Of a DNA stretch of 64,000 bases, positions 1 through 64,000 are shown one piece after another. The position numbers and the translations under genes are program-made. Location: positions 1 to 64,000 of the forward strand of contig DXCM01000024.1 of NCBI GenBank assembly GCA_019116025.1, read 5' to 3'. The notes below the pieces were generated by a model. It had not been told where the DNA came from and ran no database searches. It saw nothing but the letters and a program-made list of their open reading frames with translations. Positions within the stretch are counted from its first letter, which is position 1; the number at the start of each line of letters is the position of its first letter. Origin of the DNA: Candidatus Companilactobacillus pullicola (lineage in GTDB: Bacteria; Bacillota; Bacilli; Lactobacillales; Lactobacillaceae).

Positions 1-1
1 T

Positions 2-310
2 GGTACTAAGAGTCAGATTGATGCTATCGGCGATTCAATCGACATACCGGTTGATGTTTCTGATGCAAGCGGCAATAGTACAAAGAAGAATGTCGACCTG
101 GGTGACGCTTTGGGTAACAAAGTAACCTTTACCGATCCAGGTACTATTAGTGTTACGATAAGTCATTCTAATTCTAGTTCAAGTACTAGTTCATCCAATA
201 CAACTGGAAACAGTACAGCTTCAACTAGTTCAGACTCTAAGAATGAAACAAGCAGTAATACGGATTCATCAAGCACTAATTCAACAAATGATAACAATGA
301 TAGCGAATAA
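2..310 (+). CDS. cdaR: CdaR (YbbR-domain) protein, C-terminal end, partial
   Basis: This open frame runs in from the left edge without a start and ends 20 bases before glmM. The first ~45 residues (…[18 protein letters not shown]…) look like the end of a YbbR-type beta domain. The last ~55 residues are almost only Ser, Thr, Asn and Asp, a disordered tail. In Firmicutes cdaA-cdaR-glmM is a conserved operon in which membrane-bound CdaR modulates the diadenylate cyclase CdaA. The position directly before glmM is the main reason for the name. Only the tail is visible, so the domain call rests largely on context. Confidence 0.8.
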
Positions 311-330
311 ACGCTGGGGGTATATTTTTC

Positions 331-1683
331 ATGACAAAATATTTCGGAACAGACGGAGTAAGAGGTATTGCAAATAAAGAGCTAAGTCCAGAACTAGCTT
401 TTAAATTAGGCCGTTGTGGCGGTTATGTATTAACACAACATTCAGATAATGAGAATGCACATCCACGTGTTTTAGTTGCCAGAGACACACGTATTTCTGG
501 TCAAATGCTACAAAATAGTTTAATTTCAGGATTGCTTTCAGTTGGTATTGAAGTCTTAAACTTAGATGTTATTACAACTCCAGCCGTTGCATATCTTGTT
601 CGTGCCGTTTCAGCTGATGCTGGTATTATGATTTCAGCTTCACATAATCCTGCTGAAGATAACGGTATTAAATTCTTCGGATCAGATGGTTACAAGTTAC
701 CAGATGATGTTGAAGAGGAAATCGAAGAACTATTAGACGCTAAAGAAGATACATTGCCAAGACCATCTGCTGAAGGTTTAGGTAGCGTTTCAGACTATCC
801 AGAAGGTGCCCAAAAGTATTTACAATTCTTGAAACAAACTCTTTCTGATGATCTTAGTGGCATGAAGATCGTATTAGATACTGCTAACGGTTCAACAAGT
901 CGTTTAGCAAGTACACTTTTTGCTGACTTGAATGTTGATTTTGAAATCATGGCATCACATCCAGATGGAATCAATATCAACAAGAATGTTGGTTCAACAC
1001 ATCCAGAGCAATTAGCTCAACGTGTTAAAGAATCGGATGCCGTAGCTGGATTAGCTTTTGATGGTGATGGAGATCGTTGTATTGCAGTTGATGCTGATGG
1101 AAACATTGTCGACGGTGATAAGATCATGTTCATTCTTGGTAAATATTTGCATGATGGTGGACGTTTAAAGAAAGATACGATTGTAACTACTGTTATGAGT
1201 AATATCGGCTTGTACAAGGCAATTGAAGCCAATGGCATGAACTCTGTACAAACAGCAGTTGGGGACCGTCACGTTGTTGAAGAAATTCGTGAGAATAACT
1301 ACAACATCGGTGGTGAACAATCAGGACATGTTGTTTTGTATGAATACATGAACACTGGTGATGGTATGCTTACAGGTACACACCTACTTCACGTTATGAA
1401 GGAAACAGGCAAGAGCCTAGCTGAATTAGCTGCTCCTGTAAAAGTTTATCCACAAAAACTAGTTAATGTTCCAGTAGCGGACAAGAATTCATGGGACAAA
1501 CACCAACCAATCCTTGATGTCATTAAGACAGTCGAAGACGAAATGGATGGGGATGGTCGTGTTCTAGTACGCCCTAGTGGTACACAAGCCTTACTACGTG
1601 TTATGTGTGAAGCTTCAACTGAAGAAAAAGTTAACGAATACTGTGATCAAATCGTTGCAGTCGTTAAAAGTGAGTTAAATTAA
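331..1683 (+). CDS. glmM: Phosphoglucosamine mutase GlmM
   Basis: GlmM interconverts glucosamine-6-phosphate and glucosamine-1-phosphate, the second step toward UDP-GlcNAc for peptidoglycan and teichoic acid synthesis. The 450-residue protein has the usual family length. It shows the phosphoserine loop ASHNP near residues 103-107, the Mg-binding loop FDGDGDR near 242-248, and the C-terminal phosphate-binding motif RPSGT. The ATG follows a GGGGG ribosome site. It lies 20 bases after cdaR, consistent with cdaA-cdaR-glmM transcription, and ends before a strong terminator. GlmS, the preceding enzyme of the pathway, is encoded about 0.9 kb downstream behind its own promoter. Confidence 0.97.
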
Positions 1684-1694
1684 GACAAATAAAT

Positions 1695-1736
1695 AAAGCT
1701 GATGATTTCGAAAATGAGATCATCAGCTTTTTTGGT
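1695..1736 (+). terminator. Rho-independent terminator after glmM
   Basis: A 12-bp perfect stem (AAAGCTGATGAT / ATCATCAGCTTT) is followed by a T-run, 11 bases after the glmM stop. It ends the cdaR-glmM transcript. Confidence 0.9.
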
Positions 1737-1767
1737 TTGTATAGATTGGGGATATGAGTAATTTCCC

Positions 1768-1938
1768 GTCCTCCACAAAAATTGGGAATGCTGTTGGAAC
1801 ACTATGGGCGCGATTCGGAGCTAATTATTTTACACTTCGTGCAAAATAATGGATCTTCGAAGTCGGCCTTATTGTAATCGGCAAAGCCGATGACAATAAT
1901 TTCATAGCTGAACGCATTCCCAATTTTTGCTCCGGACT
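1768..1938 (-). repeat. Structured repeat element A (minus orientation)
   Basis: This ~170-base element folds as a branched hairpin. Read on the minus strand, a basal stem (AGTCC with GGAC) encloses GGAG opposite TGGA, then a 15-bp outer stem (CAAAAATTGGGAATGC with its complement). Inside are a small CTATG/CATAG stem and two further hairpins (ATTGT-AATCGGC and an AT-rich ATTATTTT/AAAATAAT stem). The minus-strand core GAAGATCCATTATTTTGC closely matches element B, so A and B are inverted copies about 240 bases apart. No coding sense or transposase is present. The function is unknown. Confidence 0.75.
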
Positions 1939-2178
1939 AAAGAGTGGTTCTATTATTTTATTTAAGGACTGATACTAAGTAGATTTTATAGTTTGAGACT
2001 AATCAGGTTTGTTGTTTTCGGTTAAATAGATAATGCTTAGACGTTTTGAAGAGAGAATAATTAAAAGAGAAAGATGCTTATATCGACTTAACTAGTAGTT
2101 GATATAAACATTTTTTATTTTGGAGATGAAGAATTAAAGTTTTAATTATTTACCAACAAAAAAATCAAAGCAGAATCT

Positions 2179-2351
2179 AGTCTGGAGTAAAAAATCTGTG
2201 GGCCCTCAGTGGCGACATTCTACTTAGCTTGCGGAGCAAGGTTAGTAGAAGACCGGACTTGAAGATCCATAATTTTTTGCGAAGTGAAAAATTATTAGCT
2301 TCAAGCCGTGTCCGCCACGTTCCAGCGGCCCACAGATTTTTTGCGGAAGAC
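2179..2351 (+). repeat. Structured repeat element B (plus orientation)
   Basis: This ~173-base branched hairpin is homologous to the reverse complement of element A. The basal pairing is AGTCT with AGAC, enclosing GGAG opposite CGGA, then a ~16-bp stem (AAAAAATCTGTGGGCC with its complement). Inside are a GTGGCG/CGCCAC stem, a TCTACT/AGTAGA arm with a CTTGC-GGA-GCAAG tip, and a CTTGAAG/CTTCAAG arm tipped by AATTTTT/AAAAATT. Stem sequences differ from A while pairing is kept. It sits between the glmM terminator and the glmS promoter. A short minus-strand open frame here is only a by-product of the hairpin. Confidence 0.75.
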
Positions 2352-2375
2352 GGCAGGTTAAGCAAATTTAAATAA

Positions 2376-2555
2376 CATTGGTCTACATGACATATACCAA
2401 TGTTTACAATCGGTACATACCACCTATACCATTTATAAAAAATATTAAAACTTTCTTGACATAATGATAACTAATTAGTATTCTAGTCATTGTCGCAAGG
2501 TAATAAGTATAGTTCAAATGACCTATACCATTTACAACAAAATAAACTATACCAA
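2376..2555 (+). promoter_or_regulatory. Cluster of TATACCA half-sites around the glmS promoter
   Basis: Repeated half-sites ending TATACCA occur at 2392-2401, 2424-2431, 2522-2530 and 2545-2552. One inverted half, ATTGGTCTA, at 2377-2385 forms a dyad with the first. Two copies are the longer direct repeat ACCTATACCATTTA (2423-2436 and 2521-2534). They flank the promoter at 2456-2484. The half-site resembles TGGTCTATACCA-type operators of GntR/HutC regulators such as NagR (YvoA), which sense amino-sugar phosphates. That reading is inferred from the motif and the downstream gene; no regulator gene lies nearby. Confidence 0.5.
2456..2484 (+). promoter_or_regulatory. glmS promoter
   Basis: A consensus TTGACA (2456-2461) is followed after 17 bases by TATTCT (2479-2484). 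The predicted start near 2491 gives an ~86-base leader, too short for a glmS ribozyme. Confidence 0.8.
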
Positions 2556-2576
2556 TTGAGAAAGGCTATAATTATT

Positions 2577-4388
2577 ATGTGTGGAATTGTCGGAGTAATT
2601 GGAAATAATAATACAACTGATATTTTATTAAATGGATTGGAAAAACTAGAATACCGTGGTTACGATTCAGCCGGTATTTATGTTAATAATCAAAAGGGCA
2701 AAGACTTCTTAGTTAAAGAAGTTGGTAAAATTAGTGAATTAGAAAATGCCGTTACAAGTGATGTTCAAGGCCTAGCCGGGATCGGTCATACTAGATGGGC
2801 AACGCACGGAAAGCCAACTATTGAAAATGCTCATCCTCATTTTTCAGAAGATAACCGTTTCTACTTAGTACATAATGGTGTTATCACAAATTATGATGAG
2901 TTGAAGAAAGAATACTTAGCTGATTTCAAATTTGAAAGTCAAACTGATACTGAAGTTGCCGTACAATTAGTTGATTATTTTGCTAAAAAGGGTATGGACG
3001 GTGAAGCTGCTTTTAGAAAAGCACTCAGTTTGATCGAAGGTTCATATGCTTTTGCTATGATCGATAAAGAAGAACCAGATCGTATCTTCGTTGCTAAAAA
3101 TAAGAGTCCACTTCTCATCGGTTTGGGAGACGGCTTCAACGTTATCTGTTCAGATGCTATGGCTATGCTTGACCAAACTCATAAATTTGTTGAAATTCAT
3201 GATGGTGAAGTTGTTATCTTGAAGAAAGATTCTGTTGAAATTAGCAAGATTGACGGTACTAAGGTACAAAGAGATCCTTATATGGTCAACATTGATGAGA
3301 ATGATATTTCTAAGGGTACTTATGACCACTACATGTTGAAAGAAATTGACGAACAACCAAATGTCATGAGAAAGATTTCTAAAAATTATATCAATGACGA
3401 TGGTTCATTGAATGTTGAACAAGACCTTTTGGATGAAATCAAGAAAGCTGATCGTTTATATATTGTTGCTGCCGGAACTAGTTATCATGCCGGCTTGGTT
3501 GGTCGCAATATTTTCGAAAAGATTGCCGATGTGCCTGTAGATGTTGAATTGGGAAGCGAATTTGGTTACCATATGCCAAAACTTTCTAAGAAACCATTCT
3601 TCATTTTCTTATCACAAAGTGGTGAAACTGCTGACAGTCGTCAAGTGTTGGTTAAAGTTAATGAGATGAAATTACCAAGTTTAACAATGACAAATGTTGC
3701 TAACTCAACACTTTCTAGAGAAGCTACATATACTATGGAATTGTTAGCTGGACCAGAAATTGCCGTTGCCTCAACCAAAGCTTATACAGCACAAATTGCT
3801 GTTGAAGCGGTGTTGGCTAAGGCTTTGGGTGAAGCTAAGAATTTACCAATTGCTAAAGAATTTGATCTTAAAGAACAATTAGCTTTGGCTGCTAACGGAA
3901 TTCAAACTATTGTTGATGAAAAAGATAAGATTAAGGAATTAACAGCTGATTACTTAACAGGTAAATCAGATGCCTTCTATATCGGTAGAGGTGTTGATTA
4001 CGCTCTATCACTAGAAGCAGCTCTTAAACTAAAAGAAATTTCTTATATTCACGCTGAAGGCTTTGCTGCCGGAGAATTGAAGCACGGAACAATTGCTTTG
4101 ATTGAAAAAGATACACCTGTCTTTGCCTATGTGAATGATGGTATTGGTGCAAGTCATACTCGTGGTAACATCCAAGAAGTAGAAGCACGTGGAGCTCATG
4201 TTCTAGTTATTGCTAGTCAAAAATATGCTGAAGCAGGAGATCAAATTGTTATTCCTGAAATTGATGAATTGATTTCCCCAATTATTAGTATTGTTCCTGC
4301 TCAAATGATTGCTTACTACGCAAGTTTGGCACGTGGAAACGATGTCGATAAACCTCGTAACCTTGCAAAAAGTGTCACAGTAGAGTAG
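2577..4388 (+). CDS. glmS: Glutamine--fructose-6-phosphate aminotransferase GlmS
   Basis: GlmS makes glucosamine-6-phosphate from fructose-6-phosphate and glutamine, the first committed step to UDP-GlcNAc. The start was set at the ATG giving MCGIVG because Cys2 becomes the N-terminal catalytic nucleophile after Met removal. A GAGAAAGG site lies upstream. The open frame itself begins 29 codons earlier, but those codons overlap operator repeats. The 603-residue protein has an N-terminal class II amidotransferase domain (to ~240) and two SIS domains, with SQSGET in the first and the conserved C-terminal PRNLAKSVTVE. It is monocistronic and likely regulated by the half-site cluster upstream. Confidence 0.97.
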   Translation: MCGIVGVIGNNNTTDILLNGLEKLEYRGYDSAGIYVNNQKGKDFLVKEVGKISELENAVTSDVQGLAGIGHTRWATHGKPTIENAHPHFSEDNRFYLVHNGVITNYDELKKEYLADFKFESQTDTEVAVQLVDYFAKKGMDGEAAFRKALSLIEGSYAFAMIDKEEPDRIFVAKNKSPLLIGLGDGFNVICSDAMAMLDQTHKFVEIHDGEVVILKKDSVEISKIDGTKVQRDPYMVNIDENDISKGTYDHYMLKEIDEQPNVMRKISKNYINDDGSLNVEQDLLDEIKKADRLYIVAAGTSYHAGLVGRNIFEKIADVPVDVELGSEFGYHMPKLSKKPFFIFLSQSGETADSRQVLVKVNEMKLPSLTMTNVANSTLSREATYTMELLAGPEIAVASTKAYTAQIAVEAVLAKALGEAKNLPIAKEFDLKEQLALAANGIQTIVDEKDKIKELTADYLTGKSDAFYIGRGVDYALSLEAALKLKEISYIHAEGFAAGELKHGTIALIEKDTPVFAYVNDGIGASHTRGNIQEVEARGAHVLVIASQKYAEAGDQIVIPEIDELISPIISIVPAQMIAYYASLARGNDVDKPRNLAKSVTVE

Positions 4389-4413
4389 CCTAAATTTACA
4401 TAATGGATATATA

Positions 4414-4442
4414 ATAGTCTTCGTAATGAAGGCTATTTTTTT
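4414..4442 (+). terminator. Terminator after glmS
   Basis: The stem TAGTCTTC/GAAGGCTA with a GTAAT loop is followed by seven T residues, about 25 bases after the glmS stop. Confidence 0.85.
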
Positions 4443-4470
4443 ATTATAAAAATTATAGATTGGTGGTTTT

Positions 4471-6066
4471 ATGGGAAATAAAAAATTAAATTTGTTCTCA
4501 ACAGTAATGTTTGGGCTAAGTGCGATTATTGGTTCAGGCTGGATGTTTGGATCTAGTCAGGCGGCGCAAATAGCCGGTCCAGCAGCAATTATTGCGTGGA
4601 TTGTGGGAGCAATTTTAGTAGCAATGATTGCAATGGTTTATGTCGAAATTGGGACGATGTTTCCGGAAGAGGGAGCTATGAGTCGATTTACGATGTACAC
4701 TCATGGTTCGTTGTTAGGACATATTTTCTCATGGGCTAATTGGATTTCATTATTAGCAATTTTACCAATTGAAGCAGTGGCCTCAGTTCAGTATATGAGC
4801 ACTTGGCCATGGTCTTGGGCTAATTGGACGCATGGATTTATGAAGGGCGGACAGCTTAGTTTTCAAGGAATTATGATGGCAACAGTGATGCTGTTCATCT
4901 TTACAATTATTAATTATTGGTCAGTCGCTATTATGGCCAAATTTAATAACTTCATTTCAGTTTTAAAAGTAGTCGTACCAATAATCACAATGATTGCCTT
5001 GGTTACGGCACATTTCGATTTTAATAATATGGGTAGTTCATTTAGTGAATTTATGCCTAATGGTACGGCATCAATATTTGTAGCTATTGGTAGTGCCGGA
5101 ATCATTTACTCTTACGTGGCTTTTCAAACGGTCATTAATTTGAGTAATGATATTAAAAAACCGTCTGTTAATATCAGACGAGGAATAATTTTATCGTTAT
5201 TGATCAGTGCTTTGATTTATATCGCATTACAAATTGTCTTTATCGGAGCATTGCCACAGTCAATTGTTAATGGTGGTTGGTCAAAGATCAACTTTAATTC
5301 ACCATTTGCTGATTTGGCTATCTTGTTGAATATTTATTGGTTATCGACATTGGTTTACTTCACAGCCTTTATTTCACCGGTCGGTAGCGGAATTGCTTTT
5401 GCATCTTCAGCAAGCAAATCATTATCATCGATGCCTAAGAATAAGCATTTGCCATTGTTCTTGAGCAATTCGAATAACAAATACAATTCGCCACGGATAG
5501 CTTTAATGGTCGATTTTGTGGTCAGTTTCATTTTGATTTTACTATTTAAGAATTGGTCATTACTATCACGTGTAGTTGCAGCATCAACGTTGATTTCCTT
5601 GCTATCAGGTCCAGTTGTGGCAGGAAGTTTGCGTAAAATGGGTCCGGAATTAAGACGACCAACAAAAATTAAAGGAATGAAAATTCTAGCTCCAGTTGTT
5701 TTTGATTTAATTAGTTTGGCAATTTATTGGGCTATGTTCCCAACGACCGTAGAGGTTATCGTAATCATTATCGTTGGTTTGCCAATCTATTTTGTTTACG
5801 ATTATCGTCGTGGTTTTAAAGAGTTTAAGCAGAAATTATATGCCAGTTTGTGGCTGATAGTTCATCTGTTTGGTTTATCAATTATTTCTTGGATTGGTGG
5901 ATCAGACTTTGGTGGAATGAATTTGATTAAGTATCCAATGGATTTCGTTGTTATATTGATTTTCTCAACTGTTATGTATTATTGGGCAACTCATTCATTG
6001 TATTATTCTGGTTATTTCGATGATGCTAAAGAGATCAATGCAACAGTTAAGTTGGAAAATAATTAG
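4471..6066 (+). CDS. APC-family amino acid permease
   Basis: This 531-residue protein has about 12-14 hydrophobic spans. The N-terminus FGLSAIIGSGWMFGSS matches the TM1 signature of amino acid-polyamine-organocation transporters, including the unwound GSGW substrate-binding stretch. By overall length and the long C-terminal span region it resembles the YveA-type aspartate:proton symporter group, but the substrate cannot be read from sequence. The ATG follows a GGTGG site. The VanZ-like gene begins 3 bases after its stop, so the two are cotranscribed and probably translationally coupled. Confidence 0.88.
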   Translation: MGNKKLNLFSTVMFGLSAIIGSGWMFGSSQAAQIAGPAAIIAWIVGAILVAMIAMVYVEIGTMFPEEGAMSRFTMYTHGSLLGHIFSWANWISLLAILPIEAVASVQYMSTWPWSWANWTHGFMKGGQLSFQGIMMATVMLFIFTIINYWSVAIMAKFNNFISVLKVVVPIITMIALVTAHFDFNNMGSSFSEFMPNGTASIFVAIGSAGIIYSYVAFQTVINLSNDIKKPSVNIRRGIILSLLISALIYIALQIVFIGALPQSIVNGGWSKINFNSPFADLAILLNIYWLSTLVYFTAFISPVGSGIAFASSASKSLSSMPKNKHLPLFLSNSNNKYNSPRIALMVDFVVSFILILLFKNWSLLSRVVAASTLISLLSGPVVAGSLRKMGPELRRPTKIKGMKILAPVVFDLISLAIYWAMFPTTVEVIVIIIVGLPIYFVYDYRRGFKEFKQKLYASLWLIVHLFGLSIISWIGGSDFGGMNLIKYPMDFVVILIFSTVMYYWATHSLYYSGYFDDAKEINATVKLENN

Positions 6067-6069
6067 TCA

Positions 6070-6600
6070 ATGAATAGTTTGAAAACAAAACAAAAATGGT
6101 TCTGGGGAATAGTAGTTTTAATTGAAGCTATTCTTTTCTACAGTTCGTCAATGACCTATAAGGAACAGACTTCAGTGCCTTTTTTAGAAAAATATTTATC
6201 CGGAAGACCTTTTGCTAATGCTTTAAAAGGAATTCATTTTACCTATGGTGGTAAGGTTCAATCGATTGAGAATGATGGCTATTACCATTTTGTCGAGTTC
6301 TTTATACGAAAGGGAGCTCATTTCGGTATTTATTTGGCTCTAGGAGTATTTTTGTGCTTAGCTTTGTATACATATTTTAAAGATAACTGGCTTTTACAAA
6401 CGATTATTCCTTGGTTATCTGCAACGGGATTAGCCGCTTTTGATGAATTTCACCAAGGTTTAACTGGAGGTAGAACTCCTTCAGTAGTGGACGTAATCCT
6501 TGATAGTTCGGGCGCTTTGTTGGGCTCAGTTGTCGTTGTACTGATACTGTATTTTGTTATAAAACATAAGGATAAGAATAAAATTTTTTCAATTAAATAA
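6070..6600 (+). CDS. VanZ-family membrane protein
   Basis: The 176-residue protein has an N-terminal membrane span and three more spans in the second half. It carries the VanZ signatures KGAHFGIYLALG and DEFHQGLTGGRTPSVVDVILD. VanZ proteins are small membrane proteins; the founding member gives low-level teicoplanin resistance, and most family members have no known role. No clear ribosome site precedes the ATG, and the start is 3 bases after the permease stop, which suggests translational coupling. A perfect terminator follows. Confidence 0.9.
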   Translation: MNSLKTKQKWFWGIVVLIEAILFYSSSMTYKEQTSVPFLEKYLSGRPFANALKGIHFTYGGKVQSIENDGYYHFVEFFIRKGAHFGIYLALGVFLCLALYTYFKDNWLLQTIIPWLSATGLAAFDEFHQGLTGGRTPSVVDVILDSSGALLGSVVVVLILYFVIKHKDKNKIFSIK

Positions 6601-6609
6601 GCTCCAGAT

Positions 6610-6646
6610 AATAAGATTATGCGAAAGCATAATCTTATTATTTTTG
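6610..6646 (+). terminator. Terminator after the permease-VanZ operon
   Basis: A perfect 13-bp stem AATAAGATTATGC with a GAAA tetraloop is followed by ATTTTT, just after the VanZ stop. Confidence 0.9.
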
Positions 6647-6698
6647 CCCAAAATGCTATATCATGTGGTTAAAATTTTTAGAAGGAGGTATCGGGCTT

Positions 6699-7628
6699 AT
6701 GAACATGGATGACGATGTGGTAGAGATCGGTGAAACGTCAGTATTGAGTCGTAAAATGGGCCTAGGTACTAACAAAGTTGGGAAGAGTGATATCTACAAA
6801 GACGTTAAAGATGCCGATGGCTTTGGACTTGTCAAAAAAGCTATCGATTCGGGAATGACGACTATTGATACGGCGTATGCATATGGCAAAGGTCGTTCGG
6901 AAGAAATCATTGGTGACGTTATTAAGCATTATGATCGTAGTGACATTGTAATAGCGACCAAGGCTGCTCAAGATCCAGAGCGTGATTATGCTATTAATAA
7001 TTCCCCGGAGTTTTTAAAGAAGTCTGTGGATCAAGCTCTTGAACGATTAAAAGTTGATTATATAGATATTTTTTATATACATTTTCCAGATAAAGATACA
7101 CCTAAGGCTGAAGCTCTCTCAGCTTTGGAAGATATGCGTGAAGCTGATAAGATCAAAGCCATTGGGGTTTCTAACTTTACTTTAGATCAAATCAAAGAAG
7201 CCAATATAGACGGTTTCGTCGATGTTGTAGAAGATAATTACAGTCTGGTTCATCGCAATGCTGAAAAAGAGCTGTTTCCTTATTTACGTGAAAACAATAT
7301 TTCATTCGTACCATACTTTCCTTTGGCTTCTGGTACTTTGACCGGAAAATATCAAGCAAGTGATTATGCCAAAGTTCCACGTTTTTCAAAAGAGGAGTTT
7401 GGACAAATTGTAACGTCACTTGATCCGGTTAAAAAAATTGCCGCTAAGTATGACGCAACTGTCACGCAATTGTTGTTGGCTTGGTACATGATGGATCCAG
7501 ATATTTCAATCGTAATCCCAGGTGCTAGAACTGTTGAGCAAGTGGAACAAAATGCTAAGTCCTGGGATATCCATCTAAGTAAAGAAGATTATCAAGCGAT
7601 TGATACAGCTTTTAGTGATTTTAAATAA
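6699..7628 (+). CDS. Aldo/keto reductase
   Basis: This NAD(P)H-dependent oxidoreductase of the aldo/keto reductase TIM-barrel family has 309 residues. The catalytic tetrad is visible: Asp and Tyr in TIDTAYAYGKG, Lys in VIATKAA, and His in IFYIHFPD. The cofactor end shows SIVIPGARTVEQV. The start was moved 12 codons into the open frame because a near-perfect AGAAGGAGGT ribosome site lies inside the longer version, 9 bases before this ATG. It is followed by a second oxidoreductase 27 bases downstream. The substrate is unknown. Confidence 0.9.
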   Translation: MNMDDDVVEIGETSVLSRKMGLGTNKVGKSDIYKDVKDADGFGLVKKAIDSGMTTIDTAYAYGKGRSEEIIGDVIKHYDRSDIVIATKAAQDPERDYAINNSPEFLKKSVDQALERLKVDYIDIFYIHFPDKDTPKAEALSALEDMREADKIKAIGVSNFTLDQIKEANIDGFVDVVEDNYSLVHRNAEKELFPYLRENNISFVPYFPLASGTLTGKYQASDYAKVPRFSKEEFGQIVTSLDPVKKIAAKYDATVTQLLLAWYMMDPDISIVIPGARTVEQVEQNAKSWDIHLSKEDYQAIDTAFSDFK

Positions 7629-7655
7629 AAAATAAATTTAGAAGAAGTGATCATT

Positions 7656-8255
7656 ATGGCAAAGAAAGTAGTGATTTTAGGTGCAAACGGCTATGTGGGA
7701 GGAGTTTTTGCAAAACAATTCCTCGATAGAGGCGACAGTGTAGTAAGTATTTCCCGCTCAGGACGTCCAGATAAAGATGTCGATTGGTATGACAAAATTG
7801 ATTGGGAAATGGGTGATCCATTGGATAAAGATGCTCCTTGGGAAAAATATTTAGCTGGTGCTGATATTTTAGTTGATACCGTGGGTGAATACATGGAACA
7901 TCTTGATAAAGGTATGACGTATGAGAAGGTCAATTATCAAACAGCTTTAAATATTGCCGATGCCGCTGAAAGACAAAAAGTTCCTATCTTTGTTTTTATT
8001 TCCATCGACGATGATCCTGCATTTCCAGACCGTCGACTCTTTACAACTAAACGGGATGCCGAAGATTATTTGAAACAACGTGATTTTATTTCTATCTTGG
8101 CGCGTCCATCGGCTATGTATCCAGCAGATCAATACAAAAAGGGTGAAGGTCCACATCGTAGTTTGTTAGTTGATGATGTTGCTAGCTCAGTTATTGCCGC
8201 TACTGATACTGTTAAAGAAACGGAAACTCTGAAGGTTGATGATCTTGAAAGATAA
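7656..8255 (+). CDS. NAD(P)-binding Rossmann-fold protein (NmrA/epimerase-like)
   Basis: The 199-residue protein begins with a Rossmann dinucleotide-binding loop, VVILGANGYVGGVFAKQFL, with a Ser-Arg pair after the second strand (SISRSGRP) that suggests NADP. It is an atypical short-chain dehydrogenase or NmrA-type protein, shorter than true epimerases, and lacks an obvious YxxxK catalytic pair. The ATG was preferred over an in-frame GTG three codons earlier because GAAGAAG at 7641-7647 is then well placed. It probably forms a two-gene unit with the aldo/keto reductase. Confidence 0.8.
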   Translation: MAKKVVILGANGYVGGVFAKQFLDRGDSVVSISRSGRPDKDVDWYDKIDWEMGDPLDKDAPWEKYLAGADILVDTVGEYMEHLDKGMTYEKVNYQTALNIADAAERQKVPIFVFISIDDDPAFPDRRLFTTKRDAEDYLKQRDFISILARPSAMYPADQYKKGEGPHRSLLVDDVASSVIAATDTVKETETLKVDDLER

Positions 8256-8266
8256 TTGATTTTTTT

Positions 8267-8298
8267 AACGTGATGCAAATTCCTGCATTGCGTTTTTT
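8267..8298 (+). terminator. Terminator after the oxidoreductase pair
   Basis: An 11-bp stem (AACGTGATGCA / TGCATTGCGTT, two G-T pairs) is followed by a T-run, 11 bases after the stop. Confidence 0.8.
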
Positions 8299-8391
8299 TA
8301 GGCAAAAAATATAAAAACTTGTGATAGAAGTTGTATTATATGTTTAAACATATATGCATACGGTTTCATAATTACAAGGTGGTTTAGTAGT

Positions 8392-9249
8392 ATGACAAAT
8401 ATAAATATTGATAGAAGATTAGCGGTGATTGTAGCGGTCGGATTGAATTTGATTATTTATTTGTTTTACCAAGTAGTTGTTATACGTGCTGATGATTTGA
8501 ATACGTCAGAAGTTAACTCGTCAAGCTCCGTGACCAATTTTTTGACACCAAGTACTGAACACGATAATAAAAGTAATTCTTCACTTGATGAATCAGTGGA
8601 TATCAGTGCGGATGTTAAAAAGGATAATATTTCAGATTATCTCAATGGTGTTATCTCTAATAAGGATATTAATATTTCCAATTTGACCAATAATGTCGTC
8701 TATGATGAGAAAACGGATAAATTTGTTATTCCAGCTGGTACTAGGGAATTTGAATTTCATTGGGATGCGAATTCCACAACTGATGGAAAAGAATATAGTG
8801 GAACCTATAAAGTTTATCTGAACAGTCATGATGTTGTTATGACGGCTGATCCTACAACTGGTGATAACAAGAATGATGTTAATGTGGATCAAAATACCAA
8901 GGTTCCTAACAAAAACTTGACTCAGGATTTGAAGGACAGTACTAATGCTGTGAATAAAGCCAATGAGCCGTCATTAGAAGACTCATTTCCTAAACGGGGC
9001 ACGATTATAATGTTTGGCAACGTCTACAGTATTTCAGGTCCGGTTGAGCCCAAAAAGAAACTAAGAATAGAATCGAGTTATAAATCTAGTATTGCTAAAT
9101 ACAATCCTAATTTTTTACAACCGAGTGTAAAAATGCTTCCTGAGGCGGGAAATAAGAGTGGTGATTTTCTAACAATTTTAGGGATGACGATTGGCATATT
9201 GACGGTAATTGTAATCGATATCAGGAAGACTCATCAATATGGCAAATAA
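8392..9249 (+). CDS. Secreted surface protein with LPEAG sorting-like tail
   Basis: I do not recognise the family. The 285-residue product has an N-terminal hydrophobic signal (AVIVAVGLNLIIYLFYQVVV) ending in RADD, a Ser/Asp-rich stretch, and a short beta-like segment (FEFHWDANSTTDGKEYSG…YLNSHD). The C-terminus is laid out like a sortase signal: LPEAG at 249-253, a hydrophobic span (FLTILGMTIGILTVIVI) and a charged tail RKTHQYGK. Alanine replaces the threonine of LPXTG, as in some lactobacillar sortase substrates. Cell-wall anchoring is therefore likely but inferred. The gene stands alone after a terminator. Confidence 0.65.
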   Translation: MTNINIDRRLAVIVAVGLNLIIYLFYQVVVIRADDLNTSEVNSSSSVTNFLTPSTEHDNKSNSSLDESVDISADVKKDNISDYLNGVISNKDINISNLTNNVVYDEKTDKFVIPAGTREFEFHWDANSTTDGKEYSGTYKVYLNSHDVVMTADPTTGDNKNDVNVDQNTKVPNKNLTQDLKDSTNAVNKANEPSLEDSFPKRGTIIMFGNVYSISGPVEPKKKLRIESSYKSSIAKYNPNFLQPSVKMLPEAGNKSGDFLTILGMTIGILTVIVIDIRKTHQYGK

Positions 9250-9353
9250 ATATTATTTTTTAGCGTTTATTTACGCTACAAATATTGAAATAACAGTGTT
9301 ACTTTGATAAAATTATATGCGGTTTACAATAATCATGAAAGAAGGAAACAGAA

Positions 9354-10088
9354 ATGTCAGGACATTCAAAATGGCATAACATCCAAGGTAGAAAAAATGC
9401 CCAAGATGCAAAACGTGGTAAAATCTTCCAAAAGCTGTCTCGTGAGTTATTCATGGCAGCTAAATCGGGTGGTGCCGATCCTAACGATAATGCTGCCCTT
9501 CGTTTAATCGTAGATAAAGCTCGTGCAGCTAATATGCCAAAGGACAACATCAAACGTGCCTTAGACAAGGCTGAAGGTGGCAGTGATGAACATTATGATG
9601 AAGTTACATACGAAGGCTATGCTCCAGGTGGAGTTGCAGTTTTAGTAGAAGCTTTAACAGATAACAAGAACAGAACTGCTTCTGCCGTACGTGTTGCATT
9701 TACCCGTAACGGAGGAAGCATGGGCTCAAGTGGTTCAGTTGCTTACATGTTCGACCGTAAAGGTTATATCGTCTTGGATCGTTCAAAGAATACTCAAGAT
9801 GAGGATACAGTTTTGATGGATATCATGGACTTAGGTGCCGATGATCTACAAACATCAGATGACGCTTATGAAATCTATACGGAAGCTAAAGAATTCGCAG
9901 CTGTTCGTGATGGTTTAATCGAAAAGGGTTATGAACTTGCCGATTCAGAATTGACAATGATTCCACAAAACACAACACCAGTTCCAGAAGAGAAAAAAGA
10001 ACAATTTCAACATATGATTGATCAACTTGAAGATGATGAAGATGTTTCAGAAGTTTATACTGCTGCTGCAGATGCTGATGATGAATAA
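9354..10088 (+). CDS. yebC: YebC/PmpR-family protein
   Basis: The 244-residue protein begins [22 protein letters not shown] and contains [16 protein letters not shown] and [11 protein letters not shown], the family hallmarks. Members have been described as DNA-binding transcriptional regulators and more recently as ribosome-associated factors that help translate proline-rich stretches. GAAAGGAAAC precedes the ATG. An overlapping short open frame that starts upstream is a frame shadow. It is followed by a strong bidirectional terminator shared with the convergent RpiR gene. Confidence 0.95.
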
Positions 10089-10100
10089 TAAGTTCTTTAA

Positions 10101-10140
10101 CTAAAAAGATCGTAAACAATTTGTTTACGATCTTTTTTTG
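10101..10140. terminator. Bidirectional terminator between yebC and the RpiR gene
   Basis: A near-perfect stem (AAAAAGATCGTAAACA / TGTTTACGATCTTTTT) has T-runs on both strands. The stop codon of the minus-strand gene lies inside the stem. Confidence 0.9.
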
Positions 10141-11012
10141 TCGTCTGAAATATTATCAAGAATGTCATTGGAAGTTAGTTTTTCGTAGTTGCTCTGTAAT
10201 TTAATCAGGTTCTTTTTATAAGATTTAGCGTAGACAATGGCAAAAAGAGTATCCAATAAATATTCAAAGGTGATCTGTGAGGCAAAAGTGCTGACTTTGA
10301 AGATATTATATTCATTTTGAACGATTGAAATAGTTTGGGATGCATATTGAATCATCTGACTGTCGGGATTGCCAGTTATTAAAAGCGTTGGGACTTTTTG
10401 TTGATGTAAAAATTTGATCAGTTTTAGATAGTTGGAGCTGTTTCCGGTATAAGAGAGAAAGATGGCTAGATCATTTTCATTCAGATTAACTGAGGTCCAA
10501 GATTCATCGCTGTATTCTTCAGCTATAATGGCAAACTTATTGATTTTGACTAATTTGCTTTGAAATCCCCGGGCACGAATTTGAGTATCACCGATAGCAA
10601 AGAGGACTAGTCGATTACTATTCATAATTTTAGTGGCTGCAGCGGTTAATTCTTTTTCAGTTAATTGAGCTAAGGCTCTTTTGACGGCATTGATAGTTAA
10701 ATCAGAAATATTTTTAGCAATTTCAACGGCGGTATTCTCTGATGAAAAAGGGAAATTAGCATCAACGGCGTTCAGCTTGGTGATGTTTTGTTGCACATCT
10801 TTAGTGATGTCTTGGCGCATAGCTCGAAAGCCACTGTAGTCTAACTTTTGGGCGAAACGAACAATGGCAGAATGGGATGTGTAAGTCTTGGAAGCCAGGG
10901 TTTGAATGGACATAGTGGAAACGGCGGTTAAATTATTTTCGATGTATTTGGCAATTCGTTGTTCATTGTCAGTTAAATCTTGAACGTGAGTGATTCTATC
11001 TGAAAAAAGCAT
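10125..11012 (-). CDS. MurR/RpiR-family transcriptional regulator
   Basis: The 295-residue protein has an N-terminal RpiR-type helix-turn-helix (SIQTLASKTYTSHSAIVRFAQKLDYSGFRAMR, residues ~35-67). A C-terminal SIS sugar-phosphate-binding domain follows (LVLFAIGDTQIRARGFQSKL, then LAIFLSYTGNSSNYLKL). RpiR regulators sense phosphosugars. The divergent position beside two Gfo/Idh/MocA dehydrogenases, about 170 bases away, suggests that it controls them. That link is inferred. The stop overlaps the terminator shared with yebC. Confidence 0.9.
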   Translation of the reverse strand: MLFSDRITHVQDLTDNEQRIAKYIENNLTAVSTMSIQTLASKTYTSHSAIVRFAQKLDYSGFRAMRQDITKDVQQNITKLNAVDANFPFSSENTAVEIAKNISDLTINAVKRALAQLTEKELTAAATKIMNSNRLVLFAIGDTQIRARGFQSKLVKINKFAIIAEEYSDESWTSVNLNENDLAIFLSYTGNSSNYLKLIKFLHQQKVPTLLITGNPDSQMIQYASQTISIVQNEYNIFKVSTFASQITFEYLLDTLFAIVYAKSYKKNLIKLQSNYEKLTSNDILDNISDDKKRS

Positions 11013-11180
11013 GGGTAAATCTCCTTTGTACTGATTATAACGAATCTATTGAACATAATGTTTATGAGTTTGGTGTAATTAATATTTATTCTTGTTCATT
11101 GTGACCAGTTTCATGGCAAAAGGTTATCAAGAAATAATTTTGCCTGTAGAGTGTATTTATGGATACGAGGAGGAATTATT

Positions 11181-12224
11181 ATGAAAAAATTGACCATCGC
11201 ATATATCGGAAATGGGAAGAGTGCTAATCGATATCACTTGCCATTTTCATTAAAATTAAAGGATCAAATTAAAGTAAAAACAATCTATGCTCGTCATATT
11301 AGTCATGAAGTGTGGAAAAAAATTGACGGCATTCAGTATACAACTGATGTAAATGATATTTATAACGATCCCGAAATAGATTTAGTTGTTTTATCAGTTC
11401 CAGCAGGAGTCCATTACAAGCTCGCTAAAGAAGTTCTTGATCATAATAAGAATGTTCTAGTGGAGAAACCATTTACGGAAACAGAGGCTCAAGCCAGAGA
11501 ATTATTCCAATTGGCTAAGGAAAAACATTTGTTAATTCAATGTTACCAAAATCGTCGTTATGATTCTGATTTTCTGACCGTTCAGAAAGTAATTGAAAGT
11601 GGAAAACTTGGGGACATCTTAGAAATTGAATCGACGTATGACTATTTCCGTCCGTATATTCCTGAAGGTGAAAAAGAGTTTTCAGTTGGACATAGTTTCC
11701 TATACGGACATGCCTGCCATACATTAGATCAAATTATTTCATATTTTGGCAAAGCAGATAAGGTTCACTATGATATTCGTCAATTGTTGGGTAAAAATCG
11801 AATGAACGATTACTTTGATATTGACATGTATTACGGAATTATGAAAGTTTCAGTGAAATCGAGTTTTTTCAGGCTAGTACCTCGTCCTAGTTTCACTGTT
11901 TATGGTAAAAAAGGCGTTTTTGTGAAACAGGATATGGATCGTCAAGAAGTTGATTTAAAACATTTCTATATGCCAGATCATGCTGATTTTGGCTTGGATC
12001 GTCCAGAGGATTATGGAATGTTAACTTATCTGGATGACGATAATCAGTATCATCAGGAAAAAGTTGTTTCTGAAGTAGGCGATTATAGTCGTGTTTATCA
12101 AGGATTGTACGATGCCATTATTAACGGCCAACCAAAGACAGTTAAAGATGAAGAGACCATCTATCAAATGCACATGCTTGAAACTGGTATAAAAGAAATT
12201 ACGGAAGAAAAGGAGAATCAATAA
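11181..12224 (+). CDS. Gfo/Idh/MocA-family oxidoreductase 1
   Basis: This NAD(P)-dependent dehydrogenase acts on a sugar or cyclitol. The 347-residue protein has an N-terminal Rossmann domain (TIAYIGNGKSANRYHLPF) and the family EKP motif in VLVEKPFTE, whose Lys is catalytic. A C-terminal substrate domain follows. The start was set 10 codons inside the open frame, 6 bases after GAGGAGG. Its stop overlaps the next ATG by one base. The pair is probably one operon controlled by the divergent RpiR regulator. The substrate is unknown. Confidence 0.9.
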   Translation: MKKLTIAYIGNGKSANRYHLPFSLKLKDQIKVKTIYARHISHEVWKKIDGIQYTTDVNDIYNDPEIDLVVLSVPAGVHYKLAKEVLDHNKNVLVEKPFTETEAQARELFQLAKEKHLLIQCYQNRRYDSDFLTVQKVIESGKLGDILEIESTYDYFRPYIPEGEKEFSVGHSFLYGHACHTLDQIISYFGKADKVHYDIRQLLGKNRMNDYFDIDMYYGIMKVSVKSSFFRLVPRPSFTVYGKKGVFVKQDMDRQEVDLKHFYMPDHADFGLDRPEDYGMLTYLDDDNQYHQEKVVSEVGDYSRVYQGLYDAIINGQPKTVKDEETIYQMHMLETGIKEITEEKENQ

Positions 12225-13201
12225 TGAAATTAGCAATATTTGGAGCGGGAATGATCGTTAAGGACTTTCTCACAATGATTCATGATCTTCCTGAAATAGA
12301 ATTGACCGCCATTATGGGGACGCCTAAGGATTTACCAACGATGGAAGAATTGCAAAAGAACGATGGAATCAAGAAAATTTATACCGATGCAAAGGAGTGC
12401 TTAGCTGATCCAGAGATCGATACGGTCTATGTAGCACTACCTAATTTCTTACATTATCAGTTTTCAAAGATGGCTCTAGAAGTTGGAAAAAATGTTATTT
12501 GTGAAAAGCCATTTACATTGAATTCTACTCAATTAGAGGAGCTGAATAAGTTGGCTCAAGATAAGGATCTAATTTTAGTTGAAGCCATTACAAATCAATA
12601 CTTATCTAATTATCGATCCTTGAAGAATGCCTTACCAGAATTAGGTTCTTTAAAAGTAATTGAATGTAATTATTCACAGTATTCGCACCGTTATGACGCC
12701 TTTTTAGAAGGAAAAATTTTACCTGTTTTCGATCCTAAAAAGGGTGGTGGTGCCTTGATGGATTTGAATATTTACAACATTCATTTTGTTATTGGTTTAA
12801 TGGGTGTTCCTAAAGCAGTGCACTACTATGCTAATGTGACACGTGGAATTGATACTTCTGGTATTTTGGTACTCGACTATCCTGAAACTAAGGTGGTCTG
12901 CATCGCTGCTAAAGATTGTTCAGCTCAGGTTACTTCAACTATCCAGGGTAATAAAGGATCAATTGTCGTTGATGGACCAACGAACGTGATGAAAGATTAT
13001 AACGAACAATTAAATGGTGCCGAGTCTGAACAAGTAGATAAGAAAGTTCATCCACACCGTATGTATGAAGAGTTTAAAAACTTTAACCAAATGATTGAAC
13101 AACATGATACGAAAGCTGCTAGTGAAAGAATGCAACACAGCATGATCGTTATGAATGTCGTTGATGCGGCATTGAAAGATTCAGGAATTAAATTAGGCTA
13201 G
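12224..13201 (+). CDS. Gfo/Idh/MocA-family oxidoreductase 2
   Basis: This is a second, divergent member of the same family (325 residues) with the Rossmann start LAIFGAGMIVKDFL and the catalytic EKP motif in VICEKPFTL. The ATG overlaps the upstream stop (TAATG) and AAGGAG lies just before it, so the two are translationally coupled. Two dehydrogenases of this family in tandem are often used for successive oxidation and reduction in inositol or sugar conversions, but no kinase, isomerase or transporter accompanies them here to identify the substrate. Confidence 0.9.
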   Translation: MKLAIFGAGMIVKDFLTMIHDLPEIELTAIMGTPKDLPTMEELQKNDGIKKIYTDAKECLADPEIDTVYVALPNFLHYQFSKMALEVGKNVICEKPFTLNSTQLEELNKLAQDKDLILVEAITNQYLSNYRSLKNALPELGSLKVIECNYSQYSHRYDAFLEGKILPVFDPKKGGGALMDLNIYNIHFVIGLMGVPKAVHYYANVTRGIDTSGILVLDYPETKVVCIAAKDCSAQVTSTIQGNKGSIVVDGPTNVMKDYNEQLNGAESEQVDKKVHPHRMYEEFKNFNQMIEQHDTKAASERMQHSMIVMNVVDAALKDSGIKLG

Positions 13202-13237
13202 TTTCTCCTCCTTATTCAAATTTAAATAATAAATACG

Positions 13238-13305
13238 AACGGTCACTATTAAGATATCAAAGTATATATACATGCTTTGAGCACCTAGTAGTGGCCGTTT
13301 TTTAA
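13238..13305 (+). terminator. Terminator after the Gfo/Idh/MocA pair
   Basis: The stem AACGGTCACTA / TAGTGGCCGTT encloses a ~43-base AT-rich loop and is followed by a T-run. Confidence 0.7.
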
Positions 13306-13380
13306 TCTAAAATTTCTAAATATTGCTGAAAGCTTTTTTATCCTTTTCTTCGTAATTTTTACCTGAAAGGGGGTCATTCG

Positions 13381-14349
13381 ATGACAGCAGAATCGATGGT
13401 CAATAATTTGTTAACGGAAGCATGCATTAATAAAATCTCAGATATTTATTTTTTTCCACATGACAACTTCTATCATATCGAGGCCAGTAATTCTTTCCAG
13501 AATTATACAGTGGCTGATCTAACTAATGATGAAAGTTTTGCCATTATGAATTTTTTAAAGTTTAACGGAGGATTGGATGTTTCTGAACGTAGACGTTCAC
13601 AGAAGGGAGCTTTTAATTTTAATTATCAAAATAAGCGGATATTTATTCGAATTTCCGCAGTTGGTGATTTTCAGAATCGTGAGTCAATGGTAGTACGGTT
13701 AATTTATCCACAGGAATTTAACTCAGTGGTAGATGAAGAAATCATTCAGAAAATTCTGCCGATTGCTCAGCAAAAAGGAATGATGTTATTTTCCGGTCCG
13801 ATGGGTTCAGGGAAAACTTCTTTAATGTACACTTTGGGTCGTCAATTGAGTCTTACTAAAAAAGTTATGTGCATTGAAGATCCAATTGAAATTGTTGAAG
13901 ATAGTTTCTTGCAGTTACAAGTCAATGATGAGGCGGGAATGACCTATGAAGAGCTGATAAAAACGAGTTTACGTCATCGTCCAGAAGTATTGATCATAGG
14001 TGAAATCAGAGATAAGAAAACAGCACAGCAGGCCATTCAAGCGGCTCTGTGCGGCTATACCGTTATGTCAACGATTCATGGGAAATCCAAATATTCAATT
14101 TTACAGAGGTTACGTCAATTTGGCATTGATGAAATCGATATTTTGAATGGGATAAATCTTATTTCCTATCAGCGGCTAGTACCAACTTTTCAGGAATTAG
14201 AATTATTCATCGATACTTTGGATGCACCCCAAATTGAGAAATATTTAAAAGATGAAGTTGTCGATAAGCATTGGCAATCTATGTTGGAAGAAGCGTATCA
14301 GTGTGGTCGAATTGATCAAACTACTTATCAGGAATATATTTATGGCTAA
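13381..14349 (+). CDS. comGA: ComGA, competence pseudopilus assembly ATPase
   Basis: ComGA is the cytoplasmic secretion-type ATPase that drives assembly of the DNA-uptake pseudopilus. The 322-residue protein has the Walker A motif SGPMGSGKTSLMY (~137-149), the Asp box CIEDPIEI, and the Walker B/His region VLIIGEIRD…STIHGKS. The ATG follows AAAGGGGGT. It heads a tightly packed run of seven comG genes, and comGB starts inside its last codons (8-base overlap). The reading frame is intact. Late competence genes in lactobacilli depend on a competence sigma factor; I did not find a box I could assert. Confidence 0.95.
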   Translation: MTAESMVNNLLTEACINKISDIYFFPHDNFYHIEASNSFQNYTVADLTNDESFAIMNFLKFNGGLDVSERRRSQKGAFNFNYQNKRIFIRISAVGDFQNRESMVVRLIYPQEFNSVVDEEIIQKILPIAQQKGMMLFSGPMGSGKTSLMYTLGRQLSLTKKVMCIEDPIEIVEDSFLQLQVNDEAGMTYEELIKTSLRHRPEVLIIGEIRDKKTAQQAIQAALCGYTVMSTIHGKSKYSILQRLRQFGIDEIDILNGINLISYQRLVPTFQELELFIDTLDAPQIEKYLKDEVVDKHWQSMLEEAYQCGRIDQTTYQEYIYG

Positions 14350-15328
14350 AAAACTTACGATGGCGAAAAAAGCTGAGTATTTAATTTTGATTAGTAAACT
14401 CTTGAAGAATGGATTTTCACTGGGTGATTCAATTAATTGTCTTCGTTTGTTGGATGATAACGTGGGAGTATTCGAATTAATTTATCATGATTTACGTCAA
14501 GGGAAGATGATTTCTCAGTCATTGATCCATTTTAATTTACCCACCGTCGTTTATAACCAGTTGATCATTGCGCAAGACCACGGAAAATTGGCACAAGCTT
14601 TGGAACAGACTGGGATTTTGTTACAGGATCAGGCTAAACAGAAGAATAAATTCAAAGAATTGTTAGCTTATCCCTGCTTTATTTTGATGTTCTTAATAAC
14701 AATGTTAGTTGGAATGAAACTCTATATTGTGCCGCAATTGTCAGTTTCAGGTGGGGACAGCGCGATAAATCTGTTTCTAGGAGCAATCTTATTAGGATTA
14801 TTTTTAATAATTTTGGGTACAGTAGGCTTAATAATTTTTCTCAAGAGGAAGGATGAATATTCTCGAGCACTTTTTCTTGTGAAGCTACCTTCCGTGGGGA
14901 GAATTTATCAAAGCTTTTATTATTTCTTGATTCTGCAAGGATTAGGGATGCAGTTAGCCAACGGAATGAATCTGTACAGTATCTGTGAAAAGAATAACCA
15001 TTTTCAAAAAGGCTCTATTCAGGAACATCTAGCAGATAAATTCATTAATAGTTTGGTTGGTGGTAAAAGTCTCTTGTCATTGATTGAGCAGGAACCATTA
15101 TTGCCAAAACAGTTACAAATCATTTTACAGGCGGGAGAGAGTGGAACGGCATTAGCTCAAGATATTTTGTTAATGTCGGAATTAAAATTTGAAGAAACAC
15201 AACGTAATCTCAAAAAATTACTAGGATTAGTGCAACCAATTCTCTTTGCCATTATCGCGATTATTATCGTGGTGACTTATTTGATAGTTTTATTACCAAT
15301 TTATGGAATGATGAAAGGAATCTCATGA
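14342..15328 (+). CDS. comGB: ComGB, competence pseudopilus membrane platform
   Basis: ComGB is the polytopic inner-membrane platform of the type II secretion/type IV pilus family. The 328-residue product has two GspF-like halves with three hydrophobic spans (ILMFLITMLVGMKLYIV, LGAILLGLFLIILGTVGLIIF, and a C-terminal AIIAIIIVVTYLIVLLPIY). The start was placed at the ATG overlapping the end of comGA, giving MAKKLTMAKK, with AGGA upstream. The open frame extends 30 codons further but only within comGA. It overlaps comGC by 4 bases. Confidence 0.93.
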   Translation: MAKKLTMAKKAEYLILISKLLKNGFSLGDSINCLRLLDDNVGVFELIYHDLRQGKMISQSLIHFNLPTVVYNQLIIAQDHGKLAQALEQTGILLQDQAKQKNKFKELLAYPCFILMFLITMLVGMKLYIVPQLSVSGGDSAINLFLGAILLGLFLIILGTVGLIIFLKRKDEYSRALFLVKLPSVGRIYQSFYYFLILQGLGMQLANGMNLYSICEKNNHFQKGSIQEHLADKFINSLVGGKSLLSLIEQEPLLPKQLQIILQAGESGTALAQDILLMSELKFEETQRNLKKLLGLVQPILFAIIAIIIVVTYLIVLLPIYGMMKGIS

Positions 15329-15651
15329 TGAATAAAATAAGAAAAGGTTTTACTTTAATTGAAATGGTTATCGTTCTGTTCATAATTTCACTGTTGCTTT
15401 TGATTATGATTCCTAATTTAACGAAACAACGTGATAATGCCAATGAGAAATCAAATGAAGCTTTGCAGACCACAATCATTAATCAAGCTGAATTATATTC
15501 TGAGAACCATTCAGATGATGATGTAACCATAGATAATTTAAAAAAAGACAATTATATATCTGAAAAACAAGTTAAGAGATTATCAAATTTGAATTTGCAG
15601 AAAGATAAAGACACTGGAGAATGGACACTGGTAAAAGAGGCTTCACATTAA
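15325..15651 (+). CDS. comGC: ComGC, major competence pseudopilin
   Basis: The 108-residue prepilin has the processing site RKG|FTLIEMVIVLF (cut by the prepilin peptidase ComC after Gly) followed by a long N-terminal helix. ComGC forms the shaft of the DNA-uptake pseudopilus. Tandem ATGs at 15325 and 15328 are possible starts after AAAGGA. The sequence is intact, and its stop lies inside comGD (31-base overlap). Confidence 0.94.
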   Translation: MMNKIRKGFTLIEMVIVLFIISLLLLIMIPNLTKQRDNANEKSNEALQTTIINQAELYSENHSDDDVTIDNLKKDNYISEKQVKRLSNLNLQKDKDTGEWTLVKEASH

Positions 15652-16055
15652 TTGAAACGGTAATTGGTTTAGCAATTGTTTGCGGTCTGATTGCTGTATC
15701 AGTGTGGAAACTTAAAGATTATCAGGCTCAAATTGAAGAAAAAGAGGGACTAGAGTGGTTTAAAAATTCTTTTAAAAATGAGATGAATTATTCTTATCTT
15801 TATCATGAATACGCTGGATTAAGGATTAGAGAAAATAAAATTACTTTTATAAGATATGCAGCCAATGGCAAAACAATTTTTAAGAAGAAGACTTTGCCTA
15901 AAACCTTAAAAAATACTAATGGTCCTATAGATTACTTTATTGGGGAATCAGGACAATCAGGTCCTAGAACAATCATTTTTACATCTCAATTAACACACCG
16001 AAAATATGAATATCGAATTCAAATGGGATGGGGTGAAATCATTGAGAAGACGTAG
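15621..16055 (+). CDS. comGD: ComGD, minor pseudopilin
   Basis: The 144-residue prepilin-like protein has the leader MDTGKRG|FTLIETVIGLAIVCG. It is a minor pseudopilin thought to prime or cap the pilus. The start overlaps the end of comGC by 31 bases, with GGAGA just before it, and the C-terminus overlaps the start of comGE. Order and size match comGD of other Firmicutes. Confidence 0.9.
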   Translation: MDTGKRGFTLIETVIGLAIVCGLIAVSVWKLKDYQAQIEEKEGLEWFKNSFKNEMNYSYLYHEYAGLRIRENKITFIRYAANGKTIFKKKTLPKTLKNTNGPIDYFIGESGQSGPRTIIFTSQLTHRKYEYRIQMGWGEIIEKT

Positions 16056-16320
16056 TGGTTTTATTCTGGTTGAAGCTTTGACCTCTTTAACAATCTCTTT
16101 GATGATTATTTTTATGCTCTCAATCTGCGTTAGTGAACAGTTTAAATTGATCAATGAGTGGGAGCAGAGAGTCAACGCCCATAAAATAATTTTGTTGCAT
16201 TTAAAAAATAAGGACGTTCCCAATCAAGTAACGATAAAAAACAGAATTTACAATTATCAACAGATTGGAAATGTCTATCAAGTTAAGGTAAATAATCATG
16301 TCTATCAAGTCAAAAGTTAA
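16033..16320 (+). CDS. comGE: ComGE-like minor pseudopilin
   Basis: This short prepilin-like protein contains RRSGFILVEALTSLTISLMIIFML, with the conserved Glu five residues after the cleavage Gly. The start is uncertain. GTG at 16033 is used here, TTG at 16042 would sit better behind GGATGGGG, and ATG at 16006 is also in frame. Position between comGD and comGF supports the name; sequence in this family is poorly conserved. It overlaps comGF by 23 bases. Confidence 0.8.
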   Translation: MKSLRRRSGFILVEALTSLTISLMIIFMLSICVSEQFKLINEWEQRVNAHKIILLHLKNKDVPNQVTIKNRIYNYQQIGNVYQVKVNNHVYQVKS

Positions 16321-16771
16321 GCGAAAAGGTTTTGTTCTGTATGAATCTATTTTAGCGTTGATGATAACTTTAATGACCCTGGGTATTTTACAGCAGTCAT
16401 TATTAATAATGCGGACAGTACAGCACACTACTTTTAAAGATCAATTGCGTTGGCATGTGACTCAAGAAAAACTCCAAAGTGAGTTGGATCACGCCTTAAA
16501 AATAGATGAAATAACAAATAAACATATAATTTATACAAAACCGGAGTGGCTTGGCAAAAGTCATCCGGCTTTTGTTTTTGATATCTTTGGAAATGAGGGT
16601 AATAAAATGTTACGATATAAGACTGCTGTTGCTGGTGGACACGAACCCATTTTGATGAATCAGAAAGAAATTAAGATTGAAAAAGGTTCAAATTTAGTTA
16701 TCATAACAACAGTGAACAAAGCCGGTGAAAAATCTGAAATGTACTTAACGTTGGATGAACGAAAAATATAG
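16298..16771 (+). CDS. comGF: ComGF, minor pseudopilin
   Basis: The 157-residue protein has a prepilin-like N-terminus (VKRKGFVLYESILALMITLMTLG). A soluble C-terminal domain with the ComGF pattern follows (LQSELDHALKI…MLRYKTAVAGG). The ATG overlaps the end of comGE and is preceded by TAAGGT. It is intact, and comGG starts 17 bases before its stop. Confidence 0.88.
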   Translation: MSIKSKVKRKGFVLYESILALMITLMTLGILQQSLLIMRTVQHTTFKDQLRWHVTQEKLQSELDHALKIDEITNKHIIYTKPEWLGKSHPAFVFDIFGNEGNKMLRYKTAVAGGHEPILMNQKEIKIEKGSNLVIITTVNKAGEKSEMYLTLDERKI

Positions 16772-16964
16772 ACGAAGTGGCGCGGTTTTATTGAACAGTA
16801 TTTTAATATTATCGGTCGCAATTTTAGTCGTGGGATATACTAGTAATTTGATTGGTGAACAAATCTCGGGATACCGGCGTTTAGACGAGATTTATGAGCA
16901 ACAAATTAACAATAGTTTTAATAAAAGTAATAAAATATACTATTGTGAATTAACGAATCCTTGA
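16755..16964 (+). CDS. comGG: ComGG-like small pilin-operon protein
   Basis: The 69-residue protein has an N-terminal hydrophobic helix (SGAVLLNSILILSVAILVVGY) without the Glu of true prepilins, as is usual for ComGG, and a polar tail. It is the last small gene of the comG run and is named from position, since sequence alone would not identify it. It is shorter than typical ComGG (~100-125 residues) but shows no sign of a frameshift. Confidence 0.65.
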   Translation: MNEKYRRSGAVLLNSILILSVAILVVGYTSNLIGEQISGYRRLDEIYEQQINNSFNKSNKIYYCELTNP

Positions 16965-17016
16965 ATAAAATCGCTTACAACGTTAAAATTCTAATTATTA
17001 GGCAAAGAGGTTAACC

Positions 17017-18030
17017 ATGTCAGAAAAAGATATGCAAACATATTTTGATAAGATGAATCAAGCTAATTCTTTATTGAAAGGGGCTTTAAGGGTTAGTAAC
17101 ATTGAATCGCTCGCTGAGACATTGACTGATATTTCCGATGGTAGCGTTTACGTCGAGAACGGAGTTCCCGATAAAGAAACCGTCGCCAAGCTAGAAAATA
17201 TCTATACGGAAATGAAGAATTTAAGTTTAACTCCACTTCAGTTGAAGCAAGCAATTACAATTTCAATTATTAAAGCTCAAAAAGAAGATGAAACTGAAGT
17301 CAATAAGTTGATGACTCCAGATGCAATCGGCTTGATAGCTAGCTTAATTGCTTATGAAATATTAAATGTTCAAAATAAGAAAGATGTGAACATAGTCGAT
17401 CCGACTGTTGGAACAGGTAACTTACTGATTGAAGTCATTGAACAATTGAATATGACTGACAAATTTAATATCAATGCGGCAGCACTTGATAATGATGATG
17501 CTTTAGTTTCACTAACTAAAGCCTTTAGTGAAGTAATGAATCTTAATTTGGATGCTTATCATCAAGATAGTGTCGCTGATTGGGATATTACTGATATTGA
17601 TTTGGCAGTAGCTGATTTACCAGTTGGTTATTATCCAATTGATGATAATGCTAAGAACTTCAAGACGAGATCAGACGAGGGACATTCATATGCTCACCAT
17701 TTGTTGATTGAACAAACTATGAATAATTTAAATGACGGTGGAATTGGTATATTTATTGTACCTTCACAAATTTTCCAAACTGACCAAGCAAAGAAGCTAT
17801 CTGAATGGATGGTTTCAAGCGTTTATTTGCAAGCTGTTTTAGATTTACCCGCAACTTTGTTTGCTTCTAAAGAGGCACAAAAAGCAGTCGTAGTTTTACA
17901 AAAACATGGCGGTAATGCTAAACAAGTAGGAAATGTTTTGATGGGCACAATACCTGACACCAATAACCCAAAGTCGTTTAAGGGATTTAAAGACCAGTTG
18001 CAAAGCTGGGCAAAAAATTTTAAAGGTTAG
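17017..18030 (+). CDS. Class I SAM-dependent methyltransferase (YtxK-like)
   Basis: The 337-residue protein has an N-terminal helical domain and an N6-adenine-methylase-like core. The SAM-binding motif is VDPTVGTGNLLIEV (~residue 128). The catalytic position carries DLPVGYYP instead of the NPPY of DNA methylases, so DNA methylation is doubtful. This gene regularly sits between comG and ackA in lactobacilli. No restriction subunit is nearby. AAGAGG precedes the ATG, and the gap to ackA is 10 bases, so the two are cotranscribed. Confidence 0.88.
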   Translation: MSEKDMQTYFDKMNQANSLLKGALRVSNIESLAETLTDISDGSVYVENGVPDKETVAKLENIYTEMKNLSLTPLQLKQAITISIIKAQKEDETEVNKLMTPDAIGLIASLIAYEILNVQNKKDVNIVDPTVGTGNLLIEVIEQLNMTDKFNINAAALDNDDALVSLTKAFSEVMNLNLDAYHQDSVADWDITDIDLAVADLPVGYYPIDDNAKNFKTRSDEGHSYAHHLLIEQTMNNLNDGGIGIFIVPSQIFQTDQAKKLSEWMVSSVYLQAVLDLPATLFASKEAQKAVVVLQKHGGNAKQVGNVLMGTIPDTNNPKSFKGFKDQLQSWAKNFKG

Positions 18031-18040
18031 GTGAGATTAA

Positions 18041-19228
18041 ATGTCTAAAATCATGGCCGTTAATTCTGGTAGCTCTACATTAAAATGGAAACTATATACA
18101 GTACCTGATGAAAAGGTTATTGCCAAAGGGATGGTAGATCGTTTGGGATTGCCAGATTCAGTTTTTGAAATTAAGTATAACGGCAAGAAGATCAGTGAAA
18201 AAGAGGATATTCCTGATCACGCAACTGCAGTTAATAAAATGCTTGATAAACTAATTGAATTAAAAATCATCAAGAGTTATGACGAAATTACTGGAGTAGG
18301 GCATCGTGTGGTTGCTGGTGGTAGTATTTTCAAAGATTCTGCCGTAATAACGCCACAAGTAATTAAGCAAATCAAAGATCTTTCTGAATTTGCTCCGCTA
18401 CATAATCCTAGTCAAGCTACTGGTATTGAAGCATTTGAAAAGATTTTGCCAAATGTTCCTCAAGTGGCAGTCTTTGATACTTCGTTTCATCAAACGATGG
18501 ATCCAGTAAATTACTTATATAGTATTCCTTACGAATATTATGAGAAATATGGTGTTCGTAAATTTGGAGCACACGGTACAAGTCATCGTTATGTATCGCA
18601 AGCGGCTGCTGATTATTTACAGAAACCAATCTCCGATCTTAAAATCATTTCAGCTCATCTTGGTAGTGGGGCATCTATTGATGCAATTAAGAATGGTAAA
18701 TCAGTTGATACTTCCATGGGCTTCACGCCATTAGCTGGTATTACTATGAGTACTCGTTCAGGTGATATTGATCCTTCTTTGGTTGCCTATTTGATGCAAA
18801 AGAAGAAGATCACTGATCCAGATGAAATGGTAAATATTTTAAATAAAAAATCAGGTTTACTAGGAATTTCCGGTATATCTCCAGATATGCGTGATTTGTT
18901 AGCTACAAGAAGTGAAAATCACCGTTCCGAGTTAGCTATCGATATTTTTGTCAATCGAATTGTTAAATATATTGGTTCATATATTGCGCTCTTGGGTGGA
19001 GTTGACGCGTTGATCTTTACTGCTGGTGTTGGCGAAGGTAGTGCCGCAATTCGTGAAGAAATTGTAAATCACTTTAATTATCGTGGTATGAAGATCGATA
19101 AGGATGCTAATGAAAATGGCAAAGGAATTCATGTTATCAGTTCAAAAGATTCAACAACTGATGTTTTGGTTGTTCCAACTGATGAAGAATTGATGATCGT
19201 TCGCGATGTAGTTAGACTAACAAAGTAA
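18041..19228 (+). CDS. ackA: Acetate kinase
   Basis: Acetate kinase makes ATP and acetate from acetyl phosphate, the energy-yielding end of pyruvate and phosphoketolase metabolism. The 395-residue length is standard. Signatures are MAVNSGSSTLKWKLY at the N-terminus, HLGSGAS in the phosphate loop, FTPLAGITMSTRSGDIDP, and IFTAGVGEGS. TTAGGTGAG precedes the ATG. It lies 10 bases downstream of the methyltransferase and ends before a terminator. Confidence 0.97.
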   Translation: MSKIMAVNSGSSTLKWKLYTVPDEKVIAKGMVDRLGLPDSVFEIKYNGKKISEKEDIPDHATAVNKMLDKLIELKIIKSYDEITGVGHRVVAGGSIFKDSAVITPQVIKQIKDLSEFAPLHNPSQATGIEAFEKILPNVPQVAVFDTSFHQTMDPVNYLYSIPYEYYEKYGVRKFGAHGTSHRYVSQAAADYLQKPISDLKIISAHLGSGASIDAIKNGKSVDTSMGFTPLAGITMSTRSGDIDPSLVAYLMQKKKITDPDEMVNILNKKSGLLGISGISPDMRDLLATRSENHRSELAIDIFVNRIVKYIGSYIALLGGVDALIFTAGVGEGSAAIREEIVNHFNYRGMKIDKDANENGKGIHVISSKDSTTDVLVVPTDEELMIVRDVVRLTK

Positions 19229-19242
19229 ATAATGAAAAAATC

Positions 19243-19287
19243 AAGGAATTAAAACAAATTTAAGTTGTTTTGATTCCTTTTTTAATG
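19243..19287 (+). terminator. Terminator after ackA
   Basis: The stem AAGGAATTAAAACAA / TTGTTTTGATTCCTT (one mismatch) is followed by a T-run, about 15 bases after the ackA stop. Confidence 0.9.
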
Positions 19288-19403
19288 TTAAAAAATAGAT
19301 TAAAAATGTTGCCAATAATGCAATGTAAGCCTTTACTTTTTTATTTTTACTGTTATATTAAGGGTGTATAGAAAAGAGTAAATTTGGAATGGAGGTTCAT
19401 GAT

Positions 19404-21080
19404 ATGACAAGAAAAGCCTACATGATTGGTACAGGTGTTGGTAATTTAGCAGCTGGTATTTATTTGATTCGTGATGGGGGATTTAATGGCGATCAAATTA
19501 CTATGATGGGTCTAGAAGACCACGGTGCAAACGATGGTGCCGCAGTTAAGGACTATGAAACAGAATATGGTAACCAAGCTTTATCGAACAGCAAAGGATT
19601 TTTAGCAAAGGGTGGTAGAATGCTCAACGAAGAAACATTCGAAAACCTATGGGATGTATTGCGTTCGGTACCTTCATTGGACCATCCTGGACAAACAGTT
19701 ACAGATGACATTTTGAATTTTGACCACGCTCATCCAACACATGATGTTGGCCGTTTGATCGATGAAAACGGTCCACGTGTAAAACCTAATAAAGATAATT
19801 ACAGACATATGCAATTTGACAACAAGGATCGTTACCTATTGTCTAAATTGATGTTGATGCCTGAAAAAGATGAAGAAAAATTAAATAACATCAGTATTGC
19901 AGAATGGTTTGCAAGCAGTCCACACTTCTTCACAACAAACTTCTGGTACATGTGGCAAACAACATTTGCTTTCAAACGTGCTAGTTCAGCCGTTGAATTA
20001 CGTCGTTACATGAATCGTATGATTCTTGAATTCAGTCGTATCAATACACTGGAAGGTGTTACAAGAAGTCCATATAACCAATTTGAAAGTATCATCTTGC
20101 CAATGCGCAAGTACTTGGAAGATCGTGGCGTAACATTCATCAACAACCGTAAGGTTACCGACCTTGAATTCAAAGACACACCACTTCAAGATGATATTAT
20201 CGTTACTGGACTCAAGTACGAAGAAGTTGATAACGATAACAAAGAAGGACATATCGATATTGCCGAAAACGACCTAGTCTTTGATACTAATGGTTCAATT
20301 ACTGATAGTTCAGCACTTGGCGACTTCAACACACCATTTAAGGAAAATATGGATTATGCACCTAGTGCAGCACTTTGGAAGAAAGCAGCCGAAAAGTTCT
20401 ACTCATTAGGTAATCCTGACAAATTCTTCGGTGATCGTACACAAAGTGAATGGGTCAGCTTCACAGTCACAACAAACAGCCACTTCTTAGTAAATGAAAT
20501 TTCACGTATCACACAACAAGAACCCGGAAATGCTTTGAATACATGGATCAACAGTACGCCATTGTTATCAATCGTTGTACACCATCAACCACACTTCAAG
20601 GCACAAAAGCCAAATGAGTCAACATTCTGGGGTTACTTCATGTATCCAAGAAGAAACGGTGACTACGTTCAAAAGCCTGTAATGGAAATGACAGGTAAAG
20701 AAATGCTAGAAGAATTACTAGGACATCTAGCAGAAGTAGACCCAAGCAAAGACAATATCAAGAATCATACACAAGAAATTATGGATAGTATTGTCAATGT
20801 AATTCCAGTTCACCTACCATATGCAAGTGCAATGTTTAATCAAAGAGCCGTCGGAGATCGTCCAGATGTAGTTCCAAAGGGAAGCAAGAACTTAGCCTTC
20901 ATTAGTCAATTCTGTGAACAACCATTCGATATGGTCTTTACAGAACAATATTCATTCCGTGCAGCACAACGTGCCGTATATACATTGTTGAATATTCCAT
21001 TGTCAGAAATGACACCAATGCATCATTACGAGAAAGATCCTAAAGTAATGGCACGTGCTACTAAGACAATGTTTAGATAG
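19404..21080 (+). CDS. ohyA: Oleate hydratase
   Basis: This FAD-dependent enzyme adds water to the cis-9 double bond of oleic and linoleic acid, giving 10-hydroxy fatty acids; the family was once called myosin-cross-reactive antigen. The 558-residue product begins with the FAD-binding Rossmann motif MIGTGVGNLAAGIYLI. It contains the family stretches NSKGFLAKGGRM, FWYMWQTTFAFKRASSAVELRRY and QFCEQPFDMVFTEQYSFRAAQ. The start was set 5 codons into the open frame because GGAGG lies within the longer version. It is monocistronic, with a structured element immediately after its stop. Confidence 0.95.
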   Translation: MTRKAYMIGTGVGNLAAGIYLIRDGGFNGDQITMMGLEDHGANDGAAVKDYETEYGNQALSNSKGFLAKGGRMLNEETFENLWDVLRSVPSLDHPGQTVTDDILNFDHAHPTHDVGRLIDENGPRVKPNKDNYRHMQFDNKDRYLLSKLMLMPEKDEEKLNNISIAEWFASSPHFFTTNFWYMWQTTFAFKRASSAVELRRYMNRMILEFSRINTLEGVTRSPYNQFESIILPMRKYLEDRGVTFINNRKVTDLEFKDTPLQDDIIVTGLKYEEVDNDNKEGHIDIAENDLVFDTNGSITDSSALGDFNTPFKENMDYAPSAALWKKAAEKFYSLGNPDKFFGDRTQSEWVSFTVTTNSHFLVNEISRITQQEPGNALNTWINSTPLLSIVVHHQPHFKAQKPNESTFWGYFMYPRRNGDYVQKPVMEMTGKEMLEELLGHLAEVDPSKDNIKNHTQEIMDSIVNVIPVHLPYASAMFNQRAVGDRPDVVPKGSKNLAFISQFCEQPFDMVFTEQYSFRAAQRAVYTLLNIPLSEMTPMHHYEKDPKVMARATKTMFR

Positions 21081-21222
21081 AGAGAGGGCGGAGCAAGGGC
21101 GTTTGACCTCTGAGGATTTGCCTAAGTACTGGAATCGCACGCGTACTATGCGTGCAATTTCAGTACTGTAGCAAATCACGGGAGGTTGCCCTTGCGGAGC
21201 CCATTTAGGCAGCATACTTGAG
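21081..21222 (+). repeat. Structured 3'UTR element C
   Basis: The element starts directly after the ohyA stop with AGAGAG. It folds as one long hairpin: GGGC/GCCC, internal loop GGAG opposite CGGA, CAAGGGC/GCCCTTG, GACCTC/GAGGT, GATTTGC/GCAAATC, an AGTACTG/CAGTACT stem and a GCACGC/GCGTGC tip. Element D behind metQ2 has the same layout and shares TCTGAG, ATTTGCCTAAG, CTGTAGCAAA and GCATACTTGAG, while the stems change with compensation. There is no T-run, so it is not a simple terminator. A normal terminator lies ~290 bases on. Confidence 0.75.
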
Positions 21223-21508
21223 AAGAACAGCCAAGAAGAATGGTTTGAGGTCTTGAGGTATGGTTATTTAGAGTTAGAAGAAAAACTATTGAGAATAGAA
21301 AAAATAATTTTATGTGGAACGAGAAATTATTTTAAACAAACCTCAAAAACCTTCACAATACAAAATGTATTCAAAAGTAACTAACCTAAACGAAATTCCC
21401 ATCTAAAAGGGAGGTTGATGCCTATAATCAATCTATATCGGAAACAAATAAAATCTAACATCAAACGACAAAACATCTCATTAAGAAAGATAAAAAGTTT
21501 CACAAGTA
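21223..21508 (+). other. Intergenic stretch without recognised gene
   Basis: I see no ribosome site with a credible frame here. Partly complementary stretches GGTTTGAGG (~21250) and CCTCAAAAACC (~21341) could pair, so this may be a long 3' untranslated region of ohyA running to the terminator at 21509. Confidence 0.4.
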
Positions 21509-21540
21509 AGAGCTGAATCCGATTTCAGCTCTTTTTTTGT
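21509..21540 (+). terminator. Terminator upstream of the adhE region
   Basis: The stem AGAGCTGAA/TTTCAGCTCT is followed by seven T residues. An outer TTCACAA/TTGTGAA pairing surrounds it. Confidence 0.85.
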
Positions 21541-21578
21541 GAATCAAAAAGCAACATGAGACAGGCATTATGATGAGA

Positions 21579-21598
21579 TTGTGAAGAAATATTCACAA
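21579..21598 (+). promoter_or_regulatory. Rex-type operator upstream of adhE
   Basis: The palindrome TTGTGA-N8-TCACAA matches the binding pattern of the NADH/NAD-sensing repressor Rex, which controls fermentative dehydrogenases in Gram-positive bacteria. It lies 181 bases before the adhE ATG. AdhE is a classic Rex target. The rex gene is not in this window. Confidence 0.7.
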
Positions 21599-21662
21599 TT
21601 AAAAAGTGATGTGAAATTAATTTTTTTGTAGAGATAATTGTTTAGGTGTTGATATATCAACG

Positions 21663-21676
21663 TGGAAACGTTTACT
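21663..21676 (+). promoter_or_regulatory. cre-like site upstream of adhE
   Basis: TGGAAACGTTTACT fits the catabolite-responsive-element pattern TGNAARCGNWWWCA with one mismatch at the last base. It suggests CcpA control of adhE in addition to Rex. This is motif-based only. Confidence 0.45.
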
Positions 21677-21778
21677 TAGAGTTTTTAAACAAAATGGCTT
21701 GAACATTGATTGTACAGTGATAAGATAAAACGTGAATTAGTTAACAAATATGAATTTTTAAATCTTGGAGGTAATCAG

Positions 21779-24397
21779 ATGTTGAAAGGTTCCAAAGATA
21801 CAAAAGTTTCTACAAAATCAGATGAAAAAGAAGATGTAAAACCTGGTATTGATGCCATGGTTGCTAAAGCTCATAAGGCTTTGGATATTATGGATGGTTT
21901 TACTCAAAAGCAAGTTGATCATATTGTTCACCAAATGGCCATCGCTGGATTAAACGCTAGTTTTGAATTAGCTAAGTTAGCTTATAAAGAAACTGGCCGT
22001 GGAATGGTTGAAGATAAAGTTATTAAAAATATGTACGCTACAGAAGAAATTTGGCACTCAATCAAACGTGATAAGACCGTTGGTATTATCGAAGATGATA
22101 AGGAACACCGTTTGATCAAAGTCGCTGAACCACTTGGCGTTTTAGCAGGTGTTACTCCTGTTACTAATCCAACTTCAACTGCAATGTTCAAGTCATTGAT
22201 TGCTATGAAGACTCGTAATCCGATTATCTTTGGTTTCCATCCCCAAGCTCAAAATTGTTCTGTTGCCGCCGCTAAAGTTATGTTAAAAGCTGCCATTGAT
22301 GCTGGTGCCCCAGAAGGTGTCATTCAATGGATCGAAAAGCCAAGTATTGAAGCTACTTCTTACTTAATGAATAACGAAGGTGTTGCTAGTGTATTAGCTA
22401 CTGGTGGTCCTGGTATGGTTAAAGCCGCTTATTCAACTGGTAAACCTGCTTTAGGTGTTGGTCCTGGTAATGGCCCTGCATATATTGAAAAGACTGCTAA
22501 CATCAAACGTGCTGTTAACGATATTGTTCTATCAAAGACTTTTGATAATGGTATGGTTTGTGCTTCTGAAAACAGTGCCATCGTTGATGCCGATATTTAT
22601 GACGAAGTAAAATCACTATTTGAAAAGAATAAGATTTTCTTCATTAAGAAGTCAGATTACAAGAAATTAGCTGACGCAATGTTTAGACCAGAAGGTGGAG
22701 TTAAAGGTCCTATTGCCGGTAAGTCAGCTGTTGCTATCGCTAAATTAGCCGGTATCAAAGTTCCTGATGATACTAAAGTACTTGGTGTTGAACTTTCAAA
22801 GGTTGGTCCTGACGAACCACTTTCAGCTGAAAAACTATCACCTGTTCTTTCAGTTTATAAAGTTGCTGGACACAAGGAAGGCTTTGAAAAGGCTGATGAG
22901 CTATTACACTTTGGTGGTTTAGGCCACACAGTCGGTATTCACACAATGGATGAGGACTTAGCTACTGAATTTGGTATTAAGATGAAAGCTAGTCGTGTCT
23001 TAGTAAATACACCTGCTGCTATTGGTGGTATTGGTAATCTTTACAATGAAATGATCCCATCACTTACTCTTGGTACTGGTTCATGGGGGAAGAATTCTAT
23101 TTCTCATAACGTATCTTCATTTGATTTGCTTAATATTAAGACAATCGCAAAACGGAGAAATAATATGCAATGGATTAAACAACCAAGAGTTTACTATGAA
23201 AAGACTTCAGTTCGTTATCTAGAAGATCTTGAAGGTATGAAGAGAGCCTTTATCGTTTGTGATCCTGTCATGGTTCAACTTGGTTTCGTTGATACTATTA
23301 CCGATGAATTGAAACGCAGCAAGTTCCACGTTGAATATTCAATGTTCTCAGACGTTGATAACATCGTAACAACAGATGTTGTAAAACGTGGTGTTACTCA
23401 AATGAATTTATTCAAGCCTGATACAATTATTGCATTAGGTGGTGGTACAACAATGGATACAGCCAAAGACATGTGGTTGTTCTATGAACATCCCGATGTT
23501 GATCTCTTTGGTGCAAAACAAGGCTTCATTGATATCAGAAAACGTGCCTACAAGTTCCCTAAGCCTGAGAAAGCACAATTCGTTGCTATTCCAACAACAT
23601 ATGGAACTGGTGCCGAAGTTACACCATTTAGTTCAATTATCGATACAGAAACAGGTACAAAGTACCCAATCGCTGATTATGCATTGACACCTGATGTTGC
23701 TATCATTGATTCACAATTTGTTGAAACAATGCCAAAAGACATCATCGCTGAATCTGGTATGGATGTTTTGAACAATGCCATTGAATCTTATGTTGCCAAT
23801 ATGGCTTCAGATTACACAAGACCATATGCATTACAAGCTATTAAGTTAGTCTTTGACAATCTAGAAAAAGCTGCTAGTGGTGACAAGGATGCTCAAGAAG
23901 AAATGCACAATGCGTCAACACTTGCAGGTATGTCATTCGGTAATGCCTTTGCTGGTGTCGGTCATTCAATCACAGATGCTTTAACAAATGTTTATGGCAT
24001 CAGACACGGATTGGCTTCAATCATTGCCTTACCACAAGTAATCAATTATAACTTCGAACAACCAACAAAGATCACTATGTGGCCTAAGTACGAAAGTTTC
24101 AGAGCTGATTCAGATTATGCATCTATTGCTAGATACATCGGTTTGTCAGGTAAAGATGATAGAGCTTTGAAAGATGCCTTAGTTCAAAAGATTGTTGATC
24201 TTGCTCATGGACTCGGCATTAAGTTAAGCCTTAAAGATAACTACATTAATAAGAAGGAATTTGATGAAAATGTTGATTCATTATCAGAAGCAGCATTCGG
24301 AGATCAATTCTCATTCACAAATCCTAAAGAACCTTTAATTTCTGAATTGAAACAAATCCTTGAAGACATGTATGTTGGTAAAGGAATCGAAAAATAA
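21779..24397 (+). CDS. adhE: Bifunctional acetaldehyde-CoA/alcohol dehydrogenase AdhE
   Basis: AdhE reduces acetyl-CoA to acetaldehyde and then ethanol, reoxidising two NADH. The 872-residue protein has an N-terminal aldehyde dehydrogenase domain with the catalytic Cys261 in FDNGMVCASENS. Its C-terminal iron-dependent alcohol dehydrogenase domain contains IALGGGTTMDTAKDMW, the metal ligand region GMDVLNNAIESYV and the second His region GVGHSITDALTNVYGIRHG. The start was chosen 23 codons inside the open frame because TTGGAGG lies 9 bases before this ATG. A Rex box and a cre-like site upstream imply redox and carbon control. Confidence 0.96.
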   Translation: MLKGSKDTKVSTKSDEKEDVKPGIDAMVAKAHKALDIMDGFTQKQVDHIVHQMAIAGLNASFELAKLAYKETGRGMVEDKVIKNMYATEEIWHSIKRDKTVGIIEDDKEHRLIKVAEPLGVLAGVTPVTNPTSTAMFKSLIAMKTRNPIIFGFHPQAQNCSVAAAKVMLKAAIDAGAPEGVIQWIEKPSIEATSYLMNNEGVASVLATGGPGMVKAAYSTGKPALGVGPGNGPAYIEKTANIKRAVNDIVLSKTFDNGMVCASENSAIVDADIYDEVKSLFEKNKIFFIKKSDYKKLADAMFRPEGGVKGPIAGKSAVAIAKLAGIKVPDDTKVLGVELSKVGPDEPLSAEKLSPVLSVYKVAGHKEGFEKADELLHFGGLGHTVGIHTMDEDLATEFGIKMKASRVLVNTPAAIGGIGNLYNEMIPSLTLGTGSWGKNSISHNVSSFDLLNIKTIAKRRNNMQWIKQPRVYYEKTSVRYLEDLEGMKRAFIVCDPVMVQLGFVDTITDELKRSKFHVEYSMFSDVDNIVTTDVVKRGVTQMNLFKPDTIIALGGGTTMDTAKDMWLFYEHPDVDLFGAKQGFIDIRKRAYKFPKPEKAQFVAIPTTYGTGAEVTPFSSIIDTETGTKYPIADYALTPDVAIIDSQFVETMPKDIIAESGMDVLNNAIESYVANMASDYTRPYALQAIKLVFDNLEKAASGDKDAQEEMHNASTLAGMSFGNAFAGVGHSITDALTNVYGIRHGLASIIALPQVINYNFEQPTKITMWPKYESFRADSDYASIARYIGLSGKDDRALKDALVQKIVDLAHGLGIKLSLKDNYINKKEFDENVDSLSEAAFGDQFSFTNPKEPLISELKQILEDMYVGKGIEK

Positions 24398-24446
24398 GAG
24401 AGCAATAAATTGCAGAGATTTTCTCTCAATTCACTATTAAATAAAA

Positions 24447-24487
24447 AACAAGCAGTGACTCATTTCGAGTTACTGCTTGTTTTTGTG
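24447..24487 (+). terminator. Terminator after adhE
   Basis: The stem AACAAGCAGTGACT / AGTTACTGCTTGTT is followed by TTT, about 50 bases after the adhE stop. Confidence 0.85.
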
Positions 24488-24659
24488 TGCAACCGATATT
24501 TATAAATAATGATTAGGCCCTAAAAACCTGTATTACCAGTCTAAAATCCAAGATAGAGAGTTATTGTTTTGTATATCTAGAGAAGCTTTTCCCATGCTAT
24601 AATTCCTTCGCGTTATAAAAATTTATTTCCTTTGCGCAAATGGATGGGGGTAATAATTG

Positions 24660-25940
24660 ATGATTTCTTTAAAAAATAAAAGAAGTGTCAATTTAAAAAT
24701 CAACAAAGAACAGTGGAGCTGGATCATGTATGACTGGGCCAATTCTGCTTACGGAATAATCGTAACGACAGCTGTTTTGCCAGTGTATTTCAAATCAATG
24801 GCTTCAGCAAATAATGTTTCGGCCGCTAGTTCTACTGCTTATTGGGGATATGCTAATAGTTTCAGTACGCTATTAGTATCATTATTGGCTCCGTTTCTGG
24901 GTGCGTTAGCTGATTATCCTCACTTTAAGAAACGTTTATTGAGTATGTTTTGTTGGTTAGGAATAGTGACAACATTAGGATTAGTTTTTGTTCCCGCATC
25001 GCAATGGCGACTATTGTTGTTAGTCTATGTCTTGTCAGCGATTGGTTACTCAGTAAGTAATCTTTTTTACGATAGCTTTTTGACTGATGTGGCTGACGAT
25101 AAACAAATGAATAAAATATCAACTTACGGGTATGCCTATGGTTATCTAGGTGGAGTTATCGCCTTTATTCTGTTCCTTGTTTTGGAATTAACCAGTGGCT
25201 TTGGGATGTTGGATGGAACCGGAATTGCTCGTTGGAGTTTTGTAATAGCAGCCATTTGGTGGTTGGTATTTTATTTACCACTACAAAAGAACGTCACTCA
25301 AAAATATTCTGTTAAATCGACAACTTCACCTTTAAAGGGCAGTTTCAAAAGAGTATTCCAAACTATTAAACATATTAAACAATATAAACAAGTTGCGTGG
25401 TTCTTAGTAGCGTATTTCTTTTATATTGATGGTGTTGATACAATCTTTACGATGGCAACAGCCATTGGGATGGATATCGGCATAAAAACTTCAGAATTGA
25501 TGATTGTTATGCTGGTTGTGCAATTAATAGCTGTACCATTTTCGATCCTATTTGGATGGTTTGCTGATAAAACTTCGACTAGAAAAGGTATTTTATTAGG
25601 AATTGTAGTTTATCTTTTGATCTGTCTGTACGCACTAAACCTAAAATCTAGCTTAGATTTCTGGGTTTTAGCTATTTTAGTAGGTACTAGTCAGGGTGGT
25701 TTACAAGCCTTGAGCAGATCTTACTTTGGAAAAATTATTCCTAAAGAGTCAGGTAGTGAATTTTATGGATTCTATAATATTTTAGGTAAATTCTCAGCAG
25801 TTATGGGACCATTTATTGTAGCTATCGTTACACAATTAACAGGTAAATCAACTATCGGTGCTGCTTCGTTGAGTGCCTTATTCTTAGTAGGATTAGTTAT
25901 CTTCTCAATTTTGCCAAGAATGGTAAAGGAAACAAATTAA
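24660..25940 (+). CDS. MFS transporter, UMF1/Atg22-like
   Basis: The 426-residue membrane protein has about 12 spans. It begins with the UMF1 signature WIMYDWANSAYGIIVTTAVLPVYF and continues LADYPHFKKRLL; this branch of the major facilitator superfamily also includes yeast Atg22. Substrates of bacterial members are mostly unknown, with amino acids or peptides proposed for relatives. ATG at 24660 was preferred over the TTG one codon earlier, behind GGATGGGGG. It is a single gene closed by a bidirectional terminator. Confidence 0.88.
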   Translation: MISLKNKRSVNLKINKEQWSWIMYDWANSAYGIIVTTAVLPVYFKSMASANNVSAASSTAYWGYANSFSTLLVSLLAPFLGALADYPHFKKRLLSMFCWLGIVTTLGLVFVPASQWRLLLLVYVLSAIGYSVSNLFYDSFLTDVADDKQMNKISTYGYAYGYLGGVIAFILFLVLELTSGFGMLDGTGIARWSFVIAAIWWLVFYLPLQKNVTQKYSVKSTTSPLKGSFKRVFQTIKHIKQYKQVAWFLVAYFFYIDGVDTIFTMATAIGMDIGIKTSELMIVMLVVQLIAVPFSILFGWFADKTSTRKGILLGIVVYLLICLYALNLKSSLDFWVLAILVGTSQGGLQALSRSYFGKIIPKESGSEFYGFYNILGKFSAVMGPFIVAIVTQLTGKSTIGAASLSALFLVGLVIFSILPRMVKETN

Positions 25941-25973
25941 AAAGCTGAAATCATAATGATTTCAGCTTTTTGT
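25940..25973. terminator. Bidirectional terminator
   Basis: AAAAGCTGAAATCA / TGATTTCAGCTTTT is a perfect stem flanked by A- and T-runs. It serves the UMF1 transporter and the convergent DUF3781/GDPD unit. Confidence 0.9.
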
Positions 25974-26216
25974 TTATAAACGGTTAGCAGTGATTAAACG
26001 ATAGTTAAAAGAGTTAATCACTAATTCTATTTTTTCATGACGCAAGTAATAATTTTTTCCAGACTTTTGGAAAGTCGTGTTGTCGGCACTGATGATTTGG
26101 TTAACTAATTGTTTGATTTCTGATTCTGATAAATCCAGCTTTAATTTTTTATTGAAACGTTCGAAAACTAGTGGAGTGTAACAAATATTTTTTAAAAAAA
26201 TTTCTTGATTCGGCAT
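25974..26216 (-). CDS. DUF3781-family small protein
   Basis: This 80-residue soluble protein contains LKNICYTPLVFERFNKKL, KSGKNYYLRH and a terminal INSFNYRLITANRL, which I recognise as the DUF3781 pattern. The biochemical role is unknown. The ATG was placed just after the GDPD stop, behind GGAAG; seven further upstream codons overlap the GDPD gene. It is the second gene of a two-gene unit with the phosphodiesterase. Confidence 0.8.
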   Translation of the reverse strand: MPNQEIFLKNICYTPLVFERFNKKLKLDLSESEIKQLVNQIISADNTTFQKSGKNYYLRHEKIELVINSFNYRLITANRL

Positions 26217-26220
26217 ACTA

Positions 26221-27087
26221 CTACTTCCATTTATCAATTAGATGAGAAGTCTCTTTGGTGTTATTAGTAAAGACACTATCTAATTTTAGAGTATTAAGGG
26301 CAGTGTAATTATCATTATAAGTATCGATGATCCAGCCATTAGTTTTGAAGCCATTCTTATGAGCTAGTTTAATCAATTTAGGTGTCCACTGTTCCAAACG
26401 AATAGAGATAAATTTGATGTAGCGAGGTGCATTATCGATCTCTTCACTGTACTGACGTTCAGTTACAGAATCTAACAACCATAAGATTGGGACATTCTTT
26501 AAAGACTTATGAAATGCTTTGATACCAGGAATACTTTCATCTTGCATAATTAAATTATTCTTCATATTGTACTTTTTGATTTCTTTAGCAAGAGCTTTTT
26601 CAGTGTCAGTATTGTCGCCAGCGTTCTTTTTAGTTTCAATTATGTAATGGACTCGTTTACCATAACGATTAAAGACATCTTTCAACTGATGTAATTTTTC
26701 ACCATTGCGTAATTTAACTTTGTCCAGTTTGGCAGATGTGGATTCAGAAATAGTGACGTTAGAACCAGTCGATTTTTTCAAATTATCATCGTGAGAAACG
26801 TATAATTTATTATCCTTGCTGAGCCAAACGTCTTGCTCAATGTATTGAGTACCATCCTTAATAGCACGATTGTAACCACTAAAGGAATGATCTGGATTAT
26901 TATAGGGACTGCCACGATGTGAAAAAATGATTGGTGTTTCAGGCGAAGCGTGATTCACACTTTGTGTCACAGAGGTAAGATTTTTAGCTTTGGGTGCTGC
27001 GGCCGCTGCTACATTAGTTAGTGAAATAGGTAATCCTAATAGGACTGTAAGAAAAAGTAATAGTGCAATAAATCTCTTTTTTAACAT
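26221..27087 (-). CDS. Secreted glycerophosphodiester phosphodiesterase
   Basis: GDPD enzymes hydrolyse glycerophosphodiesters to glycerol-3-phosphate and an alcohol. The 288-residue product has a signal peptide (KKRFIALLLFLTVLLGLPISL, cleavage near VAAAAA), so it acts outside the cell, possibly on lipid or teichoic-acid fragments. The barrel motifs are HRG in FSHRGSPYNNPDHSF, EQDVWLSKDNKLYVSHD and IIETKK. The usual PENT after HRG reads PDHS here, a conservative but notable change. The start follows AAGGGGA; the open frame has 11 extra N-terminal codons that would disrupt the signal peptide. Confidence 0.9.
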   Translation of the reverse strand: MLKKRFIALLLFLTVLLGLPISLTNVAAAAAPKAKNLTSVTQSVNHASPETPIIFSHRGSPYNNPDHSFSGYNRAIKDGTQYIEQDVWLSKDNKLYVSHDDNLKKSTGSNVTISESTSAKLDKVKLRNGEKLHQLKDVFNRYGKRVHYIIETKKNAGDNTDTEKALAKEIKKYNMKNNLIMQDESIPGIKAFHKSLKNVPILWLLDSVTERQYSEEIDNAPRYIKFISIRLEQWTPKLIKLAHKNGFKTNGWIIDTYNDNYTALNTLKLDSVFTNNTKETSHLIDKWK

Positions 27088-27131
27088 AATTTTCCCCTTA
27101 TTGATGATATATTCCATCATAGTTGAAACAT

Positions 27132-27163
27132 AAAAAAAGTGCCACCCAAAATGGGTGCCACTT
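27132..27163 (-). terminator. Terminator of the 27164-27409 gene
   Basis: On the minus strand AGTGGCACCC / GGGTGGCACT is followed by seven T residues immediately after the small-gene stop. Confidence 0.85.
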
Positions 27164-27409
27164 CTATAGATGACGTGAAAGTAAGTGAGTATGTTTATTT
27201 TGTAAACCTAATTGTCTAGTTTTCTCACGTTCAATTTTTAATTGTTTCTTTATTTGTTGGTTCTTCCAGAACCCATGGATACAAACAGCTGCGGGTAATG
27301 TCATGCAATCTAAGATTGCTGGAATCAGCCATGGATTATCGTGAAGCAATTGGAAACTTTCTTCATTGTAATGATTGATTTCTTCTTGTACATCTTTTGG
27401 TAACAACAT
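27164..27409 (-). CDS. Hypothetical 81-residue membrane-associated protein
   Basis: I do not recognise this protein. It has an acidic N-terminus (MLLPKDVQEEINHYNEESF), one hydrophobic segment (WLIPAILDCMTLPAAVCIHGFW) and a basic, coiled-coil-prone C-terminus (KNQQIKKQLKIEREKTRQLGLQNKH). This suggests a single-span membrane protein with a cytoplasmic basic tail. GAGAGGATG precedes the ATG. It is monocistronic with its own terminator. Confidence 0.65.
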   Translation of the reverse strand: MLLPKDVQEEINHYNEESFQLLHDNPWLIPAILDCMTLPAAVCIHGFWKNQQIKKQLKIEREKTRQLGLQNKHTHLLSRHL

Positions 27410-27541
27410 AATATCGCATCCTCTCTTGATTAGTTACAGCATATACCATAATGACAACGCTGTCAGCAAATAAAAGAGAGGTAATAAGTAAATCATCCAA
27501 TTTTTTGATAGAATTGTATCTGTTAAAAAAGAAGGATACAA

Positions 27542-28219
27542 ATGAAAAGATTTCAAAGTTTTAAATTATTTCAATTAAGAGAAATAGCCATTGGTTTAAC
27601 TTTTATCGGTGGTTTCATTGATGCATACACATACGTACAACGAGGTCGAGTTTTGGCTGCGGGCCAAACTGGAAATATTGTTTTCCTCAGTGTAGATATT
27701 GCCCGACAAAATTTACCAGGAATAATGACTAAGGTTTTTACGATGCTATTCTTTGTTTTAGGAATTGTAGCCGTAGAAATAATGAAACATAAAAATAATC
27801 GTAGTCATTATTGGCGTTTGGTCAGTTTGATTGCTGAATTCATAGTTTGTCTGATTGTTGGATTCTTACCTAAAACGGTCTCCAATATTTATATTGTTCC
27901 GGCCTTGGCATTTGTTATGGCAATGCAGAACGTAGCTTTCAGCCAAATTGAAGGTATGGGTTACAATAACGTCTTTTCAACCGGTAATCTAAAAAAAGCA
28001 GTTATTTCTTTTGTTGAATATTTCTATCATGGACGTAAGAGTGATGTAACGACAGCGGTGATCTATTTCCAACTAGTTATCGGCTTTGCTGCGGGAGCAG
28101 TGATGTCAGCGTTACTTCAAAAATGGTTGTATTTGAGAACCATCTGGATAGTACCTGTTTTACTCCTGATAGTTGGTGGATACTATACTTATTTACTTTA
28201 CCGAAGAAGTAAATCCTAG
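27542..28219 (+). CDS. YoaK/DUF1275-family membrane protein
   Basis: The 225-residue integral membrane protein has about six spans and the DUF1275 signatures TFIGGFIDAYTYVQRG and AAGQTGNIVFLSV. Members are uncharacterised small transporter-like proteins. GAAGGATAC precedes the ATG. Its stop overlaps the stop of the convergent SMR gene in CTAG, leaving no space for a private terminator. Its transcript may read antisense through the SMR gene up to the hairpin at 28558-28616. Confidence 0.88.
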   Translation: MKRFQSFKLFQLREIAIGLTFIGGFIDAYTYVQRGRVLAAGQTGNIVFLSVDIARQNLPGIMTKVFTMLFFVLGIVAVEIMKHKNNRSHYWRLVSLIAEFIVCLIVGFLPKTVSNIYIVPALAFVMAMQNVAFSQIEGMGYNNVFSTGNLKKAVISFVEYFYHGRKSDVTTAVIYFQLVIGFAAGAVMSALLQKWLYLRTIWIVPVLLLIVGGYYTYLLYRRSKS

Positions 28220-28536
28220 CTTCCAGATGAAATTTTAATTCCGATAATACTGATCAAGAGAAGAGCTACGAAAACCCAAGTTAACGGTGATAATTTATCT
28301 CCAAAGAGAACGACACCGATGATGACTGATCCGACAGCTCCGATACCAGTCCAAATCGGGTAGGCCAAACTCATAGGCATTCTCTTAACAGCAATCGCTA
28401 AAAAGAACATGCTGAGAAATAGCCCAACAATCGTGTAAATGGTAAAGCTGATTTTGGTGAAACCATGACTTAGTTTCATAGTAGTTGACCAAACAACTTC
28501 AAAAATTCCTGCGACAATTAAATAGATCCAATTCAT
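28216..28536 (-). CDS. SMR-family efflux protein, Gdx/SugE-like
   Basis: The 106-residue, four-span small multidrug resistance protein has the essential Glu13 in AGIFEVVWSTTMKLSHGF. The W-x4-K and HGF pattern fits the Gdx (SugE) branch, which exports guanidinium, rather than the EmrE/Qac branch. The signature AYPIWTGIGAVGSVIIG is present. GGGAGGA precedes the ATG. A single small gene suggests a homodimer. The leader contains a terminator-like hairpin directly before the ribosome site, suggesting regulated read-through. Confidence 0.9.
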   Translation of the reverse strand: MNWIYLIVAGIFEVVWSTTMKLSHGFTKISFTIYTIVGLFLSMFFLAIAVKRMPMSLAYPIWTGIGAVGSVIIGVVLFGDKLSPLTWVFVALLLISIIGIKISSGS

Positions 28537-28557
28537 AATATTTTCCTCCCAAAAAAA

Positions 28558-28616
28558 TAAAGTACCCCTATAAATTCCTTCTATGGCCTAATGGAATTTA
28601 TAAGAGTACTTTTTTA
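28558..28616 (-). promoter_or_regulatory. Leader hairpin/attenuator upstream of the SMR gene
   Basis: On the minus strand AAAGTACTCTTATAAATTCC pairs with GGAATTTATAGGGGTACTTT and is followed by ATTTTTTT, ending just before the GGGAGGA ribosome site. It lies downstream of the predicted SMR promoter, so it would terminate the leader transcript. On the plus strand it also ends in six T residues and could stop read-through from the DUF1275 gene. Which use matters is unknown. Confidence 0.6.
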
Positions 28617-28631
28617 GTTGACACCCGGCGG

Positions 28632-28660
28632 TGTATAATTATTTCTATAAATAATAGCAA
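28632..28660 (-). promoter_or_regulatory. Predicted SMR-gene promoter
   Basis: On the minus strand TTGCTA and TATACA are separated by 17 bases. Transcription from here would include the hairpin at 28558-28616 in an ~85-base leader. Confidence 0.5.
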
Positions 28661-28672
28661 ATTCAGGGGAAA

Positions 28673-29107
28673 ATGGCAAATATGATTCGAGAAATGCGAC
28701 CAGAAGAAATTGAAACAGTGAGTAATATTTGGTTACAAGGAAACTTAGAAGCACATGCTTTCATTGACAAAGACTATTGGATTAATAATTTAAACGTTGT
28801 ACGAGAGCAATTTGGAAAAGCCGATATATATGTGTTTGTTGAGAATGGCAAAATACAGGGATTTGCTGGTTTACAGGAAAATTATCTAGCTGGAATATTT
28901 GTTCAAAAAGAATATCGAGATCATGGCGTAGGTAAGAAATTACTAGATTATTTGAAACAAAAATATTCAGATTTATCATTAGACGTATATGCTAAGAATA
29001 TTCGAGCCAAAAAGTTTTACTCACAAAATGAATTTGTAATAGTTCGTGAGGATATGGATGAATCGACTAATGAAGTTGAATATCAAATGTTTTGGAAAAG
29101 GGGATAA
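28673..29107 (+). CDS. GNAT-family N-acetyltransferase
   Basis: The 144-residue protein has the acetyl-CoA-binding motif A (IFVQKEYRDHGVGKKLLDYLKQKY) and motif B (YAKNIRAKKFYSQNEFVIV). It is of the single-domain RimI/YjaB type, and the acceptor substrate is unknown. CAGGGGAAA precedes the ATG. It lies 2 bases upstream of the small DUF3923 gene and forms a unit with it. Confidence 0.85.
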   Translation: MANMIREMRPEEIETVSNIWLQGNLEAHAFIDKDYWINNLNVVREQFGKADIYVFVENGKIQGFAGLQENYLAGIFVQKEYRDHGVGKKLLDYLKQKYSDLSLDVYAKNIRAKKFYSQNEFVIVREDMDESTNEVEYQMFWKRG

Positions 29108-29109
29108 AC

Positions 29110-29319
29110 ATGAAAATTTGGTGGGGAGTAAATTTTACGTGGTTGATACTATTTGCTATCGGTACGATTTATCTTTTAAATAGAAAAATTGATGGAGCGG
29201 GCGCTGTCCAAAGTCCACAAATAAGAATGGTTTCATTAGCAGTCCTAGGTGGTTTCTTCATCTTTGTTTGCCTGTGCCAATTGATCGTATTATTTTTTGT
29301 CAAAAGAAGAAATAAATAG
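29110..29319 (+). CDS. DUF3923-family small membrane protein
   Basis: The 69-residue protein has two spans (WGVNFTWLILFAIGTIYLL and MVSLAVLGGFFIFVCLCQLIVLFF) joined by RKIDGAGAVQSPQIR, which matches DUF3923 as I know it. The function is unknown. The start was set at the ATG behind AAAAGGGG, so it begins 2 bases after the acetyltransferase stop. The longer frame overlaps that gene. Confidence 0.78.
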   Translation: MKIWWGVNFTWLILFAIGTIYLLNRKIDGAGAVQSPQIRMVSLAVLGGFFIFVCLCQLIVLFFVKRRNK

Positions 29320-29359
29320 TAAAAAATCCTGATCAATTTAATTGGTCAGGATTTTTTTA
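29320..29359. terminator. Bidirectional terminator
   Basis: AAAAAATCCTGATCAATTTAATTGGTCAGGATTTTTTT-type palindrome: the arms AAAAAATCCTGA and TCAGGATTTTTT pair perfectly, between the DUF3923 gene and the convergent MFS gene. Confidence 0.9.
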
Positions 29360-30538
29360 CTCCGCTTGAACAAGTGGATGTTTTCTAACAATAAAGGTTA
29401 GTAGATATGATGCAGCTAAAATCGCAGTTACAACTAAGTATGGATAATGAGTATTCCAATCCATTAATGCTCCAGACATCAAAGGTCCGATAACATTTCC
29501 GATACTAGTTAGCGACATATTCATACCATTGATAAGACCTTGATTAGAACGACTTGACTTAGTTAAAAGGGTCGTAATTGCAGGTCTCAATAAATCAAAT
29601 GATGAGAAGATGATCAAAGTTGCTACAATAACTTCGATGTGTGAATGTGCTCGTGTGATCCAGAAGACACAGACAGCACTCAGTAAGAATGCGATACTGA
29701 TTAAACGCATTTCTCCAATTTTATTGATGATCCAGTTGAACGCTGCAACTTGTAAAATCAAAGAAATAATACCGTTTAAAGTTAATACTAAAGCAATTGT
29801 ATTTAAACCAAAATTGAACACTTGATTAACATAGATACTATAGATACTTTCAAAACCTTGTAGTCCAAATGATGAAACAAGAATCATTCCGAATAGCATA
29901 ACCATTGGCAAAGTCAGAATTGATTTGATAGAACCCTTTTCTTGAGCTTTCTTTTCGGCCTCTAGTGCTTCTTCTTCGAGAACTTCTTTGTTTTCTTTTA
30001 ATAGGAATAAAGTGAATATAGCACTGATGATTCCAAGCGCTCCGGCAAAGTAAAATGGTGTCTTATATGTGATACCAGCTAGGATCCCACCAAGTCCAGG
30101 TCCTAGAATCAAGCCACCACTAAAGGCAGCAGAAAGCCAACCAATAACTTTGGCACGCTCTTTTAGAGTTGTTAGATCTGAACCTAAAGCCATTGAAGTA
30201 GGTACAACCATTGCAGCCGCTAAACCACCGATAACACGCGAAATGTTAAAGATAGGTAGACTGGTTGCGACCGCAAAGATAAATTCCGAAACGGCATAAG
30301 TGAACAGGCCAATAACAATTACGGGCTTACGTCCAACCTTATCAGACATTTTACCAACAATGGGTGAGGCGACAAATTGAGCAAAAGCAAAAAGTGACGT
30401 CATGACCCCCATCTGTGATGTAGTATAGTGAAATTCGTTTTTGATAAATGGTGTGACTGGAATAACTAATCCGATTCCTAAACAGATTAAAAAGTTACTA
30501 GCCACAAGGATATAGATTGATTTTTTGTTCTTTCCCAT
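29357..30538 (-). CDS. MFS multidrug efflux transporter (NorA/TetA-like)
   Basis: The 393-residue, 12-span proton antiporter has motif A between TM2 and TM3 (GKMSDKVGRKPVIVIG) and motif C in TM5 (AFSGGLILGPGLGGILAG), typical of drug:H+ antiporters of the Bmr/NorA/TetA group. The central loop is acidic (LLKENKEVLEEEALEAEKKAQEKG). GGGGGG precedes the ATG. The long leader holds two hairpins, the second an intrinsic terminator, which suggests drug-inducible attenuation as known for other efflux genes. Confidence 0.9.
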   Translation of the reverse strand: MGKNKKSIYILVASNFLICLGIGLVIPVTPFIKNEFHYTTSQMGVMTSLFAFAQFVASPIVGKMSDKVGRKPVIVIGLFTYAVSEFIFAVATSLPIFNISRVIGGLAAAMVVPTSMALGSDLTTLKERAKVIGWLSAAFSGGLILGPGLGGILAGITYKTPFYFAGALGIISAIFTLFLLKENKEVLEEEALEAEKKAQEKGSIKSILTLPMVMLFGMILVSSFGLQGFESIYSIYVNQVFNFGLNTIALVLTLNGIISLILQVAAFNWIINKIGEMRLISIAFLLSAVCVFWITRAHSHIEVIVATLIIFSSFDLLRPAITTLLTKSSRSNQGLINGMNMSLTSIGNVIGPLMSGALMDWNTHYPYLVVTAILAASYLLTFIVRKHPLVQAE

Positions 30539-30565
30539 ATTTCCCCCCTAATGATAAATATTTTT

Positions 30566-30668
30566 AAGTTCAAAAAAACTACCATCTGCTGATAGTAGTT
30601 GACGATAAGAAAGCCGATATTCTAAGAATTAACTCAGATATCGGCTAGATTTGAACTTGAAATCTCAC
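30566..30668 (-). promoter_or_regulatory. Attenuator leader of the MFS efflux gene
   Basis: Read on the minus strand, a possible 7-residue leader frame (GTG start, MRFQVQI, 30668-30645) ends at hairpin 1 (AGCCGATAT/ATATCGGCT). Hairpin 2 follows (AACTACTATC, loop AGCA, GATGGTAGTT) with seven T residues, about 35 bases before the MFS start. AAGTTCAAA in the leader frame is complementary to TTTGAACTT at the end of the T-run, giving an alternative closing stem. The leader frame has no good ribosome site, so that part is uncertain; the terminator is clear. Confidence 0.6.
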
Positions 30669-30849
30669 ATTACTTTACAGCTTACTATGATTGTATATTA
30701 ATGTCTAATACTTTGAGTTAACTTTTTTATTACGTTTTTATAACAAAAATAACTTTTGGCATATAAATTTATTTAAAACGGTGTAAAAAATGGACATTTC
30801 GTATGGATGGTATTAATATGTTAGGTATGACTAATAAGGAGGTCATATT

Positions 30850-31488
30850 TTGGATTTTCGAAGTGGCTTGAACAGTGATAAGCCTCAGATAATAAATTTA
30901 CTAGTAGAATCATTTAAAGAATACACTACAACTAAGAACATGTTCCAACAAGAGTTTAGATCTAGCGCTAAGTTCGATAAGTTGTTACGCAAATACTTCG
31001 CACTGGAAGTTAACGTATTTATGAAAAAAGGTTTGGTTTATGTTGGAGCTGACGGAAAGGGAAAGCCTAGAGCAGTTGCTCTAATTGAATTTAATCAAGG
31101 TCGACAGATAAGCAACTGGGACTATCTTTCAATGGATGGTTTGAAGTTGATACCTCAGATTATTATGAGCGGATTCAATGGTTTCAATGCATTCGATATC
31201 TTTAAGTTTGAAGATCTTTTCGACTTAGTGAAAGGTAAGAAGAAATGTGCTGTTGAGTACTTGGCTGTAGATAAGAGTCTACGTGGTCAAGGTATCGGTA
31301 GTAAGATGCTTAACAATCACATTAGCCCTTACGTGAAGAAGATTGGTTACCGTAATATTATTTTGGAAACCAACACACAGAAGAACGTTAAATTTTATAA
31401 AAAGAATAATTTTGCCGTACGCTCAGTTAAGAAAGTTAACTTGAGTCATGGTGATGTTAAGGATTGGGTCTTATCAAAGGCCATCTAA
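30850..31488 (+). CDS. GNAT-family N-acetyltransferase with TTG start
   Basis: The 212-residue protein carries a C-terminal acetyl-CoA-binding motif (VEYLAVDKSLRGQGIGSKMLNNHI) and NIILETNTQKNVKFYKKNNF. The N-terminal half is longer than in minimal GNATs. A TTG start is chosen because AAGGAGGT lies 5 bases upstream and no ATG is nearby. The acceptor is unknown. It is a single gene with its own terminator, divergent from the MFS efflux gene. Confidence 0.85.
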   Translation: MDFRSGLNSDKPQIINLLVESFKEYTTTKNMFQQEFRSSAKFDKLLRKYFALEVNVFMKKGLVYVGADGKGKPRAVALIEFNQGRQISNWDYLSMDGLKLIPQIIMSGFNGFNAFDIFKFEDLFDLVKGKKKCAVEYLAVDKSLRGQGIGSKMLNNHISPYVKKIGYRNIILETNTQKNVKFYKKNNFAVRSVKKVNLSHGDVKDWVLSKAI

Positions 31489-31490
31489 AG

Positions 31491-31530
31491 CAAAAAGGAC
31501 ATTCACAATTTGTGAATGTCCTTTTTTTAC
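31491..31530 (+). terminator. Terminator after the 30850-31488 acetyltransferase
   Basis: AAAAAGGACATTCACAA pairs with TTGTGAATGTCCTTTTT with almost no loop. Confidence 0.9.
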
Positions 31531-31621
31531 TAAAAACAACTAATTCCTACTTCATAAGAATAACAAATTATTTCATAAGTGACATTTTTCTTAAGGAAAC
31601 TTAAACTTTCTTCAGATTACC

Positions 31622-34024
31622 TTAAACTGATTCGACTAGATTCCACGATAATGTACCGGTGTAGTCACCAGCTGCAGTTCCAGGAGCTAAATGAATTTGC
31701 CAATCATTCACACCAACATAATCAGATAGATTCAAATTATCCTGACTACCTGGAAATGTATCTGTTTGAATTGATACACCACTAGCGGTGAGAGGCTGCC
31801 AAGTACCGGTATCAGTATACTTGTTGGTTCTTTGTCTAATGAATAATAAGCCTGAGTCATCTGCTTGCAAAGTATCATTATTGTAATTTTTCATTTGAGT
31901 CTTGGAATTATTATTGTCATACGAAACATTAACGTTAAAACTGTTGCTATCAGGATGTGTAACAATCAATTCTCCCTTAGTAGTTACATTATTGAGAATC
32001 ATTTTTTTACCATAAATATTAGTTGAGCCGAAATCTATAAGGCTAGGAACTTCAACAAAGGCATCACTCTTTTGAACATTGACGGAAGCACCGTTAGAAA
32101 CCATATCACCAATTACTTCGTTTGAGGAACTTACACCACCAGAAACGGTAGCAACATTAGTTACTTGGCCAACTGCCGCGGAAGTAACTTTAGCATTGAA
32201 CTCCAAGGTGACAGTTTGTCCAGGTTTTACAGCATTGATACCAGTATTTATTTGGTTAGATTCATATGGTGTAGTGTCCTCGGGACCTTTAACGTGAACC
32301 TTCCCGTCTAAGACTAATCCATTAGGAAGATCATCAGTTAATTTAGTCCCAGCGTTTAGAGTGTCTGTACTGTCAGAAGTAACTTGATAAATCATGTAAA
32401 AATCAACAATATCACCAACTTTTGCATCTGTACTTTCTGAAAATCCGGTTTCACCATTAGTAACATTTTTAACATACTTTTTAAATGAGAAATTAAAGCT
32501 TGATTTCTTAACAGGAATATCTACTGAAGCATCATAAGTTTTACTGGAGGTTTTAGTATCGTGTCCAGTAAAGTAAGCCGTATTGGTGAGAGTTTTTCCA
32601 CTACCATCCCGAGTGATACTGGCGTTATATGAAATGGTAGCTTCTTGACCATCGCTTAGTGACAATGTTGGTGGAATGGTCAGAGTTTTAGTTGAAGCAT
32701 TATAGTCACTAGCATTAATATGAACACTTGATCCATCATTATATGTTAAAACAATGCTAGTAGGATCGATTTGTAAACCATCAGGTATAGTATCTTTAAG
32801 TTCTTCGTAAGTCCATGAACTTCCATATCCATTGTTACGAACTTTTAGAGAAAATTTTAAATTGTCACCAATATTGTTGGTGCCACTAGTATTTGTTTGG
32901 TTAGTGTAAGTTTTACTTACAACCGGTAAGGCATAAGGATTAGCGGTAACACCCATTGTTGAGCCAAAATGTGCTGTCTCACCGGGATTCAAAGTTGTTG
33001 GATCCCACTTTAAAGTGTAACTGGAGTCGGCGAGAGATGTGGATCCGGCGATTGCATCTCCATATTTGTAACCCTTTGATTCAGCCCCAGCACCAGTTTT
33101 AGAATCAAAGCCACTGATCCAATTCATGTTAGTACTAAACGTTTGACCAGCATAGTACTTAAACCCGTCTGGCATTTCGTTGGTAACCATTAATTTATAA
33201 GTGCCGTTTTCAATATACAGACCGTTAGAATTTCCCAAATCTTTTACTAAGACACGATCATTATCTGCTAATTTAGTATCTTCACCATATAGAATTTGGA
33301 ATGATTGTGTTTTGCTTGAATTATTGGATAAGAACAGCTCTCTTTGGACGATAGCAGAATTAGTTGGTGAAGCTCGTAGAACAATTTCTGCTTTCAAATC
33401 GAAAACATCATTACCGGTTCCAGATCCTCTTATGAAGTCACCAACAATTTTATAAGCAGCGTGTCCATTAGAGTCTTTTCCAATATAGAACTTCTTGTTT
33501 TGCATGTATGGAGTATTAGAGGTACCACCTAGAAGAGCATATTTACTAGCATTTACACCACTGAGGCCAAAATTTGTATTAGTGGGTAAAACTATAAAGT
33601 CTGGAGAAGTGAATGAAACCTGTTGTTTATTAATTGATGAATCAGTACTGTCATGGGAGCCTTGAAAGATTGAGTTAATATAATTTCCACTATCATTTAG
33701 AAAAACATTGATTTTTGATCCATAAATATTACCCCCGCTAAAGGTCGTGGGCTTTGCAATAGTATCATCAGACATGGATTTTACCTTACCATTTGTATCT
33801 TGAGTCAAACCAAAGGCATATCCCAGACTAATACCAGGGGCAATTTCCAATTCCTGATATGAATTTATTGAAGATGTACCCGAATTCCAAGTAATATCTT
33901 TATCGTAACTTGTTTGAGTGTCAGGATCGGCAGCACGAACATTTGTAATAGGGAGCAATAATATGATGAAAAAAGTTATAATAAAAAACATCAAATAATA
34001 TCTAATAGATTCAAATTTTTTCAT
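31622..34024 (-). CDS. Large secreted WxL-like/DUF11 surface protein
   Basis: The 800-residue product has a signal peptide (YYLMFFIITFFIILLLPI, cut near VRAADP). It then has a ~300-residue N-terminal beta region, two DUF11-type repeats (KFSLKVRNNGYGSSWTYEEL… and DIVDFYMIYQVTSDSTD…) and a C-terminal domain from ~LIDFGSTNI to GDYTGTLSWNLVESV. That last domain matches the WxL pattern of non-covalent peptidoglycan binding but lacks the usual AP-type ending. There is no LPXTG motif. The start follows GGGAGGGG; 13 extra codons of the open frame were dropped. The gene at 36214 has a similar C-terminal domain. Confidence 0.8.
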   Translation of the reverse strand: MKKFESIRYYLMFFIITFFIILLLPITNVRAADPDTQTSYDKDITWNSGTSSINSYQELEIAPGISLGYAFGLTQDTNGKVKSMSDDTIAKPTTFSGGNIYGSKINVFLNDSGNYINSIFQGSHDSTDSSINKQQVSFTSPDFIVLPTNTNFGLSGVNASKYALLGGTSNTPYMQNKKFYIGKDSNGHAAYKIVGDFIRGSGTGNDVFDLKAEIVLRASPTNSAIVQRELFLSNNSSKTQSFQILYGEDTKLADNDRVLVKDLGNSNGLYIENGTYKLMVTNEMPDGFKYYAGQTFSTNMNWISGFDSKTGAGAESKGYKYGDAIAGSTSLADSSYTLKWDPTTLNPGETAHFGSTMGVTANPYALPVVSKTYTNQTNTSGTNNIGDNLKFSLKVRNNGYGSSWTYEELKDTIPDGLQIDPTSIVLTYNDGSSVHINASDYNASTKTLTIPPTLSLSDGQEATISYNASITRDGSGKTLTNTAYFTGHDTKTSSKTYDASVDIPVKKSSFNFSFKKYVKNVTNGETGFSESTDAKVGDIVDFYMIYQVTSDSTDTLNAGTKLTDDLPNGLVLDGKVHVKGPEDTTPYESNQINTGINAVKPGQTVTLEFNAKVTSAAVGQVTNVATVSGGVSSSNEVIGDMVSNGASVNVQKSDAFVEVPSLIDFGSTNIYGKKMILNNVTTKGELIVTHPDSNSFNVNVSYDNNNSKTQMKNYNNDTLQADDSGLLFIRQRTNKYTDTGTWQPLTASGVSIQTDTFPGSQDNLNLSDYVGVNDWQIHLAPGTAAGDYTGTLSWNLVESV

Positions 34025-34196
34025 AATAAACCCCTCCCAAAATTTACTGGTATTTACAATCATTATAGTACTATATTTAAAATAATTAATTAATATTTTG
34101 ACTAATTATTTTAATTTATCGTCTATATTTATAATTTATATGAGTTGTAAAATCTTATGAGAGGTAAACCAAAATCACAAATTTTTGAATTTAATA

Positions 34197-34808
34197 TTAG
34201 TTTAGTCCATTTTTAAATGATTCCAGACCTTCGCTAGCAATAAAATAAACTAATACTAATGCGGCAATGGAATCGACCCACCATAAATTGAAGAGAGCTG
34301 TTAGAACAGCACCTAGAAGTACAGTTCCGGCCATATATGCACAAGTAATATTACACATTCCATCCTCGATTAAGGCGTCAGAATTAATTTTTTTACCTAG
34401 TGAACGTTTCTTGAAAGTGAAGAAAGGCATTAGTAAAACTGAGGCAATAGCAATCGAAATACCAGAAATACTAGTATCGGCAGTTTGGTGTGTGACCAGA
34501 TTAAAAATTGATACAGATATGACATAAATTGACAGCAGCAATAACACGCTACCGACAATCAGAGAGGACTTCTTCTCGGCACTTTTAATCTGTTCAATAG
34601 GTGCGTTATTGAATTCTTTTTTCAAGCGCCAAATTAAAGTACTGCCAGAAATAATTTCTAAAAAACTATCTAAACCGAAAGCAATTAAGAGAATTGAACC
34701 AGCTTTGATTCCAGAATAGAATCCAACAATAAATTCAAAGGCCATCCAAATAGTAGAAAGATATTCTATTTGCAGACTCTTTTTAACGTCATTCATATTA
34801 TTCACCAT
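34197..34808 (-). CDS. Cation diffusion facilitator-like metal efflux protein
   Basis: The 203-residue, six-span protein has the CDF-type acidic transport sites in TM2 ([12 protein letters not shown]) and TM5 ([14 protein letters not shown]). It lacks the long cytoplasmic C-terminal domain of full CDF proteins. It should export Zn2+, Co2+ or a similar ion. The ATG behind GAGGT overlaps the last codons of the upstream ArsR gene by 11 bases, so the two are translationally coupled. The regulator's metal site suggests zinc or cobalt. Confidence 0.87.
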
Positions 34809-35124
34809 GTTTTTTACCTCGCATAACGTGATCAGCATGTTCTAGCGTCTCATTGATAACGTCTAAAATATGGGGGTCATCTAATTGGTAATAATTAGCT
34901 TTACCAACTCGATGCGAACTGACTAACTGGTAGTTCTTGAGAAGTGCCAACTGATGAGAGATGACGGATTGTTCAACGCCTAATAGTTCGACCAGTTCAC
35001 TAACATTCATTTCTTGTTGCTCTAGGACGTTTAACATTTGGATTCTGGTTGGATTACTGAGTAATTTTAGAATTTTTTGCGATTCTTCCAATAAATCTGG
35101 AGCAATTATTTTTATTTTTGTCAT
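34798..35124 (-). CDS. ArsR/SmtB-family metal sensor, CzrA-like
   Basis: The 108-residue winged-helix repressor ([12 protein letters not shown], then [16 protein letters not shown] as recognition helix) has a full alpha-5 metal site. Asp83 and His85 (DDPHIL) pair across the dimer with His96 and His99 (EHADH), the same ligand set and spacing as the CzrA Zn/Co sensor. It therefore probably derepresses the coupled CDF gene when zinc or cobalt is high. AAAGGAG precedes the ATG. A dyad operator lies just upstream. Confidence 0.92.
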
Positions 35125-35136
35125 TTTCTCTCCTTT

Positions 35137-35173
35137 TATATGTTATTTTTAACATATGTTGATTGTAACATAT
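35137..35173 (-). promoter_or_regulatory. Operator dyads upstream of the ArsR-CDF operon
   Basis: Two overlapping palindromes share a central half-site: ATATGTTA…TAACATAT and ACATATGTT…AACATAT. They lie 12-50 bases before the ArsR start, as expected for autoregulation by SmtB/CzrA-type repressors. They may also affect the divergent gene at 35241. Confidence 0.65.
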
Positions 35174-35240
35174 TATTCAGAGGAATAATATTGTGGTAGA
35201 ATTCGTTTATTGAATGTTAATAAATTGTGGAGGATCTGTC

Positions 35241-35999
35241 ATGTCAGATTTCATAGGAAATTATTCAGATCAAAAAGTAACCATTGATTTAAAGGACTTG
35301 GGATCGATCAATTACTATTTTCAAAAACCCAAGGAATACAGTAAAGAGTCTATTTTTTTAATAATGCAAAATCGGGAAATTATTGGATTAGGAATCGGAG
35401 ATCTAGACAATACCGAGACGGCAACTAGCTATATTGAGGTCGTGGTACCGGAAAACTTTATCGTTACAGATTTCTTTTATTTCTTAACTGAAAGAATGGT
35501 TCAGTCAGGTTATAAAATTAACGTTGACTATAAGATGAAGATCTCACAAGCATCACAGAAATTGTACGAAGAATATTGGCAAGAAGTTTTACCGATCTTG
35601 TCTGCTTTCGGATTGCGGACAACTCCGGTTAAGAAGGGGAAACCTCGTCACAAGTTTATGGCATCACTAGCAGACGTACCTTTTGAAATTGATTATCAAG
35701 GTAGTAAGGCAACAGTTTATTGGCAAAAACGGAATCAATTTTTAGTCAAAGCAGGTGCTATCTTGGTAGGGACACCTCCGTTGACCAAATCGGGTGTTGT
35801 TGGATTTGCTGGTAGGTTTGGATTACGTTTGCGCCAGGAACATCAAGATGAGATAGAGGATAGCGTTTTGACAAAGGATATTATTTTACGAAGTGTTAAT
35901 GAAGTAGGGACGTTTCTCTATTTTGCTGGAACTAATAGTTGGTTGCAGATGAAGTCACCATCAGGAAAAACATTGCATGAATTAACAGTTGAAGAATAA
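35241..35999 (+). CDS. Hypothetical protein with DUF4357-like C-terminus
   Basis: This is a 252-residue soluble protein. The last ~50 residues (DSVLTKDIILRSVNEVGTFL, then NSWLQMKSPSGKTLHEL) resemble the DUF4357 domain found at the end of some nuclease-associated proteins. The middle (KATVYWQKRNQFLVKAGAIL) may be a related unit. The N-terminal half is unfamiliar, and no nuclease motif is seen. The start was placed at the ATG behind GTGGAGGA, dropping 9 codons. It is a single gene divergent from the ArsR operon. Confidence 0.6.
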   Translation: MSDFIGNYSDQKVTIDLKDLGSINYYFQKPKEYSKESIFLIMQNREIIGLGIGDLDNTETATSYIEVVVPENFIVTDFFYFLTERMVQSGYKINVDYKMKISQASQKLYEEYWQEVLPILSAFGLRTTPVKKGKPRHKFMASLADVPFEIDYQGSKATVYWQKRNQFLVKAGAILVGTPPLTKSGVVGFAGRFGLRLRQEHQDEIEDSVLTKDIILRSVNEVGTFLYFAGTNSWLQMKSPSGKTLHELTVEE

Positions 36000-36213
36000 A
36001 AAAATATATATTTTTTTATTAGTAAAAATAACTAATAAATAGACCTAATAATTCAGAGATGAGTTATTGGGCTTATTTATTACCTATATGCAATAATATT
36101 ACTTAATATTGCTAATTATTATATAAAAAATCAAATACAAAATAATTCATTTTATTTTAAGAATATAAAAAATTATTATATTATATTAATGGCCAAATTA
36201 GGAAGGGAATATA
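36000..36213 (+). other. AT-rich intergenic region with weak terminator hairpins
   Basis: Two small dyads are present, TATTAGT/ACTAATA (36017-36037) and CCTAATAA/TTATTGGG (36044-36071), the second followed by a broken T-rich tract. The remainder is very AT-rich and probably holds the promoter of the 36214 gene. Confidence 0.45.
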
Positions 36214-38181
36214 ATGATAAGAAAATTTAGCAGAGTTAAACTTTGTTTAGTTTTATTATTGGTAACACTATCTTGTTTAGTTATTAATATAAGGAATGAT
36301 TCAATAACCGTTAGGGCCGATGACCAGACTGTAAAACCATATGCGACGCCAACCTCAGATCCAATTGTGTTCTTGGGTATTTGGTTTAGTAATGGATACT
36401 CTTTACAGCCGGAAACTGACTATTACACTCAAGTAGGACAATCAATTGTGGTACATACTTCAGCTAGTAGGTCTATTTGGACAGTCCTCACGGGTCCTGC
36501 TGATTCGCCTCATTACAGGTGGTTTAAATCAACGGATTATGGTGAAAATTGGAGCAGTGTTTCTGAAGCTGATGGTGGTCACCGTATGAATTTTCCGATT
36601 ACTCCTAAGAGTTCTGGAACAACGTGGTACCAACTTGATACGCAATACTACACTTTACTTACGCCCTATTTGAAGACACATATTTATTCCAGAGTAACAG
36701 CAGTCCATGTTAAAGATCCGGTGAACGCTACTAGTCTCAAAGTAAGCGCTGACAATAATTATATATATAATGAATCAGATTCAGATTTATCACAGAATTA
36801 TACATTTATTCATGCATACCCCACACCATCGGATGCAACAGGTAAGATCACTTACTCAGTAGATAAACCTGAGCTAGCTAGCTTTGCACAAGATGTTGAA
36901 AATGGTGGAACAACAAATAAATTAGTTGCTAAGAGCGGAGCTGTCGGTACAGTAAGGGTAACTGCTAAAATGCAAAATCCTGATGGATCAACAACGGTCG
37001 GTTATACTGATGTTAGAGTTGGCGGTGGTCTTGATGATCAAACTGTTGACGTTGGTCAACCTGCAACTTTCAGTATGCATGGTAGTATTGATGGTACTAA
37101 CTCCAATACTAGCGGAAGTATTCAAATTAAATGGTATAAATATGACAAAGATGGAAATAAGACTACTGTGGCGACAAGTAATAGTAGTAATTATAAAGAT
37201 TTTGTTGATTATACTGTTCCTAAGACAACGATGGATGATAACGGTACACAGTATCAGGCTCAAATAACAGTCTCTTTGTTGGGATTCATCCAGACAGACA
37301 GTTTAACGACTAATAAAGCAACGTTAACGGTAAAAAATAATCCTGATGTGTCGATTTCTAGCAAGATTGTAAATAATACCTATGATGATGGAAGCAATAC
37401 TTCTGATACTTTGAATAAAGTAACTAACAATGACAACATTTCATACGAATTTAATTTGAAAAACAATAATGAATATTCAATTTTGGCCAATGGAAGTTAT
37501 GTTGTTCCCATTCATAAAGGGACAACTGTAAATAATGTAGAATTAGATGGAAAAAAATTAAGTTCAGATGATTATACTGTGTACGATAAATCAGATGATA
37601 AAGAATCATACATCATTATCAATGGGATAGATTTTGATGAGCGCGCGCAATCACATACGATAAAAGTGGACACAACCGTTTCAGGTATAACCGATGCTGA
37701 AAAATTTGAATCAGTGCCTTACTATTATGGCAATGACTATGGAGGATCAATTTATCAAAGAAATGCGGATAAGCAAACAATAAATTATGTAAATGATAAA
37801 TTTAATGCGGAAGTCAATGATATTAACTTTGGGACAATAGAATATTCCGAAAGGAATAAAGTATATCACCGTCAAGATGATGACAATCTGCCTAATAATA
37901 CGGTTAATATTAGTGATCAAAGAAGAGATAAGAAAGCCATGAAGGTTTTAGTATCTCAATCTGCACCTTTAGGAAATGGAATGACGTTACGTTATTACCA
38001 AAATGGTAGTTATACTAATTTATCCGATAGTGATATTCTAATTAAAAAATTTGATCAAGATAATATTTCTTCGATTGGTTGGAATAGGGATGACGGTATC
38101 CTACTTTATATCGGAGATACAATACCAACAGCGGGCGATTATAAAACCGAATTGCGTTGGACTTTTGAAGATAGTATTTAA
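36214..38181 (+). CDS. Secreted WxL-like surface protein with Ig-like repeats
   Basis: The 655-residue product has a signal peptide (LCLVLLLVTLSCLVI, cleavage near VRADDQ). A ~130-residue Trp/Tyr-rich region follows, then Ig-like beta modules including a Big2-like segment (VTAKMQNPDGSTTVGYTDV) and DDQTVDVGQPATFSM. The C-terminal domain from ~EVNDINFGTIEY to GDYKTELRWTFEDSI parallels the end of the 31622-34024 protein. That domain fits WxL-type wall association, with WTF in place of WxL-AP. There is no LPXTG motif. GGAAGGG precedes the ATG. The role is unknown; adhesion is plausible. Confidence 0.78.
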   Translation: MIRKFSRVKLCLVLLLVTLSCLVINIRNDSITVRADDQTVKPYATPTSDPIVFLGIWFSNGYSLQPETDYYTQVGQSIVVHTSASRSIWTVLTGPADSPHYRWFKSTDYGENWSSVSEADGGHRMNFPITPKSSGTTWYQLDTQYYTLLTPYLKTHIYSRVTAVHVKDPVNATSLKVSADNNYIYNESDSDLSQNYTFIHAYPTPSDATGKITYSVDKPELASFAQDVENGGTTNKLVAKSGAVGTVRVTAKMQNPDGSTTVGYTDVRVGGGLDDQTVDVGQPATFSMHGSIDGTNSNTSGSIQIKWYKYDKDGNKTTVATSNSSNYKDFVDYTVPKTTMDDNGTQYQAQITVSLLGFIQTDSLTTNKATLTVKNNPDVSISSKIVNNTYDDGSNTSDTLNKVTNNDNISYEFNLKNNNEYSILANGSYVVPIHKGTTVNNVELDGKKLSSDDYTVYDKSDDKESYIIINGIDFDERAQSHTIKVDTTVSGITDAEKFESVPYYYGNDYGGSIYQRNADKQTINYVNDKFNAEVNDINFGTIEYSERNKVYHRQDDDNLPNNTVNISDQRRDKKAMKVLVSQSAPLGNGMTLRYYQNGSYTNLSDSDILIKKFDQDNISSIGWNRDDGILLYIGDTIPTAGDYKTELRWTFEDSI

Positions 38182-38205
38182 AGTACTATAAAAATATTAC
38201 AAACT

Positions 38206-38244
38206 TAAAGGGACGTCCTCATTATAAGGACGTCCCTTTATTGA
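38206..38244. terminator. Terminator between the WxL-like gene and the Cys-rich gene
   Basis: AAAGGGACGTCCTC / AAGGACGTCCCTTT is a strong stem with short T-tracts on both sides, serving two convergent genes. Confidence 0.75.
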
Positions 38245-38400
38245 TTAAATTGCACTTGGTGTTTTAGGACCGCAGTAGCCATTGCAGGCACATTTTTGAT
38301 CGTCGATCATGGAACAGTGACAGATTCCATCTTTACCTGAACAGTGGCAAGTGGAAAAACAAGTCATCCCTTGATGACAATATGGATTATTATCGGACAT
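38245..38400 (-). CDS. Cysteine-rich 51-residue protein, metallothionein-like
   Basis: This small frame is supported by an excellent AAAGGGGG ribosome site 9 bases before the ATG and by its composition: nine Cys and three His in 51 residues. Cys are at 8, 14, 18, 20, 27, 29, 37, 39 and 43, giving CHC, CHC and CAC pairs plus C-x3-C spacings (STCHCSGKDGICHCS; KCACNGYCGPK). There is no signal peptide or membrane span. Clustered CxC pairs indicate metal binding, as in metallothioneins, but the order does not match SmtA-type proteins. A metal-efflux operon lies 3.4 kb away. The function is inferred. Confidence 0.7.
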   Translation of the reverse strand: MSDNNPYCHQGMTCFSTCHCSGKDGICHCSMIDDQKCACNGYCGPKTPSAI

Positions 38401-38493
38401 TGAATTACCCCCTTTAAAATAATATCATACGTTGACAATGGTTAATTAGATGATAAAATTTTCACAACTTTATAATGTGTTTAAGGGGAAAAT

Positions 38494-39657
38494 ATGAAAA
38501 AGGTATCAGCTAAAACTTTGATTCTAGGCGCGTTCTTAGAGTCAGTCGGGGCTAGTTTTATTTGGCCTATCAATACGATTTTTATCCACAATTATTTGCA
38601 CAAGTCGTTGGCAGTCGCTGGAACGGTTTTGTTCTTCAATTCGATTTTAACGTTTCTAGGAAATTATTTGGGTGGAAAACTATTTGACCGGTGGGGCGGT
38701 CACAAGACCGTTATTATTAGTACATTAATTGGATTATTGGCATTAGTTGGTCTTATTTTTGACCATGGATGGCCAGCTTATCCAATTTTATTGCCAATCC
38801 TGGGTTTTGGCGTTGGAAGTGCCTTTACAGTCATTAATTCATTTGCAGCACAGATTGATGATGTTGACCGATATAAACTTTTTAATAGTATTTATATGGG
38901 GACCAACCTAGGAAATGCGATTGGAACAGCGTTAGGTGGGTATATTGCAGGAGTTCAAATGACCTTAGTTTTTGTGGCTAATTTTTTCTTTTTGACGCTT
39001 TTCTTCCTATTAGTAATATTTGGATACAATAATCGGGAAGTCATAACAAAAAATGATGTTCAAGACGAAGTTCGAGAGGTAAGAAAAACTAAGTTACAAC
39101 CAGGAGTTGGTCTGATTGCCTTGTTCTTAGGGGCCTCGTGGCTAGCATATTCGCAATGGAGCAGTAATATATCAGCTCACCTGACTAATCTAGGGATTCC
39201 AGTCAGTCGCTACAGTCTTTTGTGGACCATTAATGCGGTAGTGATCGTCTTAGTATTGCCATTGATCAATCGGTTAGTTGAAAATAAAGAATGGTTTAAA
39301 CGAATACAGATTCCACTTGGAGTGGTCTTGTTCATTGCAGCGTTTGCTTCAATTATTAGTGCCAAAGTTTATTTAGCTTTTGTTATGGGAATGATCGTCT
39401 TAACTTTAGGGGAAACCTTAGTTTATCCAGGAATCCCAGCTATGGTCAGTGAATCGACACCTAAGTCGGAAGCCGGGCGTTATCAAAGTTTGTTGAGTAT
39501 GTCATCGACATTTGCCAGAGCAATTGGGCCTTTAGTTGGTGGTTTGATTGTGGAAAATGGTTCTTACAATCTACTATATTTAGTTGCGATAGGTATTTTG
39601 ATAGTGTCACTAGTTATTTTACATTTCGGTCATAAAAAATTACTTACTAACAACTAG
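38494..39657 (+). CDS. MFS transporter
   Basis: The 387-residue, 12-span major facilitator has motif A in the loop after TM2 (GGKLFDRWGGHKTVI) and a YttB/multidrug-like C-half (GLIVENGSYNLLYLVAIGILIV). The substrate cannot be predicted. AAGGGGAAAAT precedes the ATG. The stop overlaps the stop of the convergent gene in CTAG. Confidence 0.87.
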   Translation: MKKVSAKTLILGAFLESVGASFIWPINTIFIHNYLHKSLAVAGTVLFFNSILTFLGNYLGGKLFDRWGGHKTVIISTLIGLLALVGLIFDHGWPAYPILLPILGFGVGSAFTVINSFAAQIDDVDRYKLFNSIYMGTNLGNAIGTALGGYIAGVQMTLVFVANFFFLTLFFLLVIFGYNNREVITKNDVQDEVREVRKTKLQPGVGLIALFLGASWLAYSQWSSNISAHLTNLGIPVSRYSLLWTINAVVIVLVLPLINRLVENKEWFKRIQIPLGVVLFIAAFASIISAKVYLAFVMGMIVLTLGETLVYPGIPAMVSESTPKSEAGRYQSLLSMSSTFARAIGPLVGGLIVENGSYNLLYLVAIGILIVSLVILHFGHKKLLTNN

Positions 39658-40007
39658 CTATCAAAGTGTTTAATGGAAATTACATGAGAATTCCACAAAT
39701 AGGGGCCAAAGTGATTATAGGATATAAAAATACCCAAACTATTTTTCTCATCTAATGAAGCGACTAGATAACTTGTTTTACCATCCGAACCCTGAAAGTC
39801 AGTGATGTTCTTTACTTTTTTGTAATGATGTTTTTGTAAAAAGGATTTGGTTTCTTGATTAGCAGTTTTATAAAGGAGTTTGCCATTGTTCAGTTCAGAA
39901 TTAATAGTACTTTCGACTTGAAGTGTGTAAGAAATCTCAGGAATAATGAAGAGAACCGAAACGATTGTGATTAAAATAGTAAAAAATGCTAAGATAAATT
40001 TTTTCAA
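39654..40007 (-). CDS. Hypothetical membrane-anchored protein with TTG start
   Basis: I do not recognise this 117-residue protein. It has an N-terminal hydrophobic anchor (KFILAFFTILITIVSVLFII) and an extracytoplasmic region with TANQETKSFLQKHHYKKVKN and SYLVASLDEKNSLGIFISYNHFGPYLW. The start is a TTG 7 bases after AAGGAG. It could be a small secreted or membrane-tethered protein. Its stop overlaps that of the MFS gene. Confidence 0.6.
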   Translation of the reverse strand: MKKFILAFFTILITIVSVLFIIPEISYTLQVESTINSELNNGKLLYKTANQETKSFLQKHHYKKVKNITDFQGSDGKTSYLVASLDEKNSLGIFISYNHFGPYLWNSHVISIKHFDS

Positions 40008-40086
40008 TATTTGCTCCTTAGGATACAGTCCTTGCTGATAATATTATCTAGTATTTACAAAAAATCTAAAAGTGATTTAGACAAAT

Positions 40087-40135
40087 AAAAAACTCTTTAA
40101 TTATTAAGATCATTAGATCTAATAACTAGGGAGTT
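40087..40135 (-). terminator. Terminator of the DUF3862-like gene
   Basis: On the minus strand AAACTCCCTAGTTATTAGATC pairs imperfectly with GATCTTAATAATTAAAGAGTTT, followed by a T-run. It lies just after the 40154 stop. Confidence 0.7.
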
Positions 40136-40153
40136 TCTTCATTTTATAGTGGT

Positions 40154-40801
40154 TTATTTTAAATTAACTTGTGCTTTAGCAATGACTTGATTATCGGATA
40201 ACTTAATATCAATTGAAGCATTTTGACTAGGGTCCGCTTCAGACAAATCGGATACATATGTTAATGTTCTAACTCCATTAATATCGGAGTAGTCATCTGG
40301 ATCGCCAAGTACACTGATAACATGATTGTAATTGTCGCCATTTTCAATTTTTTCGTAGTCCGCTAGGGTTAAACTCTTTTCACGATCAATATCGAGTCCT
40401 TGAATGGATTTTGATTTAGCAATATCTTTGAAAAAGGTGATTTGAATCATCACTTGATTGCTATTGTTGGTTTTATTCCATGTAGCAATGACGTCTCTAC
40501 CTCTTTTATCCATCGTTTGAGTTTCCGTAGGGTTTCCGAGGAGTTGAATAACATTCTTTCGAGAATAACCTTTTTTACCAGTTTTAATTGAATCATATTT
40601 AGCAACTAAGGAAGGATTCTTTTCAGCCTGTTTTCTTTCTGCCTGGTCTTTTCGCTGTTCAAGATTAGCTTGATCGGCCTCATCTTGATAGTAGAAATTG
40701 TTGGCGAGGTATGTAGTGGTTGATACAACAGCAATAATAGAAAGAATCGTGATCCAGAACCAATTTCTTCTGTAAAAAGGTTTCTTTTCATTTTCACTCA
40801 A
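40154..40801 (-). CDS. Membrane-anchored protein with two DUF3862/BamE-like repeats
   Basis: The 215-residue product has an N-terminal span (WFWITILSIIAVVSTTTYLA), a charged linker and two related repeats. Each begins with a Tyr/Lys segment and a glycine-rich turn: KGYSRKNVIQLLGNPTE and ENGDNYNHVISVLGDPDDY. This is the SmpA/OmlA- and BLIP-like DUF3862 fold of Gram-positive surface proteins. The start is a TTG 9 bases after GGAGGT; the longer frame runs through that ribosome site. The function is unknown, and a role in protein or envelope binding is possible. Confidence 0.75.
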   Translation of the reverse strand: MSENEKKPFYRRNWFWITILSIIAVVSTTTYLANNFYYQDEADQANLEQRKDQAERKQAEKNPSLVAKYDSIKTGKKGYSRKNVIQLLGNPTETQTMDKRGRDVIATWNKTNNSNQVMIQITFFKDIAKSKSIQGLDIDREKSLTLADYEKIENGDNYNHVISVLGDPDDYSDINGVRTLTYVSDLSEADPSQNASIDIKLSDNQVIAKAQVNLK

Positions 40802-40901
40802 TATTTCTGTACCTCCATCTATATTCAGTATTTTACTAGTATTTACTGAAAATGGCATTCTAGATGCATTAAAATTTTCATGACGGAAGTAGACTTATAA
40901 T

Positions 40902-40930
40902 TTGCTAAATTGAGCAAAATTAGATATTAT
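40902..40930 (+). promoter_or_regulatory. ssrA promoter
   Basis: TTGCTA and TATTAT are separated by 17 bases, placing the start about 10 bases before the mature tmRNA 5' end. Confidence 0.7.
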
Positions 40931-40947
40931 ATTTAGTGGACACCAAT

Positions 40948-41310
40948 GGGGGTGTTCTGGATTCGACATGTGTAGTAGCGTGTGAGTTGCACTTAGGGCC
41001 TTGCGTCCCTTTAAAACGCACAGTTTATTATAACTGCAAAAAATAATAATTCTTACGCATTAGCTGCCTAAAAACAGTCTAAGCGTGATCCAGTCTAACT
41101 TCGCCCAAGGGTTGGAAATGGGTCTCAAATTAATTGGGCTACGTTTGACTACGCATTCTGAATAGTTAAAAAGAGATTAATCAGGATAGCCGCTGTGGCT
41201 AGCCGAGTTGTATGGCGTTCATGGTGGCGAAATTATAAATAATACAACTATGAGTGTAGAAGCTTGCATAGCATTACGCTTGGACAGGGGTTCAATTCCC
41301 CTCACCTCCA
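40948..41310 (+). ncRNA. ssrA: tmRNA (ssrA)
   Basis: This RNA rescues stalled ribosomes and tags the nascent peptide. The 5' end GGGGGTGTTCTGGATTCGAC pairs with the 3' acceptor strand CACCTCC in a 7-bp stem, and the T-arm GGGGTTCAATTCCCC lies next to it. CCA is not encoded. The resume codon is GCA at 41036, giving the tag AKNNNSYALAA and a TAA at 41069. The length of ~363 bases is normal. A strong terminator follows, and the region after it contains foreign-looking remnants, as tmRNA genes are common integration sites. Confidence 0.97.
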
Positions 41311-41318
41311 TAAAGCAA

Positions 41319-41367
41319 AGAAGACGATTATATCAGGTCAATAAATCTTGATATAATCGTCTTTTTG
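41319..41367 (+). terminator. Terminator after ssrA
   Basis: AAGACGATTATATCA pairs with TGATATAATCGTCTT and is followed by TTT, starting ~10 bases after the mature 3' end. Confidence 0.9.
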
Positions 41368-41387
41368 CTTTTATAAAATTGTATTAG

Positions 41388-41444
41388 AAGTACCAAATGA
41401 ATCAATTAGTCGGTCAAATGGTCGGTCAAAAATCCCAAAATTAA
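41388..41444 (+). pseudogene. Possible integrase C-terminal scar
   Basis: A short open stretch after ssrA reads KYQMNQLVGQMVGQKSQN then stop. It includes a tandem GTCGGTCAAA repeat (41409-41418 and 41421-41430). Tails of this LVGQ-like kind occur, as I recall, at the C-terminus of some lactobacillar phage integrases, and tmRNA genes are frequent attachment sites. No upstream integrase body remains, so this is a tentative remnant. Confidence 0.3.
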
Positions 41445-41616
41445 TTTTGGTGCACACTGTGAATTTAAAGTATTTACTACTAAAATTTCAAAAACGAAGT
41501 TGCTTAAAAATGAAGGAAAAGTTATTCTTTAAGAGATCAGTAATCTTATTTTTAAAGTTGATAAAAATAAGTGGATTTCTAATTTTGAAATGTTGATGTA
41601 TCAGACTTTTCTTAGT
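41445..41616 (+). other. AT-rich stretch upstream of the CRISPR relic
   Basis: One frame reads TTKISKTKLLKNEGKVIL then stop and continues EISNLIFKVDKNKWISNFEM. It could be decayed coding sequence or simply an AT-rich leader. Nothing is recognisable. Confidence 0.3.
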
Positions 41617-41706
41617 GTGCTCCCCATATACATGGGGATGATTCTATTTATATTCCACAATCAATTACGACATTTAAGTGTTCCCCATATACATGGGGCG
41701 ATGAGT
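41617..41706 (+). CRISPR. Type I-E-like CRISPR relic (two repeats, one spacer)
   Basis: Two 29-base repeats at 41617-41645 and 41678-41706 share GTGYTCCCCATATACATGGG and the palindrome CCCCATATACATGGGG. They are separated by a 32-base spacer (41646-41677). A 29+32 unit and this repeat type match subtype I-E arrays of lactobacilli. The second repeat diverges after GGGG, as trailer-end repeats do. No cas gene is present in the window, so this is an orphan remnant. A frame that crosses it is not a gene. Confidence 0.75.
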
Positions 41707-41737
41707 TCATTTTTAACTTGTAGTAATTATGCCAAAA

Positions 41738-41793
41738 TAAAAAAAGATGCCTATGTCAAAACACTAAATGCTTTGATATGGGCGTCTTTTATT
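41738..41793. terminator. Terminator of the YitT gene
   Basis: AAAAGATGCCTATGTCAAA pairs with TTTGATATGGGCGTCTTTT. On the minus strand it is followed by a T-rich run, just after the YitT stop. Confidence 0.8.
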
Positions 41794-42391
41794 GTTGTGC
41801 AATGCGTCGTTGATGGAAAATACCGAAACCTTTGATTGCGAGGCTAGAGATACCAACTGACATAACAGCTAGTAGGAAAGAAATTAAATCGTTTAATGCG
41901 AAGTTTCCTAAACAAACAAATCCATCAATAATGAATAAACTAATATATTTATCAATGCCAAAATTTTTGTGGATGATCATCGGTGGAACAGTTGTCCCTC
42001 CACTAGACATATTAAGAGTATAAAGTATTGCCAAACCAATTCCGAAAATAATACTTCCTACTATAATAGAGATTACTCGATTATTAGGAATTAGATTATA
42101 AACTGGAGTGATATATAACAAAATTGGGAGAGTGAAACTTCCAATTGCTAATTTGACGGTCGTTTGTCGATCTAAATGTACGTAAGCCAGTACTAACATC
42201 ACAATATTTATGAAAAGAACCGAGATGAATGTTGGGATTTTCCATCCTGCTTGTAGCAAGATAGCGATACCTGTAGCACCACCAGCCGCTATACTATGCG
42301 GTTCGAAGAACATATTAAGACTAAATGCGATAAGTTCCAAAGCAACTAACATTATTAGTAGTTTTGCGGACGTTCTCTTTTTATTCTTCAT
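41789..42391 (-). CDS. YitT-family membrane protein, short form
   Basis: The 200-residue protein has about five or six spans and the YitT signatures NMFFEPHSIAAGGATGIAILL, VLFINIVMLVLAY and NMSSGGTTVPPMII. Most YitT proteins are ~280 residues with a C-terminal DUF2179 domain; here the frame ends after the membrane part. The function of the family is unknown. No ribosome site precedes the ATG, and TATA-rich sequence lies directly before it, so translation may be leaderless or the start is misplaced. Confidence 0.83.
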   Translation of the reverse strand: MKNKKRTSAKLLIMLVALELIAFSLNMFFEPHSIAAGGATGIAILLQAGWKIPTFISVLFINIVMLVLAYVHLDRQTTVKLAIGSFTLPILLYITPVYNLIPNNRVISIIVGSIIFGIGLAILYTLNMSSGGTTVPPMIIHKNFGIDKYISLFIIDGFVCLGNFALNDLISFLLAVMSVGISSLAIKGFGIFHQRRIAQQ

Positions 42392-42608
42392 GTATACTAA
42401 TATACCATGAATATATAGGAAAGAACAGGTAAAGGTACTGGATACCTAAAAATAAAATAAATAATTATGTTTCATAAGTATTACTAAAATTACATTATTC
42501 TCTTAAATTGTAACTTTGTGGTTGCTTTCATGTAACACTGAGCTGTTAGTATAGCACCATAGCAAATGAGAGCTAAACAAATTTAAAAATTAAGGATGTA
42601 ATTAATTC

Positions 42609-43361
42609 ATGAAAAAAGTTTTATCTATCGCTTTATTAAGTACAGTAGCATTAGCAGGAGTATTCACTTCAACAAATACTGCTCAAGCCGCAGTTTCAAC
42701 TGGTAACAACCAAGTTAAAGTTGAAAAAGGTGATACTTACAAGAGCATTGCTGAAGCTAACGGAATTAGTATTTCCGCACTTGAACAAGCAAATGGCCGT
42801 GAAGTTGGCGGATTTGACTTGATTTTCCCAGGAGATGTTATTACATTACCTGGTTCAACAACTACTACAACTGATAATACAACAACACAATCATCACAAA
42901 ATGTATTACCAACAAATACAACATCAACAGATACTAATACACAGACAGCACAAGATACAATTTCACAAGCTAATACACAAAACACAACACAAGATACAAG
43001 TGCTCAACAATCAACAACTCAAAGTACAACAGATACAAGCTCACAAGCTGTGACACAAGCTGTTTCTACACAAACAACAAGCACAACATCAACAGCCAGT
43101 GGTACATTTAAGATCAGTTTCTATGATCCATCTGTTCTAGGTTCAAATATGGGTTATGGTGGTGTTGCTGCCAACCTTTCAGTATTCCCTAAGGGTACAC
43201 AACTAAAGATTACTTTAGCTGACGGAACCGTACTTTACAGAACTGTTAATGATACAGGAACATTTGCTAACTCAAATTCACAACAATTGGATGTTGCTAT
43301 GCCTAGTTCATCAATTCCTTCATATGGTGTAACTACAGCTTCTGTTGAAGTAATTTCTTAA
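42609..43361 (+). CDS. Secreted LysM protein with 3D/RlpA-like C-terminal domain
   Basis: The 250-residue product has a signal peptide cut after AQA (MKKVLSIALLSTVALAGVFT…). A LysM domain (VKVEKGDTYKSIAEANGISI, ~38-80) binds peptidoglycan. A Thr/Gln/Ser-rich linker of ~80 residues follows. The C-terminal ~75 residues (ISFYDPSVLGSNMGYGGVAAN, YRTVNDTGTFAN, QLDVAMPSS) form a double-psi beta-barrel domain of the 3D/RlpA kind seen in wall-lytic or resuscitation-type proteins. AAGGATG precedes the ATG. Enzyme activity is not certain. Confidence 0.85.
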   Translation: MKKVLSIALLSTVALAGVFTSTNTAQAAVSTGNNQVKVEKGDTYKSIAEANGISISALEQANGREVGGFDLIFPGDVITLPGSTTTTTDNTTTQSSQNVLPTNTTSTDTNTQTAQDTISQANTQNTTQDTSAQQSTTQSTTDTSSQAVTQAVSTQTTSTTSTASGTFKISFYDPSVLGSNMGYGGVAANLSVFPKGTQLKITLADGTVLYRTVNDTGTFANSNSQQLDVAMPSSSIPSYGVTTASVEVIS

Positions 43362-43383
43362 TAAAAATTGAATATTAATAAAT

Positions 43384-43420
43384 GGATTGGGGTCTTTAAT
43401 TAGACTTCAATCTTTTTTTG
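43384..43420 (+). terminator. Terminator after the LysM gene
   Basis: GATTGGGGTCT / AGACTTCAATC (11 bp with two G-T pairs) is followed by seven T residues. Confidence 0.85.
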
Positions 43421-43559
43421 TTCCAGAAATGAATTTAAAACGACAAAAATTTGTATACGATTCGTCGCTCAAATATAGGACCTAATAATTAATTCTTTGT
43501 TTTATACATAATATACTTAATTTGTTAATTATAAATATTTAGATTTGGAGTGAATCGCT

Positions 43560-44510
43560 ATGAAGGCTATTGTTATACATGAAACTGGTGGACCAGAAGT
43601 TTTAAGTTATGAAGATGTTCCAACACCTGAAGTTAAACCGGGTTGGTCATTGGTTAAAATTAAGGCATTCGGTATAAATCATATCGAATTGCTCACACGT
43701 CAGGGGCTTGTGCCAGATGTTAAATTGCCTAAAATCTTAGGACTCGAAGCTGTCGGAACAATCGCTGAAAGTACTTCCGATGATTTACAAGAAGGACAAA
43801 AAGTAGTGTTAATGAAGACTGAAATGGGTCAAAGTCTCCCTGGATCGTACGCGGAATATACTTTGCTTCCTAATGATCAAATTTATCCAGTAGACACTGA
43901 CTTTGATTGGTCAGCATTGGCCGCAATTCCGGAAACTTATTACACAGCTTATGGATCAATTAAACAACTTCACATTAAGAACGAAGATGAGATTTTAATT
44001 CGTGCAGGTAGTAGTGGTGTTGGTTTAGCAGCAATGCGTTTGATCAAAGCTAAATATCCTGAAAATATAGTGACTGCTTCAGTTAGAAATCTAGATAAAA
44101 AGCAAGAATTATTGGATATGGGATATGATTTAGTTGTGGAAGATAAAGATGGTAAGTTACAAACAGCAAGTCATTTTGACAAAGCTTTAGAGCTAGTTGG
44201 TCCTGCCACAGTTAAGGATACTTTATCAAGAATGTATCCAGAAGGAATCGTTTGTGAAACAGGAATTTTGGGTGGACAAGCAACACTTGAAGACTTTGAA
44301 CCAATTCACGCAATTCCAAATAGTGTTTATTTAACATCCTTTGCTTCGGAAATGGGAAGTAGAGATTTAATTGATGAAATGTTTAATTATATTACTCACT
44401 ATCATGTCGATGCAACGCCAGGAAAAGTTTTCAGTTTTGATCAAGTAAGAGAAGCTCATGAATATATGGAAAAGAATCAAGGAATAGGAAAAGTCGTTAT
44501 ACTTAATTAA
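43560..44510 (+). CDS. Medium-chain dehydrogenase/quinone-reductase-like protein
   Basis: The 316-residue protein of the zinc-independent MDR branch begins MKAIVIHETGGPEVLSYEDVPTPEVKPG and has a GroES-like first half. The NADP-binding motif is AGSSGVGLAAMRLIKAKYP (~150). The zinc ligands of alcohol dehydrogenases are absent, consistent with NADPH:quinone or enoyl reductase-like enzymes. The substrate is unknown. GGAGTGAATC precedes the ATG. It is a single gene. Confidence 0.85.
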   Translation: MKAIVIHETGGPEVLSYEDVPTPEVKPGWSLVKIKAFGINHIELLTRQGLVPDVKLPKILGLEAVGTIAESTSDDLQEGQKVVLMKTEMGQSLPGSYAEYTLLPNDQIYPVDTDFDWSALAAIPETYYTAYGSIKQLHIKNEDEILIRAGSSGVGLAAMRLIKAKYPENIVTASVRNLDKKQELLDMGYDLVVEDKDGKLQTASHFDKALELVGPATVKDTLSRMYPEGIVCETGILGGQATLEDFEPIHAIPNSVYLTSFASEMGSRDLIDEMFNYITHYHVDATPGKVFSFDQVREAHEYMEKNQGIGKVVILN

Positions 44511-44726
44511 TAATTTATTAATGTTTCTAATGTAAAACGATAAATGTAAGGCAATTTAAATATTTTTAATTTTTAAAATTATTGTGTTTTATCGTTATAA
44601 AAGCTGTATCGTTGCACCCACACAAGCCTTGAGATAAAAGGGATTCGATAAATGTCATGTTATAAATGCCACTTGGCATACAATTTAAAAATTAGAAATT
44701 AAATGAAAAAAGTTAAGATTTCATGA
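44511..44726 (+). other. Intergenic region before the metQ T-box
   Basis: AACGATAAA (44535-44543) can pair with TTTATCGTT (44588-44596) across an AT-rich loop, but no T-run follows. Nothing else is recognisable. The methionine-operon promoter begins at 44727. Confidence 0.4.
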
Positions 44727-44755
44727 TTGACATTTCAAAAATTAGATTGTATTAT
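44727..44755 (+). promoter_or_regulatory. Promoter of the methionine uptake operon
   Basis: A consensus TTGACA is followed after 17 bases by TATTAT. Transcription would start near 44762, at the 5' end of the T-box leader. Confidence 0.8.
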
Positions 44756-44761
44756 CTAACC

Positions 44762-45067
44762 AACGATTAACAAAAGACATTTATTAAACAATTTGATCGG
44801 GGGAAGTAATTCAACCTCGTTTGTACAGAAAACCTCTATTTGCTGAGATGAGGGCAACGACTTGAATGAAAATGACCCGTGATTGGTGCGCTGAATCCTT
44901 TCGGATAAAGATGCAATGGTTGGTACCCTTTATAGTACACGCGTATAGAATCTTTGTACGTTGTTAAGGGGATAAGTGTAAATTTATTCCGAATTAGAAT
45001 GGTACCGCGCATAGCCGCTTCTAAATCTGAACATAGTGTTGTTCAGTTTAGAAGTGGCTTTTTTGTT
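44762..45067 (+). promoter_or_regulatory. T-box riboswitch, methionine (leader of metQ1)
   Basis: The leader contains the conserved T-box AATGGTACCGCG (44998-45009) and a following terminator (AGCCGCTTCTAAATCTGAAC with GTTCAGTTTAGAAGTGGCT and a T-run). The distal stem I region is GAAAACCTC…TGCTGAGATGAGG. The specifier loop reads GAAAATGACC, giving ATG at 44872-44874, so uncharged tRNA-Met should promote read-through. The downstream methionine ABC transporter agrees with that specificity. Confidence 0.93.
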
Positions 45068-45116
45068 TATATAGATATTTTTAGTTAGTTAAGAAACAAA
45101 TGAGGTGGGAAAACAA

Positions 45117-45935
45117 ATGAGTAGATTTGGAAAAATAGGTAAGGTTATCCTATTAGCTTTTACAGCATTATTTATTTTCGTATTAGCTGGTTGTGGTAAT
45201 CAAAACAAGGAACAAACAGTTAAGGTAGGAATCAATCCTTCTGACGCTGCGATTTGGAAAGTAGTTAAGAAAAATGTGAAGAGTGAAGGTATCAACTTAA
45301 AGACTGTTGAATTCAACGATTACAATCAACCAAATACAGCCTTGGTACAAGGGGAAGTTGATATCAATGCTTATCAACATACATTCTTCCTAAATTCTTG
45401 GAATAAGGCACATCATACTGATCTAGTATCAATTGGTAAAACTGTTATTCAACCAATGTCTTTATATTCACACAAGATCACAAAGCTTAGTCAATTAAAG
45501 AATGGTGCTAAAGTTGCTATTCCTAACGATGCATCTAATGAAGCACGTGCATTACAATTGCTAGAAGCTAACGGACTTTTGAAACTTGATAGTGGTGTTA
45601 AGTTACCATCAACTAAGAACATCAAAGAAAACAAATTGAATTTGAAATTTACAACTCTTGATGCTGCACAAACAGCTCGTTCATTAGATGATGTTGATGC
45701 CGCAATCGTCAATGGGAACGTTGCTAGTGATGCTAAACTTGATCCATCAAAAGCTGTTGTAACTGAAAAGATTAACAAGAAGTCACAACCTTGGATCAAC
45801 ATTATCGTTACTCAAAAGAAGAACAAAGATAACAAGACTTACAAGAAAGTTGTTAAAGCTTTCCAAACAAAGTCAGTTGCTAAAGAAATCAAGAAGGTTT
45901 ACGGCGAAAGTGCCGTACCAGCTTGGAATAAGTAA
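45117..45935 (+). CDS. metQ: Methionine-binding lipoprotein MetQ1
   Basis: This is the substrate-binding lipoprotein of the MetNIQ uptake system. The 272-residue product has a signal peptide with lipobox LAGC (lipidated Cys) and the NlpA/MetQ signatures VKVGINPSDA, TALVQGEVDINAYQHTFFLN and IPNDASNEARALQLLEANGL. The ATG was preferred over an in-frame GTG four codons earlier, because GAGGTGGG lies upstream of it. It is the first gene under the Met T-box, followed by an M20 peptidase, metN and metI. A second copy, MetQ2, ends the locus. Confidence 0.94.
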   Translation: MSRFGKIGKVILLAFTALFIFVLAGCGNQNKEQTVKVGINPSDAAIWKVVKKNVKSEGINLKTVEFNDYNQPNTALVQGEVDINAYQHTFFLNSWNKAHHTDLVSIGKTVIQPMSLYSHKITKLSQLKNGAKVAIPNDASNEARALQLLEANGLLKLDSGVKLPSTKNIKENKLNLKFTTLDAAQTARSLDDVDAAIVNGNVASDAKLDPSKAVVTEKINKKSQPWINIIVTQKKNKDNKTYKKVVKAFQTKSVAKEIKKVYGESAVPAWNK

Positions 45936-45965
45936 AATGTTTTAAAAATTTGAGGAGGTTTTCAT

Positions 45966-47300
45966 ATGTCAAAATTATCAGATCCATTAATTCAGGAGTC
46001 GATTGAAGATTTAAAGCAATATATCGCACTACCATCCGTTTCAGCAAAGAATCAATCTATTACTGAGACAGCCGAATTCCTTAAAAATTTACTACAAGAC
46101 TTTGGAGCAGATGCAACAGTTTGGGATGAATTTGAATATCCAGTTGTTTTTGCCGAAATCAAACCTAAGAAGCCAAGTGATACCACAATTCTTATTTACA
46201 ATCACTACGACGTTCAACCAGAAGAACCGGTGGAACTGTGGAACTCAGATCCATTTAAACTCAAGATCACTGATGATAAGTTCATCGGTCGTGGAGTTTC
46301 AGATTGTAAAGCTGATTTAATCAGTCGAATTACAGCTTTGAAGATTTATCGTCAAGAACATGGTGATTTACCTTGCAACATCAAATTCTTAGTTGAAGGA
46401 CAAGAAGAGGTTGCTAGTCGTCACCTAGAAGATTATTTGAAGAAATACTCAGACAAGTTGTCTGCTGATTTGATAATTTGGGAATCAGGATACAAGAATG
46501 AAAAGGAACAATTTAATTTCACCGGTGGTAATAAAGGTGTTCTATGTTTTGAATTAGAGGCTGTTTCAGCCAACATCGATCTACATTCATCATTTGCTGC
46601 TGTAGTTGATTCCGCTACTTGGAGATTAGCTCAAGCACTAGATGCTTTGAGAACTCCTGAAGGTGATATTAAGATTCCTGGTTTCTATGATGATGTCGTT
46701 GAACCTTCTCAAAGAGAAATTGATTTAGTTAATAAAGCTACCACACCTGATTTGAAATCTAAATGGGACTTACAAGTACCATTATTGAAGAACAAATCAG
46801 TTAACTACAATTTAACGTTCAATCCTACTATTAATATAGAAGGAATTAGCAGTGGCTGGGAAGGCGAAGGAGTAAAAACTGTTACTCCTAAAGCTGCCAA
46901 GGCTAAATTGGAATTCAGATTAGTACCTAATCAGGATCCACATGATCTATTTGATAAGTTAACTAAATATTTGAACGACCAAGGTTTTAAAGATATTAAA
47001 GTTAAGTATTTATTAGGGGAAAAGGGTTATCGTTGGGATCTAGATAGTCCTATCGTAAATAAATTGATTGGAACTGCTGAAGATTTCTTTGGTGGAGCTG
47101 ATAAAGTTGAAGCCTTACCATCAAGTCCTGGTACTGGTCCAATGTACTTGTTGAATGAATATACTCACGCCTCAATTGTTTCAACAGGTGTAAGTTATTC
47201 AAGGGCCGGCAATCATGCCCCTAATGAAAATATTAGAATTAAGGATTACCTAGACTTCATTGATTTCTTTGATCAATTCTTGGGTAAATTAAGGGAGTAA
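45966..47300 (+). CDS. M20-family metallopeptidase (dipeptidase-like)
   Basis: The 444-residue di-zinc peptidase has the ligand and catalytic motifs NHYDVQPEEP (His, with Asp two residues after), GRGVSDCKAD (bridging Asp), EGQEEVASRH (Glu pair) and a late His in GNHAPNENI. In some M20 members the motif is GASDDKG; here Cys occupies a flanking position. It is embedded between metQ1 and metN under Met T-box control, so release of methionine from imported peptides or N-acyl-methionine is a reasonable guess. GAGGAGG precedes the ATG. Confidence 0.9.
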   Translation: MSKLSDPLIQESIEDLKQYIALPSVSAKNQSITETAEFLKNLLQDFGADATVWDEFEYPVVFAEIKPKKPSDTTILIYNHYDVQPEEPVELWNSDPFKLKITDDKFIGRGVSDCKADLISRITALKIYRQEHGDLPCNIKFLVEGQEEVASRHLEDYLKKYSDKLSADLIIWESGYKNEKEQFNFTGGNKGVLCFELEAVSANIDLHSSFAAVVDSATWRLAQALDALRTPEGDIKIPGFYDDVVEPSQREIDLVNKATTPDLKSKWDLQVPLLKNKSVNYNLTFNPTINIEGISSGWEGEGVKTVTPKAAKAKLEFRLVPNQDPHDLFDKLTKYLNDQGFKDIKVKYLLGEKGYRWDLDSPIVNKLIGTAEDFFGGADKVEALPSSPGTGPMYLLNEYTHASIVSTGVSYSRAGNHAPNENIRIKDYLDFIDFFDQFLGKLRE

Positions 47301-47306
47301 TTATTA

Positions 47307-48365
47307 ATGGCAGAACAAAACGGGATAATTCAGCTAAAAGATATTGACGTTACTTTTCATAATGAAGGAAAAACAATTGAAGCTGTAAAAGACGTTTCCA
47401 TTAACGTTAATAAAGGCGATGTGTATGGTGTCATTGGCTACTCTGGTGCCGGAAAAAGTACTTTGGTTCGTGTAATTAATTTATTACAAAAGCCAACTTC
47501 TGGAACAGTTATCGTTAATGATCAAAACTTAACACAATTGAGTGCTAAAGATTTACGTAAGGCACGTCGTAATATTGGAATGATCTTTCAACACTTTAAT
47601 TTGATGAATTCATTAACTGTTTATGGAAATGTTGATTTTCCATTACGTGATTCAGGACTAAGCAAAGCTGAACGTAAACAAAAAATCGATAAATTATTGA
47701 ATATAGTTGGTCTATCTGACCGTGCTAAGAACTATCCATCACAATTATCAGGTGGTCAAAAACAACGTGTGGCGATTGCTCGTGCTTTGGCTAATGACCC
47801 TGAAATCTTAATTTCAGATGAAGCTACTAGTGCTTTGGATCCTAAAACTACCACAGAAATTCTGGATCTACTAGGACGTTTGAATGAAGAACTTGGTATT
47901 ACGATCGTGATTATCACTCACGAAATGGATGCTATCAAACAAGTATGTAACCGTGTTGCAGTTATGGAGAATGGTCAATTGATTGAAGAAGGCAGTTTGT
48001 TGACAATCTTCGGTAATCCTAAGCAACAACTTACAAAGGATTTTGTTAATACATCTACTCATATCGGTTCAGTACTTGATGAAATTAGAGATAGTGGCAT
48101 TGTCGATAAGCTTTCAGGTCGTTTGATCGAATTGAATTATATTGGCGATTCCACTAACGAACCAATTGTTGTTGAACTTTATAAACGTTTCCAAGTTGAG
48201 GCTAATATTCTTTTCAGTAATATTGAAAGATTGCAGAGCACAACTGTTGGTATTATGTTATTCGCTTTGACGGGTGACGATGATAAAGTTGAACAAGCTA
48301 TTCAATATTTAAATAGTTTGAATGTTAATGTTAAAGAAATATCTTTGAAGAAAGAGGGCGAATAA
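47307..48365 (+). CDS. metN: Methionine ABC transporter ATP-binding protein MetN
   Basis: The 352-residue ATPase of the methionine importer has Walker [10 protein letters not shown] (~residue 44), the signature [15 protein letters not shown], Walker [13 protein letters not shown] and the H-loop ITHEM. It also carries a C-terminal NIL/ACT-like domain (~270-350) that gives methionine feedback inhibition in this family. It starts 6 bases after the M20 gene with AAGGGAG upstream, and metI follows 3 bases after its stop. Confidence 0.96.
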
Positions 48366-48368
48366 TTC

Positions 48369-49058
48369 ATGGCAGATTTAGTAAATAAGTTTCTTCCTAA
48401 CGTTGTAGCAAATTGGGAAGGTGATAATGGTTTTGTCGTAGCCATTTGGCAAACACTTTATATGACATTTGTCAGTGCATTATTTGCTGGAATTATCGGA
48501 ATTATCTTGGGAATTCTGTTAGTTATTACAGCCGATGATGGAATTACTCCACATAAAGTTTTGTACACATTCTTGGACAAGTTGGTTAACCTGTTCAGAT
48601 CAATTCCATTTATCATCTTGCTAGCCGTTATCGGACCATTTACAAGATTGATCGTTGGACAAACAATTGGACCTACTGGTGCATTAGTACCGTTAGTTCT
48701 TGGAACAGCTCCATTCTTTGCCAGACAAGTTCAATTGGCTCTAGTTGAAGTTGATCATGGGGTGATCGAAGCCGCTGAAGCAATCGGCCTTTCACCAATT
48801 AAAATTATTTTTAGAGTTTACTTACGTGAAGGTTTACCAGAATTGATTCGTTCAGGAACTCTAACAATTATCAGTTTGATTGGTTTAACTGCCATGGCCG
48901 GTGCCGTTGGTGGTGGTGGTCTTGGTAACATGGCCATTTCCGTTGGTTATCAACGATTCGAAAATGATGTAACAATTGTATCTATGTTATTTATCTTAGT
49001 TTTAGTGTTTATTATTCAAGGACTTGGCGATTTTGCCGTCCGTAAACTTGAACATTAG
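48369..49058 (+). CDS. metI: Methionine ABC transporter permease MetI
   Basis: The 229-residue permease has five spans and the EAA loop EVDHGVIEAAEAIGLSPIKI that contacts MetN. It also carries the family stretches NLFRSIPFIILLAVIGP and TAMAGAVGGGGLGNMAISVGYQRF. GAGGGCG precedes the ATG. It is followed by a second Met T-box and metQ2 rather than an ordinary terminator. Confidence 0.96.
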   Translation: MADLVNKFLPNVVANWEGDNGFVVAIWQTLYMTFVSALFAGIIGIILGILLVITADDGITPHKVLYTFLDKLVNLFRSIPFIILLAVIGPFTRLIVGQTIGPTGALVPLVLGTAPFFARQVQLALVEVDHGVIEAAEAIGLSPIKIIFRVYLREGLPELIRSGTLTIISLIGLTAMAGAVGGGGLGNMAISVGYQRFENDVTIVSMLFILVLVFIIQGLGDFAVRKLEH

Positions 49059-49062
49059 ATAA

Positions 49063-49328
49063 CAAGTTGACCGGAAAAGTAACTTATTAGATTTTGTACA
49101 GAAAGCCTCAGGTGCTGAGATGAGGACAAAACAGTAAGTGAAAATGATCCGTGATTGGTATCCCTGAATTTTTTAAGGGATGATGGTCGGTACCCATTAT
49201 CGTACACACATGCAATGCATGTTATTAAGGAAAGCAGATGCGAGTTTGCTTTTAAAATAGAATGGTACCGCGCAAAAGGCGCTTCTATCTTGGACGAGTG
49301 ATCGTCCTAGTTAGGAGCGCCTTTTTGT
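49063..49328 (+). promoter_or_regulatory. T-box riboswitch, methionine (leader of metQ2)
   Basis: A second complete T-box lies directly after metI: stem I (ACTTATTAGATTTTGT pairs with ACAAAACAGTAAGT), specifier loop GAAAATGATCC with ATG at 49144-49146, T-box AATGGTACCGCG (49261-49272), and terminator AAAAGGCGCTTCTA with TTAGGAGCGCCTTTTT. The block TGAAAATGAYCCGTGATTGG is shared with the first T-box, so the two leaders are related copies. No clear promoter precedes it, so it probably gates read-through from metI. Confidence 0.92.
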
Positions 49329-49362
49329 ATATAGGGTTTTAAATTAGAGGAGGATTTTCATC

Positions 49363-50205
49363 ATGAAAAAAAATAAAATTAAAGCTATCTTTTTGTTAGC
49401 TATTACCACATTCAGTTTGTTCTTGCTAGCGGGTTGTGGAAGCAGTTCTTCATCAGCCAGTTCAGCAAAAGAGAAGACCGTTAAAATAGGTATTACAGGT
49501 TCTGATGATGAAGTATTAAAGGCCGTTGCTAAAAAAGTTAAAAAAGAAGGAATCAACCTTAAAATTGTTGAATTCTCAGACTATAGTCAACCAAATACAG
49601 CTTTGGACCAAGGAGAAATTGATCTAAATGCTTTCCAAACAATTATTTTCCAAAATGATTGGAACAAGAAACATAAGACAAACATCGTATCAATCGGTTC
49701 AACCGTAATCGCACCAATGGCTCTATATTCAAAGAAGATCAAGAAAGTTAGTCAAATCAAGAACGGCGACAAGATTGCCGTTGCCAATGATGCCACAAAT
49801 GAAGCCCGTGGATTAGCATTACTAGAAAGCGCCGGCTTGATCAAGTTGGACAACGCCAAAGTTCCTGGTTTGAAAGATATTACCGAAAATAAATTGAACC
49901 TAAAGATCACACCATTAGACGCCGCACAAACAGCTAAATCAATGGATGACGTCACAGCTTCAGTAGTTAATAGTGGAGTTGCCAACGATTCAAAACTAGA
50001 TCCTAAGACAGCGGTTTATAGAGAAAAAATCACAGCAAAATCAAAACCATATGTAAATATCATTTCAGCTAATAAGAAAGATAAAGATAACCCTACATAC
50101 AAGAAGATCGTTAAAGCATATCAATCAGAAGAAATCGCTAAAGTTATTAAAAAAGAATTCCACGGATATGAACAACCAGCTTGGAATTATAAAGTATTAA
50201 ATTAG
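49363..50205 (+). CDS. metQ: Methionine-binding lipoprotein MetQ2
   Basis: This 280-residue paralogue of MetQ1 has signal peptide and lipobox LLAGCGS, followed by a Ser-rich linker and VKIGITGSDDEVLKAVAKKVKKEG, then TALDQGEIDLNAFQTIIFQND. It probably delivers methionine, its sulfoxide or the D-isomer to the same MetNI core. GGAGGATTT precedes the ATG. Having its own T-box allows expression to be set apart from the permease genes. A structured element begins immediately after the stop. Confidence 0.94.
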   Translation: MKKNKIKAIFLLAITTFSLFLLAGCGSSSSSASSAKEKTVKIGITGSDDEVLKAVAKKVKKEGINLKIVEFSDYSQPNTALDQGEIDLNAFQTIIFQNDWNKKHKTNIVSIGSTVIAPMALYSKKIKKVSQIKNGDKIAVANDATNEARGLALLESAGLIKLDNAKVPGLKDITENKLNLKITPLDAAQTAKSMDDVTASVVNSGVANDSKLDPKTAVYREKITAKSKPYVNIISANKKDKDNPTYKKIVKAYQSEEIAKVIKKEFHGYEQPAWNYKVLN

Positions 50206-50343
50206 AGAGAGAGTGGAGAATGACGGTTAGATTCTGAGCATTTGCCTAAGACCTGGAATTATCCGCCGAACCTGCGGATGATTCCAGGTCTGTAGCAAAG
50301 CACAGGAATCTGTCATTCGGAACCCGTTTGCCGCATACTTGAG
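50206..50343 (+). repeat. Structured 3'UTR element D
   Basis: The element begins directly after the metQ2 stop with AGAGAGAG. The basal GAGT pairs with ACCC (one mismatch), GGAG faces CGGA, then AATGAC/GTCATT, AGATTC/GAATCT, TTTGC/GCAAA, AGACCTGGAAT/ATTCCAGGTCT and ATCCGC/GCGGAT form a long hairpin. The same unpaired blocks as in element C are kept (TCTGAG, ATTTGCCTAAG, CTGTAGCAAA, GCATACTTGAG), while most stem bases differ with compensation. No T-run follows; a simple terminator sits at 50464. Confidence 0.75.
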
Positions 50344-50463
50344 GATAAAAATAAATACCACAATCTCCAAGGACCAAAAGCAGCAGACCATTGAGTATTA
50401 AAAGAGAAGGTTTTTGAACTACCACACACAACTATCCCGAAAAAAGAAAACTACCACTGCCCA

Positions 50464-50498
50464 AAAAACGTCTAGAATAATTTCTAGACGTTTTTTAT
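50464..50498 (+). terminator. Terminator of the methionine operon
   Basis: AAAACGTCTAGAA / TTCTAGACGTTTT is followed by TT, about 260 bases after metQ2 and beyond element D. Confidence 0.85.
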
Positions 50499-50573
50499 AA
50501 CTAAAAACAACACATTTCACAAAATTTATTTTAAAATGAAGTTAACAAGTAAAGCAAAGTCAGGGATATGTAT

Positions 50574-51392
50574 ATGAAAGATTTGGGGACTGTTATCAAA
50601 GAACTGCGAAAAGAGAAGAAATTTACACAAAAAGAATTAGCAGAGGGTATTTGTGCGCAATCAATGTTGTCAGCCATTGAGAATAACGTTTATGTTCCCA
50701 ATGCCAATCTATTGATCAAGTTAGCTACCAAACTAGAGGTTAATTTAGATGAGATCAGTTTAGCAACTAATTTTCCTGTTAGTTCAAAGTATAACTTCAA
50801 CGATAAAGTAGATGATCTTTGTAATAGTCATCAATATCAGGAACTATATGATTTTTTGATGCAAGATAAAGTTTTGAACAATTTGAAGACGAGTCTGCAA
50901 GTACAATCCTATTACTATTATTTAGGTGTGGCTCAGTTACAAACAAATGCTATTTTTGAGGCTAAACAATCATTGAATTTGTCGCTAGCTGAAGTAAATC
51001 CTAAACATCCCAATACTTTGGGACGTTTAGCATATATGGTTATTGGATATATTCACGGGTTACAGAATCAAAAAGATCTAGCCGAAGAGTATATTAATAA
51101 GGCTTTTAGGAATTGGGATGAATTTTCTTATGAAGAAAATCAAAATATCCTTTATTATCTGGCAGCTTTGATTTATTTCAAATTAAATGATTATCAAGAT
51201 TCGACTGCCTATATAGCTGATGGAATTGGCTTTATTGCCAAGCATAATTCTCACTATATGCTGGCTAATTGTTATTTTCTATTGGCTCGTTTGGCATTGG
51301 TAGCTCACAATGATGATGAACGTTTGGAAGCCAATAGACGTAAGGATTTGTTTACAGAATTGTACGGCGAAAATATTTTTGAAGAATTTTAA
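50574..51392 (+). CDS. RRNPP-type (Rgg/PlcR-like) regulator
   Basis: The 272-residue protein has an N-terminal XRE helix-turn-helix (KELRKEKKFTQKELAEGICAQSMLSAIENN, ~9-38) and a C-terminal helical TPR region of ~200 residues. This is the architecture of peptide-sensing Rgg/PlcR/ComR regulators. I found no short peptide gene beside it, so it may be an orphan or sense a distant pheromone. ATG at 50574 was preferred over the one two codons earlier because AGGGA is then 7 bases away. Confidence 0.83.
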   Translation: MKDLGTVIKELRKEKKFTQKELAEGICAQSMLSAIENNVYVPNANLLIKLATKLEVNLDEISLATNFPVSSKYNFNDKVDDLCNSHQYQELYDFLMQDKVLNNLKTSLQVQSYYYYLGVAQLQTNAIFEAKQSLNLSLAEVNPKHPNTLGRLAYMVIGYIHGLQNQKDLAEEYINKAFRNWDEFSYEENQNILYYLAALIYFKLNDYQDSTAYIADGIGFIAKHNSHYMLANCYFLLARLALVAHNDDERLEANRRKDLFTELYGENIFEEF

Positions 51393-51468
51393 AATATCAG
51401 AATACTGATTTTTAATTAAAGTCCAAATTTCATAAGATAACCTCATACATTAGATAGGAGATATTCTT

Positions 51469-51873
51469 ATGAAAAAATTGTTTACTAATAACGTTGAAAT
51501 TAACTCTAATCTTAAAGCAGTGACTGATGTTTTAACGAATGCTTTTACTTTGTCTAAGTGGAATTATGCTATTTCAGAGGTTACCGAAGCTGGTACTGAT
51601 AAATTTGCAATTCACCGTAATGAACCAGCTGTAAATCAAGATGAAGTTGTAACGGTTGAACAAAATGATAATGAAGTAGTTTACGTAAGTAGGGGTGGAA
51701 AACTGGAATATCAATTAGTTTTTCAAGTTTCCCAAACTGACGGCCACGTATTAGTAACAGAGATTTTCTATGTGTTGAACAATTTTAGTTTGCCAGAAGC
51801 TTTGATTGTTCCAATCACTAAAAAATCCTTTAACCAGAATCTAAAAGCATTGAAAAATTTAATTGAAGCATAA
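51469..51873 (+). CDS. Small SRPBCC-like hypothetical protein
   Basis: The 134-residue soluble protein alternates predicted strands and ends in a long helix (ITKKSFNQNLKALKNLIE). With the N-terminal ADVLTNAF-like helix (KAVTDVLTNAFTLSKWNYAI) this resembles the START/SRPBCC ligand-binding fold. The call is weak. A TAGGAG site precedes the ATG. It lies 76 bases after the RRNPP-type regulator and may be its target. Confidence 0.55.
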   Translation: MKKLFTNNVEINSNLKAVTDVLTNAFTLSKWNYAISEVTEAGTDKFAIHRNEPAVNQDEVVTVEQNDNEVVYVSRGGKLEYQLVFQVSQTDGHVLVTEIFYVLNNFSLPEALIVPITKKSFNQNLKALKNLIEA

Positions 51874-51874
51874 A

Positions 51875-51909
51875 AAAAGTGTAATCACTCAGGTGATTAC
51901 GCTTTTTGT
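51875..51909. terminator. Bidirectional terminator
   Basis: AAAAAGTGTAATCAC / GTGATTACGCTTTTT with a TCAG loop separates two convergent genes. Confidence 0.88.
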
Positions 51910-52574
51910 GTTTGATATTTACCATGAATAACAACCTTCATTCCTGAAGGAACATTTTCGTAGATCCATTTGCAATCAGGAACAGATAGGTGGACGCATC
52001 CGTGTGATGAAGGTTCTCTACCTAAAGTTTTGGCAATTGATTTAACATAGGTACCTTGTTCATCAGTTGGTGTAGTGTGAAAAAGATATTCACCATGATT
52101 TAAGAAGGAAACGTAATAGTAAGCACCTAATTTTAAAGGAGCTGTATAGAAGAAATCACCACGTTCATTTTGAATGTGATAAGTTCCTCTAGGCGTTGTA
52201 TCGTGTTTACCAGTTGATGAGTACATTTCGTACAAATTGGTATTCCCATCTTTGATGTAGACACGTTGAGTAGTAATATCGACGTCAATCCAAGCCTTAG
52301 GATATTTGTATAGGTCAGGATATTCCTTTTTTTCAGAGGCATCGTTATATTTAAAACTTTCCAATTTAACCATGTGTTTGTCATCTTTAACGTTAAATGG
52401 TGAAGGTTTTTTCTTTTCCAAATGCTTCTTAGCTTTTTTCTTTTTGATGACTTGTTGTTGAGCTTCGGCCTGTGCCTTTTTAGTTGAAGTGCTCGAGACA
52501 TGCCAAACAATGATCCCCAATACTAAAACTGAAAGTGCGGATAGAACAATAGTGTAGATTCTCCTGCGATTCAT
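51897..52574 (-). CDS. L,D-transpeptidase (YkuD domain)
   Basis: The 225-residue protein has an N-terminal membrane anchor (TIVLSALSVLVLGIIVWHV), a Lys-rich linker and a C-terminal YkuD catalytic domain. The active-site motif is HTTP…SSHGCVHLSVPDCKWIY, with Cys as nucleophile. Such enzymes make 3-3 cross-links in peptidoglycan or attach proteins to it. The Lys-rich linker (KKKKAKKHLEKKKP) may bind wall polymers. TGGGGA precedes the ATG. It is monocistronic. Confidence 0.92.
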   Translation of the reverse strand: MNRRRIYTIVLSALSVLVLGIIVWHVSSTSTKKAQAEAQQQVIKKKKAKKHLEKKKPSPFNVKDDKHMVKLESFKYNDASEKKEYPDLYKYPKAWIDVDITTQRVYIKDGNTNLYEMYSSTGKHDTTPRGTYHIQNERGDFFYTAPLKLGAYYYVSFLNHGEYLFHTTPTDEQGTYVKSIAKTLGREPSSHGCVHLSVPDCKWIYENVPSGMKVVIHGKYQTQKA

Positions 52575-52668
52575 TAATTTTTCCCCAAACGTATATAATT
52601 ATATTTATATTATACATGGACTATAAAAAAAGTCACTGTCAGTAAATAATATTTTCATGTGACATAAT

Positions 52669-52685
52669 TGTAAGTTTTATGTAAG
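52669..52685 (+). promoter_or_regulatory. Direct repeat TGTAAG-N5-TGTAAG upstream of pspC genes
   Basis: Two TGTAAG half-sites sit 11 bases apart, one helical turn, in the pattern bound by OmpR/PhoB-type response regulators. They are 71 bases before the first PspC gene. No regulator gene is nearby, so this is motif-based only. Confidence 0.35.
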
Positions 52686-52755
52686 CAATTTAGATGTACT
52701 TATTTTTAGGAATGAATTAAGATGAATTTAACATAACAAAGGGGGAAAGCAAATT

Positions 52756-52944
52756 ATGCATATTCCAATTAAACGTTCTAACAATGATAAGGTGATTGCC
52801 GGAGTAATCGGTGGATTAGCAGAACACTTTCAATGGAATCCAACCATTGCTAGAGTATTGTGGATTCTTTTAGCTTTAACACCTTTACCAGGAATTATCG
52901 GTTATTTAGTACTCTGGATGTTAATGGAAGATCCAGAAAATTAA
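52756..52944 (+). CDS. PspC-domain small membrane protein 1
   Basis: The 62-residue protein is essentially one PspC domain: KRSNNDKVIAGVIGGLAEHF, WNPTIARVLWILLALTPLPGIIGYLVLWMLM and a short acidic tail. PspC proteins sit in the membrane and take part in envelope-stress responses. AAGGGGGAAA precedes the ATG. It is the first of a tandem pair. Confidence 0.9.
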   Translation: MHIPIKRSNNDKVIAGVIGGLAEHFQWNPTIARVLWILLALTPLPGIIGYLVLWMLMEDPEN

Positions 52945-52964
52945 GAAATTAGGGGGAAAGTATA

Positions 52965-53159
52965 GTGCATATTCCAATTAAAAGATCTAAAGATAATCAA
53001 ATATTAGGTGGAGTTATTGCCGGATTCTGTGAAAACTTCGACTGGAATCCTGCAGTTGGCCGAGTGCTATATGTCATCTTGACCCTAACCCCAGGATTTC
53101 CAGGAGTCATTGTCTATTTGATTCTTTGGTTATTGATGGAAAAACCAGACGAAAATTAA
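52965..53159 (+). CDS. PspC-domain small membrane protein 2
   Basis: The 64-residue paralogue of the preceding gene (HIPIKRSKDNQILGGVIAGFCENFDWNPAVGRVLYVILTLTP in outline) arose by local duplication. It starts with GTG behind AGGGGGAAAG, the same leader arrangement as copy 1. The pair is 20 bases apart and cotranscribed. They may form a hetero-oligomer. Confidence 0.88.
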   Translation: MHIPIKRSKDNQILGGVIAGFCENFDWNPAVGRVLYVILTLTPGFPGVIVYLILWLLMEKPDEN

Positions 53160-53193
53160 AAAAATCGACCAATATAAGGTCGATTTTTTTATG
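53160..53193. terminator. Bidirectional terminator
   Basis: AAAAAATCGACC / GGTCGATTTTTT forms a perfect stem between the pspC pair and the convergent HAD gene. Confidence 0.9.
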
Positions 53194-53989
53194 CGTCGAA
53201 ACTAAGTACGTCTGCAATTGTGTTGAGAACACCATCGTTATCATTATCAGTGACAGAGATCATGTCAGCCTCTGCTTGAATGTGTTCAGCACTATTTTTC
53301 ATAGCGACGCCAATACCTGATTCTTGAAGCATTTCCAAATCATTACTATTGTCACCGAATGAAATGACATTTTGAGTGTCGATGTTGTAGTAATCACATA
53401 ATTTTTTAATACCAACCGCTTTATTGACGTGGTCACTGATGATATCAATACTACCAAAACCACTTACGGCAGCGTGAATTGTGTCTCCATAATTGTCGTT
53501 AATATATTTAACCGCAGGGTCGAGATCGTCGTCGTCAATTCTGATATTCATTTTGAAAATTTTATCGTCAATGTTATTCATATCATCGAGTCGAACTAAA
53601 TTATTGATGTAATAATCGTTAGTTTGAGGTGAATCTGCATTGACATAGGTTCCATTTTCACCGGAGAAGCATAGGCTGATGATGTTCAGATTGGAGTTTA
53701 ATTCTTTATCGATATCGAATAACGTGTCATTATCGAGGGTATCTTCGTAAATGGTTTGACCGTCAACTAAAATTTGAGCACCATTTTCAGCTACGATGGC
53801 ATCGATATTATTTGTTTCTTGAAAAATTTGTTCAAGGTGACTATAACTGTTACCACTGGCTACGGAAAATTTAATATCTTGTTGATGCAATTTGTCGATA
53901 TAGTCATTTAAACGTTGAATATTGTATTCGTGATTGGAATCAAAGAGGGTTCCATCTATATCAGTTGCAATTAATTTTATATTTTTCAA
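53189..53989 (-). CDS. Cof-type HAD-IIB phosphatase
   Basis: The 266-residue haloacid-dehalogenase phosphatase has motif I ATDIDGTLFDS (nucleophile Asp), motif II VASGNSY, motif III Lys in NKAVGIKKL and motif IV ISFGDNSNDLEMLQ. A type IIB cap domain is inserted between motifs II and III. Such proteins dephosphorylate sugar phosphates, flavin precursors or PLP. The substrate cannot be predicted. TTGGAGGA precedes the ATG. It is a single gene. Confidence 0.93.
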   Translation of the reverse strand: MKNIKLIATDIDGTLFDSNHEYNIQRLNDYIDKLHQQDIKFSVASGNSYSHLEQIFQETNNIDAIVAENGAQILVDGQTIYEDTLDNDTLFDIDKELNSNLNIISLCFSGENGTYVNADSPQTNDYYINNLVRLDDMNNIDDKIFKMNIRIDDDDLDPAVKYINDNYGDTIHAAVSGFGSIDIISDHVNKAVGIKKLCDYYNIDTQNVISFGDNSNDLEMLQESGIGVAMKNSAEHIQAEADMISVTDNDNDGVLNTIADVLSFDA

Positions 53990-54051
53990 ATTAAATCCTC
54001 CAACTTATTTATTTATAATCAATTATAAACGAATAAGTCGTAAAAATAAAA

Positions 54052-54092
54052 ATGGTATTCATATCAACCGGTTTAGTAATATGAATACCTCT
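54052..54092 (-). terminator. Terminator of the 54130-54924 gene
   Basis: On the minus strand GGTATTCATAT / ATATGAATACC is followed by ATTTTTATTTTT. Confidence 0.75.
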
Positions 54093-54129
54093 TTTAATTA
54101 TTGGTAAATTCTGAATGATAAGATATTTT

Positions 54130-54924
54130 TCAATTCTTTTTGGAGTCTTTATTTTTTGTTTTGTTGATTAGGCTATTCATAGCATCGTTCATTTTCTCAT
54201 CGTCTTTTTGACTGGTAAGATCTTCAAATCCACCACCGCCACCAATACCTTGGGGTTCTGGAACTCTACGATATTTTCCATCGGAATCTTGAAAGAAAGC
54301 ACCTTTACAAGCAAAGCTTATGCTCCAAAACTTGCCAGGGATGTTATTTGTCCCTGATGTTTCCTTCGAAAGTATTAGAGCTACCATATCTCCGGCCATA
54401 GGTAGCCGGTTATTACCATTTTCAATAGTAATAATTTCATTAGGATCAGTACCGCTTTCTACTTTTAAATGAGAAAAAGCTGCGTCTTCTTTTCTAGTTA
54501 TATTTCCTCCTAGGAACATTACACGGATAGTCTTCCCATTAAATTTTTTACTGTCACCATCTAAAACATCATTAATTCTTAGTTTTGCAACGGTATAGGG
54601 TCGATTGTCCGAAACATAACTCTTGAGATCTATTATTTCGCCATCAACCGTTAAGTCGCCTGATTTAACTAAACCTGAGAAAGTCGAAGGATAACCAACA
54701 AAATCCATTAGTCCACCATCATTTATGAGCTTGTGACTATAGAATTTGTCATTGATCTTTTTAGCCTCAGCCTTGCTCAATTTCTTTGGAGGAGCGGCTT
54801 TCTTATCTTTAGAAATTCTTTTTTCATGAGTAATATTATTGGTTCTGCTGGTAACAGCGTATACAGTGAAACCACCCAATAACAGAACTAGAATGGCGGA
54901 GATTAACATCACTTTTCTTTTCAA
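54130..54924 (-). CDS. Hypothetical membrane-anchored extracellular protein, TTG start
   Basis: I do not recognise this 264-residue protein. It has an N-terminal anchor (VMLISAILVLLLGGFTVYAV), a Lys-rich linker and an extracytoplasmic beta-rich domain (SGDLTVDGEIIDLKSYVSDN, KFNGKTIRVMFLGGNITR, MAGDMVALILSKE). Near the end is a GIGGGGGF stretch, then a Lys/Asp tail. The domain pattern suggests an OB-like fold. The start is a TTG about 10 bases after TAGGGGG. The gene is monocistronic. Confidence 0.6.
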   Translation of the reverse strand: MKRKVMLISAILVLLLGGFTVYAVTSRTNNITHEKRISKDKKAAPPKKLSKAEAKKINDKFYSHKLINDGGLMDFVGYPSTFSGLVKSGDLTVDGEIIDLKSYVSDNRPYTVAKLRINDVLDGDSKKFNGKTIRVMFLGGNITRKEDAAFSHLKVESGTDPNEIITIENGNNRLPMAGDMVALILSKETSGTNNIPGKFWSISFACKGAFFQDSDGKYRRVPEPQGIGGGGGFEDLTSQKDDEKMNDAMNSLINKTKNKDSKKN

Positions 54925-55059
54925 AATTTTGTCCCCCTAATAGATACTTTTAATTATATGGACAATCTATATATTTCATGTATGTTTCTTCCATATTATC
55001 GTATTTAAATAGGTGATAGGCATCTATATTGGAAAGCTTGATTCATTTTGACGTCAAAA

Positions 55060-55106
55060 AAATAAACCATACTCTGTAGATTTTACAGAATACGGTTTAT
55101 TTGTGA
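55060..55106 (-). terminator. Terminator of the DUF554 gene
   Basis: AAATAAACC-TACTCTGTA pairs with TACAGAATACGGTTTATTT. On the minus strand a seven-T run follows. Confidence 0.85.
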
Positions 55107-55107
55107 T

Positions 55108-55836
55108 TTATAGTAATGGCAAGAACCAGTTAGCCCAGATCCAACTCAGTGGCATGATGATAACCATCGCGGGAATCATATCCGCTATCGGGAACATCTT
55201 GAGTTTTACCATTCTGAAACCAGTTGCTAGCATTAGAAAGCCACCACAAGCTTTGAAATCGAGAATCATATTTGGAGTTGTTAGTGGGAAAATGAAACGT
55301 GCTAGTAAGAATAAAATATAGAAGAGAATAAATTGCGGAATAGCAATAATAGAAACTACGTAACCTAAGTTGCAGGCAAAAATTGCTGCGGTGAAGAAGT
55401 CCAAAACGGATTTGGAGATCAAAATGGTTGTGTCGCCAGTCATCCCGTTGTCCAAACTTCCGTAAATACCAGTACCGCTGGCACAGAAAAGTACGATTAC
55501 AGTAACTAATGTGTTCACGAAGTCTTCATGAGACATTTCTGTCTTAGAATTAGGAAATAATTTTGAGATCGGCTTTTGCATTTCAACGGCACCTTTGTTG
55601 ATCCATTTGCCCAAATGCATCCAAAGACCTATTCCAGTTCCGATTACTAAAGCAAAGATAACAGCAGGCATATATTTCATCGGTGCGATTGAATAGATAC
55701 CCATTCCCATCGAACAAACACCGAAGATCAAGGTGATATCATTCTTAAATTGTTCACTGAATTTATCGCCTAGAAACCCACCAAGTAGGCCGCCAAACAA
55801 GACTGAGGCAGCATTGATAATAACACCAGTTGGCAT
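55108..55836 (-). CDS. DUF554-family membrane protein
   Basis: The 242-residue protein has about seven spans and the DUF554 pattern: GVIINAASVLFGGLLGGFLGDKF, the Gly-rich CSMGMGIYSI, CASGTGIYGSLDNGMTGD and ILDFKACGGFLMLATGFRM. A transport role has been assumed for the family but not shown. GAAAGGGG precedes the ATG. It is divergent from a LysR regulator whose start is 115 bases away, a classical regulator-target arrangement. Confidence 0.9.
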   Translation of the reverse strand: MPTGVIINAASVLFGGLLGGFLGDKFSEQFKNDITLIFGVCSMGMGIYSIAPMKYMPAVIFALVIGTGIGLWMHLGKWINKGAVEMQKPISKLFPNSKTEMSHEDFVNTLVTVIVLFCASGTGIYGSLDNGMTGDTTILISKSVLDFFTAAIFACNLGYVVSIIAIPQFILFYILFLLARFIFPLTTPNMILDFKACGGFLMLATGFRMVKLKMFPIADMIPAMVIIMPLSWIWANWFLPLL

Positions 55837-55950
55837 GTCGTAATACCCCTTTCGAATACTTAACTATTTCCAACTTTAAGATTTAGCAAGGCAATGAACA
55901 ATTCAAAAACTGTGATATAGTATTCTAAAATGGAATGGGAGGCATGAGGA

Positions 55951-56844
55951 ATGGATTTACAAAAGCTTAAAATTTTTGTCAATTTGTCAAAAACGTTGAA
56001 TTATACAGATACGGCCGAGAATCTTTTTACCACTCAAGGTAATATTTCCAAACAGGTCATGGCATTGGAAAAGGAACTTGGTGTATCATTGTTCAAGCGT
56101 GCCCACCGCAAAATTGAATTGACGCAACAAGGCGAAATTGTTTTACCTTATGCGAAAAAGATTTTACTGGATTATAACGAATTAAGTAATAAGTTAAACG
56201 ACTTTCAGGCTGCTAAGAATCTAACGATTGAAATGCATACCATTCCGACAATGCCTAGTTATCAAAGCTTCACTTTAATAACGCAATTTTTACAGAAGCA
56301 TCCGGAAGTGCACATTCAACTGCGAGAAGAGGAAAGCTACAATTTGATCACTTCATTGAAATCAGGTAAATGTGAAATTATCTTTGCTCGAACTTTTGAT
56401 TTCGATGATCCTGATTTGGAAAGAATTGTTACAGAGAACGATAAGTTTGTGGCAGTCTTACCCAAAAATCATCCATTAGCTCAAGCTAAGAAGCTGGCCA
56501 TTGGACAATTGAAAGATAATCCATTTCTGATTTTGGGTAAATCAACTAATCTATATGATCCGGTGATTAAATTATGTCGACAGGCGCACTTTACACCTAA
56601 AATTGCCTATGAAGGAACAAGAGTTGATTTAATTATGCAAATGGTCCAAAACAATATGGGAATTTCCATTATGATGCAAAAAACGGCTCAAAATTTCGAC
56701 AGTGATGAATTTTCAATTATTCCACTGACGACGAATATTGCTAATGAGTTATGTTTTATCCGTGCTAAGGGTGAGCATTCCAGTGCTAATAATCTCTTTT
56801 GGAAATATATCCAAGCAAATTTAAACGTGTTACAAGCAAAGTAA
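55951..56844 (+). CDS. LysR-family transcriptional regulator
   Basis: The 297-residue protein has an N-terminal LysR helix-turn-helix (FVNLSKTLNYTDTAENLFTTQGNISKQVMALEKELGVSLFKR, ~9-52). Its C-terminal substrate-binding domain is of periplasmic-binding-protein type. It probably controls the divergent DUF554 gene and itself; the effector is unknown. GGGAGGCATGAGG precedes the ATG. The helicase gene follows within 5 bases, so they share a transcript. Confidence 0.9.
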   Translation: MDLQKLKIFVNLSKTLNYTDTAENLFTTQGNISKQVMALEKELGVSLFKRAHRKIELTQQGEIVLPYAKKILLDYNELSNKLNDFQAAKNLTIEMHTIPTMPSYQSFTLITQFLQKHPEVHIQLREEESYNLITSLKSGKCEIIFARTFDFDDPDLERIVTENDKFVAVLPKNHPLAQAKKLAIGQLKDNPFLILGKSTNLYDPVIKLCRQAHFTPKIAYEGTRVDLIMQMVQNNMGISIMMQKTAQNFDSDEFSIIPLTTNIANELCFIRAKGEHSSANNLFWKYIQANLNVLQAK

Positions 56845-56848
56845 GAAA

Positions 56849-59164
56849 TTGGGGGACGACAACATCCAAGATTTATCAACAACAGAAATAATTAATTTGA
56901 TGGAATCGAATCTGAAGATGAAGTTTTCAGATGAACAGATTGCCATTTTGAATAATGATTTTATGAGACCACTGTTAGTCAACGCTTGTGCTGGCTCAGG
57001 TAAGACGACTATTTTTATTCTGATGGCCTTGATTGCGATAGCCGAAGGTAAGACGGAACCCAATGAAATCTTAGGAATTACCTTTTCACATAAATCAAAA
57101 ATTGATATGGGTCAACGTTATCAAAATTTTGTTGACCAGTTGCAAGGCAGTGGTTTGAATTTGTCCAGTGGTAAGCCTAAATTTACTACTTTTCACGCAC
57201 TGTTTTATCAATTATTGCTACAGAATCCTGAATACCGCAGTGCAAAAGTTCTAACATCTTATCGCTATTTTATTCGAGATTTATCGGACCAAATCAAACA
57301 TCCTAGCAATATTATTACCAAAGATGAGATGTTGTCGGAAATGTTTGATCTGAACGACTATTTGATTAACCAAGATTTGACTAGTGACGGAGTTTTGCCT
57401 AATGAGTGCGTCGACAAACCTTTAAGTGAAGCGGTTAAAGTCATGGGTCAATACTCAAGACAGAATCATAACGAAACTTTTTTTGAAGATTATATTGATG
57501 TGATCAAAAAGTATCAGGAATTAAAGCGTAGCAACGGTTATATTGATTTCAACGATATGAAACTTTTGTTGTTGAAGAGTATGCAGACGCCAGAATATTT
57601 GCAGTATTATCAACGAATCATGGCTCGTTTTAAGATTGCTGTCATTGATGAGTTTCAAGATATCGACAACTTGCAGTGGAAAATTATTTCACAGCTTTTG
57701 AGTCCCGAGACGATGCAGCATTTGATTGTGATTGGGGATGACGATCAGAGTATCTATTCATTCAGAGGTAGTAACCCGCAATTTATTTTGAACTATAAAA
57801 AACTTTTACCTCAAGCTCAGAAGAAGAATCTATCGACGAATTATCGAACGGGCGAGAAGATTTTGAAACGGGTGATTCCACTGATCAAGAAGAATCATGT
57901 TCGTTTGGATAAGGAATTGTTGTCGGGCAAGAAGGATATGGGAAAATTTATCCTATATAGCACTAAGAAATCGGGTTTTAGTGGCGATTCTAAGATGTTA
58001 CGACGTCTGGTTAAGCAGATCAATGATCCTAAAATCAATAACGATGACATTGCAATTTTGGTCCGTTACAATTCTTCAAGAATGTTGTTGGCTGATTGGT
58101 TGGCCAATCAAGAAATTTACGCTGATATCAATAATATTGGTGCTATTTTGCAGAATAATATTGTTTATCGAATTGTGACCGAGTTGATGAAATCTTTGTG
58201 GCAAGATAAATTTTCTTACTTCAGTAATCAAGCTAATCGAATCGGTTTTCGAGCTTATAAGGATCACACAGAAAAAGTTCAAGCTGGGGATGAGTTTGAA
58301 ACTTTGAGTGAGTATTTTAAAGCTGCCGGAAAGTATAACGCGACAACTAATACACCTTACAAACGGACTGATGAACGAGTTAAAGTTTATTTCAACAGTG
58401 TTCAACGCTTTAAAAAACAGATGGAACAGTCAGATAATGAAGCTACGAAGCAAAAATTGTCACTGAGCCTGATTAAAGATTTGTATAAGGCTACAACTAA
58501 GTTAACCGATAGATATTTTGATTACATGGAAGAAAAGAATTTCATGTCAAAAAATGAAGTTAATGATATTAAGAAGTATCTGTTGGAAGAGTTGGAGAAG
58601 TACCCTAATATCGATGATTTCTTTAGTGCCGAGGAAAATAAGAAAGAAATTCTTACGAGTCGAGTTGAGCAGGGTAAACAAGATAATCGGATTCAATTTT
58701 TATCATTGCATCAAGCTAAGGGATTGGAATTCAAGTATGTTTATCTCTACGGTTTGACCGATAAAGAAGTTGACCGTAACAGTAAAATCTTGAATAATTG
58801 GTTCCCACCAGAAATGCCAATGGATAAATTCATACAAAAGTGGAAATTAGTTTTCAACCATGACTTTAAATATTTAGAGAATGCTTTGAAGACCGCACAT
58901 ATTGAAAAATATCGTGACATTACTAATAACAATGCCTTTAATCCAATCAATCTGGATAAGACTTTGAATAAGAATAAAGAATTTAAGATGTTCTATACAA
59001 TGTATAAAGAGATTGAGAATTATTCAGCTTTTATTGAAGAAGAACGTCGTCTCTTATATGTTGGGGTTACCAGAGCACAAAAGGAATTGAATTTAAGAAT
59101 TGCTCCGGATTCTAATCCTTTGGTGTTTGAATTGGAGTTACCTAAGAAAAAAGATAAGAAATAA
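56849..59164 (+). CDS. UvrD/PcrA-like superfamily 1 DNA helicase
   Basis: The 771-residue ATP-dependent 3'-5' helicase shows every core motif: Walker A ACAGSGKTT (~46-54), motif Ia GITFSHKSK, motif II VIDEFQDIDNLQW, motif III GDDDQSIYSFRGSNP, motif IV LSTNYRTGEKIL, motif V LSLHQAKGLEFKYVYL and motif VI RRLLYVGVTRAQKEL. It is shorter and more divergent than the housekeeping PcrA. The start is uncertain: the open frame begins with TTG 4 bases after the LysR stop. A small conserved-looking gene follows. Confidence 0.88.
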   Translation: MGDDNIQDLSTTEIINLMESNLKMKFSDEQIAILNNDFMRPLLVNACAGSGKTTIFILMALIAIAEGKTEPNEILGITFSHKSKIDMGQRYQNFVDQLQGSGLNLSSGKPKFTTFHALFYQLLLQNPEYRSAKVLTSYRYFIRDLSDQIKHPSNIITKDEMLSEMFDLNDYLINQDLTSDGVLPNECVDKPLSEAVKVMGQYSRQNHNETFFEDYIDVIKKYQELKRSNGYIDFNDMKLLLLKSMQTPEYLQYYQRIMARFKIAVIDEFQDIDNLQWKIISQLLSPETMQHLIVIGDDDQSIYSFRGSNPQFILNYKKLLPQAQKKNLSTNYRTGEKILKRVIPLIKKNHVRLDKELLSGKKDMGKFILYSTKKSGFSGDSKMLRRLVKQINDPKINNDDIAILVRYNSSRMLLADWLANQEIYADINNIGAILQNNIVYRIVTELMKSLWQDKFSYFSNQANRIGFRAYKDHTEKVQAGDEFETLSEYFKAAGKYNATTNTPYKRTDERVKVYFNSVQRFKKQMEQSDNEATKQKLSLSLIKDLYKATTKLTDRYFDYMEEKNFMSKNEVNDIKKYLLEELEKYPNIDDFFSAEENKKEILTSRVEQGKQDNRIQFLSLHQAKGLEFKYVYLYGLTDKEVDRNSKILNNWFPPEMPMDKFIQKWKLVFNHDFKYLENALKTAHIEKYRDITNNNAFNPINLDKTLNKNKEFKMFYTMYKEIENYSAFIEEERRLLYVGVTRAQKELNLRIAPDSNPLVFELELPKKKDKK

Positions 59165-59181
59165 ATTGTGAGGGCTTTGGT

Positions 59182-59331
59182 ATGAGTGAGAAAAGTAGAA
59201 AAGGTTCTACTAAACATGTAAATGTATTTAGCACTCCAGAATTCGTTGAACACGATTTTCGTGAGGATTTGCAGGTTATTCCTGAAGTTAGTGAATTAAA
59301 ACCTGTTGGTCGAGAAAAAATGGAACTATAG
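59182..59331 (+). CDS. Hypothetical 49-residue protein after the helicase
   Basis: This short frame has a GTGAGGG site 6-9 bases before its ATG and is bounded by its own terminator. The product (MSEKSRKGSTKHVNVFSTPE… ending GREKMEL) is polar, with a basic N-terminus and acidic centre and no membrane span. I do not recognise it. It lies 17 bases after the helicase stop, so it is likely cotranslated and could be an accessory peptide, which is inference. Confidence 0.55.
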   Translation: MSEKSRKGSTKHVNVFSTPEFVEHDFREDLQVIPEVSELKPVGREKMEL

Positions 59332-59367
59332 AGATTACACAGATTGAGGGTGTAATCTTTTTTTATG
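59332..59367 (+). terminator. Terminator after the helicase unit
   Basis: AGATTACAC / GTGTAATCT is followed by seven T residues, directly after the 49-residue gene. Confidence 0.9.
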
Positions 59368-59379
59368 TTGAGGTGAGTT

Positions 59380-60249
59380 ATGAATAAGAATATGTTTCAA
59401 CCAGTTCAACCAAATAACAAAAAATTGCCTTTTGGCTGTCGATTGCAAGTGGACAAAACGAAACAAATTATTTTGCCTCATTGGCATGATACTTATGAAA
59501 TTGATTATGTGATTCAAAGTAGTAATCAAAATTTTTACTTGGATGGGAAGACTTTTGATCAGTCAACAAATGAAATTGTTTGTGTCAATCCTTATCAGAT
59601 ACATGGTCTAAATCTTCCTAATGATGAAAATAGGGTAGCGATTACTTTAATGATTCCGTTGTTGTTCTTGGATAATCTGAATATCAATAAACTTGATTTA
59701 CAAATTCAAAATAGAATCATAGATTCCAAAAATGAACATTACTTACTCTTAAAATCCCTATTTAGAGAATTGTATTCTATTTTGACCGTTCCTGAAGATG
59801 TTCTGAGTCGCACAGAGGAGATAGGATTGGTTTCCGCTATTTTGGGCATACTGTTCCGTTATTTTTCCAAAAAGACCGCGTTTGTTTTAAATAATTATTC
59901 TTCGAAAAGAATTAGATATATTCGGGATATTTTGGAGTGGTTGAATTCAAACTATATGAATGATGTTTCGATTGCTGAAATGGCTCAAAGAATTTCGTTA
60001 TCAGAAAGTTATTTTAGCCATGTTTTTAAACAGACTGTTGGTCAGTCACCATTGAACTATTTGAGTTCCTTACGAGCTGTTCACGCACAACAAATAATTC
60101 AAAATGAGGATAGAACGATGACAGAAATAGCTTCTATGGTAGGATTTTCTAATGTTAAATCGATGAACGAAACTTTTAAAAAGGATTTGGGAATTACGCC
60201 TTATCAATATAAAATTCAGCAAAAGAAAGCAGGATTCGACATTTTTTGA
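59380..60249 (+). CDS. AraC-family transcriptional regulator
   Basis: The 289-residue regulator has an N-terminal cupin-like sensor domain (LPHWHDTYEIDYVIQ, CVNPYQIHGLNLP). Its C-terminus carries two AraC helix-turn-helix units (MNDVSIAEMAQRISLSESYFSHVFKQTVGQSPLNYL and MTEIASMVGFSNVKSMNETFKKDLGITPYQY). It sits 71 bases upstream of the tannase and on the same strand, so it is the probable activator of the tannin-degradation genes. TGAGGTGAG precedes the ATG. Confidence 0.92.
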   Translation: MNKNMFQPVQPNNKKLPFGCRLQVDKTKQIILPHWHDTYEIDYVIQSSNQNFYLDGKTFDQSTNEIVCVNPYQIHGLNLPNDENRVAITLMIPLLFLDNLNINKLDLQIQNRIIDSKNEHYLLLKSLFRELYSILTVPEDVLSRTEEIGLVSAILGILFRYFSKKTAFVLNNYSSKRIRYIRDILEWLNSNYMNDVSIAEMAQRISLSESYFSHVFKQTVGQSPLNYLSSLRAVHAQQIIQNEDRTMTEIASMVGFSNVKSMNETFKKDLGITPYQYKIQQKKAGFDIF

Positions 60250-60320
60250 ACTGAAAAATCATATTACTAATTGTGGAAATTGGTTAGACTGACCTTAGTT
60301 GTTTGAGGAGGTTGTTAAGA

Positions 60321-61718
60321 ATGTTAAAACTTGATGTATCAAGATATACTGATCAAATATTATCGGGTGAAAATGGACTTGCCTATCGTGAATTCCGTGA
60401 TATTCCATATGTAGAGAAGCCGGTATCTGATATTCAAAAATTGAACATTTTCGTACCATTGGCTTATTTCCATGATGGAATAGTTAATGGTTATGATAAG
60501 GATACTGCTCCAACTTTTATGCCCAATACTGTTGGAGGATATATGCCAGGCCCACGTGATTATCCAGGAAATAAGGGTTATCCTAGTAATTCAAAAACTA
60601 TTATCGAAGCTTTAAAACATGGTTATGTAGTTGTTTCAGCTGGTTTGCGTGGTCGAAATTTGAAGAGTAGTGATGATAAAAATATTGGTAAAGCACCTGC
60701 CTTTCTAGTTGATATGAAAGCTGCCATTCGTTACGTTCGTCATAATCAAAACTTAATACCAGGAAATGTTGAAAGAATAATAACCAATGGAACCAGTGCT
60801 GGTGGTGCAACTTCAGCTACTATAGGAATGTCTGGTAATGCGGAATACTTTGAGCCATATCTAGAAAAAATTGGTGCTGCCAATGAGTCGGATGCTATTT
60901 ACGCTGCCAGTTGTTATTGTCCAATTCACAATTTAGAAAATGCGGACGGAGCCTATGAATGGGAATTCAATGGCATCAATACATGGTATAGTAAAGTCTT
61001 CATTAGGGATGGAAAGAACGGTGAACCACCAGTATTTGAAGATCGAAAGGGTGAATTATCTGTTGAAGAACGGAAATTGTCTGATGAATTAAAACAACAG
61101 TTTATTGAATATGTGAATTCATTGAATTTAAAAGATGACAGTGGATCAAACTTATCATTGAATGGTGACGGAACTGGATCATTTTTAAATTACGTAAAAG
61201 ACTTTATTAAACAGTCAGCTCAAAAAGCTTTAGATAGTGGGCAAAAATTGTCCGGTTCAGAAGGAATAGAAGTAGAGTCTGGGAAGGTTGTTGGTGTTGA
61301 CTGGATTAAATATTTACATTCTATTACCAGAATGAAGACAGTGCCTGCATTTGATGATTTGGATTTAAAGAATCCTGAACCTAATTTGTTTGGTGATGAG
61401 GAGATTGAAAGCAAGCATTTTACAAAGTTTTCTCAAGAGCATAGCCACGTTACTTCTAAAGTTGCCGATTCAACTTTAGTTGAAGCCGTTAATCCGCTAA
61501 CCTACTTAAGTAATAGAGGAGTTGATACGGCTAAGTATTGGAGAATTCGTCACGGTGCTAGTGATCGTGATACATCCTTTGCTATTCCAGTAATTTTAGC
61601 AACGGCATTGAAAAATTCAGGATATAAAGTAGACTTTGCCATGCCTTGGGGAGTACCACATAGCGGCGATTATGATTTGCGGGATTTATTTACTTGGATT
61701 GACAAAATTTGTGGATAA
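60321..61718 (+). CDS. Tannase (tannin acyl hydrolase), subtype B
   Basis: Tannase hydrolyses gallate esters to gallic acid. The 465-residue protein has nearly the length of the Lactiplantibacillus plantarum enzyme. The nucleophile elbow is GTSAGGA (Ser159). The late acid and base are HGASDRDTSF (Asp) and PWGVPHSGDYDL (His), matching the known Ser/Asp/His triad. There is no signal peptide, so it is an intracellular form. The start was set after GAGGAGG, dropping 6 codons. With lpdC and lpdB downstream, it forms a tannin to gallate to pyrogallol route. Confidence 0.92.
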   Translation: MLKLDVSRYTDQILSGENGLAYREFRDIPYVEKPVSDIQKLNIFVPLAYFHDGIVNGYDKDTAPTFMPNTVGGYMPGPRDYPGNKGYPSNSKTIIEALKHGYVVVSAGLRGRNLKSSDDKNIGKAPAFLVDMKAAIRYVRHNQNLIPGNVERIITNGTSAGGATSATIGMSGNAEYFEPYLEKIGAANESDAIYAASCYCPIHNLENADGAYEWEFNGINTWYSKVFIRDGKNGEPPVFEDRKGELSVEERKLSDELKQQFIEYVNSLNLKDDSGSNLSLNGDGTGSFLNYVKDFIKQSAQKALDSGQKLSGSEGIEVESGKVVGVDWIKYLHSITRMKTVPAFDDLDLKNPEPNLFGDEEIESKHFTKFSQEHSHVTSKVADSTLVEAVNPLTYLSNRGVDTAKYWRIRHGASDRDTSFAIPVILATALKNSGYKVDFAMPWGVPHSGDYDLRDLFTWIDKICG

Positions 61719-61748
61719 AATAAATTATTGTAACAAATAAAGGAGCGA

Positions 61749-61985
61749 TTGGAGAAGAATGAGGAATTAAAAAGTAACATAAAAGAAAAAGTTAATTTAC
61801 AGACTGAACGCTATAATTTAAAAATATTCAATGAGTTATTTAGAAAAATATACTCAGATTATCGCCCAAATTTTGTTGATCCTATTCACTTATTTTTGAT
61901 GTATCAAAATTCTAAAGATGATAGATTATTAGGTGAATTGGATGATTTATTAGATAAAATTTGGGAGAAAAAGTATGCTCTATGA
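61749..61985 (+). CDS. Hypothetical 78-residue protein upstream of a broken AbiEii-like gene
   Basis: The helical, charged protein (LKSNIKEKVNLQTERYNLKIFNE, DPIHLFLMYQNSKDDRLLGE, DDLLDKIWEKKYAL) starts with TTG just behind AAAGGAG. Its stop overlaps the start of the next gene by 11 bases. Small proteins in this position often accompany AbiEii-type nucleotidyltransferases as antitoxin or partner. That pairing is inferred, and its partner is now inactivated. Confidence 0.55.
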   Translation: MEKNEELKSNIKEKVNLQTERYNLKIFNELFRKIYSDYRPNFVDPIHLFLMYQNSKDDRLLGELDDLLDKIWEKKYAL

Positions 61986-62359
61986 GAAGTTTGTAAATTA
62001 TTTTGAAGATTATCACGATTGTTTTTGTATCATTGGAGGTAATGCCGCATCTATTTTGTTAAATGATGAATTGTATAATGATACAAGTTATCAATTCAGA
62101 CAGACTCGTGATTACTCATCGAGCCGATAAATCCAAACACTTTAAAGATGTTTGTCAATTGAGTATGTTAGTAATGTCAAACATCAAATATGATCCGATA
62201 ATAGTACCTGAAAAAATCAGGAAACGGTTATGAGAATTTATTAAGATGATAAGTAATATGAATGATAGGGATTTTTTACAAAGGTTTAAAGAAGTTAAAC
62301 CGGCTGAAATAAGACCTGACAGAGAACAAACTATTAAAGCACTGAATCTACTACTATAA
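61975..62359 (+). pseudogene. AbiEii-like nucleotidyltransferase, internally deleted
   Basis: The head (MLYEKFVNYFEDYHDCFCII, GGNAASILLNDE, FRQTRDY) matches the start of AbiEii/AbiGii-type nucleotidyltransferases, where GG-x-S and RxTxDYD are active-site elements. The frame then runs SSSR and stops. A +1 frame continues with a plausible C-terminus (ADKSKHFKDVCQLSMLVMSN, VPEKIRKRL, stop, EFIKMISNMNDRDFL). So the middle of the gene, including the catalytic Asp pair, is deleted, the join is out of frame, and a further TGA interrupts the tail. It is non-functional. Confidence 0.7.
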
Positions 62360-62388
62360 AAGCATTCCATTATGGAATGCTTTTTAAA
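62357..62388 (+). terminator. Terminator after the AbiEii-like pseudogene
   Basis: AAAAGCATTCCA / TGGAATGCTTTTT forms a tight stem with a T-run, separating the remnant from lpdC. Confidence 0.88.
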
Positions 62389-62398
62389 TTAACATGAA

Positions 62399-62427
62399 TT
62401 GTTCGGACCTAATATCCCTCCTATAAT
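62399..62427 (+). promoter_or_regulatory. lpdC promoter
   Basis: TTGTTC and a perfect TATAAT are separated by 17 bases, 33 bases before the lpdC ATG. The gallate decarboxylase genes therefore have their own start, separate from the tannase. Confidence 0.7.
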
Positions 62428-62459
62428 GATCACTGTTAAGAAAAAGAGGAGGCAATTAA

Positions 62460-63935
62460 ATGTCAGAACAACCATATGATTTAAGAAGAGTTATTGATGA
62501 ATTGAAAAAAGAACCAGGTCAATATCATGAAACTGATGTTGAGGTTGATCCAGATGCAGAACTTTCAGGAGTTTACCGTTATATCGGTGCTGGTGGAACT
62601 GTCAAACGTCCTACAAAAGAGGGCCCAGCAATGATGTTCAATAACGTCAAAGGATTCCCGGGGACGCGTGTTTTCATCGGTGCAATGGCCAGTCGTAAGC
62701 GTGATGGGATGATTTTGCATCATGACTATAAGACTTTGGGACGTCTTCTAAAGGATTCAGTGGAACATCCTGTTGCTCCAGTAATGGTGGATTCTGACGA
62801 AGCCCCGGTACAAGAAGTTGTTCATAAAGCTACTGACAAATATTTTCATATTAGAAAGATTTTGCCAGCTCCAACCAATACCGAATATGACGCTGGCCCA
62901 TATATTACGATGGGATTAGTTTTAGGTTCAGATCCTGATAAGACTATGACTGACGTTACGATTCACCGTATGGTTTTGGAAGACAAAGATACAATTGGTA
63001 TGTATATCATGCCTGGTGGTCGTCACATTGGACACTTCCAGAAACAATTTGAAAAACTAGATAAACCTATGCCAATCACAATCAATATTGGTTTGGATCC
63101 CGCTATTACCATCGGGGCAACCTTTGAGCCACCTACAACTCCACTTGGTTATGATGAATTGAACATTGCTGGAGCTTTACGTAACCAACCAGTTCAACTT
63201 GTTAATGCCAAGACAATTGATGAAAAGGCGATTGCTCGTGCTGAATACGTGGTTGAAGCTGAAATTATGCCTAATCAAACGATGCAAGAAGATATTAATA
63301 CTCATACTGGTAAAGCTATGCCAGAATTTCCAGGCTACAACGGTGATGCCAATCCAGCCGTTAATGTGGTAAAAGTTAAGGCTATCACTCATCGTAAAGA
63401 TAACCCAATTATGCAAACGACAATTGGTCCTAGTGAAGAACATGTTTCCATGGCTGGAATCCCCACTGAGGCAAGTATCCTTGAACTTGTCGATAAGGCT
63501 ATTCCTGGTAAGGTAGTTAACGTTTATAATCCTCCAGCAGGTGGTGGTAAGTTGATGACCATCATGCAAATTCATAAAGACAATGAGGCCGATGAAGGTA
63601 TTCAAAGACAAGCAGCTATTTTGGCTCTATCAGCCTTTAAGGAATTGAAGACAGTCTTTTTAGTTGATGAAGACGTCGACATCTTTGATATGAACGATGT
63701 TGTTTGGACAATGAATACTAGATTCCAAGGCGATAAGGATATTATGGTTCTACCAGGTATGAGAAATCATCCTTTAGATCCATCCGAGAGACCACAATAT
63801 GATCCTAAGTCAATTCGTTTCCGTGGAATGAGTTCAAAGACAATTATCGATGGTACTGTACCATTTGATATGAAAGATCAATTTATCCGTGCTCAGTTCA
63901 AAGAAGTCGATGATTGGCAAAAATATTTGAAATAA
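62460..63935 (+). CDS. lpdC: Gallate decarboxylase catalytic subunit, UbiD family
   Basis: The 491-residue UbiD-type decarboxylase uses prenylated FMN. Family stretches are AMASRKRDGMILHHDYKTLG, GPYITMGLVLGSDPDKTMTDV, GHFQKQFEKL and PAITIGATFEPPTTPLGYDELNIAGALR, and a C-terminal RGMSSKTIIDGT. In lactic acid bacteria the closest functional relative is LpdC, which turns gallate and protocatechuate into pyrogallol and catechol. The nearby tannase and the following UbiX-type gene support that. GAGGAGG precedes the ATG. It has its own promoter. Confidence 0.9.
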   Translation: MSEQPYDLRRVIDELKKEPGQYHETDVEVDPDAELSGVYRYIGAGGTVKRPTKEGPAMMFNNVKGFPGTRVFIGAMASRKRDGMILHHDYKTLGRLLKDSVEHPVAPVMVDSDEAPVQEVVHKATDKYFHIRKILPAPTNTEYDAGPYITMGLVLGSDPDKTMTDVTIHRMVLEDKDTIGMYIMPGGRHIGHFQKQFEKLDKPMPITINIGLDPAITIGATFEPPTTPLGYDELNIAGALRNQPVQLVNAKTIDEKAIARAEYVVEAEIMPNQTMQEDINTHTGKAMPEFPGYNGDANPAVNVVKVKAITHRKDNPIMQTTIGPSEEHVSMAGIPTEASILELVDKAIPGKVVNVYNPPAGGGKLMTIMQIHKDNEADEGIQRQAAILALSAFKELKTVFLVDEDVDIFDMNDVVWTMNTRFQGDKDIMVLPGMRNHPLDPSERPQYDPKSIRFRGMSSKTIIDGTVPFDMKDQFIRAQFKEVDDWQKYLK

Positions 63936-63947
63936 GGAAGTGTGAAG

Positions 63948-64000
63948 ATGACTCGTAAAAGAAGAATTGTCATTGGTGTCACTGGTGCTTCAGGTACAAT
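63948..64000 (+). CDS. lpdB: Flavin prenyltransferase (UbiX/LpdB), partial
   Basis: Only the first 17 codons are in the window: MTRKRRIVIGVTGASGT. The VGVTGASG-like loop is the UbiX flavin-binding signature. This enzyme would make the prenyl-FMN cofactor for LpdC. It starts 12 bases after lpdC with AAGGAAGTG upstream. The rest lies beyond the right edge. Confidence 0.88.
   Translation, partial: MTRKRRIVIGVTGASGT

Follow-up and report, generated by a model that had tools for sequence, protein, structure and literature searches.

Four look-alike structured elements in a 64,000-nt window of the Candidatus Companilactobacillus pullicola genome (contig DXCM01000024.1, positions 1–64,000) fall into two large repeat families of Companilactobacillus, here termed A and B. 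Among the matches listed, the window's genome holds at least 88 distinct A places and at least 33 distinct B places; all four elements of the original prediction are real, but its number of copies was far too low (>100 in this genome). The families appear to be two kinds of REP-like dispersed hairpin on one basal design, in which a purine GNA/GNA loop separates a short covarying stem from a long one, with an apparent split into an RNA-level (B) and a DNA-level (A) form. The reading we lean towards is that B is a REP-like mobile 3′-UTR hairpin that tunes gene output through translation termination or mRNA decay, with A as the DNA-level form.

Family A supplies the elements at 1768–1938 (minus strand) and 2179–2351 (plus strand), scored by the family A covariance model (R2) at 153.5 and 153.2 bits, respectively. 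The first, a hairpin with a three-way junction, is the left member and the second the right member of a divergent pair around an AT-rich spacer (1939–2178), and the pair lies downstream of glmM (phosphoglucomutase/phosphomannomutase; 331–1683, plus) and its intrinsic terminator (1695–1737, plus). Read directly, the left element runs AGTCC-GGA-G ... TGGA-GGAC (basal stem AGTCC/GGAC) and the right AGTCT-GGA-G ... CGGA-AGAC (basal stem AGTCT/AGAC), both with the loop GGA/GGA. Family B supplies the remaining two, both on the plus strand. The first (21081–21206; 140.5 bits with R1, the family B covariance model) comprises AGAGA, the basal stem GGGC/GCCC around a GGA/GGA loop (GGGC, 21086–21089, then GGA-G ... 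CGGA, 21195–21198, and GCCC, 21199–21202), a rod hairpin and a 3′ CATTT. The second (50206–50329), which is among the B profile hits and in the alignment underlying R1, has the basal stem GAGT/ACCC with one A·C mismatch (GAGT, 50211–50214, then GGA-G ... CGGA, 50318–50321, and ACCC, 50322–50325), the same loop, a rod hairpin and a 3′ CGTTT. The original prediction was accurate in the positions of the elements, their facing loops, the four short-stem pairs including the single mismatch, and the folds: each element is more stable than all of its 200 shuffles (z = −8.99, −9.27, −9.05 and −6.82 in the order of their positions). Its B ranges started correctly but ran on past the structure, which stops near 21206 and 50329, the remainder being tail.

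Family B, about 125 nt long with conserved ends AGAG...CGTTT, is predicted from its covariation to be a rod of covarying stems with conserved internal loops, selected as RNA. The covariation test that had been proposed was run with an imitation of R-scape written for this analysis, and found 25 B pairs at E ≤ 0.05, of which 18 lie within the consensus structure; of the seven outside it, 35–96, 18–109 and 42–88 are possibly adjacent pairs and four are non-pairs. In family A, all 14 significant pairs in this R-scape-like test, including the basal pair 5–170, fall inside the structure. The idea that covarying stems enclose a conserved loop, with two subfamilies of interior, is thereby supported. 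Distant relatives of B retain the signal (covariation score, 0.81 vs 0.19 in shuffles). Within a thinned B set, deviations from canonical pairing were G-U in 66 cases and A-C in 24 (p = 1.1e-5), an approximately threefold excess which indicates that the folding strand is the mRNA strand. The basal loop is GNA/GNA in 122 of 130 full B copies and in 55 of 86 A copies. GGA/GGA was rejected as a fixed motif, for although all four window elements carry it, the middle base is free in B and the loop is closed by pairing in many A copies (26/86 are fully complementary, and hence loop-free).

The placement of B relative to genes is highly specific. Stops were defined as the ends of same-strand open runs of at least 60 codons, antisense matches of the palindromic B copies were removed before counting, and 4 of the 142 B copies found were set aside for truncated 5′ ends. 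Of the remaining 138, 94 start within 12 nt of a same-strand stop, 91 of these at offsets of −4 to +4, while 30 follow another B in tandem, four lie at 13–60 nt and 10 are elsewhere; matched controls gave 9/138 for the antisense side and 3.9% for random positions. With one best B locus for each of 30 genomes, 20 were at a stop, five in tandem and five elsewhere. Both window copies conform, abutting the TAG stop (21078–21080) of an oleate hydratase/MCRA family gene (19389–21080, plus) and the TAG stop (50203–50205) of a NlpA/MetQ-type lipoprotein gene (49363–50205, plus). Genes abutted by B end in TAG in 49 of 80 cases vs 61 of 239 for other genes (p = 1.4e-8). The abutment of B on stop codons, its strongest feature, and the divergent pairing of A had gone unnoticed in the original prediction.

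Overall, B lies on the sense strand relative to the upstream gene, between stop codon and terminator. A stable hairpin after stop codons might be read as an unusual transcription terminator or attenuator, but the rod has no following T-run and ordinary terminator hairpins occur downstream (e.g., metQ, glmM, celB); with separate terminators downstream at the sites read, B was rejected as a terminator, and this reading is very improbable. The sense orientation, the location at gene 3′ ends and the selection on the RNA strand would also suit an RNA-mediated route of movement, in which the 3′ end of the transcript is reverse-transcribed and integrated at gene ends with no host function. This is improbable, as no reverse transcriptase was noticed when the 14 largest neighbour-gene clusters were inspected by eye and neither poly-A nor target duplication is visible at the insertion points read.

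Orthologous sites differ in whether they carry B. At glmM, MCRA and metQ, B is present in some genomes and absent in others, and the sites checked for a terminator have one downstream. Some of the other Companilactobacillus species have a B element that begins directly at the glmM stop codon, and empty and filled glmM sites place the insertion 1–4 nt past the stop with no clear duplication. Tandem arrays of B show turnover of units, and replacement or partial deletion of units also occurs. At the celB site, compared across six plasmids, B is recombinant and lacks part of the 3′ arm in four; two of these four were folded and gave z-scores of −2.8 and −2.7, compared to −6.4 and −8.7 for the two intact copies, so the intact rod is not strictly required at this site. 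Patchy presence and turnover, together with inverted A pairs and a copy number that is high and very variable between species, are what purely selfish repeats would produce, where a transposition system places hairpin DNA near gene ends with least harm, covariation reflects the enzyme's need for a single-stranded DNA hairpin, and the host gains no function. We consider this account possible but doubtful. A DNA hairpin gives no account of why B is so often in sense orientation (94 of 138 copies, against 9 antisense) or why G-U outnumbers A-C on the mRNA strand. Insertion elsewhere in the 3′ UTR should do no more harm, yet nearly all stop-proximal copies keep to the same few nucleotides.

Family A (about 170 nt, up to 173; conserved ends AGTC...GAC) differs from B in strand bias, arrangement and position despite the common base, and a single RNA family for all four elements was rejected. 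Among the matches listed, all 24 A neighbours within 1 kb of each other form ‘− +’ divergent pairs, and A is found between genes whatever their relative orientation. The outer flanks of the A pair are inverted, with no clean duplication seen. There is no strand bias on the pairs common to forward and reverse fits (14 to 13); an early count (112 G-U, 43 A-C) was an artefact of a structure fitted to one strand, as the reverse-fitted structure gave the opposite. No convincing promoter signal was seen upstream of A. The suggestion of a recognised RNA feature therefore fits B, with its sense-strand, 3′-UTR position and G-U excess, but an RNA role for A is not supported by its balanced strands, placement in all kinds of intergenic region and many perfectly paired copies. 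Most likely, A is a DNA-level, REPIN-like repeat, acting or merely spreading as DNA.

A search for the mobiliser found no transposase tied to A or B. The 14 largest clusters of genes beside copies, judged by eye, resembled orthologues or chance frames, with no transposase noticed. PF01797 (Y1) matched in 18 of 36 genomes of the genus, the window's genome having one match with an internal stop, and B-rich genomes with no PF01797 match include G002, G006, G009, G016 and G021; on this basis, the idea that B-rich genomes harbour a Y1/RAYT mobiliser was rejected. Model matches in the window's genome numbered at least 88 for B and at least 54 for A, some of which may be antisense hits to the same palindromes. 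Across the 36 genomes, the copy numbers of A and B, taken as lower bounds, were uncorrelated (rho = 0.06), with at least 50 B yet at most 12 A matches in six genomes and at most seven B yet at least 40 A in five, which argues against one common mobiliser.

Matches to R1 were found in 35 of 36 Companilactobacillus genomes, in 26 of 246 genomes and 17 of 64 genera across the order, and nowhere in a sample of 347 other genomes of the phylum. B is scarce in part of the genus (1–7 model matches in six of 36 genomes, none in one), suggesting that the host has no need of many copies. A pattern scan of genome contigs gave at least 93 loci; among those listed, 50 carry B by profile and 43 do not, and by title all 50 are Companilactobacillus apart from one uncultured Lactobacillus MAG. 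Eleven viral loci carry no B by profile, and a plasmid stretch (L396) with DNA similar to an enterococcal B copy was unmatched by R1. Placement is looser across the order: the 33 copies read, of which 32 come from other genera, include only 14 with a stop no more than 12 nt away, and six of those stops terminate open runs of <90 codons.

Neither family corresponds to a catalogued RNA in the searches made. Rfam release 15 returned only tmRNA and T-box above threshold for the 64,000 nt, permissive scans of 1600–2600, 21000–21400 and 50130–50530 gave only hits well short of threshold, mostly from microRNA models matching a hairpin, and 16 loci with distant B copies gave no Rfam matches. A literature search by titles and starts of abstracts, covering few subscription papers, found no description of these repeats. 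Among the nearest known systems are the REP/BIME elements of enterobacteria and pseudomonads (GTAG-/CGTC-tagged), which are also dispersed extragenic hairpins in many copies, form mosaics and arrays, whether tandem or inverted, and often lie near gene ends; a passage of the REP survey PMC3733652 states that REP termini often contribute the TAG with which flanking ORFs end. Unlike REPs (20–40 bp, GTAG or CGTC tag), both families are several times this size with several conserved internal loops, the orientation of B at the stop is fixed as sense, and no REP-type Y1 transposase tracks B. REPINs are inverted REP doublets, and the A pairs are likewise inverted hairpin doublets with a variable spacer, but their hairpins are several times longer, were seen in divergent order only and come with no RAYT found. 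EFAR, and MITEs such as RUP, ERIC and Bcr1, are named in a passage of the same source (PMC3733652). Like the MITEs, these repeats are short, non-coding, dispersed and foldable; unlike them, B shows RNA-strand covariation, and no terminal repeat with target duplication is established for B. EFAR of Enterococcus faecalis (Venditti 2007) reportedly consists mostly of 170-bp palindromic repeats of variable assembly, inserted in stem-loops near genes and said to be two-stem and L-shaped. Relatives under the B model occur both in Enterococcaceae and on a plasmid of E. faecium, and EFAR may be a relative.

B recurs just after the stops of ordinary genes, and related copies exist in other lactic acid bacteria; it therefore looks like an RNA element of message ends that is not yet catalogued. 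B would be co-transcribed with the upstream gene, its basal stem beginning 1–9 nt past the stop in most copies. The footprint of a ribosome at a stop codon covers nearby downstream nucleotides; we infer that the stem would sit beneath the terminating ribosome and refold only once the ribosome leaves. B would thus most likely tune output at the 3′ end, through ribosome release and rescue and the blocking of 3′-to-5′ exonucleases, much like REPs located close to stop codons in E. coli, and its interrupted helix may also escape RNase III. More tentatively, B could be a new Lactobacillales RNA class at translation termination, a large rod at the stops of many unrelated genes that a common partner (the terminating ribosome, a release/rescue factor or a nuclease) would recognise as RNA and that a mobiliser would spread, A being a DNA-level branch on the same GNA/GNA base. 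If B does act at the stop, dozens of genes in many Companilactobacillus species, and a few genes in certain other lactic acid bacteria, among them some Enterococcaceae and Aerococcaceae, carry a common uncatalogued 3′-UTR control element. Such an element would lend itself naturally to testing how structure just past the stop influences termination, the rescue of ribosomes and the decay of mRNA in Gram-positives.

Two further features lie beside the window copies of B. Downstream of the second copy is a terminator-like palindrome with a T-run (50463–50497, plus), read from the sequence and absent from the site list of the terminator scan, a close match of which sits just after the stop codon in G004 (locus L237), with no B there. 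The tail of the first copy (21207–21222, plus), which contains GCATACTT, is partly common to the outer flank of family A (GGCATACTT).

The four structured elements named in the original prediction and their shared basal motif were present as stated when read directly in the window sequence, and all four possess folds far more stable than those of shuffled sequences. The four represent two larger repeat families: family A, a three-way-junction hairpin of 170 nt (1768–1938, minus strand; 2179–2351, plus strand), and family B, a rod of 125 nt (plus-strand copies starting at 21081 and 50206). With the A element at 2179 as BLAST query, at least 40 places were recovered in the window's genome (E < 1e-50, itself counted), and the B element at 21081 returned 44 matches, partly antisense matches of the same palindromes; among the matches listed, distinct places amount to at least 88 for A and at least 33 for B. 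In this genome, six contigs (C89, C64, C16, C65, C76, and C73) terminate at an A copy or no more than ~600 bases from one, so the A repeats have probably fragmented the draft assembly and led to underestimated copy numbers.

The collected loci supplied 142 distinct copies of B (130 full length) and 94 of A (86 full length), which were subjected to an R-scape-like test in our own script (FastTree, Fitch reconstruction, G-test with APC; null of 60 alignments with the substitutions of each branch kept). The predicted covarying stems were borne out in both families, with 25 pairs at E ≤ 0.05 in B, 18 of them within the RNAalifold structure, and 14 in A, all within the structure. The basal stem of B varies among GAGC/GCTC, GAGT/ACTC, GGGC/GCCC, and GCGT/ACGC, and the basal pair 5–170 of A is significant (G-C 38, C-G 28, T-A 14). 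The facing GGA/GGA loop, proposed as common to all four elements, is real and is general in B as GNA/GNA (122/130 full-length copies), but is closable in A, where 55 of the 86 full-length copies carry GNA/GNA (GGA/GGA in 45 of these) and 26 are fully complementary at this position. After thinning of the copies at 85% identity, the strands were compared using only pairs common to forward-fitted and reverse-fitted structures. G-U cells exceeded A-C cells in B (66 vs 24, binomial p = 1.1e-5, the cells being partly dependent through related copies), such that selection appears to act on the sense-strand RNA, while the count for A (14 vs 13, binomial p = 1.0) gave no sign of RNA-strand selection; the proposed recognised RNA feature fits B and is not supported for A. 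In raw counts, the longest uninterrupted helix reached ≥20 bp in 7/130 B copies vs 40/86 A copies, which would fit a putative avoidance of RNase III by B.

Positions relative to genes were determined for 138 B copies whose 5′ end was intact, a stop being the end of an open run of ≥60 codons on the strand of B. B started ≤12 nt from a same-strand stop in 94 of the 138 copies (offset −4 to +4 in 91 of 94), with the remainder located behind another B (n = 30), 13–60 nt from a stop (n = 4), or elsewhere (n = 10). Under the same thresholds, the figure was 9/138 on the antisense side and 3.9% for positions drawn at random from these loci, and a count with other thresholds gave 80/121 sense, 3/121 antisense, and 1.9% random. 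A further 30 loci, the best-scoring from each of 30 genomes (some also represented in the 138-copy set), had B at a stop in 20 cases, in tandem in five, and elsewhere in five. The stop codon was TAG in 49 of 80 B-adjoining genes compared to 61 of 239 other ORFs, and fell within the first four aligned nucleotides of B in 39/94 copies, often as ATAGAGAG.

Rfam places a T-box leader at 49058–49289, ahead of the metQ-type lipoprotein gene that has its stop next to the second window copy of B. At three loci (L323, L326, L032), B lies not at a stop codon, but directly behind a T-box-like or terminator sequence (GGTACCGCG / GCGGTACCACC, followed by a T-run). Elsewhere in the window's genome, B copies face each other a few hundred bases apart (contigs C31:9428–9818 and C5:4878–5266), as expected for the ends of two putative convergent genes. 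In four species (L315, L316, L317, L321), the best B copy adjoins the stop of genes sharing a very acidic C-terminal coding sequence; these are probably one orthologue, perhaps, as a guess, rpoE, and its recurrence hints at long retention of B at some sites.

The 3′ junctions of the oleate hydratase gene, metQ, and glmM were compared in up to 30 relatives each, among the junctions listed. For all three genes, B occurred at or within ~10 nt of the stop codon in some species, with the usual terminator after the stop in others, and part of the B copies at these sites were partial or decayed. At glmM, a filled site (genome G016) and an empty site (G011) have near-identical flanks; B enters 1–4 nt past the TAG, the terminator is retained downstream, and no target duplication was evident between the two. 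The window species has a terminator and the A pair at glmM where some other species have B. At the celB site of six Lactiplantibacillus plantarum plasmids (L098, L398–L402), two intact units of the same type and four recombinant units without part of the 3′ arm reside in nearly identical flanks, and the units therefore turn over by recombination. One recombinant unit has lost the TAG, which extends the celB annotation there by 9 nt, another unit has its CTA/GTA loop closed, and a leftover CGTTT at the site looks like the remnant of a deleted tandem unit.

The suggested covariance model and genome search were run for B, and the model (R1) matched across the genus and order, though not elsewhere in the phylum sample. 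Matches occurred in 35/36 Companilactobacillus genomes (1 to at least 89 per genome) and, with the best 13 candidates per genome scored under strict filters, in 26/246 genomes of the order (17/64 genera, seven families, window's own included); in the phylum sample (best nine candidates per genome scored), 0/347 genomes matched besides the window's own. Based on BLAST of copies to named plasmids, two of the families are probably Enterococcaceae and Aerococcaceae; R1 also matched stretches of one E. faecium plasmid and one Aerococcus tenax plasmid, and left unmatched an L. plantarum stretch picked up by BLAST. The order-level alignment (35 matches at 25 loci, of which 24 lie in other genera) had 93.8% of cells paired and 38/40 pairs changed on both sides, with a covariation score of 0.81 vs 0.19 when shuffled and ≤0.13 with partners slid, in a model-fitted alignment that favours structure. 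After removal of two repeats, 14/33 copies were within 12 nt of a stop, six of these behind open runs <90 codons. Rfam returned nothing above threshold for these elements, and no descriptions were found in the literature searched, mostly outside subscription journals; a passage of PMC2267715 names Lactobacillus once, as L. johnsonii.

The A model (R2) matched 34/36 genus genomes and 3/19 B-positive genomes of other genera. Among the matches listed, all 24 neighbouring A pairs ≤1 kb apart were divergent (gaps 72–757 nt), and genes around 33 own-genome loci were convergent (n = 10), tandem (n = 17), or divergent (n = 6), making A independent of gene direction. We infer a REPIN-like DNA repeat. 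Copy numbers of A and B were uncorrelated in 36 genomes (Spearman 0.06, p = 0.75; among the matches listed, high counts being lower bounds), which speaks against one enzyme for both. Further, among the matches listed, six genomes were B-rich and A-poor (G007, G009, G016, G018, G021, G044) and five A-rich and B-poor (G003, G012, G023, G041, G049), which may reflect two separate expansion histories. No mobiliser emerged: a Y1 transposase match was absent or broken in many B-rich genomes, and no transposase was seen among the largest clusters of neighbouring genes. The 3′ tails of both families fall into a few types, with GCATACTT behind many A copies and both window B copies, and ATAGAACCA ahead of many A copies and within a common B tail.

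Overall, the data show B to be a dispersed, covarying structure on the sense strand that lies between the stop codon and the terminator, occupying some orthologous sites and missing from others. It would be co-transcribed with the upstream gene, and the terminating ribosome would cover its basal stem and GNA loop, so that the base could fold only after ribosome release; the rod, once folded, may influence rescue, recycling, or 3′ decay. A precedent comes from E. coli, where REPs located no more than 15 nt from a stop codon reportedly cut expression via stalling and trans-translation (work of Liang and others, 2015).

Rfam found no glmS ribozyme in the window. In the region upstream of glmS (2378–2570), a GGT..TATACC-type motif recurs several times (e.g., TTGGTCTA...TATACCAAT, CTATACCATTT); we take it to resemble operators of GntR/NagR-type regulators, and it is present in relatives too.
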